This document shows, in pieces, positions 1 through 60,472 of a stretch of 60,472 bases of DNA. How positions within the stretch are numbered: the first letter of the stretch is position 1; every line of letters begins with the position of its first letter. Location: assembly GCA_017934525.1 (NCBI GenBank), contig JAGBJJ010000008.1:1-60472 (forward strand). Direction: 5' to 3'. The position numbers were made by a program, and so were the translations under genes. This DNA comes from Prevotella sp. Lineage in GTDB: Bacteria; Bacteroidota; Bacteroidia; Bacteroidales; Bacteroidaceae. A model generated the notes under the pieces. The model saw only the letters and a program-made list of their open reading frames with translations. It did no database searches and had not been told where the DNA came from.

Positions 1-147
1 AGTATTAAAAGTATAAAGTCTAAGGTACAAAGTCTAAAGTCTAAAGTCTAAGGTCAAAAGTCTAAAGTCTAAAGTCCAAAGTCTAAGGTCTAAAGTCTAA
101 GGTCCAAAGTCTAAAGTCAAAAAACAAAAATCAAAAATCCAAAAACC
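1..147. repeat. heptanucleotide repeat array (about 21 units, word AAAGTCT)
   Basis: The first 147 bases divide into 21 consecutive 7-bp units. Most are AAAGTCT, AAGGTCT, AAAGTCC or AAGGTCA, decaying to AAAATCA and AAAATCC at the right end. The register is never broken. The array runs into the 3' end of the amidase gene, so the last codons and the TGA stop of that gene (131-133) lie within repeat units. The same word builds the arrays inside the TonB receptor at 37857-38213 and 38405-38544. Confidence 0.9.
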
Positions 148-1021
148 TTCTCGTAATCTCTCCGTAGTCCTCGATGCGTCGGTCGCGCAAGAAAGGCCAC
201 CAGCGGCGCACACGCTCCGACCGCTCCATGTCAACGGCCACGATGATGCTCTCCTCCTCAGTAGCCGACGCCTCGTAGTACATCTCGCCCTGCGGTCCGC
301 ACACAAACGAAGAGCCCCAGAACTGGATGCCTCCCGTTTGCTGGCTCGGGTCAGGCTCGTAGCCCACACGGTTCACAGCCACCACCGGCAGGCCGTTAGC
401 CACGGCATGACCGCGCATCACCGTCTGCCAGGCGCGCAGCTGCCGCTCATGCTCGTCGTCCGTGTCGGTACTCTCATAGCCTATGGCGGTGGGGTAGATG
501 AGCAGCTCGGCACCGCGGAGGGTCATCAGGCGGGCAGCCTCAGGATACCACTGGTCCCAGCACACCATGACCCCCAGTCGGCCCACGCTGGTCTCAATAG
601 GCCGGAACCCCAGGTCGCCGGGCGTGAAGTAGAACTTCTCGTAATAGGCTGGGTCGTCGGGTATGTGCATCTTACGATATCGTCCGGCAATACTCCCGTC
701 CTTCTCAAACACCACGGCCGTGTTGTGGTACAGTCCCGGAGCGCGGCGCTCGAAGAGCGACGTGACCAGCACCACCCCCAGTTCCTTGGCCAGTCGCCCG
801 TAGATATCAGTAGAAGGGCCGGGTATCGTCTCGGCCAGGTCGAAGTTGTTCACGTCCTCCACCTGACAGAAGTAGAGCGAGTTATGCAGCTCTTGCAGCA
901 CTATGAGTTCGGCGCCCCGGCGTGCCAGGTCGCGTATGCCGTCGCACAGACGCTCCACGTTGTCAAGCATGTCAACGGTGTTATGCTGCTGCAAGAAACC
1001 TATTTTCAGTTCTTTCCTCAT
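131..1021 (-). CDS. aguB: N-carbamoylputrescine amidase
   Basis: This 296-residue protein is of the carbon-nitrogen hydrolase (nitrilase) family. It hydrolyses N-carbamoylputrescine to putrescine, CO2 and ammonia in the cytoplasm. The Glu-Lys-Cys triad is visible: E44 in VLQELHN, K117 in YRKMHIPDDP, C154 in VMVCWDQWYP. The YRKMHIPDDPAYYEKFYF block is characteristic of AguB-type enzymes. The gene lies 145 bp downstream of agmatine deiminase on the same strand, which supports the assignment. A promoter-like element lies at 1095-1102, so it can be transcribed on its own. The extreme C-terminus (FLDF) and stop codon fall in the heptamer array at the window start, so the tail may have been rewritten by repeat growth. 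Confidence 0.93.
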   Translation of the reverse strand: MRKELKIGFLQQHNTVDMLDNVERLCDGIRDLARRGAELIVLQELHNSLYFCQVEDVNNFDLAETIPGPSTDIYGRLAKELGVVLVTSLFERRAPGLYHNTAVVFEKDGSIAGRYRKMHIPDDPAYYEKFYFTPGDLGFRPIETSVGRLGVMVCWDQWYPEAARLMTLRGAELLIYPTAIGYESTDTDDEHERQLRAWQTVMRGHAVANGLPVVAVNRVGYEPDPSQQTGGIQFWGSSFVCGPQGEMYYEASATEEESIIVAVDMERSERVRRWWPFLRDRRIEDYGEITRRFLDF

Positions 1022-1094
1022 TGTTACATTAATTTTTTTGAGTTAATGACCCTTGTTGTCTGTTTCCGTTTCGTCTCATTTCGGAAATCTGCCA

Positions 1095-1102
1095 CAAAGT
1101 TA
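1095..1102 (-). promoter_or_regulatory. -7 promoter element for aguB
   Basis: The minus strand reads TAACTTTG, matching the Bacteroidetes TAnnTTTG -7 element, about 75 nt upstream of the aguB start. No clear -33 TTTG is seen. Confidence 0.5.
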
Positions 1103-1166
1103 CTACTTTTTGTTTGAAAAACCGCGAAAACAGCCCACAAATCATTCTAACCATTTAACCATTTCA

Positions 1167-2210
1167 TCATTTTGCCTCAGCCAGCTCATCATCTCCTCTG
1201 AGCACACCGGCGGGAAACTGCATGGTGCAGCAGTGGAGCGAGCCGTGCTGGCGGATGACGGTGCGGCAGTCGACGGGCACGACGTCGCGTCCGGGGAAGG
1301 CCTGGCCGATGATGCGCAGGGCCTGTTCGTCGAGGTCGGGCTGGGCATAGGTAGGGCAGAGCACGGCACCGTTGACGACGAGGAAGTTGGCGTAGGTGGC
1401 GGGTAGACACTCTCCCTGGGCATGAGCGCCCACCGTAAGCTTCTCGCCGTCGTCGCAGATGGGGCGTGGCATGGGCAGGCGCATGAGGCGGTAGGGGCGG
1501 CCGTCGGCGGTGCGGAAGGTGCGCAGCTGCTGCTCCATGAGGTGCAGCTCGCGGTACTGCTCGTCGTGCGGATCATCACAGCCCACGTAGAGCAGGGTGT
1601 TGTCGGGGCAGATGCGCACCAAGGTATCGATATGACCGTCGGTATCGTCGCCCGTGAGGCGGCCATGGTCAATCCACAGCACGCGGTGGGCGCAGAGGCG
1701 CTCCTTCAGCACCTCCTCTATCTCATCCTTGGAGAGCGGCTGGTTGCGGTTGGGGGCCAGCAGGCACTGCGTGGTGGTGAAGATGGTGCCGCGGCCGTCG
1801 CTCTCGATGGAGCCGCCTTCGAGCACGAAGTCCTGGCAGTCGACGTACTCGCCGCGAAAGCGGCCTTCGTCGTAGAGACGCTGGTTGATGGCATTGTCGA
1901 GCATGTAGGGGAACTTCTCGCCCCAGCCGTTGAAGCGGAAGTCGAGGAGGCGGCAAGAGCGGTCGGCCCCGGCCTCATCCTCGTCTTTTACCAGCGTGAT
2001 AAACCCGTGGTCGCGGGCCCAGGTGTCGTTGTTGGGCTGGCCGACGCGCAGCACGGGCTCGTAGCGGCTGATGGCTGCGGCCATCTCGTCGTAGGTGTGT
2101 AGGATGTCGCTGAGCATGGGGGCCCAGTCGGTGGCTGCGTGGGGCCATGTGAGTTGCACGCCGCTCTGCGGTTCCCACTCCGCAGGCATTCGGTATTGGT
2201 TGTTGTTCAT
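1167..2210 (-). CDS. aguA: agmatine deiminase
   Basis: This 347-residue member of the peptidyl-arginine-deiminase-like family converts agmatine to N-carbamoylputrescine and ammonia. Visible family blocks are the N-terminal MPAEWEPQSGVQLTWPH, NDTWARDHGF (substrate carboxylates), LEGGSIESDG, GDDTDGHIDTL and the C-terminal HGSLHCCTMQFP, which carries the catalytic cysteine (about residue 327). Length is normal for the family. With aguB just downstream it completes the two-step agmatine to putrescine route. Start chosen at MNNNQYRMPAEW, which puts the conserved MPAEW motif at the usual distance from the N-terminus. Confidence 0.94.
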   Translation of the reverse strand: MNNNQYRMPAEWEPQSGVQLTWPHAATDWAPMLSDILHTYDEMAAAISRYEPVLRVGQPNNDTWARDHGFITLVKDEDEAGADRSCRLLDFRFNGWGEKFPYMLDNAINQRLYDEGRFRGEYVDCQDFVLEGGSIESDGRGTIFTTTQCLLAPNRNQPLSKDEIEEVLKERLCAHRVLWIDHGRLTGDDTDGHIDTLVRICPDNTLLYVGCDDPHDEQYRELHLMEQQLRTFRTADGRPYRLMRLPMPRPICDDGEKLTVGAHAQGECLPATYANFLVVNGAVLCPTYAQPDLDEQALRIIGQAFPGRDVVPVDCRTVIRQHGSLHCCTMQFPAGVLRGDDELAEAK

Positions 2211-2319
2211 CGGGTGTTTTTTTTATTAAATGGGTTGTGATGTGCCTGGCTCTCAAGGGGGTGAGGCAGAAGTCGGCAGGCGATACATCTTGTTTTACTA
2301 TGGGGGAGGAGGCTTCTCC

Positions 2320-3114
2320 CTAACTGCTATACGTATGGACGCTGGTGCCCATGGCGCTCGGCAGGTAGTTGATGCCCCACCAGCACATCTGTAGCAGGAT
2401 GAAGCTGGCGATGAGCATCCACAGGGCCACGGCGGGGTGGTGAGACGGCAGACGGCGGTAGTGGATGTAGACCAGATAGCTGAACCACGTGATGGCTGCC
2501 CACGTCTCCTTAGGGTCCCACGACCAGTAGTGGCCCCATGCCTCTTTTGCCCACAGGGCACCGAAGAGCATGCCGATGGTCATGAAGGCCAGTCCGACGT
2601 ACGCCAGGTCGTCGACGGGCATGAGGGCAGCACCTGCCAGCCGGCGGCCGTCGGTGCGCTGCGTCCAGAGCAGATAGGCGGCCATGAAGGCCGAGGCGCC
2701 CAGCACGGCGTAGGCAAACATGTAGACGATGACGTGGGGCGCAAACCACGCGCTCTGCAGGGCGGGCATGAGCGCCTTTGAGTGAATCTCGGGTTTGAAG
2801 AGATTGATGCAGATGAAGACTGCTGCCATCAGGGTGGAGAACGACAGAATCCACTTGTAGCGCCAGCGGGCGTAGACGAGGAGCCCAGCCAGGGGCAGAA
2901 ACAGCGAGTACCACAGGCGTGTCTCGCCCATGGTGCGTAGCGGCGGCCGCTCCAGCGACACCCACATGAATACTATATAGGCGAAGAACACCAGCAGGCC
3001 TGCGGCCGTGGCCGCCACGGCCGTCATGACTTTGTCCTTCCAGGCGCTCCAGGCGCCCGCCGTCCAGCATGCCACTGCCGCCACGGCAAAATATATAAAC
3101 TCATCCCAGCTCAT
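2320..3114 (-). CDS. ccsA: cytochrome c biogenesis protein CcsA/CcmC-like (system II)
   Basis: This is a 264-residue multi-span membrane protein. The tryptophan-rich WWD haem-handling motif is at about residues 203-214 (WGHYWSWDPKETWA), with flanking histidines at H132 (FAPHVIV) and near WFSYLVYIHYR. System II CcsA moves haem across the inner membrane and, with ResB/Ccs1, attaches it to CxxCH proteins. The gene starts 19 bp after the ResB-like gene and is the last of the nrfH-nrfA-ccs1-ccsA run, so its clients are likely the multihaem nitrite reductase subunits. It is shorter than fused CcsBA proteins because ResB is separate here. Confidence 0.88.
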   Translation of the reverse strand: MSWDEFIYFAVAAVACWTAGAWSAWKDKVMTAVAATAAGLLVFFAYIVFMWVSLERPPLRTMGETRLWYSLFLPLAGLLVYARWRYKWILSFSTLMAAVFICINLFKPEIHSKALMPALQSAWFAPHVIVYMFAYAVLGASAFMAAYLLWTQRTDGRRLAGAALMPVDDLAYVGLAFMTIGMLFGALWAKEAWGHYWSWDPKETWAAITWFSYLVYIHYRRLPSHHPAVALWMLIASFILLQMCWWGINYLPSAMGTSVHTYSS

Positions 3115-3133
3115 AGCAGATAAATATAAATTC

Positions 3134-4012
3134 TCATTTCTCGCCCCTCCGGAGCATCATCATGCACACTGCTCCGGCCAGCATCATGAAGATGCCGACG
3201 TAGACGGCAGGCAGCCACGGGTCGCTCACCAATTCGAAAATGCTCGTCGGGCTCATGGCGCCCAGCCGGGTGTCGTAGCCGTACTGATAGATTTTCCACC
3301 CGGCTGCCTCCACAGGCTTGTTGACGTCGACCGTGGCCAGCATGTTGCCGCCCTGTTGCGTCAGGATCTGTATGTCGCTGGCGAAGCGGCGGGGGGAGCC
3401 GTCGGCATACTCTTCCATGATGAAGCGCTTCAGCTCGATGGCCAGCGGCAGCTCGTGGATGTTGCCCTGCTGGTCGGCGGCACGCCACTCAGGCTGGCCG
3501 ACCATGGCGACCATTTTCAGTCGCTGCATGTCGGCATTACCCAGCGTGGCCGTGGTCAGGGCGATGAAGAGGCCGAGGTGGTTGAGCAGAAACGGGAGGT
3601 CGCGGCTCAGGCGCTGCAGATGAAGCAGTCGGCGCAACGCCACCAGTCCCAGGATGAGTGCCAGGTAAGCATAGATGAGCACGAAGGGCCAGAAGGCCAG
3701 CATGTTGCTCAGTCCCGATCCGCCTGTAGTCTGGCGCGTCAGGCCCATGACGATGGTGAGTGCCACGGCGTAGCACAAGGCTGGCAGCGCAGCCTGGCAG
3801 GAGGCCGCGAAACGGAAGGCGTACACCCTTTTGCGCAGCGCGTAGATGCTGGCTATGAGCAGCATGAAGCAGGCCAGCACGATGGCGTTGACCGGCCAGG
3901 CGAAGGCATCCCACACAACAGGACCGACGCTCCACTGGAGCATCAGTCCTGCTATGATAAGGCCTCCGCCGAGGAGGAAGCCTTCTTTCAGAGTCCATGG
4001 TTTAGTCCACAT
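3134..4012 (-). CDS. ResB/Ccs1-like cytochrome c biogenesis protein
   Basis: This is a 292-residue membrane protein with hydrophobic segments near residues 13-35, 40-60, 74-92, 105-125 and 140-156, a soluble region, and a C-terminal helix (LPAVYVGIFMMLAGAVCMMM). The LLNHLGLFIALTTATLGN segment and position next to CcsA identify the ResB/Ccs1 partner of system II haem ligation. Start and the upstream nrfA stop overlap as TGATG, implying translational coupling. At 292 residues it is shorter than classical ResB (over 400), as is usual for the Bacteroidetes form; assignment rests on context plus topology. Confidence 0.8.
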   Translation of the reverse strand: MWTKPWTLKEGFLLGGGLIIAGLMLQWSVGPVVWDAFAWPVNAIVLACFMLLIASIYALRKRVYAFRFAASCQAALPALCYAVALTIVMGLTRQTTGGSGLSNMLAFWPFVLIYAYLALILGLVALRRLLHLQRLSRDLPFLLNHLGLFIALTTATLGNADMQRLKMVAMVGQPEWRAADQQGNIHELPLAIELKRFIMEEYADGSPRRFASDIQILTQQGGNMLATVDVNKPVEAAGWKIYQYGYDTRLGAMSPTSIFELVSDPWLPAVYVGIFMMLAGAVCMMMLRRGEK

Positions 4013-5544
4013 CAGAGTTCGATGAGCTTGCCGTTCTTCTTAGCGTCGTCAATCCACTTCGGCACCACCTGGCCGAGGAAGCGCTGTTTCTTCTCCTTCA
4101 GCTTAGGCATGTCGAGGCCGATGTAGGCCTGGGCCTTCTCCTTGGTGGAGATGTCGGGCATGGGCACGTCGCCGGTGAAGCCGTGGCGGGCCAGCACCTT
4201 GGCGATGAGCAGGCGGGCCTCCTGAGCCTGCACCAGTCCGTCGCTGAACAGGCGCTGCACCTCCTGGGGAGCATGGAACGAGGCGCCGTGGGAGGCGAAG
4301 GCATAGTCCCAGCGCCACTGGCTGGAGCGTATGAGCTGCAGGATGGGTTTCATCTCCTGCTCGGTGGCCCCTTTCTCCCAGGCAAACTTGGCCTCGATGT
4401 GGGCGGCGGCCAGCTGCTTCTCGAGCTTGGTGCGGCTTGCGCGGGTCTTCTGCTGGCGGTCATAGACGTTCTGCCGCAGCACCTCGGCATCCTGGCGGTG
4501 GCAGGTCTGGCAGGTGCGGTCGATGTTGGCCAGCGGTGAGGTGATGCGGTGGTCGGTGAACTTCACGCCGCCCTCCTGCTTGTAGGGCATGTGGCAGTCG
4601 GCACAGCTTACGCCGCGCTGCCCGTGGATGCCCTGCAGGGCCATCTCGTAACCTGGGTGCTGGGCCTTCAGGATGGGCGTCTTCGAGAGCGGGTGGATGT
4701 AGTCGTAGAAGCCGATAGAGTCGTAGTATTCCTCAGCAGCCTCGCAGGTAAGCCCCTTGTCTTGCGGGAACATCAGGTAGTTGGCCTTGCCGGGGTTGGC
4801 GGGGTCATCGGGCTTGATGAAGTAATACTCCGTGTGGCACTGGGCGCACACGAGCGAGCGCATCTCCTGATGGCTGGCCTTGCGCACGTCTTTGCCTGCA
4901 CGCTGCCAGGCCTCATAGAGAGCGGGACGGGCGGGGCGCAGGTCCATGGTGCGTGCGTCGTGGCAGTCGGAGCAGCCCACGGTGTTCACAATCTCGCTGC
5001 CCAGCTCGCTCCACTTGCCGGCATAGTAGTTGGCAGGGTCGAACGACGAGCCGCTGGCGCTGAGCTCGCGCATCATACGGGGCACGTCGGGGCCCTTGCA
5101 GGTCCAGCAGGTGGCTGGCTGCATGTCGGCGTCGCCGTCGATGCCGGGGTTGCCCGTGCGCAGAATCTTGCGCAGGTCTTCTATGCAGTGCTTATGGCCG
5201 CGCGGCGTGTTGTAGTGGCGCGAGAAGGCGTAGCCAGCCCAAAGGATGACCATCTCGGGGCGGTCGGCCAGCTCGTCGGTCTCGTTGGATGAATTGTACT
5301 TCGAGTGGAAGGTGGTGTCTTCGGTCATGGCCCACGTCTCGTACTCGCGAGGATAGTCGGCCTTGAAGCGCTCGTTTTGGGCTATGATAGAGTCTTCGAA
5401 GACGGTGCGCTTGTTGTTGAACACGCTGGCCACTTCGGCGCGCCGTTCCATGAGCGACGAGACGAGCAGTCCGAGCACGAACACCACGGCGATGGAGCCC
5501 AGGAAGAGGGTCCAGCCTTGCCATTGTTTCAGTTGTTTTGCCAT
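4012..5544 (-). CDS. nrfA: ammonia-forming cytochrome c nitrite reductase, catalytic subunit
   Basis: This 510-residue pentahaem protein reduces nitrite to ammonium with six electrons in the periplasm. Haem sites in order: CWTCK at 146-150 (the lysine-ligated active-site haem typical of NrfA), CSDCH 191-195, CAQCH 233-237, CADCH 314-318, CQTCH 345-349. An N-terminal hydrophobic stretch (about residues 11-31) acts as signal or anchor. nrfH lies 51 bp upstream and system II cytochrome c maturation genes follow, so the operon makes both the enzyme and its maturation machinery. Length matches the family. Confidence 0.97.
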   Translation of the reverse strand: MAKQLKQWQGWTLFLGSIAVVFVLGLLVSSLMERRAEVASVFNNKRTVFEDSIIAQNERFKADYPREYETWAMTEDTTFHSKYNSSNETDELADRPEMVILWAGYAFSRHYNTPRGHKHCIEDLRKILRTGNPGIDGDADMQPATCWTCKGPDVPRMMRELSASGSSFDPANYYAGKWSELGSEIVNTVGCSDCHDARTMDLRPARPALYEAWQRAGKDVRKASHQEMRSLVCAQCHTEYYFIKPDDPANPGKANYLMFPQDKGLTCEAAEEYYDSIGFYDYIHPLSKTPILKAQHPGYEMALQGIHGQRGVSCADCHMPYKQEGGVKFTDHRITSPLANIDRTCQTCHRQDAEVLRQNVYDRQQKTRASRTKLEKQLAAAHIEAKFAWEKGATEQEMKPILQLIRSSQWRWDYAFASHGASFHAPQEVQRLFSDGLVQAQEARLLIAKVLARHGFTGDVPMPDISTKEKAQAYIGLDMPKLKEKKQRFLGQVVPKWIDDAKKNGKLIEL

Positions 5545-5595
5545 ATTGGAGGAGATGGGTTTTATGGGGTTTTATGTTTTTTGGGGGGGGAAGTG

Positions 5596-6195
5596 CTACT
5601 TTAGCATTTTTTGCAGCCATTGGGGCACGGGGCTGGGGGGCAGCGGCGTGACGGCCTCGGCATTGGGGGTGGACATGAGTGAGTTCATGCCGCCGTGGGG
5701 CACGTTGCGATGGCAGTCCCAGCAGGCTTTGCCCTCGCCGCGCTTGGCAGCCATGAAGTCCATGCGTCCGGTCTTCACAAACTCCTGGTTGAGCTGCGTG
5801 TGGCAGCGGATGCAGTTGTCCATGATAACCTCTGCACTCAGGTCTTCAGCCATGATGGCCTGCCGCTCGGCGTGGGCGACGAAGTAAGCCGTGTGCTTCA
5901 GGCCGTCGACGGCTTTGAAACCGTATTTCAGGGCCAGGCTCTGGTGAGGCACGTGGCAGTCGTTGCACGTGGCGTCGCGGCCGTGGCTGGAGTGGCTCCA
6001 CGTGGCGTAGTAGGGAGTCATGATATGGCAGTTGACGCAGGCCGCCGGGTCGTCACCGATGAAGTAGGTGTGGGCGCGCAGCAGATACATGAACAGGCCG
6101 CCCAGCCCGACGATGATGCCGGCACACAGGATGACTCCCACTTTCACGGAGCGCGGAAGTCGGGCCTGCAGGTCTTTGAGGTGGTCGGTTAGCAT
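5596..6195 (-). CDS. nrfH: cytochrome c nitrite reductase small subunit (quinol dehydrogenase)
   Basis: This 199-residue NapC/NirT-family membrane-anchored tetrahaem cytochrome passes electrons from menaquinol to NrfA. One N-terminal membrane helix (about residues 17-40) is followed by CVNCH (53-57), CNDCH (77-81), CIRCH and CWDCH. It is the first gene of the operon, with a well-formed promoter at 6216-6223. Confidence 0.96.
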   Translation of the reverse strand: MLTDHLKDLQARLPRSVKVGVILCAGIIVGLGGLFMYLLRAHTYFIGDDPAACVNCHIMTPYYATWSHSSHGRDATCNDCHVPHQSLALKYGFKAVDGLKHTAYFVAHAERQAIMAEDLSAEVIMDNCIRCHTQLNQEFVKTGRMDFMAAKRGEGKACWDCHRNVPHGGMNSLMSTPNAEAVTPLPPSPVPQWLQKMLK

Positions 6196-6215
6196 AATAG
6201 TGGTTGTTTAGATGG

Positions 6216-6247
6216 CAAAGATAAGCATAATATTTCAAAGCGCCAAA
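6216..6247 (-). promoter_or_regulatory. nrfHA operon promoter
   Basis: The minus strand has TATCTTTG (6216-6223) and TTTG at 6244-6247 with a 20-bp gap, a canonical Bacteroidetes -7/-33 pair 20 nt upstream of the nrfH start. Confidence 0.7.
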
Positions 6248-6276
6248 TATTTCGCGCATAAAATGCCTGGATGTGC

Positions 6277-7404
6277 TCATTTTCCTCCTTCAGTTTGCGT
6301 CATTTTGTCCAGTGCGTCGTTCTTCTCTTTCTTGATGACATAGTCCTGATAGTAGGTGAGCAGCAGCGTGGTGAGCGGCAGCGCTATGACCATGCCGAGC
6401 ATGCCGAGCAGCGAGCCCCAGATGGAGAGTGAGAGCAGGATGATGGCCGAGTTGAGCCCCGTCACCTTACCCATGATTTTAGGCACGAGGAAGGTGTCTT
6501 GTATGGTCTGCACCACAGCGAAGACAAGCAGCGCCATGAGCAGTATGACCCAGAAACTCTGACCTGTGTCGGCTGCCTTGACGATGGCCAGCAGTATGGT
6601 GGGTATGAAGCCGAGGGTCTGCAGATAGGGCACCATGTTGAGCAGCCCGATGAACATGCCCAGTCCGATGGCCATGGGGAAGTCGATGATGAGAAAGCCG
6701 ATGCTGAAGAGCACGCCTACGCAGAAGGCCACCAGGGCCTGGCCGCGGAAATATTTATTCATGCCCGTCTCCACATCGCCCACCAGCTTGACGGCGAAGG
6801 GCCTGACAGACTGCGGCAGCAGCGAGGCCCATCCCTTGGAAATCTCCTCGTAGTCGAGCAGGATGAAGAGCGTGTAGAGGATGATCATGGTGACGGAGAA
6901 GATGCTCGACACGATGCTTATGCTCTGCGATATGACAGCCCACACCTTGGGCACGGCGGCCTTCAGACTGTCGATGAAGCCCTCTTGCGTGACGAGTGCC
7001 TTCACCTCGTCGGCCGTGAAGTGGTCGTGAATAAACTTCTGCACCAGCCGCGGTATATTGCTCATGGTGTCGTCGTTGGCCATATAGGCCACCAGCAGGT
7101 CTTTCACCCTGAGGCTCTCGTCGATGACCGGGGGCACTATGAGCCAGAAGGCGGCCGTGAGCACCGCGCTCACGGTGATGAATGTGCACAGGATGCCCAC
7201 GATGCGGTATTTCAGGCGGCATCGGTACTGGAAGAACTTGACAAGCGGGAAAAGCAGATAGCTGATGAGCCACGCCAGGAAGAAGGGCAGCAGGACATTA
7301 CTGAGACGACCGAGCAGCCATAGCACTGCCACCACTACCAGGGCCACGATGATGCCCCGGATGAAGCGGTCGAAGGTAATCTGTTTTCGTTCCATATCAC
7401 GCAT
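6277..7404 (-). CDS. AI-2E family transporter (PerM/UPF0118)
   Basis: This is a membrane protein of about 375 residues with the family topology: two N-terminal helix pairs, a soluble middle (DDTMSNIPRLVQKFIHDHF), then five or so C-terminal helices. Typical sequences are GLGMFIGLLNMVPYLQ and FLVPKIMGKVTGLNS. Members are exporters or permeases of uncertain substrate; a role in AI-2 export is known for only some. Start taken at the ATG at 7404 (MRDMERKQ), because a longer TTG-initiated reading would begin inside the promoter at 7423-7430. Confidence 0.88.
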   Translation of the reverse strand: MRDMERKQITFDRFIRGIIVALVVVAVLWLLGRLSNVLLPFFLAWLISYLLFPLVKFFQYRCRLKYRIVGILCTFITVSAVLTAAFWLIVPPVIDESLRVKDLLVAYMANDDTMSNIPRLVQKFIHDHFTADEVKALVTQEGFIDSLKAAVPKVWAVISQSISIVSSIFSVTMIILYTLFILLDYEEISKGWASLLPQSVRPFAVKLVGDVETGMNKYFRGQALVAFCVGVLFSIGFLIIDFPMAIGLGMFIGLLNMVPYLQTLGFIPTILLAIVKAADTGQSFWVILLMALLVFAVVQTIQDTFLVPKIMGKVTGLNSAIILLSLSIWGSLLGMLGMVIALPLTTLLLTYYQDYVIKKEKNDALDKMTQTEGGK

Positions 7405-7422
7405 GTTTAAGGGTTTTCGCTG

Positions 7423-7430
7423 CAAAGATA
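7423..7430 (-). promoter_or_regulatory. -7 promoter element for the AI-2E family gene
   Basis: The minus strand reads TATCTTTG, 18 nt upstream of the chosen ATG. It is divergent from the plus-strand element at 7474-7481. Confidence 0.6.
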
Positions 7431-7435
7431 CAAAT

Positions 7436-7463
7436 AATTCTTAATTCTTAATTCATTATTCGC
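7436..7463. repeat. heptamer repeats between divergent promoters (AATTCTT word)
   Basis: Four consecutive 7-bp units: AATTCTT, AATTCTT, AATTCAT, TATTCGC. The word is the reverse complement family of the AATTAAG array at 29741. Confidence 0.7.
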
Positions 7464-7473
7464 ATTATTTTTG

Positions 7474-7481
7474 TAACTTTG
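7474..7481 (+). promoter_or_regulatory. -7 promoter element for the FetAB-like pair
   Basis: TAACTTTG, with the first in-frame ATG at 7491 only 9 nt further, so the transcript would have almost no leader. Confidence 0.6.
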
Positions 7482-7490
7482 CCGCGAACT

Positions 7491-8036
7491 ATGGCAGTAA
7501 TGGAATTGAATGAGGTGGTGCTGGAAGGTGAGGCGCAGACGCTCTCGCTCATGGCACGCGAAGGACAGCTCACCTGTCTGAGTGGAACCGACGACGCACG
7601 CCTGACACGCCTGCTGGAGGCGATGATGGGCTTCGAGGTGCCACGCAGCGGCTATATATGCATCGACGGCGAACCGCTCACGGAGCGCACGGCCGGCCTC
7701 TTGCGCAGCATGATGGCCTACGCCCCGCGCCGACTGGCTGACGCGGGCGAGATACGCCGCTATGAGGCGCCCAGCGTGCAGGATGTGTTCGACTTGCGTG
7801 CCAACCGCGACCTGCCCATCTCCAATGGCCTGCTGGCCGAGGAGACACGTCGTGCCGGAGGCTCACGCCTGCTGGCGGTGGCTGTGCTGCGGCAGAAACC
7901 CCTGCTCCTGGCCGACCAGCCGCCGACCGATGCCTTTGGCTATTTGCGCGGTCTGGCGCGCTCCGGCCGCACCGTCATCGTGGCAAGCTGTGATGACGTC
8001 TACGCAGAGGGAGCGGATGTGAGATTTGAGTTATAA
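7491..8036 (+). CDS. degenerate ABC transporter ATP-binding protein, FetA-like
   Basis: This is a 181-residue protein upstream of a FetB-type permease, the order seen in fetAB. It can be laid along an ABC ATPase, but the key motifs have decayed. The Walker A position reads SGTDDARLTR (no GxxGxGK[ST]), the signature position reads RRAGGSRLLA instead of LSGGxxQR, and Walker B ends LLLADQP with Gln for the catalytic Glu. ATP hydrolysis is therefore doubtful. The frame is intact and codon use matches its neighbours, so it is not an obvious pseudogene. Start ATG 7491 or 7500; an upstream TTG at 7479 falls in the promoter. Confidence 0.7.
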   Translation: MAVMELNEVVLEGEAQTLSLMAREGQLTCLSGTDDARLTRLLEAMMGFEVPRSGYICIDGEPLTERTAGLLRSMMAYAPRRLADAGEIRRYEAPSVQDVFDLRANRDLPISNGLLAEETRRAGGSRLLAVAVLRQKPLLLADQPPTDAFGYLRGLARSGRTVIVASCDDVYAEGADVRFEL

Positions 8037-8092
8037 GTCACGAAATGATGAATTATTCCTGTTTCGCTGCTGAACTCTGAACAATAAACACG

Positions 8093-8830
8093 ATGATGCA
8101 GTTAACCGATATATCCTTGTGGGGCGTGTTGCTCGTTGGGCTGATGCTGGGTGTGGCACTCAGCCTCTTCTATGTGGCTGACCGCCGCATGTTTCAGCGG
8201 GCTTTGCGCGCGCTGGGTTTGATGACAAGCCAGCTGGCTGCCTTGGGCGCCTGCCTGTGGGTGGTTTATGAACTTGACGTCTGGTGGGCGTCGGTGTTGT
8301 GGGCTCTCTCGCTGTCGGCCGCAGGCGGACTGCTGGTGGCCCGCCGGGCTCATCAGCCGTGGCGGCGCGCCATGCTGCCTGCCGGCATAGCTCTGATTAC
8401 TGGCAGCTGCCTGCTGGCCGGCTGTCTGTTGTTGGCCATACCGGTGTCTACGGGGCCGCGCCTCTTTGCCGTGCTGCAGTCGCTGCTGGTCTCGTCGATG
8501 GTGCAGTCGCTGTCGTCATCGTTCGCCACCTACTCGGCCAGTCTGCTCCACACCGAGGCTCATCGTCGCTATCTGTTGGCCAACGGCGCGTCGCGTCTGG
8601 AGTCGCTGGTGCCCAGTGTGCGACGGGCGGTGCGCTCGGCGGCGGTGGCCCAGCTGCAGTCGATGGCTCTGCCGTTGCTCGTGGTGGCGCCGCCGTTCTT
8701 CGGCGGTCAGCTCATAGGCGGCGTGTCGCCCCTGGCTGCAGCTGCCGTGGCCTGCCTCTTCATGGCTGCGGCCCTTGCAGCATCGGTGCTGTCGGTGTTG
8801 CTCTTCATTGCTGTCTGGGAGCGGCGGTGA
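8093..8830 (+). CDS. FetB/UPF0014 family ABC transporter permease
   Basis: This 245-residue integral membrane protein has about seven hydrophobic segments. The family's hallmark cytoplasmic loop is clear: LLANGASRLESLVPSVRRAV, then QSMALPLL and FFGGQLIGGVSPLAAA. E. coli FetB works with FetA in iron export and peroxide resistance. Here the partner ATPase, 56 bp upstream, has lost its nucleotide-binding motifs, so the energetics of the pair are unclear. Confidence 0.85.
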   Translation: MMQLTDISLWGVLLVGLMLGVALSLFYVADRRMFQRALRALGLMTSQLAALGACLWVVYELDVWWASVLWALSLSAAGGLLVARRAHQPWRRAMLPAGIALITGSCLLAGCLLLAIPVSTGPRLFAVLQSLLVSSMVQSLSSSFATYSASLLHTEAHRRYLLANGASRLESLVPSVRRAVRSAAVAQLQSMALPLLVVAPPFFGGQLIGGVSPLAAAAVACLFMAAALAASVLSVLLFIAVWERR

Positions 8831-8869
8831 GTAGTGTTTTGTTGCTTGTTTTCCCCTCTTTTCTTTATT

Positions 8870-10090
8870 TCAGAATGCCCGTCCAGGAGTGCTGGGGGCA
8901 GCTGAAGCCGTGTCACCCATGAGCAGCGGCATGAACTCATGCGGCTGCAGCAGGCCGTAGGCTCCGGCTGCACAGGCCGACTCGTCGAAGCGGTCGACCG
9001 CATCGGGCACTATACCTCTATAATATATAAGAAAAGGCACGGGGTCGGCCGTGTGGGTGCGCAGCTCCACGGGCGTGGGGTGGTCGGGTAGCAGCGCCAC
9101 GGCTATAGGTTCTGACTGTTGTGTAAGAGCTTCGCAGACAGGGCACAGCAGACGGGCGTCGATGTCTGCGATGGTCTGCAGCTTCAGCGGTAGGTCGCCG
9201 TCGTGGCCGGCCTCGTCGGGAGCCTCCACATGGAGCAGCACAAAGTCGTCCTGACGCAGGGCGTCGATGGCTGCCAGTGCCTTGCCCTCGTAGTCAGTGT
9301 CGGGCCGACCGGTGGCTCCGGGCACGTCGATGCAGCGCAGTCCGGCATAGCGCGCTATGCCACGCACCAGGCTGGTGGCCGTGATGACGGCTCCGCTCCA
9401 CAGTTGCGGCCAGTAGCTGCGCAGGGGTGCCAACTGCAGGCGGTGGCCTCCGCCCCAGGGCCAGATGCTGTTGGCTGTGCTGCGGTGGGCAAGCACCTGC
9501 TGCGAGCAGACGATAAGCGTGCGCAGGAGCATGGCCGTGGACAGTCCTTCGTCGAAAAGGTCTGGCGCAGGGGCAAACTCACGCCATGGCCGTCCGATGA
9601 GGTCGTGGGGCGGCGTGCATGCCACCTGCCTCTCGCCTTGCTTCACCACGAGCAGATGGCTGTGGCCCGAGCCGACCATGAAGCACACCCGCTCGTTGCC
9701 CAGCTGCTCGTTGAGCAAGCGGATGAGCGGCTGGCTTTCGGCGGTAGTGATGCCGTCGCCGTTGTGCGAGGTGATGATGCCGTCGCGGATGGTGATGAGA
9801 TTGCAGCGCAGGGCCAGGTCGCCGTCGGCCAGCTCATAGCCCATGCCGGCGGCCTCCAGCGGTCCGCGTCCCTCGCTGACCGCCGCCGCGTCGTAGCCCA
9901 GAATCGAGGTGATGGCCACGTCGGAGCCCGGCGTCATACCGCTGGGCACGGTGACGAGCATCCCGCATCGCCCCTTCCGTGCCAGCAGGTCCATACAGGG
10001 TGTGTGGGCGTGCTGCAGCGGCGTGAGCCCGTCTAACTGGCTGACGGGTCTGTCGGCCATGCCGTCGGCTATGATGATAAGTCGTTTCAC
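8870..10090 (-). CDS. apgM: cofactor-independent phosphoglycerate mutase, ApgM type
   Basis: This 406-residue alkaline-phosphatase-superfamily enzyme interconverts 3- and 2-phosphoglycerate. Evidence: the N-terminal metal-site motif LIIIADGMADRP, SGMTPGSDVAITSILGYD carrying the phosphorylated Ser region, GRGPLEAAGMGYEL, DGITTAESQPL and the C-terminal metal site LLHVEAPDEAGHDGDL. These are features of the archaeal-type enzyme rather than GpmI. Start ATG is 47 nt downstream of a TACCTTTG element. Confidence 0.93.
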   Translation of the reverse strand: MKRLIIIADGMADRPVSQLDGLTPLQHAHTPCMDLLARKGRCGMLVTVPSGMTPGSDVAITSILGYDAAAVSEGRGPLEAAGMGYELADGDLALRCNLITIRDGIITSHNGDGITTAESQPLIRLLNEQLGNERVCFMVGSGHSHLLVVKQGERQVACTPPHDLIGRPWREFAPAPDLFDEGLSTAMLLRTLIVCSQQVLAHRSTANSIWPWGGGHRLQLAPLRSYWPQLWSGAVITATSLVRGIARYAGLRCIDVPGATGRPDTDYEGKALAAIDALRQDDFVLLHVEAPDEAGHDGDLPLKLQTIADIDARLLCPVCEALTQQSEPIAVALLPDHPTPVELRTHTADPVPFLIYYRGIVPDAVDRFDESACAAGAYGLLQPHEFMPLLMGDTASAAPSTPGRAF

Positions 10091-10137
10091 TTAATAGAAT
10101 ATACTTTGCGTGTTTCCTTTCGTCGGTGTTCCGCCTG

Positions 10138-10145
10138 CAAAGGTA
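10138..10145 (-). promoter_or_regulatory. -7 promoter element for apgM
   Basis: The minus strand reads TACCTTTG upstream of apgM; divergent from the 10189-10196 element. Confidence 0.6.
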
Positions 10146-10188
10146 TAAAAAAATAGCCATTCGTCATACATAATTCATCATTTTTTTA

Positions 10189-10196
10189 TACCTTTG
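10189..10196 (+). promoter_or_regulatory. -7 promoter element for the FAD-dependent protein
   Basis: TACCTTTG lies 5 nt upstream of the GTG start at 10202, leaving essentially no 5' leader. Confidence 0.6.
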
Positions 10197-10201
10197 CAGC
10201 T

Positions 10202-11839
10202 GTGATACAAGAATTTCAACTGCGAGTGCTGCCCGAGGTGGCAGCCGACTCCGATAATCTGCGGCGCTACCTGGCCGACGAGAAAGGTCTTGCATTGGGC
10301 GCCCTGAAGGGCGTGCGCATACTGCGCCGCAGCATCGACGCCCGCCAGCGTACCATCTACGTCAATCTGAAGGTGAGGGCCTACGTGAACGAACTGCCTG
10401 CCGACGATGCCTATACGCCTGTAGATTACCCCTATGTGGGCGACCGCCCGCAAGTGATTGTGGTGGGAGCCGGTCCTGGCGGACTCTTTGCCGCCCTCCG
10501 GCTCATCGAGCTGGGCTATAGGCCCGTGGTGCTGGAGCGCGGCAAGAATGTGCACGACCGCAAGCGCGACCTGGCCGCCATCAGTCGCACGCAGGTTGTA
10601 GACCCTGAGAGTAACTACTGCTTCGGCGAGGGTGGGGCAGGAGCCTACAGCGACGGCAAGCTCTACACCCGCTCGAAGAAACGCGGTAATACGGATAAGA
10701 TACTGAACGTGTTCTGCCAACACGGAGCCTCTGCCGCCATCTTGGCCGACGCCCATCCCCACATAGGCACCGACCGTCTGCCGCAGGTCATCGAGGCCAT
10801 GCGCAACACCATCATACGCTGTGGCGGCGAGGTGCACTTCCAAACCCGCATGACGAGGCTTATAGTGCAGCATGCCGGGGCAGAAACTCAGAAGGTGACA
10901 GGCGTGGAGGCGCAGCAAACTATGAACTGTGAACTAAGGGCTATGAACTTCTTCGGCCCCGTCATCCTGGCCACCGGCCATTCCGCACGCGACGTCTACC
11001 GCTATCTGGCCGAGGCCCGCATAGAGATAGAGCCGAAAGGCATCGCCGTGGGCGTGCGCCTGGAGCACCCGGCGCACCTGATAGACCAGATACAGTATCA
11101 TCGCCGTGAGGGCAGGGGGCGCTGGCTGCCCGCCGCCGAGTATTCGTTTGTCACTCAGGCTGACGACCGTGGCGTCTACTCCTTCTGCATGTGTCCCGGA
11201 GGCTTTGTCATCCCTGCTGCCACGGGGCCCGAACAGATAGTGGTCAACGGCATGAGCCCTGCCAGTCGCGGCACGCAGTGGAGCAACTCTGGCATGGTGG
11301 TGGAGGTGAGACCCGAAGATGTGCCTCCCTTCTTATCTCCTCTTGAGGGGAAGCATGACTCTTTTGAGGAAGAGGCTGCAAGGGGACTTCAGATGCTCCT
11401 TTTCCAAGAGCAGCTGGAACGTCTCTGCTGGCAGCAGGGCAACATGAGGCAGACGGCCCCCGCACAGCGCATGGCCGACTTCGTCAACGGCCGGCTCAGC
11501 GCCGACCTGCCACGCGCGTCGTATGCCCCTGGGCTTGTGGCGTCGCCCCTTCACTTCTGGTTGCCAAAGCCTATCGTCAGCCGCCTGCAACAGGCATTCC
11601 TGCAGTTTGGCCGTCAGGCTCACGGTTTCCTCACCAACGAGGCCGCGATGATAGCCGTGGAGACACGCACCAGCAGTCCGGTGCGCATCGTGCGCGATCC
11701 GCTCACGCTGCAGCATGTGCGTCTCGAGGGACTCTTCCCCTGCGGCGAGGGTGCAGGCTATGCCGGCGGTATCGTCTCGGCAGGCGTCGACGGCGAGCGC
11801 TGTGCCGAGATGTGCGTCAAATACATGCAAAGTCGCTGA
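10202..11839 (+). CDS. FAD-dependent dehydrogenase (COG2509 family)
   Basis: This is a 545-residue NAD(P)/FAD-dependent oxidoreductase. The dinucleotide-binding motif VIVVGAGPGGLFAALRL is at about residues 83-99, followed by YCFGEGGAGAYSDGKLYTRS typical of COG2509 and a late FAD motif FPCGEGAGYAGGIVSAGVDG. The physiological substrate of the family is not established. The start is a GTG (MIQEFQLRVLPEVAA) placed to include the conserved N-terminus. Two stretches look inserted relative to the family: residues about 240-249 from a heptamer array (10919-10946) and a low-complexity segment at about 11330-11395. Confidence 0.88.
   Translation: MIQEFQLRVLPEVAADSDNLRRYLADEKGLALGALKGVRILRRSIDARQRTIYVNLKVRAYVNELPADDAYTPVDYPYVGDRPQVIVVGAGPGGLFAALRLIELGYRPVVLERGKNVHDRKRDLAAISRTQVVDPESNYCFGEGGAGAYSDGKLYTRSKKRGNTDKILNVFCQHGASAAILADAHPHIGTDRLPQVIEAMRNTIIRCGGEVHFQTRMTRLIVQHAGAETQKVTGVEAQQTMNCELRAMNFFGPVILATGHSARDVYRYLAEARIEIEPKGIAVGVRLEHPAHLIDQIQYHRREGRGRWLPAAEYSFVTQADDRGVYSFCMCPGGFVIPAATGPEQIVVNGMSPASRGTQWSNSGMVVEVRPEDVPPFLSPLEGKHDSFEEEAARGLQMLLFQEQLERLCWQQGNMRQTAPAQRMADFVNGRLSADLPRASYAPGLVASPLHFWLPKPIVSRLQQAFLQFGRQAHGFLTNEAAMIAVETRTSSPVRIVRDPLTLQHVRLEGLFPCGEGAGYAGGIVSAGVDGERCAEMCVKYMQSR
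10919..10946. repeat. heptamer array inside the FAD-dependent protein gene
   Basis: Units ACTATGA, ACTGTGA, ACTAAGG, GCTATGA in 7-bp register, encoding the TMNCELRAMN stretch. The same word, reverse complemented, forms the intergenic array at 49893-49948. Confidence 0.7.
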
Positions 11840-11928
11840 GGCGAGGCCGTGCACCTCATGTCTGTTTAAAAAATCACTTTCGCTGCAAAATAATGTAGCT
11901 TTCGTGTGGCATATTCCATTTTTTTTCG

Positions 11929-11936
11929 TATCTTTG
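11929..11936 (+). promoter_or_regulatory. -7 promoter element for the cytidylate-kinase-like gene
   Basis: TATCTTTG, 34 nt upstream of the ATG at 11971. Confidence 0.6.
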
Positions 11937-11970
11937 CAACATAAAACATAACCATAACTATTTCAATATT

Positions 11971-12591
11971 ATGAACAAGGAGGAGAAATTTGTAATCACC
12001 ATCAGCCGGCAGTTCGGCACTGGCGGTCATGAGATTGGCGCAGAACTGGCAGCCCGTCTCGGCGTGAAACTCATTGATAAGCAGATACTCAACGAGGTGG
12101 CAAGCAAGTTTTGCCGTGTGGAAGACGCGGTGGAGAAGATTGAAGCGCGCAACCCCTTGTGGCGCGACGACTTCACACAGTTCTACCGCTCGTATATGGC
12201 AGGGGCCGAATATAACGGGCAGGAGCACGATCAGACGTCGCACCGCCTCTTCGAGGCCCAGGCTCAAGCCATCAGGCGCATTGCCGAAGAAGAGTCGTGC
12301 GTCATCGTGGGGCGCTGCGGCTTCTACATCTTCCGCAACCACCCCAACGCGCTGAAGATATTCGTACATGCCGACACCGACTGTCGCAAGCGTCGCATAG
12401 CCAAGAAGTACGACATCTCTGAGAGCGACGCGGCGGCCATGATTGTCGACAACGACTACAGTCGCGAACTCTACACGAAGACATTCACCGGCACGGAGTG
12501 GCATGACGCGCGCAACTACGATGTGACGCTCAATGTGCGCATGTTTGGCGTCAATGGTGCCGTCGACTTCCTGATGAACTGTATTGAGTGA
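11971..12591 (+). CDS. cytidylate kinase-like family protein
   Basis: This is a 206-residue P-loop protein of the cytidylate-kinase-like group. The N-terminus [20 protein letters not shown] is the family's variant P-loop, in which the Walker lysine is absent, as usual for this group. Later [17 protein letters not shown] and [15 protein letters not shown] follow the family pattern. Distinct from canonical Cmk; the substrate is unknown. Confidence 0.85.
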
Positions 12592-12652
12592 TGCTGAACG
12601 TTATTTCAGCTTCGCTGCAATCTTGAGTTCTTTGATTGATAAAAAAACTGCC

Positions 12653-13435
12653 ATGGCATTTGGTAAATGGATAGGCGGCTACCTCGGATGGAGCGCCGCC
12701 GGGCCTCTTGGAGGTCTGATAGGCTTTCTCATAGGTGCGCTCTTTGACGCCGCCGTCAGCGGGTCGCCGCAGGTGGAGTTTACCTCCGCCGGAAACGGCT
12801 TTCAGGACAGTGTGCGCAGGCAGCAGGGCGAGCGCAACAGCTTCTTGCTCTCCATGCTTGTGCTGGCCTCATATATCATCAAGGCCGACGGGCGCATCAT
12901 GCACTCGGAAATGGAACTCGTGCGCCAGATGCTGCGCCAGAACTTCGGCGACGTGGCGGCGCAGCAGGGCGACCAGATACTGAGGCGACTCTTTGAAGAG
13001 CAGCGTCAAATGGGCTCTTATGCCTACAAGGAGAGCATACGCCAAAGCTGCCAGCAGATAGCCTCGCAGATGGACTACTCGCAGCGCCTGCAGCTGCTCA
13101 ACTTCCTTGTGATGATAGCCCAGGCCGACGGCCGTGTGGATACCGTCGAGGTGGCTGCCCTGAAGGAGGTGGCCCAGTGGATGCAGCTCTCGGCCGACGA
13201 GGTAGACCAGATGCTACACCTCAAGGGTGACTCGCTGGAGGATGCCTACAAGGTGCTGGGTGTCAGTCCCACGGCCACCGACGACGAACTGCGCAAGGCC
13301 TATCGCAAGCTGGCTCTGGAGCACCATCCCGACCGTGTGGCCAAGCTGGGCGACGACGTGCGCCGGGCCGCTGAGAAGAAGTTTCAGGAGATTAATGCCG
13401 CCAAGGAGCGCATCTGGAAGGCGCGCGGACTGTAG
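12653..13435 (+). CDS. TerB-DnaJ domain protein (DjlA-like co-chaperone)
   Basis: This is a 260-residue protein. A glycine-rich N-terminal hydrophobic segment ([20 protein letters not shown]) may insert in the membrane. A TerB-like helical domain follows ([20 protein letters not shown] and [20 protein letters not shown]). A C-terminal J domain contains the HPD tripeptide in [16 protein letters not shown]. This order matches DjlA, a DnaK co-chaperone. Start set at ATG 12653 ([13 protein letters not shown]); an upstream TTG at 12584 would overlap the previous gene. Confidence 0.85.
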
Positions 13436-13494
13436 TGATGTTTTTTTTGCACCTTTGTACTCGGTAAATTCTATTACTAAAAAAGAAAAGACAA

Positions 13495-15987
13495 ATGCAT
13501 AGACAGATGATGAGACTTTCGGGCCTGCTGCTCTGTGTGGCGGCAACTGTGCTGACAGGTTGCTCGTCCCGCGTAGGCGACGTACAGGAGTATGTAGACT
13601 TCCTCTACAGGTATATGCCACTGCCCGATTCTACAGACTATAGTCGTGAGTTCTACGAGCAGAACGTGGCGCTGTCGCTGCAGGCACGCCGAGAGATGCC
13701 GTGGGGAAAGAGCGTGCCCGAGCGTGAGTTCCGCCACTTCGTGGTGCCGGTACGTGTGAACAACGAGACGCTCGATTCGGCCCGGATGGTTTTTTATCCC
13801 GAATTGAAAAAACGCGTGGAACAGCTGTCGATGCAGGACGCTATACTGGAAGTGAACCACTGGTGCCACGAGCACGTGACATATCGCCCCAGCGATGCCC
13901 GCACCAGCTCGCCGCTGGCCAGCATCCGCACGGCTTATGGGCGCTGCGGCGAGGAGTCTACGCTGCTGGTGGCTGCGCTGCGCAGCGTGGGCATACCGGC
14001 CCGTCAGGTCTATACGCCGCGCTGGGCCCACACCGACGACAACCACGCCTGGGTGGAGGCCTGGGCCGACGGCAAGTGGTACTTCCTCGGTGCCTGCGAG
14101 CCCGAGCCGGTGCTCAACCTGGGATGGTTCAACGAGAGCGCCTCGCGCGGCATGTTGATGCACACTCGCGTCTTCGGCGACTACGACGGCCCCGAGGAGG
14201 TGATGAGCCGCACGGCCTGCTACACCGAGATTAACGTCATCGATAACTATGCCCCCACAGCGCAAGTGACCGTAGTGGTGACTGATTCTACCGGTCATCC
14301 CGTCAGCGATGCCTGTGTGGAATTCAAGCTCTACAACTACGCCGAGCTCTACACCGTGGCCAGCAAACAGACTGACGCACAGGGCCGTGCATCGCTCACC
14401 GCAGGCCATGGTGACATGGTGGTCTGGGCATCGAAGGCGGGCAACGTAGGCATACAGAAGGTGAGCTTCGATGAAGATAAAGAAATAACTATTTCTCTCA
14501 CGTCTCACTTCTCACGTCTCACCTCGCAGGACTTCGACCTTGTGCCGCCGCCCGTGAATGCACAGCTTCCCAAGGTCACGGCCGAACAGCGTGCCGAGAA
14601 CGACCGTCGGCTGGCTGAGGAAGACTCCATCCGCAAGGCTTACGAGCAGACCATGCCCAACGAAGACTGGCGTGGCAACTATACCGTCATCCAGCAGTTC
14701 CTCAACGAGTCCCAGGACAAGGCGCTGGCCCAGCGCCTGCTTGGCGTCGTCTCGAAGAAAGACCTGCGCGATGTCACCCTCGATGTCTTGAAGGATAATA
14801 CAACGGTGGAAAGTGAAGATAATACTGCCGGAGAAATTACTGGCGAGGGGGCGGCTGATAGCCAATTATATGACAGGTACGTGCTCTGTCCACGAGTGGA
14901 AAACGAGCATCTGACGCCCTACAAACACTACTTCCGCGAAGTGCTGAAGGGCATCAAGAGCGTGGAGCAGCTGGTGCAGTGGACACGTGACAGCATCGCC
15001 ATCGTGGCCGACCGCAATCCGCAGCGCCTGCGCATGCAGCCCATGAGCGTCTATAAGTATCGGCGCACCGATGAGCTGGGCCGCGACATTTTCTTTGTCT
15101 CTGCCGCCCGCTCCCTCGGTTTTCCCGCACGCATCAACGAGGTGAACCAAAAGCCCCAATACTATAAAGACAACCAGTGGGTTGAAGTCACCTACGGCGA
15201 TGGGCAGCCACTTCTCGTTTCTCATCTCTCTGCTCTCACGTTGAAATATCTGCCCGTGGCCCACTACGATGATCCGAAGTATTACATCCACTTCACGCTG
15301 AGCAAAATTGACGAGAGCGGTCGCGCCCAGCTGATGACCTTCCCCGAGGAAGCCACGTGGAGAAACGATTTCGCCAAAGGTGTGGAACTGGAGACTGGCG
15401 ACTATATCCTCGTCACCGGCACGCGTCTGGCCAGCGGCAAGGTGCTCGCCCAGATGATACCCTTCAGTCTCAAAGATGACACGACCATTGCATTTACCAT
15501 GCGCGAAGACGATGAGGAGCCCCAAGTTATCGGCAGTCTCAATGCTGAAAATCTATATACTCCCCTTTCTGTTCAGAGGGAGATTGGGGCTGAGGCTCTC
15601 TCTCTCCTCGCCACCACTGGCCGTGGCTTCTATATTCTCGGCATTGTGGCGCCCAACCAGGAGCCCACGAACCACGCCCTGCGTGACATCAGTGCCTACA
15701 GCAGCGAGTTGGAGAAATGGGGCCGCAAGATGGTGCTCCTCTTCGAGACAACCGACGAGGCACGCCGCTTCAATTTCGATGAGTTCAGCGCCCTGCCATC
15801 GACCGTGGCATGGGGCATTGACCATGACGGTGCCATCTTGAAGGAAGCTTGCGAGCAGATGAAGCTGCCCTCAGCGTCGCTACCTGTCTTCATGGTCTGC
15901 GACACGTTCAACCGCGTCATCTTCGTCTCGCAAGGCTACACCATCAACCTCGGCGAACAGCTTATGAAAGTGGTGCGGCAGCTGTAG
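13495..15987 (+). CDS. transglutaminase-domain lipoprotein
   Basis: This is an 830-residue predicted lipoprotein. The signal sequence ends in a lipobox (VLTGC, Cys23). A transglutaminase-like core has YGRCGEESTLLVAAL (catalytic Cys), DDNHAWVEAW (His) and the following aspartate region (DGKWYFLGACEPEP). A carboxypeptidase-regulatory-like beta domain follows (VTDSTGHPVSDACVEF), then a second transglutaminase-like segment (RDIFFVSAARSLGFPARINE) lacking an obvious catalytic Cys, and a C-terminal thioredoxin-like region with no CxxC. It probably acts on cell-surface peptides or polysaccharide; the substrate is unknown. Two heptamer arrays sit in-frame in the coding sequence (14496-14523, 15212-15239). 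Confidence 0.82.
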   Translation: MHRQMMRLSGLLLCVAATVLTGCSSRVGDVQEYVDFLYRYMPLPDSTDYSREFYEQNVALSLQARREMPWGKSVPEREFRHFVVPVRVNNETLDSARMVFYPELKKRVEQLSMQDAILEVNHWCHEHVTYRPSDARTSSPLASIRTAYGRCGEESTLLVAALRSVGIPARQVYTPRWAHTDDNHAWVEAWADGKWYFLGACEPEPVLNLGWFNESASRGMLMHTRVFGDYDGPEEVMSRTACYTEINVIDNYAPTAQVTVVVTDSTGHPVSDACVEFKLYNYAELYTVASKQTDAQGRASLTAGHGDMVVWASKAGNVGIQKVSFDEDKEITISLTSHFSRLTSQDFDLVPPPVNAQLPKVTAEQRAENDRRLAEEDSIRKAYEQTMPNEDWRGNYTVIQQFLNESQDKALAQRLLGVVSKKDLRDVTLDVLKDNTTVESEDNTAGEITGEGAADSQLYDRYVLCPRVENEHLTPYKHYFREVLKGIKSVEQLVQWTRDSIAIVADRNPQRLRMQPMSVYKYRRTDELGRDIFFVSAARSLGFPARINEVNQKPQYYKDNQWVEVTYGDGQPLLVSHLSALTLKYLPVAHYDDPKYYIHFTLSKIDESGRAQLMTFPEEATWRNDFAKGVELETGDYILVTGTRLASGKVLAQMIPFSLKDDTTIAFTMREDDEEPQVIGSLNAENLYTPLSVQREIGAEALSLLATTGRGFYILGIVAPNQEPTNHALRDISAYSSELEKWGRKMVLLFETTDEARRFNFDEFSALPSTVAWGIDHDGAILKEACEQMKLPSASLPVFMVCDTFNRVIFVSQGYTINLGEQLMKVVRQL
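14496..14523. repeat. heptamer array inside the transglutaminase gene (TCTCACN)
   Basis: Units TCTCACG, TCTCACT, TCTCACG, TCTCACC, perfectly in register, encoding the linker SLTSHFSRLTS between domains. Confidence 0.8.
15212..15239. repeat. second heptamer array inside the transglutaminase gene
   Basis: Units TTCTCGT, TTCTCAT, CTCTCTG, CTCTCAC, encoding LLVSHLSALT. More degenerate than the first. Confidence 0.6.
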
Positions 15988-16010
15988 GATACAGCCACCG
16001 CACCACTTTG
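15967..16010 (+). terminator. hairpin overlapping the transglutaminase stop codon
   Basis: A 12-bp stem AAAGTGGTGCGG/CCGCACCACTTT encloses a second 6-bp stem GCTGTA/TACAGC. The last codons and stop of the gene lie inside the hairpin. A short T-rich stretch follows. It separates this gene from the convergent acetyltransferase at 16022. Confidence 0.75.
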
Positions 16011-16021
16011 TTGAAGGTAAA

Positions 16022-16585
16022 TCACGCTTTGACAAGCTGTTTCACCACCCGGCAGGGATTGCCCACGGCGACAACGCCCGACGGGATGTCATTTACCACC
16101 ACCGAGCCGGCACCAATGGTGGTGCCTGAACCGATGGTGACGCCGGGCAGGATGGTCACCGAGCCGCCTATCCACACATTGTCGCCGATGGTGACGGGCC
16201 GTGCCCACTCCTGGCGCGTGTTGCGCTCGGTGGGGTCGGTGGAGTGGCAGGCTGTGTAGATATGTACGTGGGGGCCGATGAAGCAGTCGTCGCCAATGGT
16301 GACGCGGGCCTCGTCGAGCACGGTGAAGCCGAAGTTGGCAAAGAAGCGCCGCCCCACGCTGATGTGGCTGCCGTAGTCGCAATAGAACGGCTGGTTGATA
16401 AACGCCTCGTCGTCGGCCACATGGCCCAACAGCCGCTTCAGCAGCGCCAGCCGCTCAGCCCGCTGCGATGGCCGCAGCTGGTTGTAGTCGAATACCAAAT
16501 CCTTCGCTTCGTTGAGCTCGCGCAGCAGGTCGGGGTCTACCGCCGAGTAGACCTCGCCTGCCAGCATTTTTTCTTTTTCAGTCAT
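16022..16585 (-). CDS. sugar O-acetyltransferase (maltose/galactoside acetyltransferase type)
   Basis: This 187-residue left-handed beta-helix acetyltransferase has the N-terminal Maa/LacA helical cap (MTEKEKMLAGEVYSAVDPDL) and hexapeptide repeats (NVWIGGSVTILPGVTIGSGT, IGAGSVVVNDIP). The catalytic His lies in YTACHSTD. It transfers acetyl from acetyl-CoA to sugars. Third gene of the ZIP-MBL-acetyltransferase run, 12 bp after the MBL gene; the functional link is not obvious. Confidence 0.9.
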   Translation of the reverse strand: MTEKEKMLAGEVYSAVDPDLLRELNEAKDLVFDYNQLRPSQRAERLALLKRLLGHVADDEAFINQPFYCDYGSHISVGRRFFANFGFTVLDEARVTIGDDCFIGPHVHIYTACHSTDPTERNTRQEWARPVTIGDNVWIGGSVTILPGVTIGSGTTIGAGSVVVNDIPSGVVAVGNPCRVVKQLVKA

Positions 16586-16597
16586 GGCGGAATGGCC

Positions 16598-17347
16598 TTA
16601 CAGTTTCATCACGCGTTTCAGCTCCAGATTCTCGTAACCCTCGGGGCAGTGGGTAGAGAGGTAGACCGTGGGGTTCTCACCCACAAACTCACGCACGCGG
16701 TCGAGCGTCTCGCGGGCGGCGGCCAGGTCTTCAAAGACGATGCTCAGTTTGTTTGCCTTCAGCGCGGCGTCGCAGTAGGTCACGTCGCCGTGCATCATGT
16801 AGCAGAGCCCGTCGCCTGGCTCGCATACCACGATGCTGTTGCCTTTGGTGTGGCCTTTGGCCTCAATCAGCCAAATGCCTTCAGCCACCTGTTGGGCGTT
16901 GGGGAAGTTCTTATAAGGCTTGCCGTACTGGGCGCGCACGATGCGGTCGCCCTCCAGTTTCAGGGCATCGGCATCTTCGGCGCTGATATAAATCTTTGCG
17001 TTGGGGAAGTACTGCAGTGCCCCCGAGTGGTCGGGATGCTTGTGGGTGACGAGAATCTTTGTCACCTGTTCGGGCTTATAACCCAGGGCGGCGAAGGCGT
17101 CCATATAGTCGGCCACGGGCTCGCCCATGTACAACGGAGCACCCAGTTTCTTGGCCGGGGCGGGCGTGCCGCTCTTGAAGCCTGTGTCAACAAGGATCAC
17201 CTCGCTGCCCGTGTCGATAAGAAAGTTCTGCAGACTGCTACGATAGATAATCTGTTCGTCGAAGGCCTCCTTGCCCTCCTCGCCTCCGAAGGCAAATGCC
17301 TGGGTCATAAACCCGCCGTCGAACATGCGAATAGCTTTGATTTCCAT
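16598..17347 (-). CDS. MBL-fold metallo-hydrolase (AHL lactonase-like family)
   Basis: This is a 249-residue metallo-beta-lactamase fold protein. The zinc-binding motif HxHxDH is seen as THKHPDHSGAL (about residues 101-111), with further ligands in EAKGHTKGNS and YMMHGDVTY. It resembles the N-acyl-homoserine-lactonase-like group but also general hydrolases, so no substrate is assigned. It lies in an apparent operon between a ZIP transporter and an acetyltransferase. Confidence 0.85.
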   Translation of the reverse strand: MEIKAIRMFDGGFMTQAFAFGGEEGKEAFDEQIIYRSSLQNFLIDTGSEVILVDTGFKSGTPAPAKKLGAPLYMGEPVADYMDAFAALGYKPEQVTKILVTHKHPDHSGALQYFPNAKIYISAEDADALKLEGDRIVRAQYGKPYKNFPNAQQVAEGIWLIEAKGHTKGNSIVVCEPGDGLCYMMHGDVTYCDAALKANKLSIVFEDLAAARETLDRVREFVGENPTVYLSTHCPEGYENLELKRVMKL

Positions 17348-17377
17348 AAGTATAAATTTATTGAAGTTAATAGAAAA

Positions 17378-18157
17378 TTATCCCATCACTACATCGAGCA
17401 CCATCATCAGCACAAAGCCGATGGCGAAGCCGATAGTGCTAAGGTTGGAGTGTTTGCCGCTTGAGGCTTCAGGTATGAGCTCCTCTACCACCACGTAGAA
17501 CATGGCGCCGGCGGCAAAAGCCAGCATATAGGGCAGTATGGGTGTGAGCAGCGAGGCCAGCAGGATGACGGCCAGACCGCCGACAGGCTCTACGGCGCCG
17601 CTGAGGCTGCCTATTATGAACGAGCGCCAGCGGGAGTTGCCCTCTGCCCGCATGGGCATAGAGATGATGGCTCCCTCGGGTATGTTTTGTATGGCGATGC
17701 CGAGCGACACCGCCACCGCCGAGGCCAGTGTGATGTTGGCGGCTCCCTGTTCGGCACCGGCAAACACCACACCCACGGCCATGCCCTCGGGCAGGTTGTG
17801 GATGGTGACGGCCAGTGCCAGCATTGCCGTGCGCGACAGTTTTGAACGTGGTCCCTCGGGTTGCGAGGTGCCCAGATGCAGGTGGGGCGTCAGCTCGTCG
17901 ATGAGCAGCAGAAAGCCTATGCCAAGCAGGAAGCCGATGGCGGCGGGCAGCACAGACCACGCGCCCTTGGCTTCTTCCATCTCCATGGCCGGAATGAGCA
18001 GCGACCATACGGAGGCGGCCACCATCACGCCCGAGGCGAAGCCTAATAATGATTTTTGCACGCGCTCAGGCATCTCGCCACGCATGAAGAACACGAATGC
18101 CGAACCGAGCATGGTGCCCAGCAGCGGGATGAGTAGTCCTAAAGTGATTGTAGTCAT
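17378..18157 (-). CDS. ZIP family metal transporter
   Basis: This 259-residue membrane protein of the ZIP family (ZupT-like) imports zinc or other divalent metals. Hallmark helix motifs are VTIHNLPEGMAVGVVFAG and GIAIQNIPEGAIISMP, plus FYVVVEELIPEA near the C-terminus. First gene of a three-gene run. Confidence 0.92.
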   Translation of the reverse strand: MTTITLGLLIPLLGTMLGSAFVFFMRGEMPERVQKSLLGFASGVMVAASVWSLLIPAMEMEEAKGAWSVLPAAIGFLLGIGFLLLIDELTPHLHLGTSQPEGPRSKLSRTAMLALAVTIHNLPEGMAVGVVFAGAEQGAANITLASAVAVSLGIAIQNIPEGAIISMPMRAEGNSRWRSFIIGSLSGAVEPVGGLAVILLASLLTPILPYMLAFAAGAMFYVVVEELIPEASSGKHSNLSTIGFAIGFVLMMVLDVVMG

Positions 18158-18165
18158 TGCGGCAG

Positions 18166-18173
18166 CAAAGATA
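18166..18173 (-). promoter_or_regulatory. -7 promoter element for the ZIP operon
   Basis: The minus strand reads TATCTTTG, 8 nt from the ZIP start codon. Confidence 0.6.
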
Positions 18174-18395
18174 CGAAAAATAATTTAAATACGTTCGTCT
18201 GTGTGAATAATTTTCTCTTCTCGATGCTCGTTGCGATGAAAGGGGAAGGCAGCGCCACGTGCAGTGAGGAAAGAGAAAAGGGCTGCAAATTCCAGTGTCT
18301 CAGCATGTAGCTCAGTCACATCGACTTGCAGCCCCAGAAAAGGAGTTATGGGCATCTCCGTGAAACGGAGAACATCTCAGTCGTAGTGGGTCAGC

Positions 18396-18572
18396 TTATT
18401 TGGCAGGCTCCCACTTGCAGCGCACAGGCGACACGATGGCGCCCTCTTTCTTCAGCTCGGCAAAGGCCTTGTCCACTTCCTTGCGGTCGGCACCCAGTGC
18501 CTTTGTCACGTCGCCTGCCGAAACGGGCTTGCCGGCCTCACGCATAGCTTGCAATACTTGTTCTTTCATCAT
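18396..18572 (-). CDS. small winged-helix-like protein
   Basis: A 58-residue frame running from MMKEQVLQAMREAGKPVSAG to VRCKWEPAK and a TAA. The pattern helix, VSAGDVTKALGADRKEVDKA recognition-type helix, then KKEGAIVSP wing resembles a compact winged HTH. It starts 12 bp after the flavin-binding gene and is the last gene of the ferritin-like operon, so it could be an autoregulator or redox-linked DNA binder (inference). Start could be either of two adjacent ATGs. Confidence 0.75.
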   Translation of the reverse strand: MMKEQVLQAMREAGKPVSAGDVTKALGADRKEVDKAFAELKKEGAIVSPVRCKWEPAK

Positions 18573-18584
18573 TCTGCTGTTTTT

Positions 18585-18983
18585 TTAGAAGGTGATAGTT
18601 TCTACGAGTTCCATCATCTTGAAGAAGTCAGCCTTGGCATCCGTCAGATAGTACATCACGCCATTCTCGCCATTCTCACCGAGGGCAGGTTTCAGCACAG
18701 GCATCTTGTCAACCAATGCCTTGCCCACTTCGGGGCGGTTGTCTTCTACCAGACGACACTCAATGCGCAACGTCTGACCTTTGAAGGCGCATATCTCTGC
18801 CTTTTGGTTGATTGCTATCTGGCGCGTGGCGTTAGTCTTGCCGAAGGCCATGATGTAGATTCTGTTTTCAAAGAACAGCATGGCACCATAGGGCCGTACG
18901 CGGGGCTGGTCGCCCTCTACCGTAGCCAGATAAAATGTTCCTGCTTTTTCCAGGAAGTCATAAACTTTCTTGATTTCTTCCAT
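18585..18983 (-). CDS. pyridoxamine 5'-phosphate oxidase-fold flavin-binding protein
   Basis: This is a 132-residue split-barrel protein: VYDFLEKAGTFYLATVEGDQ, then RVRPYGAMLFFENRIYIM, the usual FMN-binding PNPOx-like N-terminal strands. It is too short for a classical PdxH and more like the stress-response flavin-binding group. It sits between a ferritin-like gene and a small winged-helix gene, which suggests a role in redox or iron stress (inference). Confidence 0.85.
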   Translation of the reverse strand: MEEIKKVYDFLEKAGTFYLATVEGDQPRVRPYGAMLFFENRIYIMAFGKTNATRQIAINQKAEICAFKGQTLRIECRLVEDNRPEVGKALVDKMPVLKPALGENGENGVMYYLTDAKADFFKMMELVETITF

Positions 18984-18996
18984 AGCTCAATTCTTT

Positions 18997-19452
18997 TTAG
19001 AGTTGTTTGACCAGCCAGTTCTGCACACCGATTTTCTCTATCAGCTCCAGTGCCTCTTGGCTCCAGTAGAGGTCTTCCTCCTCATCGGCCAGATAGGCCT
19101 TCATGATATCATAGGTGGTGGGGTCGCAGGGCAGCTGCTCAATGCATTTGTAGAGCAGGTCTACGCCAGCCTTCTGAATGTCGAGGTCAGCCTTCACATA
19201 GGCCACAGGGTCGAGGCAGAGCTCGCGGCTTTTGGCACCTTCGAACTTCACGTCGCCGCCCAGGTCGATGATGCGGTCGTAGAACTTCTCCACCCATTCC
19301 ATCTCTTCATTAAAGTGGTCGATGTACTTTTGTCCGAGTTTCGTGAAACCCTGCGACTTGAAAATTTGTCCCTGCAGTTTGTGTACCAGTGCGCCTTCGG
19401 TCAGTCCTGTAGCGAAGAACTGCAGCGCTTCAATTGATTTCTTTGCGTCCAT
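18997..19452 (-). CDS. ferritin-like / bacterioferritin family protein
   Basis: This is a 151-residue four-helix-bundle protein. Helical segments carry acidic iron-site patterns: HFNEEMEWVEKFYDRI and LADEEEDLYWSQEALELI. It is close to bacterioferritin in length, although the usual ExxH pairs are partly replaced. It probably stores or oxidises iron in the cytoplasm. Start at MDAKKSIEALQF; longer readings would cross the promoter at 19513-19544. Operon leader of ferritin-like/flavin-binding/winged-helix genes. Confidence 0.82.
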   Translation of the reverse strand: MDAKKSIEALQFFATGLTEGALVHKLQGQIFKSQGFTKLGQKYIDHFNEEMEWVEKFYDRIIDLGGDVKFEGAKSRELCLDPVAYVKADLDIQKAGVDLLYKCIEQLPCDPTTYDIMKAYLADEEEDLYWSQEALELIEKIGVQNWLVKQL

Positions 19453-19512
19453 ACTTTGTTTTGATAATTTTTTTTTATTTATGTTGGTTTCCGACTTTTT
19501 GGAAGTCTGGTG

Positions 19513-19544
19513 CAAAGGTACGCCTTTTTTCGATAGTTGCCAAA
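19513..19544 (-). promoter_or_regulatory. promoter of the ferritin-like operon
   Basis: Minus strand TACCTTTG (19513-19520) and TTTG (19541-19544) with a 20-bp gap, a canonical -7/-33 pair. Confidence 0.7.
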
Positions 19545-19596
19545 ATCTAAACGACACAAAAATTGTCTGAAACGATACTATGTCAAAAAAAAGTTG

Positions 19597-19604
19597 TATC
19601 TTTG
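19597..19604 (+). promoter_or_regulatory. -7 promoter element for the AraC-type regulator
   Basis: TATCTTTG ends 8 nt before the ATG at 19613. An in-frame ATG at 19580 lies upstream of this element and so cannot be the start from this promoter. Confidence 0.6.
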
Positions 19605-19612
19605 CAGCCATT

Positions 19613-20494
19613 ATGTACACTCTGAAGGAAGCTTGGATCAAAATGCACGGGGCAGAGCCCGTGGAAAAGTGGGACGGCAAGTTCTACTGTAACGAGACCG
19701 ATGCAGTCATCACATACAGGGCCAACGAGACGCACGGCTATATGGCGGCCTACACGTTTACGCTGGTCATCAGTGGCTGGCTCAACATTATCTACAACGG
19801 ACAGCCGCTGACGCTCAGGCCCGACGACATCTATATGTATTCGCCGGGGTTGTCTGTCACCATTGTAGCAGCGTCGGCCGACTACCACGGCATCTGCCTG
19901 CTGGCCGACGAGCACGTGACGATTGACTCGCCCACGGTGCACGACTTGGTACACATTGCCTATGCGCCCATCGTGCAGTTGCACCAGCCTAAGGTGACGC
20001 TGCCCCATGCCGATGCCCTGCGGCTGGCTGCCAAGATGATTGAAATCAGAGACTATCTGCACTCCAGCCATATCTACAAGGACGAGATACTGCGCATGCT
20101 CTACGCCATCTTCTTGCTCGACCTGCAGGATGTGCAGGAGAAAACCTTCCCGCAGCGCATCGTGCCGCAGCGCACCGAGGAGATATTTGAGGGCTTCATT
20201 CGTCTGCTGCCCAGTCATTTTGCCGAGCACCACGACATAGGCTTCTATGCCTCGCAGCTCAATATCTCATCGGTATATCTGTCGCGTGTGGTGCGTCAGG
20301 TGACGGGGCGCACCGTGGTAGACTACATCAACCAGTTTCTGACGATGGAGGCTGTGTTCTTGCTGCAAACATCGCAGCTGAGCATCGCCCAGATAGCTGA
20401 CCGCTTGCACTTTGCCGACGCAGCCTCGTTCAGCAAGTTCTTCTCACGTCAAAAGGGTGTCTCGCCACGTGTCTATAGGGAGAATAGGCAGTGA
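19613..20494 (+). CDS. AraC family transcriptional regulator
   Basis: This is a 293-residue regulator. The N-terminal half resembles a cupin-like sensing domain (TFTLVISGWLNIIYNGQPL, LRPDDIYMYSPG). The C-terminal 90 residues form the double HTH of AraC/XylS (IGFYASQLNISSVYLSRVVR and LSIAQIADRLHFADAASFSK, ending FFSRQKGVSPRVYR). It is divergent from the ferritin-like operon, with the two promoters about 75 bp apart, so control of that operon is possible but unproven. Confidence 0.9.
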   Translation: MYTLKEAWIKMHGAEPVEKWDGKFYCNETDAVITYRANETHGYMAAYTFTLVISGWLNIIYNGQPLTLRPDDIYMYSPGLSVTIVAASADYHGICLLADEHVTIDSPTVHDLVHIAYAPIVQLHQPKVTLPHADALRLAAKMIEIRDYLHSSHIYKDEILRMLYAIFLLDLQDVQEKTFPQRIVPQRTEEIFEGFIRLLPSHFAEHHDIGFYASQLNISSVYLSRVVRQVTGRTVVDYINQFLTMEAVFLLQTSQLSIAQIADRLHFADAASFSKFFSRQKGVSPRVYRENRQ

Positions 20495-20553
20495 GGCCGC
20501 CAATTACAAAGTGTAGTATATTGTCTGTGCTCATCTGCAGACATAGCCCCCCG

Positions 20554-20604
20554 ACGAGGTCTGAAGAGTCGCTCAACGAGGCCCGAAACGCCATGCTACG
20601 AGGC
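20554..20604. repeat. three ACGAGG motifs on a 22-bp pitch
   Basis: ACGAGG occurs at 20554, 20576 and 20598 (ACGAGGTC, ACGAGGCC, ACGAGGCC), exactly 22 bp apart, in the gap between the AraC-type gene and the GNAT gene. Even helical spacing suggests binding sites, but nothing more can be shown. Confidence 0.4.
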
Positions 20605-20654
20605 CCTCGATGCAAAGTGAAACAAAACAATGCTAAGTTTTAACTTCTGGGAAA

Positions 20655-21242
20655 ATGAATCATATAGTCATAAGGAAAGCCGAGAAACACCATGCCCGGC
20701 AGATAGCGACGCTGGTGATGGAAGCCATGAACCACGACTGCTGTCAGTGGTTTGCCGGTCCGGAGCATACGCTCGATGATTTTCACCAGCTGATGACACG
20801 GCTGGTGGAACGCGATGACAGTCAGTATTCTTACCACAATACGCTGGTGGCGGCGACCGACGCTGCTGCCGATGACATAGTGGGCATCCTCGTCAGCTAC
20901 GACGGCGCCCGGCTGCATCAGTTGCGCCGGGCGTTTATCGACGAGGCCCTTCAGGCCTTTGGCATCGACTATAGTGGTATGGATGACGAGACACAGGCTG
21001 GTGAACTCTACCTCGACAGTCTGTGCGTGAGGAGCGACTTTCGCCACATGGGCATCGCCACCGCTCTTCTGCAGGCGGGCATAGAGCGGGGACGCAGCGA
21101 GGTTTTTCCCGCTGTAGGCCTACTTGTAGACCAGGGCAACCCCAAAGCCGAGCACCTCTATCGCTCGCTGGGCTTCAGCTATGTAGGCGACAGCAACTGG
21201 GGCGGTCATCCCATGCGCCATCTGGTCTATATGCTGAAGTGA
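20655..21242 (+). CDS. GNAT family N-acetyltransferase
   Basis: This is a 195-residue acetyl-CoA-dependent transferase. The C-terminal half carries the GNAT core: LYLDSLCVRSDFRHMGIATA (motif A, with the RxxGxA pyrophosphate loop as RHMGIA), then LLVDQGNPKAEHLYRSLGF. Substrate unknown. Confidence 0.88.
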   Translation: MNHIVIRKAEKHHARQIATLVMEAMNHDCCQWFAGPEHTLDDFHQLMTRLVERDDSQYSYHNTLVAATDAAADDIVGILVSYDGARLHQLRRAFIDEALQAFGIDYSGMDDETQAGELYLDSLCVRSDFRHMGIATALLQAGIERGRSEVFPAVGLLVDQGNPKAEHLYRSLGFSYVGDSNWGGHPMRHLVYMLK

Positions 21243-21310
21243 GCTTCGGCGCGGCAGTAAGTAGCCAGCGTTGAAGGATTACGTGCTGCACGTGTACGTT
21301 GAAGACAGGT

Positions 21311-21982
21311 TTAGCGGCCGATGTCGGCCAGTATCTGCCTCACCGTGGCGGCATCAGTCACACCAGTGCCGCCCGAGCATGAGCCGTGCACTTCGCAGGT
21401 GTTCACCTCGTCGAGCAGTCGCCGGGCATTCTGTGCATTCACCCCTCCGCCGGGCATGATGATGAGTCGGTCGTCGCTCAGGTCGTTCAGGCGTCGAAGC
21501 AGCCCGATACCCTCTTCTGCACGTGGCGCCTGGCCCGACGTCAGGATGCGGCGGCAGCCTAACGAGATAATCTGCTCGAGCGCCGTGAGCGGATTGCGGC
21601 AGACGTCGAAGGCACGGTGGAACGTCACCGGCTTGCCTTCTGCTGCTCGCATAAGGCATTCCATGGCCGCCATATCCACATCGCCCTGCGGCGTCAGTGC
21701 CCCGATGACTATGCCGTCAGCAAATGGCAGCGCCGCGCGGATGTCGCGCTCCATCACCATCACCTCTTGCCGGGTATATACAAAGTCGCCCTCGCGAGGG
21801 CGTATCAGCACATGGATGGTCAGGGCAGGGTAGAGCCGTCGCACCGTATCCAGCAGACCTATAGAGGGCGTCAGACCGTCGAGACTCAGTGCCGAGCACA
21901 ACTCAATGCGCTCCGCTCCGCCCTTCACGGCCGCCTCTACGCTCTGCAGCGAACCCGTGCATATTTCAAGTAATCGTTTCAT
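21311..21982 (-). CDS. cutC: CutC family copper homeostasis protein
   Basis: This 223-residue TIM-barrel CutC family protein starts EICTGSLQSVEAAVKGGAER and has IELCSALSLDGLTPS, LIRPREGDFVYTR, VTFHRAFDV and MPGGGVNAQNARRLL, all CutC signatures. The family is tied genetically to copper tolerance, but its biochemistry is unsettled. Its start lies 7 bp after the stop of the flavodoxin-like gene, so the two are likely co-transcribed. Confidence 0.92.
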   Translation of the reverse strand: MKRLLEICTGSLQSVEAAVKGGAERIELCSALSLDGLTPSIGLLDTVRRLYPALTIHVLIRPREGDFVYTRQEVMVMERDIRAALPFADGIVIGALTPQGDVDMAAMECLMRAAEGKPVTFHRAFDVCRNPLTALEQIISLGCRRILTSGQAPRAEEGIGLLRRLNDLSDDRLIIMPGGGVNAQNARRLLDEVNTCEVHGSCSGGTGVTDAATVRQILADIGR

Positions 21983-21989
21983 AGCCTTC

Positions 21990-22610
21990 TCATCTGATAA
22001 AGTTCGTCCAGACGCGTTGCTCTTTCATTTCCGGCTGGCCCTCGTCGCCGCCGTTCAGCTTGCGGAGCATCCAGGCCATGTTGTGGGCCAGCGTGCGCAT
22101 CGTCTGCATGCCCTCCTCGTCCTGCTCAGCTTGTCCGGGCGTCTGGCCATACACCATGTTCCAATACTGCGAGCTGACAATCGGCATGTTCTGAATAGTG
22201 AAGTACTTGTTCAGTCGGTCGAATGCGGCCGAGGCACCGCCGCGGCGGCATACCACCACGCTGGCCCCGGGCTTATACTCCAGGTCGGGTCCCAGTGAAT
22301 AAAACACCCTGTCGAGCAGGGCGCACAGCGAACCGTTCGGCCCGCCATAGTAGACCGGCGAGCCTACGATGAGGCCGTCGATGCCGTCTTTCACGGCCCG
22401 CATCACCTTGAAGTAGGGCTCGTCGTTGAAAGTGCATTTGCCTGTCCGTCCGCACATGCCGCAGGCGATGCAGCCCTGCACGGCCTTCCGCCCGATGCTG
22501 ATAATCTCGCTGTCGATGCCCTCCTCCTTAAGTGTGACACCTACCTCGCTCAGTGCCCTGAACGTGTTGCCGTTCTCACGGGGACTTCCGTTAATCAATA
22601 GTACCTTCAT
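21990..22610 (-). CDS. flavodoxin-fold NAD(P)H-dependent FMN reductase family protein
   Basis: This 206-residue flavodoxin-fold protein has the FMN phosphate loop LLINGSPRENGNTFRAL at the N-terminus, a CIACGMCGRTGKC cysteine cluster, and GLIVGSPVYYGGPNGSL flavin contacts. The cluster CxxCxxC is common in iron-sulfur-flavoprotein-like members and could bind a metal centre. Upstream partner of cutC. Confidence 0.87.
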   Translation of the reverse strand: MKVLLINGSPRENGNTFRALSEVGVTLKEEGIDSEIISIGRKAVQGCIACGMCGRTGKCTFNDEPYFKVMRAVKDGIDGLIVGSPVYYGGPNGSLCALLDRVFYSLGPDLEYKPGASVVVCRRGGASAAFDRLNKYFTIQNMPIVSSQYWNMVYGQTPGQAEQDEEGMQTMRTLAHNMAWMLRKLNGGDEGQPEMKEQRVWTNFIR

Positions 22611-22678
22611 ATTTGTTTAGTATTGTCTCTACATGAAATCAGAAAAAGTGTCGCCTTTGTCAGCTATTTGATAGCTGT

Positions 22679-23974
22679 TCATCTTACTTCCACCACATAG
22701 TCGGGCAGAGCATCGTGCTCGGGCAACTCGATGGTCAGGGTGCGGGCCTTCTTATTATAATAATAGGTGAGAGGCTCGCGGGTGATGAAGTCGAGAACCC
22801 GGGCGGGCTTCTTCGGCATGGGCACGTCGATGTGGCAGGCCGTGGGCTGCAGCACGTGAAGGAAGAGGGTGGAGGTTTGGGCTTTGAGGGTGCTGACGCC
22901 CCACTGACTCTCTTCCACGGGGCCGCGGCGAGTGCCGTAGATGGTCTCGCCGTAAGCCTGCATCCACTGGCCGATGCCGCGCAGACGGTTGAGGGCGGTG
23001 CGGGGCAGCTCGCCGTTGGGCTGCGGGCCGATGTTGAGCAGCAGGTTGCTGCCCTTCGAGGCGCAGCGCACCAGCAGCTGGATAAGCTCGTCGGTGGTCT
23101 TGTAGTTCTGGTCGGCCACCTTGTAGCCCCACATGCCGTTCATCGTCTGGCACATCTCCAGCGGCAGCGTCGAGATGTCCTGTTCGGAGTAGCCGGCGGT
23201 GTTTTCGCCGGGCACGTCGCGCTCGAACATCTGGAAGTCTTCGCCTTCGATGACGTTGATGTGGTGGTTGTTGCCGATGAGTAGCTCGGGCTTCAGCGCG
23301 TGCAGATAGGCATAGAACTCGGGCATGCGCCAGTCGAAGGGGATGGAGTCTTCGTCGTGATCCCAGTAGCCGTCGAACCAGAGTCCCTCCACACCGTCGT
23401 AGTTGCACAGCAGCTCGCGGCACTGGTTCTTCATAAACTGCAGGTAGTGGTCGTAGTCGGGCTGCAGGTTGCGGCCGGTCTTGAGTCCTGTACGCCCTAC
23501 GGGGTAGTCCTGCCGATACCAGTCGAGGATGCTGTAGTAGAGATGCAGGCGGATGCCCTGCTCACGGCAGGCTTGTGCCAACTCGCCTACGACGTCGCGC
23601 CCAAAGGGCGTGGCCTCCACGATGTTATACTTACTCTCCTTGGTGTTCCACATCGAGAAACCGTCGTGGTGGCGCGAGGTGAAGGTGATGTATTTGGCGC
23701 CCGACTCGCGGATGGCTTTCACCCACTCCTGTGCATTGAAGCGGATGGGGTAGAAGCACGAGGCGGCCTTGGCATACTCCTGGCCGTCGAGGCCGGAGTT
23801 GAGATACCACTCGCCTTGGGCAAACTCGCTGTAGATGCCCCAGTGGAGAAAGATGCCGAAGCGGAAACCCTCAAACTGGCGGCGGGCTTCGAGATTCTCT
23901 TCTGTGGGTGTGTATTGTCCGTAGCTGCTGAGGCTGAGCAAGCAGCAGAGGGCGACGAATAGTTTTTTCATCAT
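22679..23974 (-). CDS. alpha-L-fucosidase, GH29
   Basis: This is a 431-residue secreted glycosidase. The signal peptide (MMKKLFVALCCLLSLSSYGQ) is followed by the GH29 barrel: FGIFLHWGIYSEFAQGEWY, TFTSRHHDGFSMWNTKESKY, and LWFDGYWDHDED with the catalytic nucleophile Asp. The C-terminal beta region is short. It removes terminal fucose from host or plant glycans in the periplasm or at the surface. Confidence 0.94.
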   Translation of the reverse strand: MMKKLFVALCCLLSLSSYGQYTPTEENLEARRQFEGFRFGIFLHWGIYSEFAQGEWYLNSGLDGQEYAKAASCFYPIRFNAQEWVKAIRESGAKYITFTSRHHDGFSMWNTKESKYNIVEATPFGRDVVGELAQACREQGIRLHLYYSILDWYRQDYPVGRTGLKTGRNLQPDYDHYLQFMKNQCRELLCNYDGVEGLWFDGYWDHDEDSIPFDWRMPEFYAYLHALKPELLIGNNHHINVIEGEDFQMFERDVPGENTAGYSEQDISTLPLEMCQTMNGMWGYKVADQNYKTTDELIQLLVRCASKGSNLLLNIGPQPNGELPRTALNRLRGIGQWMQAYGETIYGTRRGPVEESQWGVSTLKAQTSTLFLHVLQPTACHIDVPMPKKPARVLDFITREPLTYYYNKKARTLTIELPEHDALPDYVVEVR

Positions 23975-24035
23975 GTTTTTTATGGGTTTTATTGTTTGGA
24001 TATTATCAGGTTTCTTGTGGCTTTGGCCGCAGCAT

Positions 24036-24743
24036 TCAGACGCTTGTAAACTCTACGATGGTGCTCACCTCCTGGCCGATGCTCAGTGCCACGAGGATGC
24101 AGTCGTCGGTGGTCCATAGGGTAGGGGTGAGCACGTCGCCCAACTTGGCCGCAGCGCGGTATTCCACGCGCAGTCCGCCTACGGTGTAGCCTTCAGGCAG
24201 CAGCTCCATGGCTATGCGGATGTAGTTGGCGTTGTTCATGTGGTGGTTGTAGTCTATGTCAGACCTCATCACAACGACGTCTTCGCCCCTGCGGCCTGTT
24301 TCTTTAGGCAGCATGATGCGGCGGTCGCGGTAGTCCATGGCCAGCTGGGGCTCAATGTGCATAGATGCTATCGTAGCATCGTCGACGCGCTTCAGCTTGC
24401 CTGTTGAGCGGTCTACGAAGGCGCCCATGCTCCATGTCTTGTAGCACGGAAGGCCCTGGGCGTCGTAGATGAACGTGTTGCGGAAACCGAACATCGGCTT
24501 CATGCCGTAGACCGACGTGCTCACGCTCAGCTCTTCTTTGAACGACGGCACCCGCACTATCTCCACCTGGCGCGAAGCCAGCAGTTGGGTCATGTTCTCT
24601 TGCTCGAAATAACGTTTCACACCCAGTTCTGTGTCTATCCACATCTCAGAGCAGTCTTGCATCATCTGCAGCGCAGAATAGAGCTTCAGCCTTCCCTCGC
24701 TGTCGCAGGTGCTCGTGGTCACTTTATATTTCAGATTGTACAT
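24036..24743 (-). CDS. acyl-ACP thioesterase
   Basis: This is a 235-residue double hot-dog protein of the bacterial FatA-like family: the N-terminal MYNLKYKVTTSTCDSEGRLK, and the second domain DIDYNHHMNNANYIRIAMELL, where Asn/His form the active site. It releases free fatty acids from acyl-ACP in the cytoplasm. Confidence 0.9.
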   Translation of the reverse strand: MYNLKYKVTTSTCDSEGRLKLYSALQMMQDCSEMWIDTELGVKRYFEQENMTQLLASRQVEIVRVPSFKEELSVSTSVYGMKPMFGFRNTFIYDAQGLPCYKTWSMGAFVDRSTGKLKRVDDATIASMHIEPQLAMDYRDRRIMLPKETGRRGEDVVVMRSDIDYNHHMNNANYIRIAMELLPEGYTVGGLRVEYRAAAKLGDVLTPTLWTTDDCILVALSIGQEVSTIVEFTSV

Positions 24744-24796
24744 AAATGTCAGAATGAAGATTTTTCCATATTTCCGTTAATCCGGAATCTTGGCTG

Positions 24797-24804
24797 CAAA
24801 GTTA
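24797..24804 (-). promoter_or_regulatory. -7 promoter element for the acyl-ACP thioesterase
   Basis: The minus strand reads TAACTTTG. The rest of the 277-bp gap to ffh holds only the ffh promoter. Confidence 0.55.
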
Positions 24805-24942
24805 AGGCTTTTTGATGAGATGGCCAAATAAACAGCGTGGAAACAACAGCTTTTTTGAATGCAGAGAGAACGGCCGGAAGACGGGTGTTGACCGTGAGAC
24901 AGAACGGCGCTTCTTAAAATAGCTTAAATGAGGAGGGCGAAG

Positions 24943-24974
24943 TTTGCGCCATCGTAAAAAAATATCTACCTTTG
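24943..24974 (+). promoter_or_regulatory. ffh promoter
   Basis: TTTG (24943-24946) and TACCTTTG (24967-24974) with a 20-bp gap, a canonical Bacteroidetes pair, 46 nt before the ATG. Confidence 0.7.
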
Positions 24975-25020
24975 CACGATTACAAAGCAAAGCATAACGA
25001 ACAAAGGCAGAAGATAAACT

Positions 25021-26376
25021 ATGTTTGAAAACCTGAGCGAGCGACTGGAACGGTCGTTCAAGATACTGAAGGGTGAGGGAAAAATCACCGAGATCAACGT
25101 TGCTGAGACTCTGAAAGACGTGCGCCGCGCGCTGCTCGACGCCGATGTGAACTACAAGGTGGCCAAGACGTTCACCGACACGGTGAAGCAGAAGGCTATG
25201 GGCATGAACGTGCTGACGGCCATCAAGCCGAGCCAGCTGATGGTGAAAATCGTGCACGACGAGCTGACCGAGCTGATGGGCGGCAAAGCTGTAGAGCTGA
25301 AGCTGGAGAACCGTCCGGCCATCATCCTCATGTCGGGTCTGCAAGGCTCGGGTAAAACCACCTTCTCGGGTAAGCTGGCCAATATGCTGAAGACGCGCCA
25401 GCACAAGCAGCCGCTGCTCGTGGCCTGCGACGTCTACCGCCCTGCTGCCATCGAGCAGCTGAAGGTGGTGGGCCAGACCGTCGGTGTTGACGTCTACACC
25501 GAGGAAGGCAACAAGAATGTCGTGGAGATTGCACAGAATGCCATCCGCAAGGCCAAGCAGGAATCGTATAACGTGGTCATCGTCGATACCGCCGGCCGTC
25601 TGGCCGTCGACGAGGAAATGATGGACGAGATCAGCCGCCTGAAGGAGGCCATCCAGCCCGACGAGACGCTCTTCGTGGTCGACTCGATGACCGGTCAGGA
25701 CGCCGTGAACACGGCCAAGGAGTTTAACGACCGCCTTGACTTCGACGGCGTGGTGCTGACGAAGCTCGACGGCGACACCCGCGGCGGTGCCGCCCTGTCA
25801 ATCCGCACGGTGGTGACGAAGCCCATCAAGTTCGTGGGTACGGGTGAGAAGATGGAAGCCATCGATGTGTTCCACCCCGAACGTATGGCCGACCGCATCC
25901 TCGGCATGGGCGACGTGGTATCACTTGTGGAGCGTGCCCAGATGCAGTTTGATGAGGAGGAGGCCAAGAAACTGGAGAAGAAAATCCGCAAGAACAAGTT
26001 TGACTTCGACGACTTCATGGGCCAGATTCAGCAAATCAAGAAGATGGGCAACATCAAGGAGCTGGCCGCCATGATTCCCGGCGTGGGCAAGGCTCTGAAG
26101 GACGTCGACATCGACGACAATGCCTTCAAGCAGATTGAGGCTATCATACAGAGCATGACGCCGAAGGAGCGCCAAAACCCCGACATCATCAACCAGAGCC
26201 GCCGCCAGCGCATAGCCAAGGGCTCAGGCACGAAGCTTGAAGATGTGAACCGCCTGATGAAACAGTTCGACCAGACCCGCAAGATGATGAAGATGGTCAC
26301 TGGCATGGACCGCTCCAAGATGGCTCAGATGGCTGCCCAGATGAAGCGGATGAAGGGCGGCGTGCCACAGGGCTGA
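25021..26376 (+). CDS. ffh: signal recognition particle protein Ffh
   Basis: This 451-residue SRP54 GTPase binds 4.5S RNA and signal sequences for co-translational membrane targeting. Order: N domain (FENLSERLERSFKILKGEGK), G domain with G1 GLQGSGKTTFSGKLA, G3 DTAGRLAVDEEMM, G4 TKLDGDTRGGAA, then the methionine-rich M domain (RKMMKMVTGMDRSKMAQMAA). Length and motifs are standard. Confidence 0.98.
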   Translation: MFENLSERLERSFKILKGEGKITEINVAETLKDVRRALLDADVNYKVAKTFTDTVKQKAMGMNVLTAIKPSQLMVKIVHDELTELMGGKAVELKLENRPAIILMSGLQGSGKTTFSGKLANMLKTRQHKQPLLVACDVYRPAAIEQLKVVGQTVGVDVYTEEGNKNVVEIAQNAIRKAKQESYNVVIVDTAGRLAVDEEMMDEISRLKEAIQPDETLFVVDSMTGQDAVNTAKEFNDRLDFDGVVLTKLDGDTRGGAALSIRTVVTKPIKFVGTGEKMEAIDVFHPERMADRILGMGDVVSLVERAQMQFDEEEAKKLEKKIRKNKFDFDDFMGQIQQIKKMGNIKELAAMIPGVGKALKDVDIDDNAFKQIEAIIQSMTPKERQNPDIINQSRRQRIAKGSGTKLEDVNRLMKQFDQTRKMMKMVTGMDRSKMAQMAAQMKRMKGGVPQG

Positions 26377-26450
26377 TGTGAGCATGCCATAGAGGGAAAA
26401 TACTGTGTCAGACATTTTACGAAAAACTATTCGATAAGATAAGTAATACT

Positions 26451-27329
26451 ATGCAACTCATTGACGGAAAACTGACGGCACAGGCCATTAAGGCCGAGAT
26501 TGCCGAGGAAGTGAAGGAAATAGTGGAGGGCGGCGGCAAGCGCCCCCATCTGGCTGCCGTGCTCGTGGGTCACGACGGCGGTTCGGAGACCTATGTGAAG
26601 AACAAAGTGCTCGCGTGCGAGGCCTGCGGTTTCAAGTCGTCGCTCATACGATATGAAGACGACGTGACGGAGGAGGAGCTGCTGGCCTGCGTCGACCGTT
26701 TGAACAACGATGACGACGTCGACGGCTATATCATGCAGATGCCCCTGCCAAAGCATATCGATGAGCAGAAAATCATAGAGGCTATCGACTACCGCAAAGA
26801 CGTCGACGGCTTCCATCCCGTCAACGTAGGGCGCATGGCCATCGGCCTGCCCTGCTTTATTTCGGCCACTCCGCTCGGCATCATCACCCTGCTGCAGCGC
26901 TATGGCATTCAGACGTCGGGCAAGAAATGTGTCGTGCTCGGACGCTCAAACATCGTGGGTAAGCCTGTGTCGCAGTTGATGGTGCAGAAGCAGTATGGCG
27001 ACGCCACGGTCACCGTGTGCCACTCTCACTCGAAGACATTGAAAGAGGAGTGCCGCCAGGCCGACATCATAATCGCCGCCATCGGACAGCCAGAGTTTGT
27101 CACCGCCGACATGGTGAAGCCCGGTGCCGTGGTCATCGACGTGGGCACCACCCGTGTGCCCGATGCCACACGCAAGAGCGGCTTCCGACTCTGCGGCGAC
27201 GTGAAGTTCGACGAGGTGGCCCCGCTGTGCTCATACATCACACCCGTGCCGGGCGGCGTAGGTCCCATGACCATCTGCTCGCTGATGAAGAACACGCTGC
27301 TGGCAGCAAAAATGAGAGCACAGAAATGA
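26451..27329 (+). CDS. folD: bifunctional methylenetetrahydrofolate dehydrogenase/cyclohydrolase
   Basis: This 292-residue FolD interconverts 5,10-methylene-, methenyl- and 10-formyl-THF using NADP. Motifs: [18 protein letters not shown] (catalytic Lys), [29 protein letters not shown] (nucleotide binding) and [16 protein letters not shown]. It lies 75 bp downstream of ffh on the same strand and overlaps the next small gene by 4 bp (ATGA). Confidence 0.97.
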
Positions 27330-27523
27330 ACAACGATAAACTGACTTCCGCCCAGGAATACTTGGAGCAGGGCAATGCCCACCGGCAGCAGGGCCAGTGG
27401 CAAGAAGCCATCAACTGCTATAACAAGGCTATTGAACTTGACCCCGACAGTCCCGCTGTCGTGGCTAAGCGCATGCTTGATGATATTATGAACTACTACT
27501 GCAAAGACCTGTACAACCCTTGA
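27326..27523 (+). CDS. small TPR protein
   Basis: A 65-residue protein with a single clear TPR unit ([33 protein letters not shown]) and a short C-terminal helix. The start overlaps the folD stop as ATGA, so it is translationally coupled. A longer reading in this frame runs back into folD and is only a shadow. It precedes the ferredoxin oxidoreductase genes but is separated from them by a promoter at 27588. Confidence 0.85.
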
Positions 27524-27564
27524 GCATTTTTTTCGGGCATGGAGAAAGAAAAAGAATAAAAATC

Positions 27565-27595
27565 TTTGTCAGTTCGGAAATAATTACTAACTTTG
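27565..27595 (+). promoter_or_regulatory. promoter of the 2-oxoacid:ferredoxin oxidoreductase operon
   Basis: TTTG (27565-27568) and TAACTTTG (27588-27595) with a 19-bp gap, 42 nt before the ferredoxin subunit ATG. Confidence 0.7.
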
Positions 27596-27637
27596 CGGCA
27601 ATTTAAAGAAACATAACCCCTAAACTTATATAATACT

Positions 27638-27868
27638 ATGGCAAAATTAAGAGGTGCAATTGTGATTGACACTGCTCGATGCAAAGGATGCTCGCTCTGC
27701 GTGGTGGCTTGCCCGCAGAAGGTCATCGCACTGTCGAACAAGGTCAATGTGCACGGCTATCCCTATGTGGAGCCGGTGCAAATGGAGTCATGCGTAGGCT
27801 GCGCATCGTGCGGCATCGTGTGTCCCGATGGATGTATTACTGTTTACCGTAAACGAATGGAGGACTAA
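27638..27868 (+). CDS. ferredoxin (delta) subunit of 2-oxoacid:ferredoxin oxidoreductase
   Basis: This 76-residue 2[4Fe-4S] protein has cluster motifs CKGCSLCVVACP and CVGCASCGIVCPDGC. As the delta subunit it carries electrons out of the TPP-dependent core to free ferredoxin. The alpha subunit ATG follows 5 bp after its stop. Confidence 0.93.
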   Translation: MAKLRGAIVIDTARCKGCSLCVVACPQKVIALSNKVNVHGYPYVEPVQMESCVGCASCGIVCPDGCITVYRKRMED

Positions 27869-27873
27869 CCGCT

Positions 27874-28965
27874 ATGGCAGAAGAAAGAGAAGTTGTATTG
27901 ATGAAAGGCAACGAGGCCATCGCCCGTGCCGCCATCCGTTGTGGCGTTGATGGATACTTCGGCTATCCTATCACCCCGCAGAGTGAAGTAATCGAGACGC
28001 TCGCCGAGCTGAAGCCCTGGGAGACCACCGGTATGGTCGTGGTGCAGGCTGAGAGCGAGCTCGCAAGTATTTATATGGTCTATGGTGCTGCCGGTGCTGG
28101 TAAGCGTGCCATGACCTCGTCGTCGTCGCCTGGCATCGCGCTGATGCAGGAGGGTATCACCTATATGGCTGGTGCCGAGCTGCCCGGCGTGTTTATCAAC
28201 GTGCAGCGCGGCGGCCCCGGCCTGGGTACCATCCAGCCCTCGCAGGGCGACTATTTCCAGGCAACCCGTGGCGGTGGTAACGGTGACTATCAGGTCATCT
28301 GCCTTGCTCCCGCCAGCGTTCAGGAGATGGCCGACTTTGTCGACCTCGCCTTCGAACTGGCCTTCAAGTACCGCAACCCGGCCATGATTCTCTCCGATGG
28401 TGTCATCGGTCAGATGATGGAGAAGGTGGTGCTGCCTCCCTTCAAGCCCCGTCGCAGCGACGAGGAGATTGAGCGCGAGTGCCCCTGGGCTTCTACTGGC
28501 TTCAACAAGAAGTATAAGAACGAGCGTGCCATCATCACTTCGCTTGAGCTGAAGCCTGAGGTGATGGAGCAGCGCAACCTCCACCTGCAGAAGAAGTATG
28601 CAGAGATTGAGGCCAACGAGGTGCGCTACGAGACTCAGAAGATGGACGATGCCGACTACATGATTGTAGCCTTCGGTTCTGCAGCCCGTATCGCCGAGAA
28701 GTCGGTTGAGCTGGCTCGCGAACAGGGCATCAAGGTGGGGCTGTTCCGTCCCATCACCCTGTGGCCGTTCCCCACGAAGGAAATCGCCGCTATGGCAAAA
28801 GGAAAGAAGGGCGTGCTCGTAGCCGAGATCAACGCCGGTCAGATGGTTCAGGACGTGCGTCTGGCCATCAATGGTGCCGTGCCTGTTGAGCAGTTCGGCC
28901 GTCTGGGTGGTATCGTGCCTGACCCCGAGGAGATTGTGGAAGCTTTGAAAACTAAATTGATGTAA
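27874..28965 (+). CDS. vorB: 2-oxoacid:ferredoxin oxidoreductase alpha subunit (VorB type)
   Basis: This 363-residue subunit has the pyrimidine-binding domain of pyruvate/2-oxoacid:ferredoxin oxidoreductases. Visible: GNEAIARAAIRCGVDGYFGY, PITPQSEVIETLAEL (TPP region), FINVQRGGPGLGT, and the C-terminal VGLFRPITLWPFPTKEI. The best match by recall is VorB of branched-chain 2-oxoacid oxidoreductase. 2-oxoglutarate (KorA) is the main alternative, which sequence reading alone cannot settle. The enzyme makes acyl-CoA, CO2 and reduced ferredoxin under anaerobic conditions. Confidence 0.88.
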   Translation: MAEEREVVLMKGNEAIARAAIRCGVDGYFGYPITPQSEVIETLAELKPWETTGMVVVQAESELASIYMVYGAAGAGKRAMTSSSSPGIALMQEGITYMAGAELPGVFINVQRGGPGLGTIQPSQGDYFQATRGGGNGDYQVICLAPASVQEMADFVDLAFELAFKYRNPAMILSDGVIGQMMEKVVLPPFKPRRSDEEIERECPWASTGFNKKYKNERAIITSLELKPEVMEQRNLHLQKKYAEIEANEVRYETQKMDDADYMIVAFGSAARIAEKSVELAREQGIKVGLFRPITLWPFPTKEIAAMAKGKKGVLVAEINAGQMVQDVRLAINGAVPVEQFGRLGGIVPDPEEIVEALKTKLM

Positions 28966-28969
28966 GGCT

Positions 28970-29740
28970 ATGGAAGAGAATAAGATTATTGCACCGGAGA
29001 ATCTGGTATATAAGAAGCCGACCTTGATGAACGACAACAACATGCACTACTGCCCCGGCTGTTCGCATGGTGTGGTTCACAAGCTCGTCGCAGAAGTCAT
29101 CGAAGAGATGGGCCTTACTGAAAAGGCCGTTGGCGTGAGCCCTGTAGGTTGCGCCGTGTTTGCTTACAATTATATCGACATCGACTGGCAGGAGGCTGCC
29201 CACGGACGTGCTCCCGCAGTGGCTACTGGCATCAAGCGCGTATGGCCCGACCGCCTCGTGTTCACCTATCAGGGTGATGGCGACCTTGCCTGCATCGGTA
29301 CCTGCGAGACCATCCACGCCCTGAACCGCGGTGAGAACATCGTCATCATCTTCGTCAACAATGCCATCTACGGCATGACGGGCGGACAGATGGCCCCCAC
29401 CACGCTCATCGGCCAGAAGACCGCTACCTGCCCCTACGGCCGCGACCCGAAGCTGCATGGTTATCCTCTGAAGATGGCAGATATCGCTGCCGGACTCGAG
29501 GGCACCTGCTTCGTCACCCGTCAGTCGGTTGAGTCGGTTGCTTCTATCAACAAGGCCAAGAAGGCTCTGAAGAAGGCTTTCCAGGCTTCGATGGAAGGCA
29601 AGGGCTCGAGCCTCGTTGAGTTCGTTTCGACCTGCAACAGCGGTTGGAAACTCTCTCCTGTGAAGGCTTACGAGTGGATGAAGGAGAACATGATCCCGTT
29701 CTATCCGAAGGGTGACCTGAAGGACACGACTGGGCTTTAA
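28970..29740 (+). CDS. 2-oxoacid:ferredoxin oxidoreductase beta subunit (TPP-binding)
   Basis: This 256-residue subunit holds thiamine pyrophosphate: the N-terminal HYCPGCSHGVVHKL, the TPP motif YQGDGDLACIGTCETIHALN and NNAIYGMTGGQMAPTT. It starts 4 bp after the alpha subunit. The gene ends directly against a heptamer array (29741). Confidence 0.93.
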   Translation: MEENKIIAPENLVYKKPTLMNDNNMHYCPGCSHGVVHKLVAEVIEEMGLTEKAVGVSPVGCAVFAYNYIDIDWQEAAHGRAPAVATGIKRVWPDRLVFTYQGDGDLACIGTCETIHALNRGENIVIIFVNNAIYGMTGGQMAPTTLIGQKTATCPYGRDPKLHGYPLKMADIAAGLEGTCFVTRQSVESVASINKAKKALKKAFQASMEGKGSSLVEFVSTCNSGWKLSPVKAYEWMKENMIPFYPKGDLKDTTGL

Positions 29741-29768
29741 AATTAAGAATTAAGAGTTAAGAATTAAG
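29741..29768. repeat. heptamer array after the beta-subunit stop (AATTAAG)
   Basis: Units AATTAAG, AATTAAG, AGTTAAG, AATTAAG begin at the very next base after the TAA stop. Confidence 0.8.
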
Positions 29769-29858
29769 AAGTGTCGTCTGACGGCGAGTGATACGTACGA
29801 TGGGGTAAATACTTCCGCAGTGTTACGTTTTACTTGCAGCGAAGCGAGAATACGTCTG

Positions 29859-29886
29859 AATTCAAAATTCTAAAATCTAAATTCAA
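29859..29886. repeat. heptamer array before the gamma-subunit start (AATTCNA)
   Basis: Units AATTCAA, AATTCTA, AAATCTA, AATTCAA end 5 bp before the ATG at 29892. With the array at 29741 it brackets a 90-bp spacer in which I see no gene. Confidence 0.8.
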
Positions 29887-29891
29887 CAGAT

Positions 29892-30437
29892 ATGAAAAAA
29901 GAAATAATTATATCCGGTTTCGGTGGTCAGGGCGTGCTCTCAATGGGTAAGATTCTGGCTTACTCGGGACTGATGGAAGACAAGGAAGTGACCTGGATGC
30001 CTGCCTATGGCCCCGAGCAGCGCGGCGGTACGGCCAACGTCACCGTGATTGTGAGCGATGAGCGCATCTCGTCGCCTATCCTCTCGAAGTATGATGTGGC
30101 CATCGTGCTCAACCAGCCCTCGCTGGAGAAGTTTGAGCCGAAGCTGAAGGCCGGCGGCATTCTCATCTACGACAGCAACGGTATCATCAATCCTCCCACC
30201 CGCACCGACATCACTGTCTATCGCATTGATGCCATGCAGAAGGCTGTGGAGATGAAGAACGCCAAGATCTTCAACATGATCGTTCTCGGCGCCATGCTGA
30301 AGGTGTGCCCCGTTGTAGGTCTCGGCGGTGTGGAGAAGGCTCTCTACAAGACACTGCCTGAGCGTCACCACGGCCTCATCCCCCTGAACATGCAGGCCCT
30401 TGAGGAGGGTGGCAAGATCATTCAGGAGATGAAGTAA
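29892..30437 (+). CDS. 2-oxoacid:ferredoxin oxidoreductase gamma subunit
   Basis: This 181-residue gamma-type subunit has the N-terminal IIISGFGGQGVLSMGKILAY and WMPAYGPEQRGGTANVTVIV, which identify the family. It completes the delta-alpha-beta-gamma set. The 151-bp gap before it is unusually long for this operon and is flanked by two heptamer arrays. A strong terminator follows. Confidence 0.92.
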   Translation: MKKEIIISGFGGQGVLSMGKILAYSGLMEDKEVTWMPAYGPEQRGGTANVTVIVSDERISSPILSKYDVAIVLNQPSLEKFEPKLKAGGILIYDSNGIINPPTRTDITVYRIDAMQKAVEMKNAKIFNMIVLGAMLKVCPVVGLGGVEKALYKTLPERHHGLIPLNMQALEEGGKIIQEMK

Positions 30438-30464
30438 AAAGCGTCAGTATTTAGCTGAAATAAA

Positions 30465-30506
30465 AAAGAGGTGCTGCCCTGCGGAAGGGTAGCACCTCTT
30501 TCTTTG
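30465..30506. terminator. bidirectional terminator between the gamma subunit and the LysR-type gene
   Basis: The arms AAAGAGGTGCTGCCCT (30465-30480) and AGGGTAGCACCTCTTT pair over 16 bp with one wobble and loop GCGG. They are followed by TCTTT on the plus strand and have a poly-A run (poly-T on the minus strand) on the other side, so the hairpin can end both converging transcripts. Confidence 0.85.
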
Positions 30507-30530
30507 TTGCGGTGTTATCTGTCAGAGTCA

Positions 30531-30833
30531 TTACAGCTTGATGATGCGCGACTTCTCAATCGTCGACACCTTTTCCATGCTCTTGCGACAACGGTCGGCC
30601 GCATCGAGCGTTGCCTGGGCCAGCGGCAGCAGCACCTCACCGGCTGGCGTGAGGCTTACGGCGTGGCTGTTGCGGTTGAAAAGTCGCACGCCAAACTCTC
30701 CCTCAAGGTTGATGATCTGTTGCGACAGCGTGCTCTGTGTGATGAACAGTTCTCGTGAAGCAGCAGAGTAGTTGAGTACCTCGGCCAGTTTGATGAAATA
30801 GCGCAGTTGTCTCAGTTCCATAAGCTGTGTCAT
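30531..30833 (-). CDS. LysR-type HTH-only protein
   Basis: A 100-residue protein equal to just the N-terminal DNA-binding domain of a LysR regulator: MELRQLRYFIKLAEVLNYSA, FITQSTLSQQIINLEGEFGV, FNRNSHAVSLTPAGEVLLPL, then the start of the linker helix and a stop. The roughly 200-residue effector domain is missing. The reading begins directly at the preceding gene's stop (TAAATG); the family-like start MELRQL is four codons later at 30821. It may be a stand-alone regulator made from the B12 locus or a fossil of a truncated LysR gene. Confidence 0.7.
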   Translation of the reverse strand: MTQLMELRQLRYFIKLAEVLNYSAASRELFITQSTLSQQIINLEGEFGVRLFNRNSHAVSLTPAGEVLLPLAQATLDAADRCRKSMEKVSTIEKSRIIKL

Positions 30834-33800
30834 TTATCTTGCAATGATTTTCTTTCCTCTTCTCAGATATACATAGCCTTTGACAGGATGATTCTGGCGC
30901 CAGCCTTGCAGGTTGTAGATGACCGTGCCGTCAGACGGCTCAGCCTGTGCAGCTGAGGCTATGGCAGTAGGCTTGGCATAGCTGACGTAGAGTGTCGTGT
31001 CGCTGTTCACCTCGCCGACAGGCTCGCCGTCGGGGCTGCTGAACCATGTGGGCGTCATGCCGTCCACGTCAGGCAGGACAGGCAGCTGACCGTTGGTGTA
31101 GAGCGAGTCGATGTCGGCAGTGAGATTAGTGGTGTAGACCACCTTGAATACCTTCGGACCGTCGAGCACGGGGTGCGCATCGGTGCCAAGCTGCTGGCCG
31201 AAGGCTTCACCCAGCATCCATGCCACGTGGCCGCCCTGCATCTGCTCATCGCTGACGAGGGTGTTGCCCTCAGTGACGCTGTATTCGCGGGTGGCAAAGG
31301 CATTTGTCACATTCTTCTTGGTGTAACCACCGCCCACGCAAGCTCCGGCAACTCTTGGGCAGACCACTTCGCCGGTGCTGAACACATTGGTCACGGTGGA
31401 GGCGATGAAGTTGCTGCCCACCACGCCGCCGGCGTTGGTCGGGGCTGTGACGGTGCCCTCGTTGTAGCTGTTGGTGCAGGCCGCCGAGTATTCCTCCTGG
31501 AAGGCCACCACGCCACCCGCATGGGCATAGTTGGCTGCGATGTCGGCACGGTTCACGCAGCGGTCAACGATGCAGTCAAGGCCCTGGAAGGCCACCACGC
31601 CTCCCACGTATTGGCGGGCACTGACGCGGCCTTCCACTGTCAGGCGGCTCACCATGGCTACGTTGCCTTCTTCGTCGTAGAAGTTGCTGCGGCCGCAGAT
31701 GATACCGAAGAGAGCCTGATGCGTAGCCGCGGGCTGATCAATGTAAAGTCCGCTGACGATGTGGCCCTGTCCGTCAAACTGTCCGCGGTAGCCCGCCGTC
31801 TTGTTCTGTCCGCCTATGGGCGTCCAGTCGTAGTCGCCCAGGTCGATGTCGGCCGTGAGCACGGCTTTTGCCGTATAGTCCTGCTCATTGTTCACGTGCA
31901 TGGCAAACCAGGCCAGTTCGGCGCCGGTGCCAATCTGGTAGACATTGTTATCGTCCTTGATAGGCTCTGTCGCCGTCATGCCGTCCCATGCGGCGGCAAT
32001 GTCAACCGGCAGCATCTCTACGTGTACCACCTGTTCGCCCTCGGCATCGTCAGCTATGGTGAACTCCCCGCGATAGCAGCGGTAGCCCGCCTTACTGGCA
32101 GTGACGTTATAGGTGCCGTAGGTGGCGCTGTAGGTGCCGTCGCCGTTGTCGGTCACCTCGGGTGCGAAGCTGTAGACAGCGCCTTCTACGTTGGACTCGA
32201 TCCTGACGGTAAAGGTGCGCACGGGCTGCAGGTTGATACACACGTCAGGCAGTGCGCCGAAGTAGGTTTTGTGGGCCACGGCCGTGAAGTTAGGCGAGCG
32301 TCCGGCCTGTCGCGTGGTGTTGCGGTGGTTGCCTACGGGGTCGCCGTAGCCGTTCACTTGGATGACGCCATCGCTCAACACTATTTCCGTGTTCTGACTC
32401 AGATCATAGTCGGCCGGTATGTCGATGGTGACGGTCTGTGCCGATACTGCCGAGCCAAAGGTGTACTGGTTGGGGCTCAGGATGAGCGATGTGCCGTTGG
32501 GCGTGCCGTTGTAGGTGACGTAGGCCGACATGTTGTAGATGCCTGCCAGCTTGTTGGCCGGATGGCGCAGTCCGCTGTACTGTATCTTCACCTTGTCGCC
32601 CGGCTGGAAGATGTGGCTGCCGGGGCGCGAGGTGTTTACGATGTCGCGGTGGCAGCGCTTGGCCGTCAGCACCTGATAGACGGCGTTGCCTTGTGCGTCG
32701 CTGAGGCGCACAATCTGTCGGCCCTCCTTCAGCAGCAAGGTGTAAGAGCCGTCGGCGTGACGCGTCACGCCCTCGTCGGAAAAACCGTTGTAGGTAGCCA
32801 TGCGCTCGCCTATCTGCGGGCGGGCCATCTGCACGGTGGCCACGCCTGTCGGAGTAAAGGTGTAGGAATAGCCTTCGTCGGTGTCTAAGTAGTAGAACAC
32901 GTCGTGCTCGGCGTCGACATATTTTCCGGCCAGCTTCTTCATGCCCTCGTTATAGGCTTCGTTGATCGTCATGTTGGGCTCCATCGCCGTCATCTCGTCG
33001 CCCACGCTGACCACGTAGACGGCGGTGTTCTCCGGCCAGATGGCGCTCCAGTATTGTCCGCCCATGTAGGGCTTGCGCTCGGTCTTGCCGTTCTCGTAGT
33101 AATTAAGGCCTATGGCATCGTAGGTGACGAGCACGATGGCTGTTCCTTGGCCCACGGCCCGGATGGTAGTCCATGGTCCTGTCGTGTCATCATCGATTTC
33201 TATGACACCCTCGGAGGGCTGGCCGTCGAGGCCGACGACGGTGTAGTGGAAGTCGGGTTCCAGGAAGTAGTTATTGGTCTGCGTGTCGGTGAGTTGCCAC
33301 GAGCGCATAGCCAGGGCATCGAAGGTCTGGCCGACGCCGAGCTGCAGGTGTCCACGCTCGTTGATGTTCAGCAGGATGTCGCCCGTCTCGTAGCCGCCGT
33401 TCCATGTGACGTCGTGCTTCACGGCATGCGGGTCGAAGGCCTCGTAGTCGGCCTCGGTGAAGGCGAGCTGTGGCCGATGCGCCTCATCGGCCTTCATGGT
33501 GAAGTAGCCGCCCTGCGTCAGTTTTCCCTCCTTCCATGTGCGGAAGTTATAGGCCTGATTGGCGGCCAGGCGGAAGGTCAGCGTCTGCAGGTCGCCCTCG
33601 GTGTCGGTCTTGTCGGGCATCACCTCGGTAAAAGGCACGTAGTGGGTTGTCTTGATGCCCATGAAGAAGTGAGCATCGGCTGGCAGGGTCACGGTGTAGT
33701 CGTAACCCATGGTGATGGTCTCCAGCACGTTGATGCCGCCGGTGAGCGTGCCCTGCTTGTAGCGCGTCATGTAGCCCTCCTGCTGGTGTGCCTCGTTGGG

Positions 33801-34265
33801 GATGAAGGCGGCGTGGAAGCTGTTGCCGTTGAAGGCCAGGAAGGTGCGGCGCCCGGCGGTGGTGCTGTGGCCCAGGGTCTGTTCCACGGCTTGTCCCTCG
33901 CGCGTCGTTACGTCGACGCTGACGGTGTAGTCTTCGTCAATCACCCATCCTGCGTTGAGGGCGCCGATGGTGCAGGTGTTGATGATAAACTCCTCATCCG
34001 CACTCAGCACGTTGAGCACGATGGTGCCCGTCACGGTGGTTGTGTCTTTGGCGTAGGCCGTCATCACATAGCTGCCGGGGGCCGCCTCGAAGGTGTAGGT
34101 CATGCCCTCAGGCACACCAGTGCTGACCGCTTCGCCCGTAGCCTTGTGGCAGAGCGTCATGAAGGGCGATGTGCGGTCCATCGTCACCTTCACCGTTTCG
34201 GCCTGTGCGCTGCCCGCTATAGTCAGCGAAGCCATGATTACAAGTAGTTGTTGTTTCATATGCAT
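30834..34265 (-). CDS. large surface/secreted protein with GLUG-like repeats and T9SS-type tail
   Basis: This is a 1143-residue protein with a signal peptide (MKQQLLVIMASLTIAGSAQA), long beta-rich regions, a carboxypeptidase-regulatory-like stretch near residues 680-750 (VRIESNVEGAVYSFAPEV) and GLUG-like repeats near residues 880-1010 (RQYVGGVVAFQGLDCI, HAGGVVAFQEEYSAAC, TNAGGVVGSNFIAS). The C-terminus YNLQGWRQNHPVKGYVYLRR, GKKIIAR resembles the type IX secretion sorting tail common in Prevotella. It is downstream of a DUF4465 protein in the cobalamin-riboswitch locus, so it may be a surface accessory for B12 capture (inference). A terminator-like hairpin lies just upstream. Confidence 0.75.
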   Translation of the reverse strand: MHMKQQLLVIMASLTIAGSAQAETVKVTMDRTSPFMTLCHKATGEAVSTGVPEGMTYTFEAAPGSYVMTAYAKDTTTVTGTIVLNVLSADEEFIINTCTIGALNAGWVIDEDYTVSVDVTTREGQAVEQTLGHSTTAGRRTFLAFNGNSFHAAFIPNEAHQQEGYMTRYKQGTLTGGINVLETITMGYDYTVTLPADAHFFMGIKTTHYVPFTEVMPDKTDTEGDLQTLTFRLAANQAYNFRTWKEGKLTQGGYFTMKADEAHRPQLAFTEADYEAFDPHAVKHDVTWNGGYETGDILLNINERGHLQLGVGQTFDALAMRSWQLTDTQTNNYFLEPDFHYTVVGLDGQPSEGVIEIDDDTTGPWTTIRAVGQGTAIVLVTYDAIGLNYYENGKTERKPYMGGQYWSAIWPENTAVYVVSVGDEMTAMEPNMTINEAYNEGMKKLAGKYVDAEHDVFYYLDTDEGYSYTFTPTGVATVQMARPQIGERMATYNGFSDEGVTRHADGSYTLLLKEGRQIVRLSDAQGNAVYQVLTAKRCHRDIVNTSRPGSHIFQPGDKVKIQYSGLRHPANKLAGIYNMSAYVTYNGTPNGTSLILSPNQYTFGSAVSAQTVTIDIPADYDLSQNTEIVLSDGVIQVNGYGDPVGNHRNTTRQAGRSPNFTAVAHKTYFGALPDVCINLQPVRTFTVRIESNVEGAVYSFAPEVTDNGDGTYSATYGTYNVTASKAGYRCYRGEFTIADDAEGEQVVHVEMLPVDIAAAWDGMTATEPIKDDNNVYQIGTGAELAWFAMHVNNEQDYTAKAVLTADIDLGDYDWTPIGGQNKTAGYRGQFDGQGHIVSGLYIDQPAATHQALFGIICGRSNFYDEEGNVAMVSRLTVEGRVSARQYVGGVVAFQGLDCIVDRCVNRADIAANYAHAGGVVAFQEEYSAACTNSYNEGTVTAPTNAGGVVGSNFIASTVTNVFSTGEVVCPRVAGACVGGGYTKKNVTNAFATREYSVTEGNTLVSDEQMQGGHVAWMLGEAFGQQLGTDAHPVLDGPKVFKVVYTTNLTADIDSLYTNGQLPVLPDVDGMTPTWFSSPDGEPVGEVNSDTTLYVSYAKPTAIASAAQAEPSDGTVIYNLQGWRQNHPVKGYVYLRRGKKIIAR

Positions 34266-34326
34266 ATAGTTAATGGATTTCTTTTTTTCCTGACGCCCTC
34301 TGAGGAGTCTGGGTGGGGGAGGTGAA

Positions 34327-34363
34327 AATGCTGCGCATGGGCACAGAGCCCTTGCGCAGCATT
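34327..34363 (-). terminator. hairpin between the DUF4465 gene and the 1143-residue gene
   Basis: A perfect 11-bp stem AATGCTGCGCA/TGCGCAGCATT with an inner GGGC/GCCC pairing, followed on the minus strand by TTTTC. It probably lowers expression of the distal gene or ends the transcript. Confidence 0.7.
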
Positions 34364-34374
34364 GGGTGCTTTTA

Positions 34375-35916
34375 TCAGAAAATGACTTTCTTGCCGTTCT
34401 TTACGTACACCTGGCCCTTCACGGGAGCAACGACGCGGAGGCCCTGCAGGGTGTAGAGCTCGGCACCAGAGTTGTTAGCCTTATTGAGTTCCGTAATACC
34501 AGTAGTTTCACCATTAGTATAGAAGATGTAATAGCGTCTTAAATTGACAGTTTGAGTTAGAACCGGTTTTTCTTCAATACTTACATTTTCAGCAAAGAAT
34601 TCGACAGATTCATTGCACGTTGTTACGGCATCTTCATAGAAATCGAATTCAAGGTCATCGGCTGTACCTACTTTTTGACCATAATCATTGGTAACACCCT
34701 TCATATTGCTAGCACACCAGGCTATTTGCCCCACTTCTTCACCATCAATAAAAGCCTTCATCCGGCCTGCTCCCATAGCGGTACTCATCGTTCCAACTTT
34801 GGCTGCAAGTCTGGTGATGATTGTGCCTTCAGGCAACCCGGTTATTTTAACCTTGCGAGTCTCGTTTTTTCCCAACTGTGAAGGCATTGTGCCATCTGAT
34901 TCGACCTCAATGGCCAGACCTTCGGGAACATCACCTGTAGGAATGCCATACAAAGGCACAGGCTTATAATTCTCATCTTGACCACTCAGCTTTATCTCGA
35001 TATATTTCTCGCCTTCTGCTGCTTCAATCTTTCGGACAGCCTTAGCCGTGCGGGCTGCAGCAACCGGTGTTCTCACAGTAACGTCATCATATGCAAAATA
35101 GGCAGGCAATGAGAAGCCATATCCATTATCAACAGTGCTTTTGATATTAAAATCTACTTTGGTTACAGGATAGTTCTCGTCATCACTATTCCAATTCCAT
35201 TTAGTCCAGTCTGTTATCGGTGTAAGATCATCTTTGAGCAGTGAGAAGATTTTCTGATACATGAGGCTGTTTCCGTCATATCCAGTAGCTTCAATATACA
35301 ATACGTCATCTTTACTTATCGGTTCCGTCAGAGTATTACCGCGCAGCATGCAATTGACGTTGTAGGTGGTGTTGTTAATCCACATGCTGTCGATGTAACG
35401 TGCAACGCCGTCCCTAAATGTGACAAACGGCAGGTTCTCTGTTCCATTGTAGGCAGAGCCGTCCATATAACCGAAGTGGACACAGAAGTTGTCGGAGCCG
35501 TTGTGCCCATGTCCGCCCTGTCCGCTTGAAGCGTTGTCAGGCACATAGACAGACAGCTGGTGCATGTAGTCGCCCTCGTTGATGTTGCCGTTCCAATAGT
35601 TCGAAATGGCGTGACCGCCACCCCAAAACATGTGGAAACCATAGTTCTCGGGCAACTCAGAATAAAGCTGGGTGCCATTATTGTCGTACCAGCGATAGTT
35701 GGCATTAGTGTAGACGGCTGCAGTGTCGCCATGGTTTTCGCCATAGAGCAGTTCGCCTCCATACTGGGGGGTGTCGATGCGCGACGTCCAGTAGCCTGCA
35801 ACGTCCGGGTTGTTTTGTTGGTACTGACTGTCTTCAAATGTGAGGGTGACTGAGTTCTGGGCGCCTGCGCTCAGAACCATCAGGCATGAAGCCATGAAAG
35901 TAAATAATTTCTTCAT
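34375..35916 (-). CDS. DUF4465 domain protein of the B12 locus
   Basis: This is a 513-residue secreted protein, start at MKKLFTFMASCLMVLSAGAQ (an upstream ATG gives 26 extra residues that are not signal-like). The DUF4465 region starts VTLTFEDSQYQQNNPDVAGY and includes the family's GYDGNSLMYQKIFSLL-type strands. The C-terminus AELYTLQGLRVVAPVKGQVY and VKNGKKVIF resembles the T9SS-type sorting tail. It lies 74 bp downstream of the BtuG-like gene. The family's function is not settled; location suggests surface binding related to cobalamin. Confidence 0.8.
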   Translation of the reverse strand: MKKLFTFMASCLMVLSAGAQNSVTLTFEDSQYQQNNPDVAGYWTSRIDTPQYGGELLYGENHGDTAAVYTNANYRWYDNNGTQLYSELPENYGFHMFWGGGHAISNYWNGNINEGDYMHQLSVYVPDNASSGQGGHGHNGSDNFCVHFGYMDGSAYNGTENLPFVTFRDGVARYIDSMWINNTTYNVNCMLRGNTLTEPISKDDVLYIEATGYDGNSLMYQKIFSLLKDDLTPITDWTKWNWNSDDENYPVTKVDFNIKSTVDNGYGFSLPAYFAYDDVTVRTPVAAARTAKAVRKIEAAEGEKYIEIKLSGQDENYKPVPLYGIPTGDVPEGLAIEVESDGTMPSQLGKNETRKVKITGLPEGTIITRLAAKVGTMSTAMGAGRMKAFIDGEEVGQIAWCASNMKGVTNDYGQKVGTADDLEFDFYEDAVTTCNESVEFFAENVSIEEKPVLTQTVNLRRYYIFYTNGETTGITELNKANNSGAELYTLQGLRVVAPVKGQVYVKNGKKVIF

Positions 35917-35990
35917 AGTTTTTTTGTTAATGTTAAGAAATATGTTAATAAAAAAAATAGAATTCAACGCGTAGAAGGCCCATCTTTTTT

Positions 35991-37292
35991 TCACCTCGCC
36001 ATGATCTTGCGGTCATGCTGCACGCGGACGCCGAGGCGACTGTTGGCTGGGCGGCCCAGGAGGTCATAGCCGGACAGACGGGCGGCAGCCGACGACGGAC
36101 GCCAGCCGACCGTCTCGACGGCGCTGAACTGCTGGCCGTCTGGTGGCAGGGCGAGGAAGTGGGCGGGGTTGATGTAGACTTTGTGCTTGCCTAAGAGTCG
36201 CCCGTCGGGGCTCCATTGGTAGAGCTGCCCGGCAGCAGCGAACGAACCGGCATCAGTGGCATAGACGTAGCCCGTATAGGGGTTCTGATAGATGCCGTAG
36301 GGCATCTGCATCTGCTGGATGTCGCTAAGTATGGTGCCGCCTATGAGCACCTGTTCGGTGCCGCCGGCGCCACGGGTGCGCATCACTTCGGCGGGGTCGA
36401 TGGTGTTGTAGTCAAAGGTGTACTCGCTGGTGTAGTAAGAGAAACGTGAGCCGATGGCCAGGAAGCGGCCGTCGCGTAGCGTGCAGTTGTAGGTGGCGGC
36501 GCAGCCGAGGCGCACGAAGCAGTCGGCGGCAGCAGCATCTTGCAGCGCCTTGTCGCAGTCGAAGACGAGGCAGCAAGCGGGCGTGTCGTAGTAGTCGCCG
36601 GGCGAGTTGATGAGCAGGTAGCGCCCGCTCTGCGACATCTTGCCGTAGAGGTTGATCTGGTGGGTGTCGATGGTCTTCACCACCTGCATGGTCTCAGCAT
36701 TGAGGATGCTCACGGTGGTCTCATACTCGTGGTCTTCCTGGAAGGCATAGCCGCCCGTGTTGGCTACAAAGAGGTGGCCGCGATAGAGGGCGATGCCCTC
36801 CGGCTCGAAACCCACCTCGGTGGCTGCCACTACGCGGTAGCCGCCCTGCGTGTCGATTTTTGCCACATAGCCTTTCTCGAAATACTTCATATCCTGCACG
36901 GTGCCGCACTCATGGCCGTAGCTCGAGACGTAGACATAGCGACCGTCGGTGCATAGCTTGCGGTTGTTGGGCACGTCTTCGGTGGCTGCCACAGCCGTGC
37001 CGTCGGTGCTGATGAACTGAATGATGTTGCTCCAGTTCAGGGCGATGGCAATCAGGTTGTCATTGATCTGGATGATGTCGTTGGGCGTGTCGCCCAGCTT
37101 GAAGCCGTTCTTGTCGCGAAACCACTGGTTGCTCACCACGCGGCCGTCTTCGAAGTAGCTGATGCGCCCGTTGTCAGCCTGCCAGTTGCCTTCATTGAGC
37201 AGGATGATGCGCTCTTGTGCAGCGCTAAATGATAGGTGACAAGTGATAAATGATAAACTTATCAGCAGCTTGTGTAGACATTTCTTTTTCAT
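35991..37292 (-). CDS. BtuG-like YncE/DUF5074-type beta-propeller surface protein
   Basis: This is a 433-residue secreted protein with beta-propeller blades: IILLNEGNWQADNGRISYFE, CTDGRYVYVSSYGHECGTV, GFEPEGIALYRGHLFVANTG and YVYATDAGSFAAAGQLYQW. In Bacteroides, propellers of this type (BtuG) sit beside BtuB and bind cobalamin tightly at the cell surface; the neighbouring receptor and the riboswitch support that role. The gene overlaps the receptor's stop by 4 bp. The signal peptide region is written by a heptamer array (37227-37261). No lipobox cysteine is evident after the signal sequence. Confidence 0.82.
   Translation of the reverse strand: MKKKCLHKLLISLSFITCHLSFSAAQERIILLNEGNWQADNGRISYFEDGRVVSNQWFRDKNGFKLGDTPNDIIQINDNLIAIALNWSNIIQFISTDGTAVAATEDVPNNRKLCTDGRYVYVSSYGHECGTVQDMKYFEKGYVAKIDTQGGYRVVAATEVGFEPEGIALYRGHLFVANTGGYAFQEDHEYETTVSILNAETMQVVKTIDTHQINLYGKMSQSGRYLLINSPGDYYDTPACCLVFDCDKALQDAAAADCFVRLGCAATYNCTLRDGRFLAIGSRFSYYTSEYTFDYNTIDPAEVMRTRGAGGTEQVLIGGTILSDIQQMQMPYGIYQNPYTGYVYATDAGSFAAAGQLYQWSPDGRLLGKHKVYINPAHFLALPPDGQQFSAVETVGWRPSSAAARLSGYDLLGRPANSRLGVRVQHDRKIMAR
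37227..37261. repeat. heptamer array encoding part of the BtuG-like signal peptide
   Basis: Units AAATGAT, AGGTGAC, AAGTGAT, AAATGAT, AAACTTA. On the minus strand these encode the hydrophobic LISLSFITCHLSFS of the signal peptide. Confidence 0.75.
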
Positions 37293-39835
37293 ATTCCAAG
37301 TGTTAGTGTTAGTCTGTAGTTTCGACCGGGCAGCGGGTAGCGCGGCAGGTGTTCGTATTGTTCGTTGAGCACGTCGATGACCTCGAGACAGAGGCCGACA
37401 GAGGTGAGAGGTGAGAGATGAGCGGCGGAATGCGTGTACGACAGCTTCATGTCCACATTGTTATAAGGCTTCAGGATGTCCTCTGGGTCAGCATAGCTCC
37501 ACATGCGCTCGCCCACGTGCATATAGCTGGTGGTGAGCTGCAGCGTGCGCCAGCCGATGATGCCCGTCAGTGTGTAGCTCAGCCTGGGCGAATAGCAGAT
37601 GGGCATGTTGTAGGTGTCCTCGTCGCCGGGGTCGGTGCGGTTCAGGTCGTCCTGCCACGTAAGTGATGACATCAGCGTGGCCGACCACGCGCCGCGCAGG
37701 TAATGGGCGGAGACCGTAGCGTTCAGTCCGCGACAGAAGGTGTAGCCGTAGTTCATCATCGACCACGAGTAGGTGCCCTTCAGCGGCAGGCAGACAATGC
37801 GGTTCTCTATCTTGTTCTGGTATACGTCGGCCTGTAGGTCAAGGCTGACCATAGTTTTTTGACTATAGACTTCAGGCTTTTGACTATAGACTTCAGACTT
37901 TTGACTATAGACTTCAGACTTTTGACTATAAACTTCAGGATTTTGACTATAGACTTCAGGCTTTTGACTATAGACTTCAGACTTTTGACTATAAACTTCA
38001 GGATTTTGACTATAGACTTCAGGATTTTGACTATAGACTTCAGGCTTTTGACTATAAACTTCAGGATTTTGACTATAGACTTCAGACTTTTGACTATAGA
38101 CTTCAGGCTTTTGACTATAGACTTCAGGCTTTTGACTATAGACTTCAGGCTTTTGACTATAGACTTCAGGCTTTTGACTATAGACTTCAGGCTTTTGACT
38201 ATAGACTTTAGACTTTTCTGAGGGAGTGTATTCTTTAGACCAGTGCCATTCGGCGCCGATGTTCCATTGCTTGGTGTACTCGGGCTGCAGGTTGCGATTG
38301 CCCACCTGCGTATAGTAGAGGTCGTTGAGTGTGGGGGCACGGAAAATCTTCTTGTACCATGCTCGCAGGGTGAGTTCACTATGATACCTGACATGCCTGG
38401 AATCAGAAGTCTGTGGTCTATAGTCTAAAGTCTGTTGTTTTTGTTCAAAAGTCTGTGGTCTATAGTCAGAAATCTGTAGTCTTTGGTCTATAGTCTGTGG
38501 TCTATAGTCAGAAGTCTGAGGTCTGAAGCCTGAAGTCTGAAAGGTGTATGCAACCGAGACGGCGGGCGTCCAGCGGTCCAGCGGGTCGGCGGCACCCACA
38601 TGGGCGATGGTGAAGTCGTGCAGGTGCTGGTGGAGCATTGAGGCAGCAGCCTGGATGCCGCCCGCGTTCATCTGTGCGGCCACCACCTCCTTCTGGTCGA
38701 GACGGTGCACGGTGGAGAACTTCTTCAGGTCGGCCGCCAGCTTGCTGTAGCGCACGTCGTAGCTTGTGGAGAGCGACAGCCACGGCCACGGCATGTAGCC
38801 ATAGCAGAGGGCGCCATAGCCGTCCTCCTGTCGGTAGTGGTTGTTGACGCGTGCCGTGTTCTGGTTCTCAGGGTAGTCGGTGCAGTAGCGCAGGTATTCG
38901 TTGGTGTACTTGGCGTTGGCCTTCACGCGGTGGTGGCCCGCAAACTCGTGGTTGAAGCTGGCCTGCACGAAGAAGTCGCGGTCCCACTCGCGCCCCACGT
39001 TGATATACTTGTCGCTCAGCCGGCGCACGATGCCGCCCGGACAGCCGCGCTCAGAGTCGTAATAATAGATGTGCGACGAGAAGCCGCCCTTGAAGAGCGC
39101 CCCCTCCACGCGGCCGTAGCGTATGTCGCTGTTGGCGCGCCGGCCCACGGTGTCCTCAAACTCGGAGCGGTAGCGGAAGGGATAGTCGCCCCGCGTGTCG
39201 GTCCACTCGCCGTCGATGAAGCCCCGCAAGCCATTAAGCACGCTGAGCTTTGAACTGTGAACAACGAACTGCCCGTTGGCCTTGGCCGTCCATGTAGAGA
39301 ACGAGGCGCGCCGCAGCTGCACCGAGAGCGAGTCCTTCACGGGCCGGCGTGTGCGCAGATAGACCGTGGCGCCGGAAGCATACTCCGAGGCCGACTGGCA
39401 GTTGTCGAGCTTGTTGGCGTTGTAGAGCGCCACCGACTCCATCGACGAGAGTGAGAACTTGCCCAGGTCGACGGTGCCGTTCTGGGCGTTGGTGATGCGG
39501 ATGCCGTCCACGTAGACGCCTACGTGCTGGGCGCCGAGCGACCGCACGTTGATGGTCTTCAGTCCGCCCAGTCCGCCGTAGTCCTTGATCTGCACGCCGG
39601 CGAAATACTTCAGCGCGTCGGCCACGGTGGTTGTCGACAGCGCCTGCAGGTCGGCGCCGCGCAGCGTCTGCGACGTGGCTATGGGCCGCTTGCCATAGAC
39701 CTCCACCTCGCCCACGTGCTGCAGCGAGTCAAGGTGATGACGGGTGCCAGTGCTGTCGGCCGGTGCCGGCGTGAGGCTTGCGCCACGTGCGGCAATAGCT
39801 AACAGCAACAACCCCATGAGTGTTTTTCTCCTCAT
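37289..39835 (-). CDS. btuB: TonB-dependent cobalamin receptor, BtuB-like, with repeat insertions
   Basis: This is an 848-residue outer-membrane receptor: signal peptide (MRRKTLMGLLLLAIAARGAS), plug domain (VADALKYFAGVQIKDYGGLG, HVGVYVDGIRITNAQNGTVD), then a 22-strand-type barrel ending YPLPGRNYRLTLTLGI. The cobalamin riboswitch in its leader identifies the ligand. Start set at ATG 39835; a longer reading to 40033 would translate the riboswitch. Two insertions, residues about 431-477 and 541-660, are made of heptamer repeats (38405-38544 and 37857-38213), the latter giving 17-18 copies of the peptide VYSQKPE. They probably lie in surface loops and account for a length above the 600-700 typical of BtuB. 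Confidence 0.88.
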   Translation of the reverse strand: MRRKTLMGLLLLAIAARGASLTPAPADSTGTRHHLDSLQHVGEVEVYGKRPIATSQTLRGADLQALSTTTVADALKYFAGVQIKDYGGLGGLKTINVRSLGAQHVGVYVDGIRITNAQNGTVDLGKFSLSSMESVALYNANKLDNCQSASEYASGATVYLRTRRPVKDSLSVQLRRASFSTWTAKANGQFVVHSSKLSVLNGLRGFIDGEWTDTRGDYPFRYRSEFEDTVGRRANSDIRYGRVEGALFKGGFSSHIYYYDSERGCPGGIVRRLSDKYINVGREWDRDFFVQASFNHEFAGHHRVKANAKYTNEYLRYCTDYPENQNTARVNNHYRQEDGYGALCYGYMPWPWLSLSTSYDVRYSKLAADLKKFSTVHRLDQKEVVAAQMNAGGIQAAASMLHQHLHDFTIAHVGAADPLDRWTPAVSVAYTFQTSGFRPQTSDYRPQTIDQRLQISDYRPQTFEQKQQTLDYRPQTSDSRHVRYHSELTLRAWYKKIFRAPTLNDLYYTQVGNRNLQPEYTKQWNIGAEWHWSKEYTPSEKSKVYSQKPEVYSQKPEVYSQKPEVYSQKPEVYSQKPEVYSQKSEVYSQNPEVYSQKPEVYSQNPEVYSQNPEVYSQKSEVYSQKPEVYSQNPEVYSQKSEVYSQKSEVYSQKPEVYSQKTMVSLDLQADVYQNKIENRIVCLPLKGTYSWSMMNYGYTFCRGLNATVSAHYLRGAWSATLMSSLTWQDDLNRTDPGDEDTYNMPICYSPRLSYTLTGIIGWRTLQLTTSYMHVGERMWSYADPEDILKPYNNVDMKLSYTHSAAHLSPLTSVGLCLEVIDVLNEQYEHLPRYPLPGRNYRLTLTLGI
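37402..37422. repeat. heptamer units near the receptor C-terminus (AGGTGAG)
   Basis: Units AGGTGAG, AGGTGAG, AGATGAG, encoding HLSPLTS in the receptor. Confidence 0.6.
37857..38213. repeat. 17 x 21-bp tandem repeat (51 heptamers) in the TonB receptor
   Basis: The 357-bp block is made of TTTTGAC, TATAGAC and TTCAGGC-type heptamers in unbroken register. Three heptamers make a 21-bp super-unit that reads as V-Y-S-Q-[KN]-[PS]-E in the receptor. Copies differ only at a few positions. Both strands are open across it. Confidence 0.97.
38405..38544. repeat. 20-unit heptamer array in the TonB receptor
   Basis: Units such as AGAAGTC, TGTGGTC, TATAGTC, TAAAGTC stay in 7-bp register for 140 bp. They encode the peptide runs RPQTSDY, RPQTIDQ and RPQTFEQ. 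Same word family as 1-147 and 37857-38213, but with less regular order. Confidence 0.92.
39250..39270. repeat. heptamer units in the receptor (TTGAACT word)
   Basis: Units TTGAACT, GTGAACA, ACGAACT, encoding QFVVHSSKL on the minus strand. Confidence 0.55.
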
Positions 39836-39871
39836 TGTTGCTTTTCTTTGTATCCTAAAAGGTGGTCGTCG

Positions 39872-39891
39872 GCACCTAACCCCAGAGGTGC
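39872..39891 (-). promoter_or_regulatory. possible riboswitch expression-platform hairpin
   Basis: Stem GCACCT/AGGTGC (6 bp, 8-nt loop) between the aptamer and the btuB start; it could take part in hiding the translation start. Confidence 0.4.
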
Positions 39892-39901
39892 GGGCTTCCT
39901 G

Positions 39902-40070
39902 TTGGTGCAAGAGGCAGGTCTTCTGACTTGTCGCCAAGGCTCTCGCGAACGTCTTCCCAATGATGTCAGTGACGTAGTGTTCGCGCCTGTCAATATGGCG
40001 ATTTACAGCTGCGGGACAGTCGGGGATTCTCACCCCTGTTCCCTTTTCATTCTTCTATCGAAGAAACCAA
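39902..40070 (-). promoter_or_regulatory. cobalamin (B12) riboswitch
   Basis: On the minus strand the conserved aptamer parts occur in order: AAAAGGGAACAGGGGTGAGA and ATCCCCGACTGTCCCGCAGC, then CACTGACATCATTGGGAAGA, then the B12-box AAGTCAGAAGACCTGCC. The ends TTGGT and ACCAA can pair as stem P1. It lies between a promoter (40080-40087) and the TonB receptor start at 39835, so high cobalamin should shut the receptor off. Confidence 0.96.
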
Positions 40071-40079
40071 TTGCGAGTG

Positions 40080-40087
40080 CAAAGGTA
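40080..40087 (-). promoter_or_regulatory. -7 promoter element of the B12 locus
   Basis: The minus strand reads TACCTTTG just upstream of the riboswitch. The 437-bp gene-free stretch 39836-40272 holds the riboswitch, this promoter and the GGCC repeat at 40192-40247. Confidence 0.65.
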
Positions 40088-40191
40088 TATATTATAAATG
40101 AAACAGTACTCTGTTTTCTATAAAAAAAAACGATACAACGATCTTTCCATTGTCTGAGGAAGGAAAAAGCGTTGCAAAATGATTGTGCGAA

Positions 40192-40247
40192 ATTTTGGCC
40201 GGAATAAAATGGATTTTGGCCGAAATTTAATCAATTCTGGCCAAAAT
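40192..40247. repeat. three GGCC-centred motifs on a 21-bp pitch (copy 1)
   Basis: ATTTTGGCCGGAAT at 40192, ATTTTGGCCGAAAT at 40213 and ATTCTGGCCAAAAT at 40234. Motifs 1 and 3 are nearly reverse complements and each is nearly palindromic. The same three-part structure recurs at 56368-56423. Confidence 0.85.
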
Positions 40248-40272
40248 CCATTCCCGTCATGTTGGAATGGGC

Positions 40273-42342
40273 TTACTTCAGAATGCCCGTCTCGGTATCG
40301 CGGTGGTTCATTGTGCGGTTGATGTCGCGGTATTGGCGGCCGTGGCTCATGTTCCACGTCAGGTTGAGCATCATCAGGTTGCCCTGCGAGGCGCTTGTGG
40401 AGACGTAGTGGCGGTGGATGTAGCGGTTCAGTATGTCGGTCTTCATGTCGGCAGGATGAGCACTGAAGGGGCGCGAGCAACGCAGCGACAGTTGCAGCTG
40501 GGATGAGACGCGACAGGTGGCGCTGAGCTGCCAGAAAGGAGCCTGATGACCGCGATTCTCGCCTTCCATCCAGTTGTAGCCGTTGTCGGCGTAGGCCATC
40601 AGCGTAAAGCGGCCCAGGTAGGCTTGCAGCCAGGCGGCGCCGTTGACGGCGTTGTAGGTGTGGGTGTAGTCGTCGCCGTAGTTGAAGTAGCGGTAGAAGC
40701 CGGCGTAGGCCGTGAGCGAGAGGCGTTTGGGCACGATGTCGCACTGCACGAAAGGCTGTACTACAAAGAAGTGGCAGCCTTTCTGGTTGGCCTGTGTGTT
40801 GAGGAAAGGCGTGCCGATGTCTGCCGGTGCGTCGGTGTCGGCGAGGCGCACGGTCTTCTCCATGTTGCAGTCGAAGTTCATCCGGCAGTAGCCCTTCAGC
40901 TCGAGCATCAGCCTGGGTTTGGTGTAGCTCAGGCGCAGTTCGTGGCTCGTCACGCGGTTGGGCTTCAGGTCGGGGTTGCCCACGAGCGTCTCGAAGGCGT
41001 TCTGCTTGATGGACACCTGGCTGATGAGTGCTATCTGCGACATGTGTTGCGCTATCTCGAAGTCATACTTCAGTCGCCAGCCGTGGCCAAAGGGCAGACC
41101 CAGCGAGAGCTTCGGCCTACAGAGCAGAAACGTCTGCCGGTTGTCAGCCTGGCGGAAGTAGCGGCGACTGACGCCCAGTGCGGCCACATAGCTGAGCTGC
41201 TGCCACAGGCGTCCGCTGAGCTGTCCGAAGAGGTTCTGTCCCGAGGTGTGCATGCGGTTGTGGGCGTCGGCAGCGCCTTCATAGACGTTGTCGCTGTAGC
41301 GCTGAATCCACTGTGCGCCAGCCGAGACGTTGAAGAGCGGCAGGTGGTTCTCGTAGACGGCCTCGCTCCAGATGGTATAGGTCTTCCCGCGCGTGTGGTA
41401 TATGTAAGGTGTCAGCTCGTTGCGCTCCGTGTGGTCGCGGGTATCGATGTATGTGCCCACCACGTTGGCTGTCAGTTCCTGGCGGTGGGGCAGCCGACGG
41501 TGGAAATAGAGGTCGAGCGAAGGTCGCTTCGTGCGGCTGTGGTTGTGGTCGGCATAGGCGGAAGACAGGCCGTTGACGGCTGTCAGGCGGTCGCGCACGG
41601 TGCGCTCCGTACCGATGGGCTGACTATGGTTCAGCCGCGCCTGGAAGACGCAGAGCGAATCGGCAAGGCTGTAGCTGAGCTGAAGGGCATGGTGGCGGCT
41701 GCGCTCGTCGGAGCCGAGGGTGCTGCGCAGCACGTCGGCCACGGTGCCGTCGGCCATTGCGTAGGTGGTGTGCTCGGTAGAGCGTGTGCCGCGGTCGTGG
41801 CTGTAGTCGGCGCTGTAGCTGGCGCCCACTTCGTCGCGGCCCATGTTCCACTTGGCGTAGAGCGAGCCGTCGCCGCGACGGTGGGTCAGCGCCTGTGAGA
41901 GGTCGGCTCCCAGGGCGTAGCCGCTCACGGGATGCTTCACCTTGATGTTGATGACGTAAGCCACTCCCTCGCCGTAGCGTACACCGGGATGGTCGATGAA
42001 CTCAACGGCCTCCACGGCCTGCATGTCGAGGCTCAGCAGGTCATCCTTCGTGGCCGCCACGTCGTTGATGCGCACCTCGATAGTACCCGTGGCGTTCAGT
42101 GCCGCGATGGTATGGGCCGCTGCGTCGATGCGGATGTGGGGCAGACCGAGTTGCTGCAGCAGTGAGTAGCCCGAAGTGGCCGCTTCGCGCTGTTGGCGTG
42201 TGGGGTAAATAACTTGGCGGTCGGCCAGCTGCACCGTGCGGGTGCCATCCACCACCACCTCTTTGAGTGTCACGCCTTCCTGTGCCTGCACCTGCATGGC
42301 GGCGCAGAGCACGATGAGCAATGTGGTTTTCTTCATAGACAT
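40273..42342 (-). CDS. outer-membrane beta-barrel family protein (TonB-receptor-like)
   Basis: This is a 689-residue protein: signal peptide (MKKTTLLIVLCAAMQVQAQE), a TonB-receptor-like plug (YSLLQQLGLPHIRIDAAAHT, IEVRINDVAATKDDLLSLDM, VEFIDHPGVRYGEG), and a long barrel without the carboxypeptidase-like N-terminal domain. It belongs to the OMP_b-brl group common in Bacteroidales; ligand unknown. The gene upstream encodes a membrane-bound winged-helix protein, a likely regulator. Its own promoter is at 42359-42366. Start at 42342 or the second Met at 42336. Confidence 0.82.
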   Translation of the reverse strand: MSMKKTTLLIVLCAAMQVQAQEGVTLKEVVVDGTRTVQLADRQVIYPTRQQREAATSGYSLLQQLGLPHIRIDAAAHTIAALNATGTIEVRINDVAATKDDLLSLDMQAVEAVEFIDHPGVRYGEGVAYVINIKVKHPVSGYALGADLSQALTHRRGDGSLYAKWNMGRDEVGASYSADYSHDRGTRSTEHTTYAMADGTVADVLRSTLGSDERSRHHALQLSYSLADSLCVFQARLNHSQPIGTERTVRDRLTAVNGLSSAYADHNHSRTKRPSLDLYFHRRLPHRQELTANVVGTYIDTRDHTERNELTPYIYHTRGKTYTIWSEAVYENHLPLFNVSAGAQWIQRYSDNVYEGAADAHNRMHTSGQNLFGQLSGRLWQQLSYVAALGVSRRYFRQADNRQTFLLCRPKLSLGLPFGHGWRLKYDFEIAQHMSQIALISQVSIKQNAFETLVGNPDLKPNRVTSHELRLSYTKPRLMLELKGYCRMNFDCNMEKTVRLADTDAPADIGTPFLNTQANQKGCHFFVVQPFVQCDIVPKRLSLTAYAGFYRYFNYGDDYTHTYNAVNGAAWLQAYLGRFTLMAYADNGYNWMEGENRGHQAPFWQLSATCRVSSQLQLSLRCSRPFSAHPADMKTDILNRYIHRHYVSTSASQGNLMMLNLTWNMSHGRQYRDINRTMNHRDTETGILK

Positions 42343-42358
42343 AAAAAAGAACTGGGTG

Positions 42359-42366
42359 CAAAGATA
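42359..42366 (-). promoter_or_regulatory. -7 promoter element for the OMP barrel gene
   Basis: The minus strand reads TATCTTTG, 16 nt upstream of the start codon. Confidence 0.6.
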
Positions 42367-42427
42367 ACACTCAGTTCTTTAAATCTATGTGAACAATGCC
42401 TGACATTTGTCTGACATTTGTCTGATA

Positions 42428-43144
42428 TCACTGCAACTCGCTCAGTGTCAGTTGGTAAGCGCGACTGCGGTCGCAGACTATGGTGAGCTGTGTCTGGGTC
42501 TCGAGCACCGATTTCAGACGGCGGACGAGCGTATAGAGCGTCTCGTTGGCATCGCCTTTCTTCGGCCAGAGCGTCTCGCAGATGTCCTGCTTCGGCAGCC
42601 GGTGGTCGTCAGCATGGAAGAACATCACCATCAACCGGTGTTGCATGGGGGTGAACCTCACCTCGGTGCCGGCGGTAGTGAAGAAACGGTCATCCCGTTC
42701 AGAAAGCATGAGCCCGCCCAGCTCACGCCCGGCAGACGACACAGGCCGTGGCAGAGCACCTTGGCGGCGCCTGACGCCACAGCCGAGAGCCCACACAAAG
42801 GCCATCGACATCAGGGCGAGGGCCGGACGCTGGTCGCTCATGCGCAGCACTACCGACGACGGACAGTGGGCCTCGATGGTGGCTTTAGAAGCGTTGCGGC
42901 GCTCCTCGCACACCAGCGATAGCACGGCCTGGCCGCGCAGCGCTTCCTGCTGCAGATAGCTGTTGAAGGTGCGGATGGTGTCGGGCGTGATGACGTCAGA
43001 CCGCTGCTGCTGTAGCGTCAGTCCCAGAGCCTGCTGCAAATCGCGGTCGACCCGTGTGGCCGCTGTGTTGTAGCTGCCTATGCTGGCCAGCACGGACGAC
43101 AGCGTGAGCAGTAGGAATACGATGACGGGGTGACGATGTTTCAT
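42428..43144 (-). CDS. membrane-anchored winged-helix transcriptional regulator
   Basis: This is a 238-residue protein with an N-terminal membrane helix (VIVFLLLTLSSVLASIGSY), a periplasmic domain of about 80 residues with paired cysteines, a second helix (ALALMSMAFVWALGCGV), and a C-terminal OmpR-type winged helix (FTPMQHRLMVMFFHADDHRL, LPKQDICETLWPKKGDANET, LYTLVRRLKSVLE). This layout suggests a one-component membrane sensor that binds DNA directly. It is 85 bp upstream of the OMP barrel gene, whose expression it may control (inference). Confidence 0.8.
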   Translation of the reverse strand: MKHRHPVIVFLLLTLSSVLASIGSYNTAATRVDRDLQQALGLTLQQQRSDVITPDTIRTFNSYLQQEALRGQAVLSLVCEERRNASKATIEAHCPSSVVLRMSDQRPALALMSMAFVWALGCGVRRRQGALPRPVSSAGRELGGLMLSERDDRFFTTAGTEVRFTPMQHRLMVMFFHADDHRLPKQDICETLWPKKGDANETLYTLVRRLKSVLETQTQLTIVCDRSRAYQLTLSELQ

Positions 43145-43193
43145 GTCTTTTTTTTTGATTTAAGTTTCACATCCGCCCAACATACGAAAGCGC

Positions 43194-44456
43194 TTAGTCG
43201 CGCAGGATAGGCATGGTCATGCAGCGGGCACCGCCACCGGCACGAGGCAGTTCGCTGCCGGGGAAGGCACCCACGAACTTGTCGTACTTCGTCATGTCGA
43301 CCTTTCCGCTGACGATGTCCTCGGCATTGAGCACGGCGAAGCCGGCACGGTCGAGGGCGTCGATGGTGCGCGTGTTGCGGCGGTAGCCAATGATCTTGCC
43401 GTCGCCGAGCGAGAAGAAGTTAGCGCCGCTGTGCCACTGCTCGCGCAGCTGCATCCATGAGTCGCTGCCGCCGCAGATGACGGGTTCCATCTCCCAACCC
43501 AGCTTCTTCAGACCCTCCAGGATGTTGGGCACCTCGTGGTAGGTCACCTTGCCGCCGTCGATGCTGATGAGCGTGGTAGCCTTGCCGGCAAAGAGACCCT
43601 GCTTCTTCAGCATCGGCTCGAAGGCCATGCACTGGTGCTTGCCCAGGAAGGTGAACACCATGTCAAGGTGGATGAACGACTCGGGCTCGTAGGGCAGCTC
43701 CTGCACCAGTATGTTAAAATGGTCGCGCTCGCGGGCGAAGGTCTGTGCCAGATAGTCGATGCCCTTCGAATTGGTACGTATGCCCTCGCCGATGCAGAGC
43801 AGGTCGGGCGCGGCAATGTGCACGTCGCCGCCCTCGGTGTGGGCCAGCGGGTTCCACTGCGAGGCGTTGAGCAGCTCCACGCCGAAGAAATGGCGGAAGA
43901 TGGCCTCGTAGATGAGTGTCTCGCGCTCGCGCACCTCGAACGACATCGAGTTGATGAGCACACGGTTGTAGACCGTGCTGGAGGCGTCGCGGGTGAAGAA
44001 GAGGTTGTAGAGCGGCTTCAGCAGGTAGCGGTCGTCACTGAAGCCGTCCCAGTTCTCGCGCTCCAGACCCTCGATGAGCACGCGGGCCAGATCGGAGGGG
44101 CTAAGCGACATGAGGCGTTCGAAGAGCTCCTCGCCATTGTTCATCTGCGATGTGCGGCGGTCGTGGCGCAGGCTGTCGAGTACGAGGTGGCGACGCACCT
44201 CTTCGTCGTTGAGCAGCACCTCGAGGATGTCGCGCACGTAGTAGACCTGCGTCCAGCGTTCCAGGATGCCGCTGAAAAGACCGTATTCCTTGTCTACGGT
44301 CGGTTTGTCGAGGATATCACTATAGAGAGCCTGCGCTGCGTTCAGGGGTGTCATGCGCTCCACCTCGATGCCGGGGCGCGACAGCAGCACTGCTCTTAAA
44401 CGCCCCGTTTCCGAGGCGACGTTGACTTTACAGGGTGTTATGTTTTTTGTTTCCAT
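43194..44456 (-). CDS. arcA: arginine deiminase
   Basis: This 420-residue ADI hydrolyses arginine to citrulline and ammonia. Motifs: LRAVLLSRPG near the N-terminus, LFFTRDASSTVYNRVLI, HTEGGDVHI, ESFIHLDMVFTFL, and the C-terminal ELPRAGGGARCMTMPILR with the catalytic Cys. Start set at METKNITPCKV (44456); a 25-residue upstream extension would be built from heptamer-repeat sequence. It follows the P5C dehydrogenase gene on the same strand. Confidence 0.92.
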   Translation of the reverse strand: METKNITPCKVNVASETGRLRAVLLSRPGIEVERMTPLNAAQALYSDILDKPTVDKEYGLFSGILERWTQVYYVRDILEVLLNDEEVRRHLVLDSLRHDRRTSQMNNGEELFERLMSLSPSDLARVLIEGLERENWDGFSDDRYLLKPLYNLFFTRDASSTVYNRVLINSMSFEVRERETLIYEAIFRHFFGVELLNASQWNPLAHTEGGDVHIAAPDLLCIGEGIRTNSKGIDYLAQTFARERDHFNILVQELPYEPESFIHLDMVFTFLGKHQCMAFEPMLKKQGLFAGKATTLISIDGGKVTYHEVPNILEGLKKLGWEMEPVICGGSDSWMQLREQWHSGANFFSLGDGKIIGYRRNTRTIDALDRAGFAVLNAEDIVSGKVDMTKYDKFVGAFPGSELPRAGGGARCMTMPILRD

Positions 44457-44469
44457 AGTCGTTATTTGA

Positions 44470-44543
44470 TTGACCATTGAGCATTGGGCATTGGCTGCAC
44501 CTTGTGGGGTAAACAAATGCTCAATGCTCAAAGGTCAATGAAT
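44470..44543. repeat. inverted pair of heptamer arrays between the P5C dehydrogenase gene and arcA
   Basis: Left array TTGACCA, TTGAGCA, TTGGGCA, TTGGCTG (44470-44497); right array AATGCTC, AATGCTC, AAAGGTC, AATGAAT (44516-44543). The right arm's reverse complement matches the left at 22 of 24 positions, so a long hairpin can form. It begins directly at the P5C dehydrogenase stop. Confidence 0.85.
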
Positions 44544-44544
44544 A

Positions 44545-46170
44545 TCATTTTAGGTAGGTGTAACGATAGTCCGTGGGCGACACGAGCGTCTCCTTGATGA
44601 CGCGCGGGATAATCCAGCGGATGAGGTTGAACTCGCCGCCGGCCTTGTCGTTGGTGCCGCTGGCGCGGGCTCCGCCGAAGGGCTGCATGCCGACCACGGC
44701 ACCGGTGGGCTTGTCGTTGATGTAGAAGTTGCCGGCGGCATAGCTCAGCTGCTCGGTAATCTTCTCCACGGCAAGACGGTCGCGGCCGAAGACGGCACCT
44801 GTCAGTCCGTAAGGCGATGTTTCGTCGCACAGTTTCACGGTCTCCTCCACCTTGTCGTCATCGTAAGGATAGACGGTGATGATGGGGCCGAAGATTTCTT
44901 CTTCCATCGACTTGAAGTGGGGGTCGGTGGTCTCGATGACCGTCGGCTCCACAAACCAGCCCACGGTCTTGTCGCACTTGCCGCCCAGCACAATCTTGGC
45001 GTCGGCTGAGGCTGCGGCGTAGTCGATGTACGACTTGCACTTGTCGAACGAAGCCTCGTCGATGACGGCGTTGATGAAGTTCATGGGGTCTTTCACGTCG
45101 CCCATCTTCACCTCGGCAGCCATGTGCTTCATGTCGGCCAGCACGCCGGCCCACATCGACTTCGGAATATACATGCGCGAAGCGGCCGAGCACTTCTGCC
45201 CTTGGAACTCGAAGGCACCGCAGAAGGCTGCCGTGGCCACAGCCTTCGGGTCGGCCGAGGGATGCACGAAGATGAAGTCCTTGCCGCCCGTCTCGCCCAC
45301 AAGGCGCGGATAGCTGACGTATTTGTCGAGGTTGGAGCAGGCCTGCATCCAGAGGCTCTTGAACGTGGCCGTGCTACCCGTGAAATGGATGCCGGCGAAA
45401 TGCTTCGACTGCGTGGCCACCTCGCCGATGAGGGCACCGCTGCCGGGCAGGAAGTTCACCACACCGTCGGGCAGACCGGCTTCCTTGTAGAGCTGCATCA
45501 GGTAATAGTTGGAGAGCAGGGCCGTGGTCGAGGGCTTCCAGATGGCCACGTTGCCCATCAGCACGGGCGTCATGCACAGGTTGGAGGCAATCGATGTGAA
45601 GTTGAACGGCGTGACGGCCAGCACGAAACCCTCCAGCGGGCGGTACTCCGTGTGGTTCAGCTGCATCGAGCCGTCCTTGGGCTGCATGGCGTAGATTTTC
45701 GAGGCGTAGTGCACGTTGTAGCGGAAGAAGTCGATGGTCTCGCAGGCCGAGTCAATCTCAGCCTGGTAGATGTTCTTGCTCTGGCCGAGCATGCAGGCTG
45801 CGTTCATGATAGGGCGATATTTCGTGGCCAGCAACTCGGCCATCTTCATCACAATGGCGGCGCGGGTGGTCCAGGGGGTGCGGCTCCACTCCTGCCAGGC
45901 CTTCATGGCCGTCTCGATGGCCAGCTCCACTTCTTTCTTTCCTACTTTATGATAGGTGGCCAGCACATGCTTGTGGTCGTGAGGACAGGTCACTTGGCCT
46001 GTGTCTCCGGTGCGTATCTCCTTGCCGCCGATAATGATGGGAATGTCAACCACCATGTTGCTTTGGCGCTCCAGTTCTTTTTCGAGTGCAACACGCTCTG
46101 GCGAACCGGCCAGATAGGCTTTCACCGGCTCGTTGGCCGGCACGGGGAATGTGATAACCGAATTGTTCAT
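44545..46170 (-). CDS. pruA: L-glutamate gamma-semialdehyde (1-pyrroline-5-carboxylate) dehydrogenase
   Basis: This 541-residue aldehyde dehydrogenase of the P5CDH group oxidises glutamate semialdehyde to glutamate with NAD+. Motifs: FNFTSIASNLCMTPVLMGN, GVVNFLPGSGALIGEVA, the general-base region LVGETGGKDFIFVH, and the catalytic Cys in EFQGQKCSAASRMY. Together with RocD (49982-51235) it channels ornithine from the arginine deiminase route to glutamate. Confidence 0.94.
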   Translation of the reverse strand: MNNSVITFPVPANEPVKAYLAGSPERVALEKELERQSNMVVDIPIIIGGKEIRTGDTGQVTCPHDHKHVLATYHKVGKKEVELAIETAMKAWQEWSRTPWTTRAAIVMKMAELLATKYRPIMNAACMLGQSKNIYQAEIDSACETIDFFRYNVHYASKIYAMQPKDGSMQLNHTEYRPLEGFVLAVTPFNFTSIASNLCMTPVLMGNVAIWKPSTTALLSNYYLMQLYKEAGLPDGVVNFLPGSGALIGEVATQSKHFAGIHFTGSTATFKSLWMQACSNLDKYVSYPRLVGETGGKDFIFVHPSADPKAVATAAFCGAFEFQGQKCSAASRMYIPKSMWAGVLADMKHMAAEVKMGDVKDPMNFINAVIDEASFDKCKSYIDYAAASADAKIVLGGKCDKTVGWFVEPTVIETTDPHFKSMEEEIFGPIITVYPYDDDKVEETVKLCDETSPYGLTGAVFGRDRLAVEKITEQLSYAAGNFYINDKPTGAVVGMQPFGGARASGTNDKAGGEFNLIRWIIPRVIKETLVSPTDYRYTYLK

Positions 46171-46230
46171 AACTGTTTTTGGTTAGGTTTTTATAATGTC
46201 GTATGTTTTTATATTCGTTTTTCTTCCGTG

Positions 46231-46238
46231 CAAATTTA
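46231..46238 (-). promoter_or_regulatory. -7 promoter element for the pruA-arcA unit
   Basis: The minus strand reads TAAATTTG, 60 nt upstream of the start; no well-spaced -33 element. Confidence 0.45.
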
Positions 46239-46332
46239 CAATTAAAAAATGAAATATCGTACAACGCAAAAAGTTTTTTTTTGCTTTAACATTTTTTTTG
46301 CCGCCTCGTGCTGATAGATGCGGGAATTTCAC

Positions 46333-46340
46333 TAACTTTG
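46333..46340 (+). promoter_or_regulatory. -7 promoter element for pyrB
   Basis: TAACTTTG, 22 nt before the ATG at 46363. Divergent from the element at 46231. Confidence 0.6.
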
Positions 46341-46362
46341 CACGCAAAAATCACTGAAAGGT

Positions 46363-47274
46363 ATGCAAAAACGCAATTTGATTTCCATTACGGATTTAAC
46401 AAAGGAAGAAATTCTGAAGCTCTTGAAACGGGCCAGAGAGTTTGAACAGAATCCCAACCAGCGCATACTGGAAGGCAAAGTGGTAGGCTCGTTGTTCTTT
46501 GAACCGTCGACGCGCACTCGTCTCAGCTTTGAGACCGCTGTCAACCGTCTGGGAGGCCGTGTCATTGGATTCAGCGATGCCAGCACCAGCAGCCAGTCGA
46601 AAGGTGAGACCCTGAAAGACACCATCATGATGGTGGCCAACTATGCCGACCTGATAGTGATGCGCCACCCGCTCGAAGGCGCTGCCCGCTATGCCAGTGA
46701 GGTGTCGAAGGTGCCCATTATCAATGCGGGCGACGGCAGCAACCAGCATCCTACGCAGACCATGCTCGACCTCTATACCATCTATCAGACTCAGGGCACG
46801 CTCGAAAACCTGACCATCACCATGGTGGGTGACCTGAAGTACGGTCGCACGGTACACTCGCTGCTCGAAGCCATGCACTTCTTCAAGCCCCGCTTCAAGT
46901 TTGTGGCATGCAATGAGCTGCGCATGCCCGAACAGTATAAGCAGTACTGCAAGCAGTTGGGCATCGAGTTTGAGGAGACTACTGAGTTCAGCGAGCGTAT
47001 CATCAACCAGACTGATATCCTTTATATGACGCGCGTACAGCGTGAGCGCTTCAGCGACCTCATGGAATATGAGCGCGTGAAGAACGTGTACACGCTGACG
47101 GCCTCGATGCTGAAAGGCTGCAAGCCCAATATGCGTGTGTTGCATCCCCTGCCACGTGTCACCGAAATCGCACAGGACGTGGACGATACGCCCCAGGCAT
47201 ACTACTTCGAACAGGCTCGCAACGGCCTCTATGCGCGTCAGGCCCTCATCTGCCGCGCACTCGGAATTGAGTGA
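46363..47274 (+). CDS. pyrB: aspartate carbamoyltransferase catalytic subunit
   Basis: This 303-residue enzyme of pyrimidine synthesis joins carbamoyl phosphate and aspartate. The carbamoyl-phosphate loop [35 protein letters not shown] and the C-terminal [20 protein letters not shown] are standard. It is followed 38 bp later by pyrI. Confidence 0.97.
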
Positions 47275-47281
47275 AGAGTTA

Positions 47282-47309
47282 TTCAACAGTCAACAGTCTA
47301 AATTCATAA
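47282..47309. repeat. heptamer array between pyrB and pyrI
   Basis: Units TTCAACA, GTCAACA, GTCTAAA, TTCATAA, ending 3 bp before the pyrI ATG. Confidence 0.7.
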
Positions 47310-47312
47310 GAT

Positions 47313-47768
47313 ATGAAACAGAAAGAAATGGCAGTCGCCGCCCTTTGCAACGGCATCGTTATTGACCATATACCATGTGCGTCTCTGTTCAAAGTGGTCA
47401 ATCTGCTGGGGCTCGACAAGATGCAGAACAGCGTCACCATCGGCAACAATCTCGACAGCGGCAGCATGGGCAAGAAAGGCATCATCAAGATTGCCGACGT
47501 CAACCTGCCTGAGGATACGCTCAACCGCATTGCCGTCATCGCACCGCACGCAGTGGTTAACATCATTCGCGATTACAAAGTGGTGGAGAAGCGTCCTGTG
47601 GTGCTCGACGAGGATCTGATTGATATTGTGCGCTGCAACAACCCCAAGTGCATCTGCAACAACGAGCCTATGCCCACTCACTTCCATGTGGTGAGCAGTG
47701 AGCCTACAACGCTGCGCTGCCACTACTGTGAGCGCATCGTTTCGCACGACGAAATTACATTAAAATAA
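47313..47768 (+). CDS. pyrI: aspartate carbamoyltransferase regulatory subunit
   Basis: This is a 151-residue PyrI with the N-terminal nucleotide-binding domain (VAALCNGIVIDHIPCASLFK) and the zinc domain with four cysteines (VRCNNPKCICNNEP and LRCHYCERIV). It gives allosteric control by CTP/ATP in the PyrBI holoenzyme. Confidence 0.96.
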   Translation: MKQKEMAVAALCNGIVIDHIPCASLFKVVNLLGLDKMQNSVTIGNNLDSGSMGKKGIIKIADVNLPEDTLNRIAVIAPHAVVNIIRDYKVVEKRPVVLDEDLIDIVRCNNPKCICNNEPMPTHFHVVSSEPTTLRCHYCERIVSHDEITLK

Positions 47769-47803
47769 ATAATAACCTTTTTAAAACCAAACAATTTTCT
47801 ACT

Positions 47804-48796
47804 ATGCCAAGAAGTTTGTCAGGAAGAAGTTTCTTGAAACTGCTCGACTTCTCCACTGAGGAAATCCAGTATCTGCTGGAGCTTGCTAAGGATTTCAAAC
47901 ACCTTAAGCGTACTAACACACCCCACAAGTATCTGACCGGTAAGAACATCGTCCTGTTGTTCGAGAAGACCTCTACCCGCACCCGCTGCTCGTTTGAAGT
48001 GGCTGGTAACGACCTGGGTATGGGCGTCACCTACCTCGATCCCGGTTCGTCGCAGATGGGTAAGAAAGAGTCGCTTGAAGACACTGCCAAGGTGCTCGGC
48101 CGCATGTTTGATGGTATCGAATATCGTGGCTTCGACCAGCAGATTGTCGAGGACCTCGCCAAGTATGCCGGCGTGCCCGTGTGGAATGGTCTGACCACAG
48201 ATTTCCATCCCACGCAGATGCTGGCCGATGTGCTTACCATCGAGGAGAACTTCGGTTACTATAAGGGTCTGAAGATGGTCTTTATGGGTGATGCCCGCAA
48301 CAACGTGGCAAACTCGCTCATGGTCGTCTCGGCTAAGCTCGGCATTAACTTCGTGGCTTGCGGCCCGAAGGAGAACATGCCCGACGAGAAACTCGTGGCT
48401 ACTTGCCGTGAGATTGCCAAGGAGAACGGCTGCACCATCACCCTCACCGATGATGTGAAAGAGGGTACGAAGGACGCCGACGTCATCTACACCGACATCT
48501 GGGTCAGCATGGGTGAGGCTCCCGAGCTGTGGGCAGAGCGCATCAAGCACCTCAGCCCCTATCAGGTGAACGACGCCGTGATGGCCAACGCTAAGCCGAC
48601 GGCTATCTTCCTCCACTGTCTGCCTTCGTTCCATGATTTGGAGACGACCATCGGCAAGGATATCTACGAGAAGTTCGGTCTGAAAGAGATGGAAGTCACC
48701 GACAAGGTGTTCCGTTCGAAGCAGTCGAAGGTGTTTGATGAGGCTGAGAACCGCATGCACACCATCAAAGCTGTGATGTTTGCTACATTGAAATAA
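47804..48796 (+). CDS. arcB: ornithine carbamoyltransferase, catabolic-type context
   Basis: This is a 330-residue OTC: carbamoyl-phosphate loop EKTSTRTRCSFEVA, NGLTTDFHPTQMLAD, ornithine motif DIWVSMGE and the active-site HCLPSFHD. At 330 residues it fits the ArcB/ArgF family. Next to arcC and near arcA and rocD, it probably runs citrulline to ornithine plus carbamoyl phosphate; anabolic use cannot be excluded because pyrBI, another carbamoyl-phosphate user, is directly upstream. A strong terminator hairpin follows. Confidence 0.93.
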   Translation: MPRSLSGRSFLKLLDFSTEEIQYLLELAKDFKHLKRTNTPHKYLTGKNIVLLFEKTSTRTRCSFEVAGNDLGMGVTYLDPGSSQMGKKESLEDTAKVLGRMFDGIEYRGFDQQIVEDLAKYAGVPVWNGLTTDFHPTQMLADVLTIEENFGYYKGLKMVFMGDARNNVANSLMVVSAKLGINFVACGPKENMPDEKLVATCREIAKENGCTITLTDDVKEGTKDADVIYTDIWVSMGEAPELWAERIKHLSPYQVNDAVMANAKPTAIFLHCLPSFHDLETTIGKDIYEKFGLKEMEVTDKVFRSKQSKVFDEAENRMHTIKAVMFATLK

Positions 48797-48827
48797 TACT
48801 GAGAACGAAACGCTTGTTAGAGTTAAC

Positions 48828-48873
48828 GCGGGAGTTAGCCGACAGAGTTGGCTAACTCCCGCCATTTTTCCTT
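48828..48873 (+). terminator. perfect hairpin with T-tract between arcB and arcC
   Basis: Perfect 13-bp stem GCGGGAGTTAGCC/GGCTAACTCCCGC, 9-nt loop, followed by CATTTTTCCTTTTT. It ends only about 10-20 bp before the arcC ATG at 48883, so it is either the arcB terminator with read-through feeding arcC or an attenuator. Confidence 0.88.
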
Positions 48874-48882
48874 TTTATTACT

Positions 48883-49824
48883 ATGAACAAACGTCTTGTT
48901 ATTGCCCTTGGTGGCAATGCCCTTGGCAAAACGCCGCAGGAGCAGTTGGAACTTGTTAAGACTACTGCATCTACCATTGTAGACCTCGTAGAAGAGGGCT
49001 ACGATGTTGTTATTGGTCATGGCAACGGTCCGCAGGTGGGCATGGTGAACCTGGCCTTTGAGTATTCGGCCAACAATGGCAGCGGAACGCCGCTCATGCC
49101 TTTCCCTGAATGTGGCGCCATGACGCAGGGCTACATCGGCTATCATCTGCAGCAGGCTGTAGGCCGCGAGATGGCACGCCGTGGCATTCGCCGCTCTGTG
49201 GCCAGTGTCGTCACTCAGGTGGTGGTCGACAAAAACGACCCTGCCTTCGAGAAACCAACAAAACCCGTAGGCATGTTCTATTTCAAGGAAGACGCCGAGC
49301 GCATGGCTAAGGAGACCGGCTATACCTTCGTGGAAGATGCTGGTCGTGGCTATCGCCGAGTGGTGCCTTCACCTATACCAAAGAAGATTGTTGAGCTGCC
49401 CGTGGTAGAGCAACTCGTCAGTCAGCACAATGTGGTCATCACTGTCGGTGGTGGCGGCATCCCTGTGGTGGAGAAGGGCGACGGCGACTACGAGGGTGTG
49501 GCTGCCGTCATCGATAAAGACCGCGCCAGCGCTCTGCTGGCCCTTGAGCTGAAGGCCGACATGCTCGTCATCCTGACGGCCGTCGACCGTGTGTCGATTA
49601 ACTACCGTAAGCCTAATCAGTGGGATCTCAGCCAGATGACGCTGGCTCAGGCCCGCGAGTATATCAAGCAAGGTCACTTTGCTCCTGGTTCGATGTTGCC
49701 CAAGGTGGAGTCGTGCATGAGCTTCGTGGAGAACACCGAGGGCGGACAGGCTCTCATCACGTCGCTTGAGAAGGCCCGCGAGGCTTTGAGCGGCAAGACC
49801 GGCACGCTGGTGGTGAAGGAGTAA
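48883..49824 (+). CDS. arcC: carbamate kinase
   Basis: This 313-residue amino-acid-kinase-fold enzyme makes ATP from carbamoyl phosphate and ADP, releasing ammonia and CO2. Motifs: VIALGGNALGKTPQEQ, YDVVIGHGNGPQVGM, VGGGGIPVVEKGDG, VIDKDRASALLALEL. Last step of the arginine deiminase route. There is no room for a separate promoter between the upstream hairpin and its start. Confidence 0.96.
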   Translation: MNKRLVIALGGNALGKTPQEQLELVKTTASTIVDLVEEGYDVVIGHGNGPQVGMVNLAFEYSANNGSGTPLMPFPECGAMTQGYIGYHLQQAVGREMARRGIRRSVASVVTQVVVDKNDPAFEKPTKPVGMFYFKEDAERMAKETGYTFVEDAGRGYRRVVPSPIPKKIVELPVVEQLVSQHNVVITVGGGGIPVVEKGDGDYEGVAAVIDKDRASALLALELKADMLVILTAVDRVSINYRKPNQWDLSQMTLAQAREYIKQGHFAPGSMLPKVESCMSFVENTEGGQALITSLEKAREALSGKTGTLVVKE

Positions 49825-49851
49825 GGCCGCCGAGTCTGGTTGCGTCAAAGT

Positions 49852-49892
49852 AAAGGAGTTAGGATTCATCTCATGATCCTAACTCCTTTTAT
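49852..49892 (+). terminator. arcC terminator
   Basis: Perfect 14-bp stem AAAGGAGTTAGGAT/ATCCTAACTCCTTT, 10-nt loop and trailing TT. It lies between convergent arcC and rocD. Confidence 0.85.
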
Positions 49893-49948
49893 AGTTTATA
49901 GCTCAAAGTTTATAGTTCAAAGTTTATAGTTCATAGTTAAAGGTTTGA
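49893..49948. repeat. eight-unit heptamer array between arcC and rocD
   Basis: Units AGTTTAT, AGCTCAA, AGTTTAT, AGTTCAA, AGTTTAT, AGTTCAT, AGTTAAA, GGTTTGA in perfect register, directly after the arcC terminator. Alternate units resemble each other, so a 14-bp higher order is also visible. Confidence 0.85.
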
Positions 49949-49981
49949 CAGAATACTCAAACAACTAAGAACAAATAAACT

Positions 49982-51235
49982 CTACGCCATCTCCTCGAAG
50001 GTTTCCTTAATAATCTGGATAGCCTTGCGCAGCTCAGCCTCTTTGATGACGAGCGGCGGAGCGAAGCGGATGATATCGTCGTGGGTAGGCTTGGCCAGTA
50101 GGCCTTTCTCCATCATGCGCAGGCAGATGTCCCATGCCGTCTTGTTGCCGATGGGCTTCGTGACGATGGCATTCAGCAGACCGCGACCACGCACCTGCAC
50201 GATGAAGGGCGAGTTGATCTTCATGATTTCCTCACGGAATATCTTACCCATCTTCTCGGCGTTCTCCACCAGATGCTCGCGCTTCACCACCTTCAGAGCC
50301 TCCATAGCCACGCGGGCAGCCAGCGGGAATCCTCCGAATGTAGAGCCGTGCTCGCCCGGTTTCACGTTGAGCATGATGTCGTCGTCGGCCAGACAAGCTG
50401 AGACAGGCAGCACGCCACCGCCGAGAGCCTTGCCCAGGATGACGATGTCAGGACGAATGCCGTCGTGCTCCGAGCAGAGCATCTTACCCGTGCGGGCAAT
50501 ACCCGTCTGCACCTCATCGGCGATGAACAGCACGTTGTGCTGGTGGCACAGGTCGAAGCACTTCTTCAGATAGCCCTCGTCAGGCACGAAGACGCCAGCC
50601 TCACCCTGTATGGGCTCAGCGATGAAGGCGCATACCTCGTCGCCATACTTGTTGAGGGCTTCTTCGAGAGCCTTGGGGTCGTTATATGGAATGCGAATGA
50701 AGCCAGGCGTCAGTGGGCCGTAGTCGGCATACGAACTGGGGTCGTTGCTCATGGTAATCACCGTCACGGTGCGTCCGTGGAAGTTGCCTTCGCAGCAGAT
50801 AATCTTTATCTTGTCGTTCTCTATGCCTTTCTTCACGGCACCCCAGCGGCGGGCCAGCTTCAGGGCAGTCTCCACGCCCTCGGCACCCGTGTTCATGGGC
50901 AGCACGCGGTCGTAGCCGAAGAAGTCGTGCATGAACTTCTCATATTCGCAGAACGGCTCACTATAGAAGGCACGACTGGTCAGACAGAGTTTGTCGGCCT
51001 GATCCTTCAGGGCCTTCACGATGCGAGGATGACAGTGCCCTTGGTTCACTGCAGAATAACTCGAGAGGAAGTCGAAGTACTTCTTGCCCTCAACGTCCCA
51101 CACGTAGATGCCCTTACCCCGGCTCAGCACCACTGGCAGCGGATGATAGTTGTGTGCACCATATTTCTCTTCCAAACCCATAAGCCGCTTGCTGGCGGTT
51201 TTCTTCACTGTTGCTTGTTTCTTAGTTGTTGCCAT
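49982..51235 (-). CDS. rocD: ornithine aminotransferase
   Basis: This 417-residue class III PLP aminotransferase converts ornithine and 2-oxoglutarate to glutamate semialdehyde and glutamate. Motifs: [39 protein letters not shown], the cofactor region [17 protein letters not shown], and the PLP lysine in [18 protein letters not shown]. It links arcB to pruA. Convergent with arcC. Confidence 0.95.
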
Positions 51236-51269
51236 ATTGATTAAAGGTTAGGTTGTAATATATCAATTG

Positions 51270-51277
51270 CAAAGTTA
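51270..51277 (-). promoter_or_regulatory. -7 promoter element for rocD
   Basis: The minus strand reads TAACTTTG, 34 nt before the rocD ATG. The remaining AT-rich gap to 51493 shows nothing else but the next promoter. Confidence 0.55.
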
Positions 51278-51455
51278 GTACATTTTTATGAAATTGAGTT
51301 ACAATCTCATACTAATTAATGTTAATATCAATCAACTTGTAACATTCCGTCGGCGGTTCCTGTTTATTTACTTATAATTTATTCTTTGCTGCCATACATT
51401 GGCGATATTATCGAAAAAAAAGTGACGTTTTGTGAGGTGGTTTCCTTTTTTTTTG

Positions 51456-51463
51456 TATCTTTG
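51456..51463 (+). promoter_or_regulatory. -7 promoter element for the carboxypeptidase-regulatory-like gene
   Basis: TATCTTTG, with a TTTG at 51429-51432 (23-bp gap), 30 nt before the ATG at 51494. Confidence 0.55.
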
Positions 51464-51493
51464 TAGTCGAAAACTAATCAATGCTTCGAGCCT

Positions 51494-52708
51494 ATGTGTC
51501 GTCTGTGGTCTGCTTTCTTGCTGATTTTTTTGTCAGTAGCGTCTCTTGCCCAGCAGGTGCAAGTGAGTGGCTTTGTGACCGATGGGCCTACAGGTGAGCG
51601 GCTGTCGCAGGTCAGCATTGCGTCAGACGGACATTCGGTGGTCACCAACGACGATGGTTTCTTCCTGCTGAAGCTGCCTGAAGGCAATGCACCTATCATA
51701 TTAGAAGTGTCGCACGTGGGCTATAAGTCGCAGCGCTTGAAGGTGGCAGCCGGTGGTGCCGATGGGCTCTCCGTGGTGCTGTCGCCGGCGACCATACAGC
51801 TTGGCGAGGTGGTGGTGCTGGGCATAGACGCCCGCCATTTGGTGGAGAGCGCCATTGAGAAGATACCCCAGAACTACAGCCGACGGCCGGAGCTGCTGAA
51901 GGGCTTCTATCGTGAGACAGCCATGAAGCGTCGCCATTTCATCTATGTGGCCGAGGGCGTGATAGACCTGTACAAGACGGGATGTACCGACAGTTATCTT
52001 CGCGACCGCGTGGCCATCGTCAAAGGACGCCGTCTGCTCAGCCAGAAGCAGAGCGACACGCTGGGCGTCAAGGTGATGGGTGGCCCCGTGGCGCCCGTGC
52101 AGCTCGACTTGGTGAAGAACCGCGACTTCCTGCTCAGCCGCGAAGAGCTCAACAACTACACGTTTGCCATGGACGTGCCCACCTATATTGGCGACCGCGA
52201 GCAGTATGTGGTACAGATGTCGCCCTTAGTAAGCCAGCCTTATGCCCTCTACTATGGCAAACTCTTCATCGATTGCGAGACACTGGCCTTCACCCGTGCA
52301 GAGTTGCAGCTCGACATGAGCAACAGGGAGAAAGCCACCAACTATATGCTTGTGCGCAAACCGGCAGGTGTCAGGTTCAGGCCACGCGAGCTGTCGCTTG
52401 TCGTCAGTTATCAGTTTGATGGCAGTGTCAGTCGCATCAGCTATATGCGCAGCACCTTCCGCTTCAATTGCGACTGGAAACGGCGCCTGTTTGCCACCTC
52501 GTTTACGGCTACATGCGAGATGGCCGTCACGGGCCATACATCGGCAGACGTGCGTCCCATTCCGCGTCGTGACTCGTTTGATGCCAAGGATGCATACTAC
52601 GACCGTGTCGACTATTTCCGCGACCCGGCTTTCTGGCGCGATTTCATCATCATAGAACCCACGGTATCGCTCGAAGAGGCTATCGGGAAACTCATCTCAC
52701 GCTGGTAG
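51494..52708 (+). CDS. carboxypeptidase-regulatory-like domain protein
   Basis: This is a 404-residue secreted protein: signal peptide (LWSAFLLIFLSVASLAQQ), a carboxypeptidase-like regulatory beta domain (VSGFVTDGPTGERLSQVSIA, SHVGYKSQRLKVAAGG) as found at the front of many SusC/TonB proteins, then about 300 residues of beta-rich sequence ending at EEAIGKLISRW. There is no TonB plug or barrel, so it is a free-standing envelope protein of unknown role. Confidence 0.75.
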   Translation: MCRLWSAFLLIFLSVASLAQQVQVSGFVTDGPTGERLSQVSIASDGHSVVTNDDGFFLLKLPEGNAPIILEVSHVGYKSQRLKVAAGGADGLSVVLSPATIQLGEVVVLGIDARHLVESAIEKIPQNYSRRPELLKGFYRETAMKRRHFIYVAEGVIDLYKTGCTDSYLRDRVAIVKGRRLLSQKQSDTLGVKVMGGPVAPVQLDLVKNRDFLLSREELNNYTFAMDVPTYIGDREQYVVQMSPLVSQPYALYYGKLFIDCETLAFTRAELQLDMSNREKATNYMLVRKPAGVRFRPRELSLVVSYQFDGSVSRISYMRSTFRFNCDWKRRLFATSFTATCEMAVTGHTSADVRPIPRRDSFDAKDAYYDRVDYFRDPAFWRDFIIIEPTVSLEEAIGKLISRW

Positions 52709-52731
52709 GAGGAGGAGAGAGGATAAATAAG

Positions 52732-52817
52732 AAATGAAAGATGAAAATGAGAAGCAGTCAAAAAAAAAGAACACTGCATTTCTTCATTTTCATCTTTCAT
52801 GTTTTCGTTTCTCACTT
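52732..52817. repeat. inverted pair of heptamer arrays between convergent genes
   Basis: Left array AAATGAA, AGATGAA, AATGAGA (52732-52752); right array TTCATTT, TCATCTT, TCATGTT, TTCGTTT, CTCACTT (52783-52817). The arms can pair over about 17-18 bp around a poly-A loop, forming a terminator-like hairpin. The right array overlaps the stop codon of the phosphatase gene at 52812. Confidence 0.8.
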
Positions 52818-54317
52818 AGTAATTTCCGTGATGGCTTCACCTATGCAGCAGTTAGGCTGCTGAATGTGGAGCAGCTGGCAGATGGTGGGGGCAATGTCGA
52901 CGATGTGCACCTCGCGACTGGTTGCCCCGTGGGGAATCTTCCACCCCACAAAGAGGCAGGGGATGTGAGCATCGTAGGGATTCCATTCACCATGGGTAGT
53001 GTGGGTAGAGGGCGCGGTGTCCCACCATTGGTAGTATTGTGGCTCGGGGATGGCAATCACGTCGCCCGAGCGGCCGGGGAAGTAGCCGCGCAGCAGCTGT
53101 TGCTTCAGACGGTCGGGCAGGGGAGCCGTGGCCAGCTGCTCGCAGTCTACGGCAGTGACGATGTGCGGCACCTGCTTCAGGCGGTCGGCAACGGCAGCTT
53201 TCACCTGACTGAGGTCAAGCCCCTGCTCAGCCACGGCCTGATGGTTGAGGAAGAAGCGGAAGTTCATCTCCTCGGCCACCACTGGTTGCGCGGCGCCCAG
53301 CGTGTTGGCCAGATGCTCGTTCAGCAGCTTCACTACCTGTCCTGTGTAGATAGGCCCGGCCGGCAGCTTGTGCTCGCGCATGAAGTTCCAGTTGTGGGCT
53401 GCCCCATGGTCGGCGGTGAGAAAAGCCACCCATTGTCCGGCGCCCACCTGCTGGTCGAGCTTCTTGAACAGCCGCTCCAGGTCGCGGTCGAGTGTCAGGT
53501 AGGCATCGTCGGTACGCTCACCGCGCGTGCCCCACTCATGGCCGATGACGTCGGTCTGCGAGTAGCTGATGCACAGCATGTCGGTGACTTCGCCTCGGCC
53601 CAGCTGCTCGCCGTCGATGGCAGCAATGGCCATGTCGGTGGTGATGGTGCCGCAGAGCGGCGTGTAGCCGATGCGCTCACCCGCCTTCTGCACCTCTTTA
53701 TTCTTCTGCATGGCTTTGTTCATCTTTTCCACGTAGTCGGGCAGTTTGTCCATATAGTAGGTGCTTGTGATGAAGCGCAGCGCCTTGGTGTCGAGCCAGA
53801 AGGCGGCGTTGGCCGAGTGGCCGGCGGGGAAGATGGCAGCGCGGTCCTTATATGAGATGCCTATAACCTTCGACCGGAAGTCGGTATGCAGGCGCAGCTG
53901 GTCGCCAATGGTAGTGGCCAGCAGGTTGCGTGGCGAGCGGTTGCCCGCCTTGGTGTCGCTGCCCACGGCTCTCACCGAGTCGTCCTGACACGACACCACT
54001 TTCTTCCCGTCGATGTAGAAGTTGTTGCCGCATATGCCGTGGAAGGCAGGTGTCGACCCCGTATATACCGAAGTGTGGCCGATGGCCGTCACGGTGGGCA
54101 CGTAGTTTATCAGACAGTTGTTGCACGAGTAGCCTTCGCTTATCATGCGACGGAAGCCGCCTTCACAGAAGCGGTCGTAGTAGCGGTCTAGATAGTCCCA
54201 GCGCATCTGGTCGACCACGATGCCCACGACCAGTTTGGGCTTTTCGCCGAACTGCGACTGTGCCATCGAGGCAAGGCTCACGCAGCATAGGGCTGCCAAT
54301 AGAAGGAGTTTCTTCAT
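52812..54317 (-). CDS. PafA-like alkaline phosphatase superfamily phosphatase
   Basis: This is a 501-residue periplasmic enzyme: signal peptide (LLLLAALCCVSLASMAQ), metal site VVGIVVDQMRWDYLDRY, nucleophile region YVPTVTAIGHTSVYTGS (threonine nucleophile, as in PafA), GICGNNFYIDGKKV, late metal sites SYSQTDVIGHEWG and FLTADHGAAHN. It releases phosphate from monoesters. It is beside a histidine acid phosphatase gene, suggesting a phosphate or phytate scavenging pair. Confidence 0.88.
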   Translation of the reverse strand: MKKLLLLAALCCVSLASMAQSQFGEKPKLVVGIVVDQMRWDYLDRYYDRFCEGGFRRMISEGYSCNNCLINYVPTVTAIGHTSVYTGSTPAFHGICGNNFYIDGKKVVSCQDDSVRAVGSDTKAGNRSPRNLLATTIGDQLRLHTDFRSKVIGISYKDRAAIFPAGHSANAAFWLDTKALRFITSTYYMDKLPDYVEKMNKAMQKNKEVQKAGERIGYTPLCGTITTDMAIAAIDGEQLGRGEVTDMLCISYSQTDVIGHEWGTRGERTDDAYLTLDRDLERLFKKLDQQVGAGQWVAFLTADHGAAHNWNFMREHKLPAGPIYTGQVVKLLNEHLANTLGAAQPVVAEEMNFRFFLNHQAVAEQGLDLSQVKAAVADRLKQVPHIVTAVDCEQLATAPLPDRLKQQLLRGYFPGRSGDVIAIPEPQYYQWWDTAPSTHTTHGEWNPYDAHIPCLFVGWKIPHGATSREVHIVDIAPTICQLLHIQQPNCCIGEAITEITK

Positions 54318-54410
54318 AGCTTGTATTAAATTGATGGTTTACTGCAAAGATTATTTTGATTGTATGCTATTAATACCGATTAAGGTCCTATTCGCTGGTT
54401 GGCGTTGTCT

Positions 54411-55718
54411 TTATCTCCCGAAGTCGCTGAGCTTTTTCGTCCAGTAGGCCCGCAGGTCGGTCCACCGGTAATAATAAGGCTTGGCGGTGGGTGCCACGGG
54501 CAGGGTCATCTCGCGCTCGTTGAGCAGGGCCTTGACCAGAATGTCGCCCTGGCCCTTCTTAGGCCGGTAGAAAATGAGCTGCACGTTGCAGGCCATGGGG
54601 AAGATGCGGTAGTTGCGCCACTCCTTGTCGAGCTGCTCCATGTCGCTCACCTGTGCGCCGCACGTGCCCAGCTCCATCAGGCAGGCCAGGGGCATGACGC
54701 ACACCTCGTGGCCAAAGCGCAGCGTGGCCTGGGGCTTGCCGCTACGCAGGCATGTGTCGGCCGTCTCAATGATGTTGGTCAGCAGGTTCTGCTGCGAGAA
54801 AGGCATGATGCCGTCGGTGTAGGGCGAGGGGCCGTAGTTCTGATACCAGCCTACGTTCTGTATGCGCCAGAGGTCGTAGAGCTCGTCTTTCGTGAAGAGG
54901 TGGAGCATGTTGGGCCCGTCGTCGTGGCTCTGCATGTTGATGGCCACCTCGAAGAGCTGGCGCATCAGCTGCCCCTGACTGACGCTGTCGGCAGCCCATT
55001 GCTGGTCGTTGAAGAGCACCTTCATGAGCCGTTCGGGGTGGGTGTGGGTCTCGCTGAAGTCGTGGCGCACGCGGTCGCCCTTCTTCGCCGTTTCTCGCAG
55101 ACGCTTGCTCCAGTCCTGGTTCAGGTAGTATTGCAGGGCGTCACTCACGTCGTTGTGAATGCGGGCCGTGGGGTTGGCAGCCATCAGTTCCTCGCATTCA
55201 GCCACCATCGACAGGATGCAGCGGTTCACCGTCGTTGAGCGGGCGTCAATCTGCAGGCCTTTCGTCTTGACAAATATCTCGGGGAAGTGCTCGGCCATGC
55301 GCCGCCCGATGCCGTGGTGCTGCCGCTCGCCCACGGTGGTCAGGTCGCCAAAGCGCTTGTAGGTCGTCTTGTTGAACAGCTCTATCAGTCTGAGCGCCTC
55401 CTGCCCTTCGCGCGTCAGCTTGCCCTGCAGGCGGGCCTTGCGCAGGGGCCGCAGCACGCGCTCGTAGCTGTCGGTGTCTATGAGCCAGCGGGCTCCGTGG
55501 CGCCCATAGTGTGAGAAGTAGAAAGGCACATAGCCCTTCGGCGCCTTGGTGTAGCTGAAGTCGGGCAGCTGGCGGTCGTAGTCTACATAGTTCGAGCCGG
55601 CCAGCCAGGGGTTGGCGGCAATCTCGTCGTGAGCCGATGTGGTGTAGGGGGCAGGCTGGGCGTTCAGCGTCAGCATGGCTGCGCCGACCATCATTGCAGT
55701 AAGAAATGTCTTTATCAT
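54411..55718 (-). CDS. histidine acid phosphatase family protein (MINPP/phytase-like)
   Basis: This is a 435-residue secreted enzyme: signal peptide (FLTAMMVGAAMLTLNAQP), catalytic motif FYFSHYGRHGARW (RHGxR, residues about 67-79), LIELFNKTTYKRFGDLTTVG, ERQHHGIGRRMAEHFPEIF and the proton-donor region LRFGHEVCV (HE rather than HD, as in some inositol phosphatases). Likely acts on inositol phosphates or other phosphomonoesters. Confidence 0.83.
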   Translation of the reverse strand: MIKTFLTAMMVGAAMLTLNAQPAPYTTSAHDEIAANPWLAGSNYVDYDRQLPDFSYTKAPKGYVPFYFSHYGRHGARWLIDTDSYERVLRPLRKARLQGKLTREGQEALRLIELFNKTTYKRFGDLTTVGERQHHGIGRRMAEHFPEIFVKTKGLQIDARSTTVNRCILSMVAECEELMAANPTARIHNDVSDALQYYLNQDWSKRLRETAKKGDRVRHDFSETHTHPERLMKVLFNDQQWAADSVSQGQLMRQLFEVAINMQSHDDGPNMLHLFTKDELYDLWRIQNVGWYQNYGPSPYTDGIMPFSQQNLLTNIIETADTCLRSGKPQATLRFGHEVCVMPLACLMELGTCGAQVSDMEQLDKEWRNYRIFPMACNVQLIFYRPKKGQGDILVKALLNEREMTLPVAPTAKPYYYRWTDLRAYWTKKLSDFGR

Positions 55719-55731
55719 CTGTTTTTTGCTG

Positions 55732-55739
55732 CAAAGTTA
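55732..55739 (-). promoter_or_regulatory. -7 promoter element for the histidine acid phosphatase gene
   Basis: The minus strand reads TAACTTTG, 13 nt before the start. Confidence 0.55.
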
Positions 55740-55782
55740 CAAAATAATTTCACTAAAGCGCGTCATGTAGAGAAAAAAATAG

Positions 55783-55790
55783 TATCTTTG
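55783..55790 (+). promoter_or_regulatory. -7 promoter element for the DUF4251 lipoprotein gene
   Basis: TATCTTTG ends only 4 nt before the ATG at 55795. Confidence 0.6.
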
Positions 55791-55794
55791 TGGC

Positions 55795-56280
55795 ATGAAA
55801 CGCATTTTACTCATATCAGCGGCAGCCCTCGTCATGCTCACAAGCTGCATGACTTCGGCTGAGCGTGCCCAGCAGCAGGCATACCGTCAGGCACAGGTGG
55901 AGCAGGCCGTGAACAGCGGTCGGCTGACCATCAGCATACGGTCGATGCACACACAGCGCTACGGTACGCGCCAGGTGACGCCCGACTTCCACCTGACGCT
56001 GCGCGGCGACACCGTGGAGAGCTATCTGCCCTATTTCGGACAAGCCTGGACGGCGGGCTACGGCAGTCAGGCGCAGGGGCTCAACTTCACCACGCGCATG
56101 CTTGATGTGCGGCGCACGCGCCAGAAGCATGGCGTCAACAGAGTGGAATTCTACGCCAAGAGTCAGGAAGACGTCTACTACTATGCCGTCGACATCTATC
56201 CCACTGGCCATGCCACCATCTTCGTCAGAGCCCGCGAGCGCGACAATATCAGCTTCGACGGCGATGTCGACTTGCAGTGA
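55795..56280 (+). CDS. DUF4251 domain lipoprotein
   Basis: This is a 161-residue lipoprotein; signal sequence RILLISAAALVMLTSC with lipobox LTSC. The rest follows the DUF4251 pattern: an N-terminal helix, then RSMHTQRYGTRQVTPDFHLT, GDTVESYLPYFGQAW and VDIYPTGHATIFVRARERDN. Function unknown; small periplasmic beta protein typical of Bacteroidales. Confidence 0.87.
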   Translation: MKRILLISAAALVMLTSCMTSAERAQQQAYRQAQVEQAVNSGRLTISIRSMHTQRYGTRQVTPDFHLTLRGDTVESYLPYFGQAWTAGYGSQAQGLNFTTRMLDVRRTRQKHGVNRVEFYAKSQEDVYYYAVDIYPTGHATIFVRARERDNISFDGDVDLQ

Positions 56281-56290
56281 CCGGGCGGTC

Positions 56291-56311
56291 GGCTGCACTG
56301 CCCCTGCAGCC
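56291..56311 (+). terminator. hairpin after the DUF4251 gene
   Basis: 7-bp stem GGCTGCA/TGCAGCC with a 7-nt loop, 10 bp after the stop; no T-tract follows, so termination is uncertain. Confidence 0.4.
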
Positions 56312-56367
56312 CCTCGGCCGCACGGCAGTCAGTCTGCAGTTGTCGGCAGTGGCTGCCGCGGGTGGAA

Positions 56368-56423
56368 ATTTTGGCCGTAATTAAAGCAATTTTGGCCGAA
56401 ATCAGACTGATTCCGGCCAAAAT
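56368..56423. repeat. three GGCC-centred motifs on a 21-bp pitch (copy 2)
   Basis: ATTTTGGCCGTAAT at 56368, ATTTTGGCCGAAAT at 56389 and ATTCCGGCCAAAAT at 56410. Same order, spacing and inverted third motif as at 40192-40247, while the intervening bases differ. Confidence 0.85.
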
Positions 56424-56499
56424 TGTAGACAATAACACTGCTGCAGGCAGACACGTGTGCTTGCATGTCTGCTGAAGCGCGATAAAGAAAGGTAAGGAA

Positions 56500-57021
56500 A
56501 TGAACTACCACATCAGACCATCGGTGGCCGACGACCTGCCCGCACTGCTGCATCTGGCTGACGAGGCGCGTCAGATTATGCGGCGCAGCGGCAACATGCG
56601 TCAGTGGGTGGGCGGCTATCCCTCAGCCGAGGTGTTTCAGGCCGACATAGCCCGCGGCGTCAGCTATCTCATGGAGCTCGACGGCCGGCCGGTGGCCACG
56701 TTTGCCTTCATACCGTCGCCCGAGCCTACCTATGCCGACATCTTCGGCGGCGCCTGGATTGATGCGGCGTCGCCCTACTATGTGGTGCACCGCATTGCCA
56801 GTCTGCCCCATTGTCATGGCATCATGGCTGCCCTGCTCGACTATTGCTTTGCCCACACCGACAATGTGCGCATCGACACCCATCGCGACAACACCATCAT
56901 GCAGCACCTGCTGAGCAAGCACGGCTTCACATATTGTGGCATCATCTATCTGGCCAATGGCGATGAGCGACTGGCTTACCAGCGCATCGGCGGCGCTCAC
57001 TGCTGCTTGTCGCGGTCGTAA
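56500..57021 (+). CDS. GNAT family N-acetyltransferase
   Basis: This 173-residue GNAT-like protein starts NYHIRPSVADDLPALLHLAD, typical of the first strand and helix, with VSYLMELDGRPVATFAFIPS, RIASLPHCHGIMAALLDYCF at the acetyl-CoA site (a degenerate RxxGxA loop) and MQHLLSKHGFTYCGIIYL at the end. Substrate unknown. Its 3' end overlaps the convergent PAS gene by 25 bp. Confidence 0.82.
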   Translation: MNYHIRPSVADDLPALLHLADEARQIMRRSGNMRQWVGGYPSAEVFQADIARGVSYLMELDGRPVATFAFIPSPEPTYADIFGGAWIDAASPYYVVHRIASLPHCHGIMAALLDYCFAHTDNVRIDTHRDNTIMQHLLSKHGFTYCGIIYLANGDERLAYQRIGGAHCCLSRS

Positions 57022-57359
57022 TGGGGCATGTCGTCGGGCAGTACGAACGAAAACTCCACGAGTCCGGCCACCTCGCCGTTCTCCTTCCAGGGCGTCTGGA
57101 AAATGAGTTTCTTGCGCCCCTTCTTGGTGATGGTATAGCAGTGGCTCTCGCCCGATGCCAGCATGTGGCGTATGATGGCCTGCGAGCGCTCGCTGTGGCA
57201 GGGTATCATGCTGCGCCCCACCATGGTCTCGCCAGCCTTGTTGAACGTTTCGCGCGACCGCGTATTCATATAAATCACTTTGCCTTCGGTATCACACACG
57301 GTGATGGCCCCATCGATGTCTTCGGCCCATTTCATGTCGTTGTCCATATCACTTGTCAA
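56997..57359 (-). CDS. single PAS-domain protein
   Basis: This is a 120-residue protein consisting of one PAS fold: AEDIDGAITVCDTEGKVIYM, NTRSRETFNKAGETMVGRSM, IPCHSERSQAIIRHMLASGE and the final strands GLVEFSFVLPDDMP. There is no kinase, cyclase or HTH domain. Internal Mets at residues 5 and 9 are alternative starts. Probably a stand-alone sensor or ligand binder. Confidence 0.8.
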   Translation of the reverse strand: MTSDMDNDMKWAEDIDGAITVCDTEGKVIYMNTRSRETFNKAGETMVGRSMIPCHSERSQAIIRHMLASGESHCYTITKKGRKKLIFQTPWKENGEVAGLVEFSFVLPDDMPHYDRDKQQ

Positions 57360-57364
57360 TTATA

Positions 57365-57385
57365 TCATTCATCATTTGCCATTTA
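57365..57385. repeat. heptamer units at the 3' end of the DUF5106 gene
   Basis: Units TCATTCA, TCATTTG, CCATTTA span the last codons (INGK) and stop at 57372. Confidence 0.55.
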
Positions 57386-58256
57386 TCCGCCTCACCACCT
57401 GTTCCAGCGTGCCGTCTTTCACCATGACGCGCTTGTCGCGGTCGAGCAGATAGAGCGAGGGTAGGGCAGGCAGGTAGTACGTCTGCTCCCTGTGCAGCTC
57501 GCCGCCCTCGCTGCGCCCCTCCAGCCAGTTGGCCGGCAGGGGCATGGCTGCGCGCAGCCAGGCCTCGGTGTTGTCGTCGGGATAGATGTTGAGCACCGTC
57601 AGGTGCGGGTTGTCGCGCAGAGTCTCACAGTCGATGATGCGTGGCATCTGCTCATGGCAATGCTCGCACTCAGGGTCGCTGAACACGAGGAGCGTCAGTT
57701 CGCTCTCTACCTCGTGCAGCCAGTGCCTCTTGCCCTGACGGTCGATGTAGGCAAAGTCGGCAGCCGTCGTGCCGGGCTGGTTCTTTTCCACCAGCCGCAG
57801 GCGGAACGTCAGTCGCTGGCGTGCTGCTTCGTCGAGCTGCGGCAGGGCGGTGAGGCCCCGCAGCATGTGGGCGTAGACAACGTCGTTGCGCAGGGGCGAG
57901 TTGGGGTTGCCCAGATAGTGGTCGGTCAGCTCGTCGAAGTGCTGCAGGCGTGCCGGGGCTTTGGCCAGGCTGTCGGCCAGCGTTTTCACGCTGCGTGCAG
58001 CCAGTGCAGAGTCGGCATACTGCAGCAGGTTGATGTAGTCGGCAAAGCCCTGTTCGCCCGTTTCCCGCCCTCTGTCAGAGCGGTCGTCGAAGTCGTAGCG
58101 GCTCCAGTAGTTTTCCATGAGAAACGCCAGGCGTGCCTCAGGTGCCTGCAGCAGTTCGGGTATCTGCGGAAACGGAAACTGCACGTCAGGCTGTTGTGCC
58201 TCGGCGCCGGCCACGGCCGCAAAGGCCGAGAGTAAGAGTAATAGTAGTCTCCTCAT
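57372..58256 (-). CDS. DUF5106 / thioredoxin-like periplasmic protein
   Basis: This is a 294-residue exported protein: signal peptide (RRLLLLLLSAFAAVAGAEAQ), an N-terminal helical DUF5106-like domain (ARLAFLMENYWSRYDFDDRS, FADYINLLQYADSALAARSV) and a C-terminal thioredoxin-like fold with a CxxC pair in FSDPECEHCHEQMPRII. A disulfide or stress-related redox role is likely. Canonical promoter at 58303-58334. Confidence 0.85.
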   Translation of the reverse strand: MRRLLLLLLSAFAAVAGAEAQQPDVQFPFPQIPELLQAPEARLAFLMENYWSRYDFDDRSDRGRETGEQGFADYINLLQYADSALAARSVKTLADSLAKAPARLQHFDELTDHYLGNPNSPLRNDVVYAHMLRGLTALPQLDEAARQRLTFRLRLVEKNQPGTTAADFAYIDRQGKRHWLHEVESELTLLVFSDPECEHCHEQMPRIIDCETLRDNPHLTVLNIYPDDNTEAWLRAAMPLPANWLEGRSEGGELHREQTYYLPALPSLYLLDRDKRVMVKDGTLEQVVRRINGK

Positions 58257-58302
58257 GGTGGTGATGACTCTTTTTTATGTATGTTTTTATTCAGCGATGC
58301 TG

Positions 58303-58334
58303 CAAAGATACTCACTTTTTCTGAAAGCACCAAA
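58303..58334 (-). promoter_or_regulatory. promoter of the DUF5106 gene
   Basis: Minus strand TATCTTTG (58303-58310) and TTTG (58331-58334) with a 20-bp gap. Confidence 0.7.
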
Positions 58335-58343
58335 TGTTGCGGC

Positions 58344-58390
58344 AGGAAAAAGCAGAAGCGCCGTGCTCCCGCGGGGCATCGGCGCTTCTG
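58344..58390 (-). terminator. terminator after the fimbrillin-like gene
   Basis: 11-bp stem CAGAAGCGCCG/CGGCGCTTCTG, followed on the minus strand by CTTTTTCC. Confidence 0.8.
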
Positions 58391-58430
58391 AAGTGGAAGC
58401 GTCGGCGGGCAGCAAGCCCGCCAGAACGTT

Positions 58431-60472
58431 TTATCCTTCAATGGCGTATATCTCATTTGTTCCGCCATCCTTGAAATACTTAATCCGCAAATACATGCCT
58501 ACGTTTGAGATGTTGGTGGTCTCGAGGCGCGTAGGCCGTATGTCGTCGAGATAGAGCGTCAGGGGCACATTGTCGTTCTCAGCAATCTCAGCAGGGCGCT
58601 GCCTGAGCAAATACTCATACCAGAATCCCCAACCTGACCACGTGGCGCCATTGGCGGCATGATAGTACCAGTCTGTGCTGTTGTCCGATGAGTTGACCAT
58701 GTCGGTGCTGGCAATGGTCACGCTGTAGTAGCCCGATGGCGTGCCAGCCTGCGTGTCGCTGTAGGGGTTCAACGTCGACGAGGCCATCTCCACCTTGATG
58801 GGATACAGGCCCGGCGGGTAGTTGGCCGGTATGGAGAGGCTGAGCTGGTAGGTGGTGCAGGCGTACAGTTGGATGGCTGCGTTGCCCACTTGGCGCGTGG
58901 TAGTGGTCCGCACCAGCGTCGGCCTGGCGGCAAAGTCGAAGTGCGTGATGGAGTAGACGTTGATTTTGCGCTCCATGCCGTAATGCTTGTCTTTCAGCAG
59001 CAGCACGCCCGATGCCAACTGGTTGGTAATCTGGCTGACGTTGAAGGTGATGTTGCCCTGGCCGGTGTCCCAGTCGTAGCTGACGGCCAGGTCGTCGCTG
59101 CCCATCACGCTGAGGTCCTTGTTCGACTCCCACCTGATGGTGAAATCTTCGGCGGCAATATGGTTGCCCGACGAGGTGACGTTGCCTTCGAAGTCGATTA
59201 CGTCGTAGAGCACGCCCTGCTTGGTGACGGGGTCGATGAACGTGAAGGGGATGGTCACCTGGCCGCCGCCAGTGGGCTCGGTGAACAGCACCGACGTGTT
59301 GCCGTTGTTCACGTCGAGCTCGGCCCTGCCGTTGCTCACCTTCGACACCTCCTCGGCGATGCCCACCATCTGATTGTTGGTGAAGTTGTTGGTGGTGAGT
59401 GCCTCTTCAAAAGAGTCTACGCCCATGTTCTTAGGCAGGGCGGTGATGGTGAGCCAGTATACGCGGTTGCGCTTCACCTCAATCTGGTTCTGGTTGTTGT
59501 CAATCAGCAGCACGGCATGATACTTCTCCGTGTTGTCGGCATAGGTGACGTGTATAATCAGACGCACCGGGTTGTCAGTCTTGTTCATGTCCTCATAGAG
59601 GTAGACGGCCGACGCCTCCTTGCCAGCCTCCGACGTGCCGTCCCATGCTTTGAGGTCGCTCTCCTCAGCCGTGAAGCGCTCGTCGTCGAGCTGATACTCG
59701 TTAATCACCGACTCGCTGTCATAATGGCTGTGCCCCGTCTGCTGCATGGCCGCGGCCATCAGCTGATAGTAGTTTTCAAAGGGGCTCTGGCCCGTACCCA
59801 TCTTCGACTTGTCCATGGCAGCGATGTAACCCTTAGTGCGGCCATTAGACACACACCACTCTACCGACTTGATGCCGGCATTGGTGGCGATGGCATTAAT
59901 CTTCACCTTGGCGCGGTCGCGAATCAGGTAGACGGTATTCTCGGGGGTGCGGTCGTCGCCCTCCCCCTGTCCGGCTATCCACTCTGCCATCTCGGCAGAC
60001 GTGTCCTTCATCACGTAGCCCCAGTAGATGCAGCCCGTGTTGGCAGGCTCGTCGTAGGCGGAAGCCATCAGCTCGTCGAGCATGAGGGCATTCTCGTTTT
60101 CGGTCATCTCGTTGAGGCCCACCTTCGGCTCATAGTTTGCCACGAAGTGGATACGGGCCGTCACCTCTGGCACTTCGCCTCTCACCACGCCCTTGTCGAG
60201 GGTAGTGGTGGCCTGCTAAGTGATGTCGGCCTGACGCTTGCCCACAAAGGTGCCGTAGCGGTCGAAGCAGAGCATCCACAGCGTCTGCACCTGGCTGGTC
60301 TCGCCGGCCAGCTGGGCGCGGGTGGCCGGCTCGTTGCCGTCGTCGGGCGTTGCCACGCGGATGCATACCTTCATTTCGCCGCTGCCCGTCAGGACTGCGT
60401 CGGGACGTATCTCTTCAAACTCCGAACACGATGTGATCAAGAGAGCGGCCATCACGGCCGTCAGATATTTCC
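58431..60472 (-). pseudogene. fimbrillin/Mfa-like lipoprotein interrupted by an in-frame TAG; 5' end outside the window
   Basis: Reading the minus strand from the window edge, one frame gives KYLTAVMAALLITSCSEFEE (end of a lipoprotein signal with lipobox LITSC), then CIRVATPDDGNEPATRAQLA and LCFDRYGTFVGKRQADIT, a single TAG at 60216-60218, then QATTTLDKGVVRGEVPEVTA and on to YAIEG at 58431 without another stop. About 85 residues precede the TAG and 595 follow. A single C-to-T change of a CAG codon would explain it. The fold looks like Bacteroidales fimbrillin/Mfa or DUF4906-type pilus-associated lipoproteins. A GTG at 60188 could restart translation without a signal peptide. Sequencing error is an alternative. 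Confidence 0.7.

Follow-up and report, generated by a model that had tools for sequence, protein, structure and literature searches.

The window (the whole 60,472-nt stretch of Prevotella sp. DNA that was analysed) contains tandem runs of 7-nt units beside and within genes. These arrays, and the receptor gene that holds several of them, are listed below, with the strand where one was assigned.

8..147: AAAGTCT array of ~20 units (lag-7 score 70.5; TRF)
7435..7461: intergenic TAATTCT array (lag-7 score 15)
10918..10949: weak AACTATG array (TRF score 36; score 9 at lag 21 only)
14496..14528: TCTCACG/TCTCACT array (score 16) within the transglutaminase-domain ORF 13495-15987 (Pfam)
15212..15237: weak array (score 9) within the same ORF 13495-15987
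29741..29770, + strand: AATTAAG array (score 18) abutting the stop of a TPP-enzyme gene, here called vorB
29859..29884, + strand: AATTCTA-type array (score 11.5) immediately 5' of the start of a POR-gamma gene, here called vorG
37226..37257, - strand: array in an N-terminal signal-peptide-like stretch (SLSFITCHLSF) of ORF 35991-37292 (lag scan, translation)
37289..40033, - strand: TonB-dependent receptor gene of BtuB type with in-frame arrays (Pfam PF00593 and PF07715)
37400..37422, - strand: in-frame array (SAAHLSPLTS) near the receptor C-terminus (score 13.5; translation)
37857..38217, - strand: 17-copy 21-bp (3x7) array, GACTATA/GACTTTA, adding ~130 residues (TRF score 631)
38403..38541, - strand: GACTATA/GACCACA array adding ~50 residues (TRF, lag scan, translation)
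39240..39270, - strand: degenerate array (HSSKLSVL) in the receptor (lag-7 score <9; seen by eye)
44469..44538: inverted pair ATTGAGC ... AATGCTC with a 21-base spacer (scores 14 and 11; hairpin; G-first)
47283..47298, + strand: short TCAACAG array of 2.3 units (score 9), 3' of an OTCase-family gene (Pfam)
49888..49946: AGTTTAT/AGTTCAA array with a 14-bp higher order (score 16.5, and 27 at lag 14)
52732..52814: hairpin of degenerate, inverted heptamer-like units where ORF 52734-53855 starts (TRF score 30 for 52777-52814)

The array at 8..147 lies at and beyond the 3' end of a CN-hydrolase ORF, at the contig edge, the pair at 44469..44538 at the 5' end of an arginine-deiminase-family ORF, and the array at 49888..49946 between convergent kinase and aminotransferase genes (Pfam). 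ORF 35991-37292 has a Pfam DUF5074 match under its cut-off. The arrays at 29741..29770 and 29859..29884 are the G-type 5' arm and the C-type 3' arm of an inverted pair, the G-type arm being the C-poor strand. The fold predicted over 52700-52830 amounts to -40.7 kcal/mol, a value without shuffle control.

A dominant period of seven

A lag scan of the window gave 17 segments scoring at least 9 at period 7, where 5 first-order Markov shuffles gave 0.2 on average, and a TRF run agreed with it. Periods 4, 5, 8, 10, 11 and 13 yielded 0-2 segments each, period 6 yielded 3, and periods 9, 12 and 15 yielded 6-7 each; lags 14, 21 and 28 are multiples of 7. The original prediction of about 20 period-7 loci is borne out, as 14 of 19 reach a lag-7 score of 9 (1-147, 7436, 14496, 15212, 29741, 29859, 37227, 37402, 37857, 38405, 44470, 44516, 47282 and 49893). 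Among the weaker ones, 10919 is detected at lag 21 (score 9) and by TRF (36), and 52783 by TRF only (score 30); 39250, 52732 and 57365 pass neither lag-7 score 9 nor TRF. The expected excess of lag 7 over lags 6 and 8 also holds across 659 kb of this genome, a sample that contains the window (40 arrays vs 10 and 6). In 2.66 Mb from 18 genomes we counted 172 arrays of period 7 vs 8, 28, 53 and 19 for periods 5, 6, 8 and 10. Tandem 7-nt units thus exceed chance in the window and the 18 genomes, as in heptameric simple-sequence repeats (LSSR/STRR kind). The period had been described as constant; it is nearly fixed while the words are many, but it is not strictly 7, since 8-bp arrays are also present in some relatives.

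Arrays within genes

As predicted, arrays also lie inside genes: those from 37400 to 39250 all fall within the one TonB-receptor gene, and the one at 37227 in the signal-peptide-like stretch. In-frame arrays are clear at three places in btuB and at one in dnaE. The receptor's ortholog L008, which matches BtuB1 (8blw, E 5e-82), has no long arrays: it reads HVINKTSLG where the window has the 37400..37422 array and GG at the site of 38403..38541. The array at 37857-38217, mainly a 21-bp (3x7) higher-order repeat, is missing from orthologs.

Recent turnover at orthologous sites

The arrays are recent. Where relatives could be aligned, at the vorB-vorG junction and at a BtuB barrel turn, their sites are empty or hold another word, so the arrays are not fixed in all relatives, and the anticipated turnover at conserved positions is seen between close species (relatives were sampled at one genome per species, and the differences are between species only). 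Such variability between close relatives is again that of heptameric repeats. L035 and L039 also lack the spacers that the window and L038 carry at the vorB-vorG junction. Between vorA and vorB, L036 carries an AATTGAT array at a site where the window reads AAATTGATG, possibly the local seed of an array.

Density across the genus

Among the 18 sampled same-genus genomes, the lowest density is 0 and the highest 33 arrays per 100 kb. Over 200 genomes a pattern score, tuned on these samples and counting overlapping matches, varied continuously from 0 to 382 per Mb; pattern and control scores were summed because the reversed control also matches heptamer arrays, and 19 of the 200 genomes had zero for both. 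This continuity led us to reject two sharp classes, rich and poor. The score agrees moderately with the sampled densities (Spearman 0.53), and the rich/poor split of the 18 genomes is rough: G004, G010 and G053 count as poor in the samples but reach scores of 25-40 per Mb. The score falls with completeness (rho -0.25) and, at >=90% completeness, rises with genome size (rho 0.30). Mapped onto a tree built from 81 vorB proteins, the 'rich' label, carried by 12 rows, requires 10 changes; counting starred branches gives at least 7.

Most arrays are intergenic, another trait of the heptameric kind: 24/40 in the window's own genome, 11/13 in G045, 18/30 in G055 and 20/41 in G059, i.e. 73/124 overall, in four genomes where a simple ORF caller marked 86-92% of the sequence as coding. 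Arrays as a cause of contig breaks were considered and discarded (2 of 61 ends, 0.75 expected).

Genome-specific vocabularies

The original prediction held that words are specific to a locus and that copies within it are alike. Words do differ from locus to locus, but units also vary within a locus, and the pattern is better described as genome-specific vocabularies common to several loci. Word pairs at a distance of at most 1 make up 12.4% within genomes vs 6.8% between them, a value as high in 0 of 1000 permutations; in a pattern-selected set of 85 loci from 7 genomes, close-word pairs reach 65% within vs 13% between. The AAAGTCT word of 8..147 recurs on other contigs. Within G010, G132 and G146, all of them pattern-selected genomes, several loci carry identical 28-mers. 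The small vocabulary per genome suggests that words also travel between loci or are genome-wide favourites. TAACTGA is not the sole favoured word; the commonest by genome are AAAGTCT, ATTGAAC, AACTCCT, AACTGTC and others. The carriers are a gut-type bacterium and many relatives, each genome with its own few favoured words.

The unit order of same-word loci gave a summed score of 4900 vs 4785 when shuffled (203 pairs), and copy-paste of whole arrays between loci was rejected, with 9 of 203 pairs beating all 20 shuffles, about chance.

Facing arrays and strand polarity

Inverted orientation is enriched among neighbouring arrays: 15 of 48 adjacent pairs vs 28 of 397 far pairs (Fisher p 6e-6). When two arrays face, the G-type arm is nearly always 5', with ratios to the reverse of 20:4 for period-7 stems and 8:0 for period-8 stems; together these 28:4 differ from the 108:103 of other stems (Fisher p 8e-5). 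Non-periodic hairpins sorted by loop gave 28:17 (10-20 bases), 27:36 (20-60) and 19:12 (60-120). This polarity suggests that the C-poor strand is specifically grown or copied. The polarity also follows gene orientation in part: unpaired arrays read in sense are 40 G-type to 14 C-type after stops and 17:23 before starts, and single arrays have no bias in convergent (7:6) or divergent (5:4) gaps.

Fold-back copying between arms was tried and rejected, as unit order was no better than shuffled (320 vs 322 summed, 19 pairs). Unit order unshared beyond shuffles gives no sign of copy-paste or of fold-back copying, with little power where arms are uniform; turnover that scrambles unit order may be at work. 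For 22 of 26 hairpin spacers no second copy was found elsewhere in the partial sequence sampled from their own genome (at named loci the search covered the locus itself only), and 18 had no match anywhere in all sequence compared. The other four, three of G059 and one of G055, do match elsewhere in their own genome, one G055 match spanning 89 bases at 99%. No conserved flank motif stood out, the only candidates being four 10-mers, each confined to one or two genomes.

Candidate machinery and repair genes

A dedicated copying process had been suggested, along with a test of whether arrays track a polymerase, recombinase or reverse transcriptase. No such machinery was identified, and neither RVT_1 (5/7 rich, 5/11 poor genomes) nor the Y1 transposase (6/7 rich, 5/11 poor, no match in the window genome, which is 76.5% complete) clearly tracks with the arrays. 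The tracking expected of reverse-transcriptase-driven diversification (DGR/retron-like) is not seen: the complete genomes G055 and G028 are rich yet without RVT_1. DinB, missing in 4/7 rich and 1/11 poor genomes, was dropped because the 200-genome test was not significant (p 0.077 over all genomes; with completeness of >=90% or >=97%, p 0.115 or 0.059), and so was MutS1, absent from only two of the genomes >=90% complete. SbcD is missing in 18/18 genomes and so cannot account for the density difference. Genomes with fewer than three MutS_V matches have higher pattern scores (31.4 vs 10.4, p 7e-6, all 200; 34.5 vs 4.8, p 1e-4, at >=90%; 14.1 vs 4.5, p 0.047, at >=97% completeness), an association that is one among several tests, ignores phylogeny and is confounded with completeness. 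Loss of a repair factor may lie behind high density.

Origin of the arrays

We lean towards reading the arrays as heptameric simple-sequence arrays of a known kind, made in place, with an activity or repair that varies by lineage; reiterative DNA synthesis differing by lineage is probably their source. Tandem runs of a 7-nt unit, in some genomes also of an 8-nt unit, would turn over fast and grow by slippage (the putative motor), stuttering or strand switching, and words would move between loci or be favoured genome-wide. The genome-wide vocabularies count against this reading, as they are not predicted by local slippage alone. Arrays would survive in places that tolerate extra DNA: at junctions between genes and, when in frame, within signal peptides and the turns of proteins. 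The C-poor strand would be grown or copied strand-specifically, perhaps at 3' ends, to give the G-type 5' arm. Ordinary slippage common to all bacteria, with 7 nt favoured by how much DNA the polymerase holds, would be another cause, and heptanucleotides are reported as the commonest long-repeat class in most genomes (in the parts of PMC4679880 and PMC4692102 compared, which attribute the length proposal to Mrazek et al. 2007). This explanation is unlikely: density varies so greatly within one genus, down to the 19 genomes without any match, that a property common to all polymerases is insufficient alone, and some genomes also use 8-bp units. Telomerase-like end extension in Bacteroidales, in which breaks or stalled forks would expose free 3' ends for reiterative addition of a C-poor 7- or 8-nt word from the genome's own vocabulary, strikes us as very unlikely; one healed end would leave a single array and two an inverted pair, G-type 5' and C-type 3' as observed, with a word set by a template or enzyme preference and fixed per lineage.

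Selection at the RNA level on word and polarity, the arrays being terminators, mRNA stabilisers or binding sites, is quite unlikely in our judgement. It would fit the intergenic excess in largely coding sequence, the sense-strand bias 3' of stops, the strong predicted folds (without shuffle control) and the role in translation proposed for TAACTGA repeats (PMC4679880, sections compared), but arrays also lie within btuB and dnaE, close relatives' junctions hold none or another word, non-periodic hairpins of the same sequence lack overall polarity, and the arms show no unit-by-unit match beyond shuffles. The least probable alternative is that of non-autonomous mobile hairpins (MITE/REP type) with heptamer ends, moved by, e.g., the Y1 transposase. 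Enriched inverted pairs, the vorB-vorG spacers missing in two relatives, the identical 28-mers of G132 and G146 and the four rematched spacers speak for mobility; the 22 spacers without a second match, the lack of a common flank motif and the distribution of Y1 speak against it.

Heptamer enrichment and single-word cases are already in print. As cited in the parts of PMC4679880 and PMC4692102 compared, the long repeats of Mrazek et al. 2007 share the dominant 7-nt unit, genome-dependent abundance and slippage as the proposed origin, whereas here density ranges widely within a genus, a genome has several words, facing pairs are polarised and long in-frame inserts occur in conserved genes. TAACTGA repeats, known from Beggiatoaceae, Cyanobacteria and five Bacteroidetes (PMC4679880, MacGregor 2015), are likewise heptamer direct repeats, mostly right before starts, and have one dominant word, whereas the words here differ by genome; polarity is not mentioned in the sections compared. 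The GGGAATC and GGGGA(C/T)T repeats of Xanthomonas and Nostoc are, in the parts of PMC4692102 compared, also genome-wide, mostly non-coding and highly variable between close relatives, with inverted repeats mentioned and an orientation bias of G-rich heptamers as a precedent; those words form G-quadruplexes, with about one type per genome, whereas ours are several and mostly lack G-tracts. The (GATAGRA)n satellites of Chloroflexus aurantiacus are one word scattered over one genome, and the passages of PMC6749651 compared mention neither the pairing nor the in-gene insertions present here. BrickBuilt of Porphyromonas gingivalis (PMC4596501, parts compared), also an intergenic tandem repeat in Bacteroidales with inverted ends, differs in its 23-nt unit, which is part of a conserved mobile element; in most of our cases no conserved element was found.

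In the literature compared, the reason for the 7-nt preference of bacterial simple repeats is a hypothesis. With the trait running from no detection to hundreds of pattern matches per Mb, the genus offers a natural experiment on it; the strong differences between close species make the cause testable, and any mechanism has to accommodate the strand polarity of facing arrays. Where arrays are translated (LSPLTS, FFILHSS and QTSDYRP-type peptides), they also create false protein similarity, and repeat-only matches turned up among the receptor's database matches.

Distribution of heptamer arrays

A lag-by-lag scan of the window, with which TRF agrees, detected 17 period-7 segments versus 0.2 per shuffle, three segments of period 6, and 0-2 for each of periods 4, 5, 8, 10, 11 and 13. 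The original prediction had named 19 heptamer loci; 14 of them passed the scan, and those at 10919, 39250, 52732, 52783 and 57365 were weak. The window is a complete contig of an assembly of 2.6 Mb (101 contigs, 76.5% complete). The expected excess at lag 7 over lags 6 and 8 was confirmed in 659 kb of this genome, window included, with 40 arrays of period 7 versus 10 and 6, respectively. Period-7 arrays are real, and they occur in many Bacteroidales samples. A motif like AATTTTGGCCGNAAT, in about three copies at 21-bp spacing with the last inverted, is common to 40192-40247 and 56367-56423; these sites resemble a dispersed operator or palindromic repeat more than they do a heptamer array.

In 18 same-genus genomes (2.66 Mb), 6, 8, 28, 172 and 53 arrays were counted for periods 4 to 8, and 78, 19, 17 and 5 for periods 9, 10, 11 and 13. 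In samples of 60-200 kb per genome (659 kb for the window's own), densities per 100 kb were 33 in G009, 20.7 in G059 (a biased pick), 15 in G055, 10 in G028, 8 in G044, 6.5 in G045 and 6.1 in the own genome, these seven being termed rich; the remaining eleven (poor) had 0-2. At least one array was present in 20 of 80 named Bacteroidales loci, with overdispersed counts (variance/mean 3.3; 1.4 for period 8). On an 81-row vorB tree, the rich label (12 rows) needed 10 changes, at least 7 by starred branches, compared with a mean of 11.4 after shuffling; since 57 of 500 shuffles were equally low, the label is scattered. A degenerate pattern, counted together with its reversed control in 200 genus genomes, matched 0-382 times per Mb, with a median of 25 and no match in 19 genomes; the scores were distributed continuously, without a split into two classes.

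Unit length and word usage

A period fixed at 7 bp had been proposed; the strong preference for 7 stands, but it is no constant, as 8-bp arrays are present in G028, G009 and G048. They lie at loci L230 and L233 (G028), L248 (G048), and L252 and L253 (G009), some as inverted pairs with the C-poor (G-type) arm 5' (G-first). The 8-bp words of G028 (ACTCCTGN) are similar to the 7-bp word AACTCCT of its relatives.

The commonest words were AAAGTCT in the own genome (9 of 40), ATTGAAC in G055 (11/30), AACTCCT in G059 (7/41) and AACTGTC in G009 (7/20). Among 129 thinned arrays from four genomes and the named loci, 12.4% of word pairs within a genome were at distance ≤1 versus 6.8% between genomes, and none of 1000 permutations reached the within-genome value; the same measure on 85 pattern-selected loci of seven genomes gave 65% versus 13%. 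A weak common grammar was detected in 125 arrays (4.70 bits per word versus 3.72, s.d. 0.06, for 12 letter shuffles, which had fewer restarts than the real data and did not preserve dinucleotides). Unit order common to same-word loci showed no excess over chance. ATGAATT is used by 27 of 28 typed loci of genomes G132 and G146, where identical 28-mers recur at several loci. In G132, where three pattern matches are spaced 44 bp apart, a dispersed element may play a part.

Polarity of facing arrays

Adjacent arrays within 200 bp (n = 48) were inverted copies of one word in 15 cases, direct copies in 17, some of which are a single interrupted array, and neither in 16; far pairs on one locus were inverted in 28 of 397. 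Because an inverted pair is identical on both strands, the identity of its 5' arm is independent of the strand displayed. The G-type arm was 5' in all 16 distinct inverted pairs of 221 loci. With a separate inverted-repeat finder, G-first, C-first and tied stems numbered 20, 4 and 2 for period 7, 8, 0 and 1 for period 8, and 108, 103 and 25 for non-periodic stems. Four stems at L113 are alternative arms of one structure, and the periodic ratio without them is 26:2.

By gene context, the G-first:C-first ratio of 33 typed pairs was 17:0 in tandem, 6:2 in convergent, 1:0 in divergent, 5:0 in in-gene and 2:0 in contig-edge positions. Unpaired arrays read in sense were 40 G:14 C after stops and 17:23 before starts, indicating that gene orientation contributes to polarity; single arrays had no strand bias in convergent (7:6) or divergent (5:4) gaps. 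Arm-to-arm unit matching did not exceed that of shuffles. Of 26 spacers, 18 had no match elsewhere in the sampled sequence, four matched other genomes only and four matched their own genome elsewhere. An 89-base stretch near G055 arrays is repeated at 99% identity (L155 1290-1522, L161 16968-17056); it represents a dispersed repeat family, and its spacer has 12 same-genome matches in total.

Heptamer enrichment and single-word cases are in print (PMC4679880, PMC4692102, PMC6749651, PMC4060949, PMC4596501). PMC4692102 describes G-rich heptamers that favour the coding strand when they lie downstream of ORFs and the non-coding strand when they lie upstream, and the bias of the arrays studied here agrees with this direction. 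No description of the Prevotella vocabularies or facing-array polarity was found in the literature searched, which mostly lay outside subscription journals. The arrays belong to a known kind and have features open to testing for which no description was found. The density range within one genus and the polarity raise them above an ordinary repeat report; given the earlier heptamer literature and an unproven mechanism, they fall short of a new kind.

Recency of the arrays at the vor junctions

The nearest relatives of the window's TPP-enzyme gene (28970-29740, here vorB) are in Prevotellaceae metagenome genomes (best identity 94%). At the vorB-vorG junction, compared in relatives with vorB 90-94% identical, the window has an AATTAAG array with an inverted partner, L037 a TAATGGA/AATTGAT array spanning stop to start, L036 a GTGAATA array and L038, by eye, a degenerate inverted heptamer-like structure; L039 has 12 bases and L035 no array. 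At vorA-vorB, an AATTGAT array is present in L036 and absent from L038 and the window, which has AAATTGATG opposite the array site, a possible seed for such an array. A short motif, TTCTCGCTTCGCTGC, adjoins arrays in three genus genomes (window 29845; L170 3480; L233 3886 and 4542); these are 4 of 43 occurrences of GCTTCGCTG.

Search for a responsible factor

In the 7 rich and 11 poor genomes, as classed by sample, Y1_Tnp was found in 6 and 5, and RVT_1 in 5 and 5, respectively. DnaE gave a single strong match in each of the 18. SbcD (SbcD_C, PF12320) had no match in any of them and one in the control Bacteroides ihuae, so this hairpin nuclease may be missing in the genus. DinB-type IMS was not found in 4 rich and 1 poor genomes, nor was the 600-aa MutS_V type in 4 and 1; MutS1 had no match in G009 or in the own genome, which is incomplete. 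Over 200 genomes, with kinship ignored, fewer than three MutS_V matches went with higher pattern scores, with p = 1e-4 among genomes ≥90% complete and 0.047 among those ≥97% complete, the score itself dropping as completeness rises; DinB absence was below significance. Fewer MutS_V genes behind high array density are a lead only. G009, which is 99% complete and, by its 60-kb sample, the richest in arrays of the genomes sampled, has a single MutS_V match and no MutS1-type match.

Arrays inside genes

ORF 37289-40033 encodes a BtuB-type TonB receptor, whose ortholog in L008 matches BtuB1 (8blw, E 5e-82). Two arrays in it keep the frame, contain no stop and lengthen the protein by ~50 and ~130 residues where L008 has GG and DSNHWN; the ortholog in G055 has a different heptamer array, CACTCAC/CATTCAC, at the latter site. 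The alignment places these sites at barrel turns, which are probably periplasmic.

The window's genome also has an array in its dnaE, the gene of Pol III alpha (match to 2hpi, E 2.7e-63):

L271 (G000:C42:11422-12306), 99-129: in-frame heptamer array in dnaE, the replicative polymerase gene

This TTCTTCA array encodes SSFFILHSSL directly before the 2hpi-aligned part; G055 has SSYAILHSSL there, without a scored array. In the other 16 genomes, PF07733 matches are ~24 residues shorter in 15, and that of G059 begins late. Coding arrays were C-type (the G-type complement) in sense in 34 of 45 cases, as expected from stop avoidance. By eye, arrays also make the hydrophobic core of signal-peptide-like stretches at 37226-37257 of the window (SLSFITCHLSF) and at L166 3167-3198 (FFILHSSFFIS).
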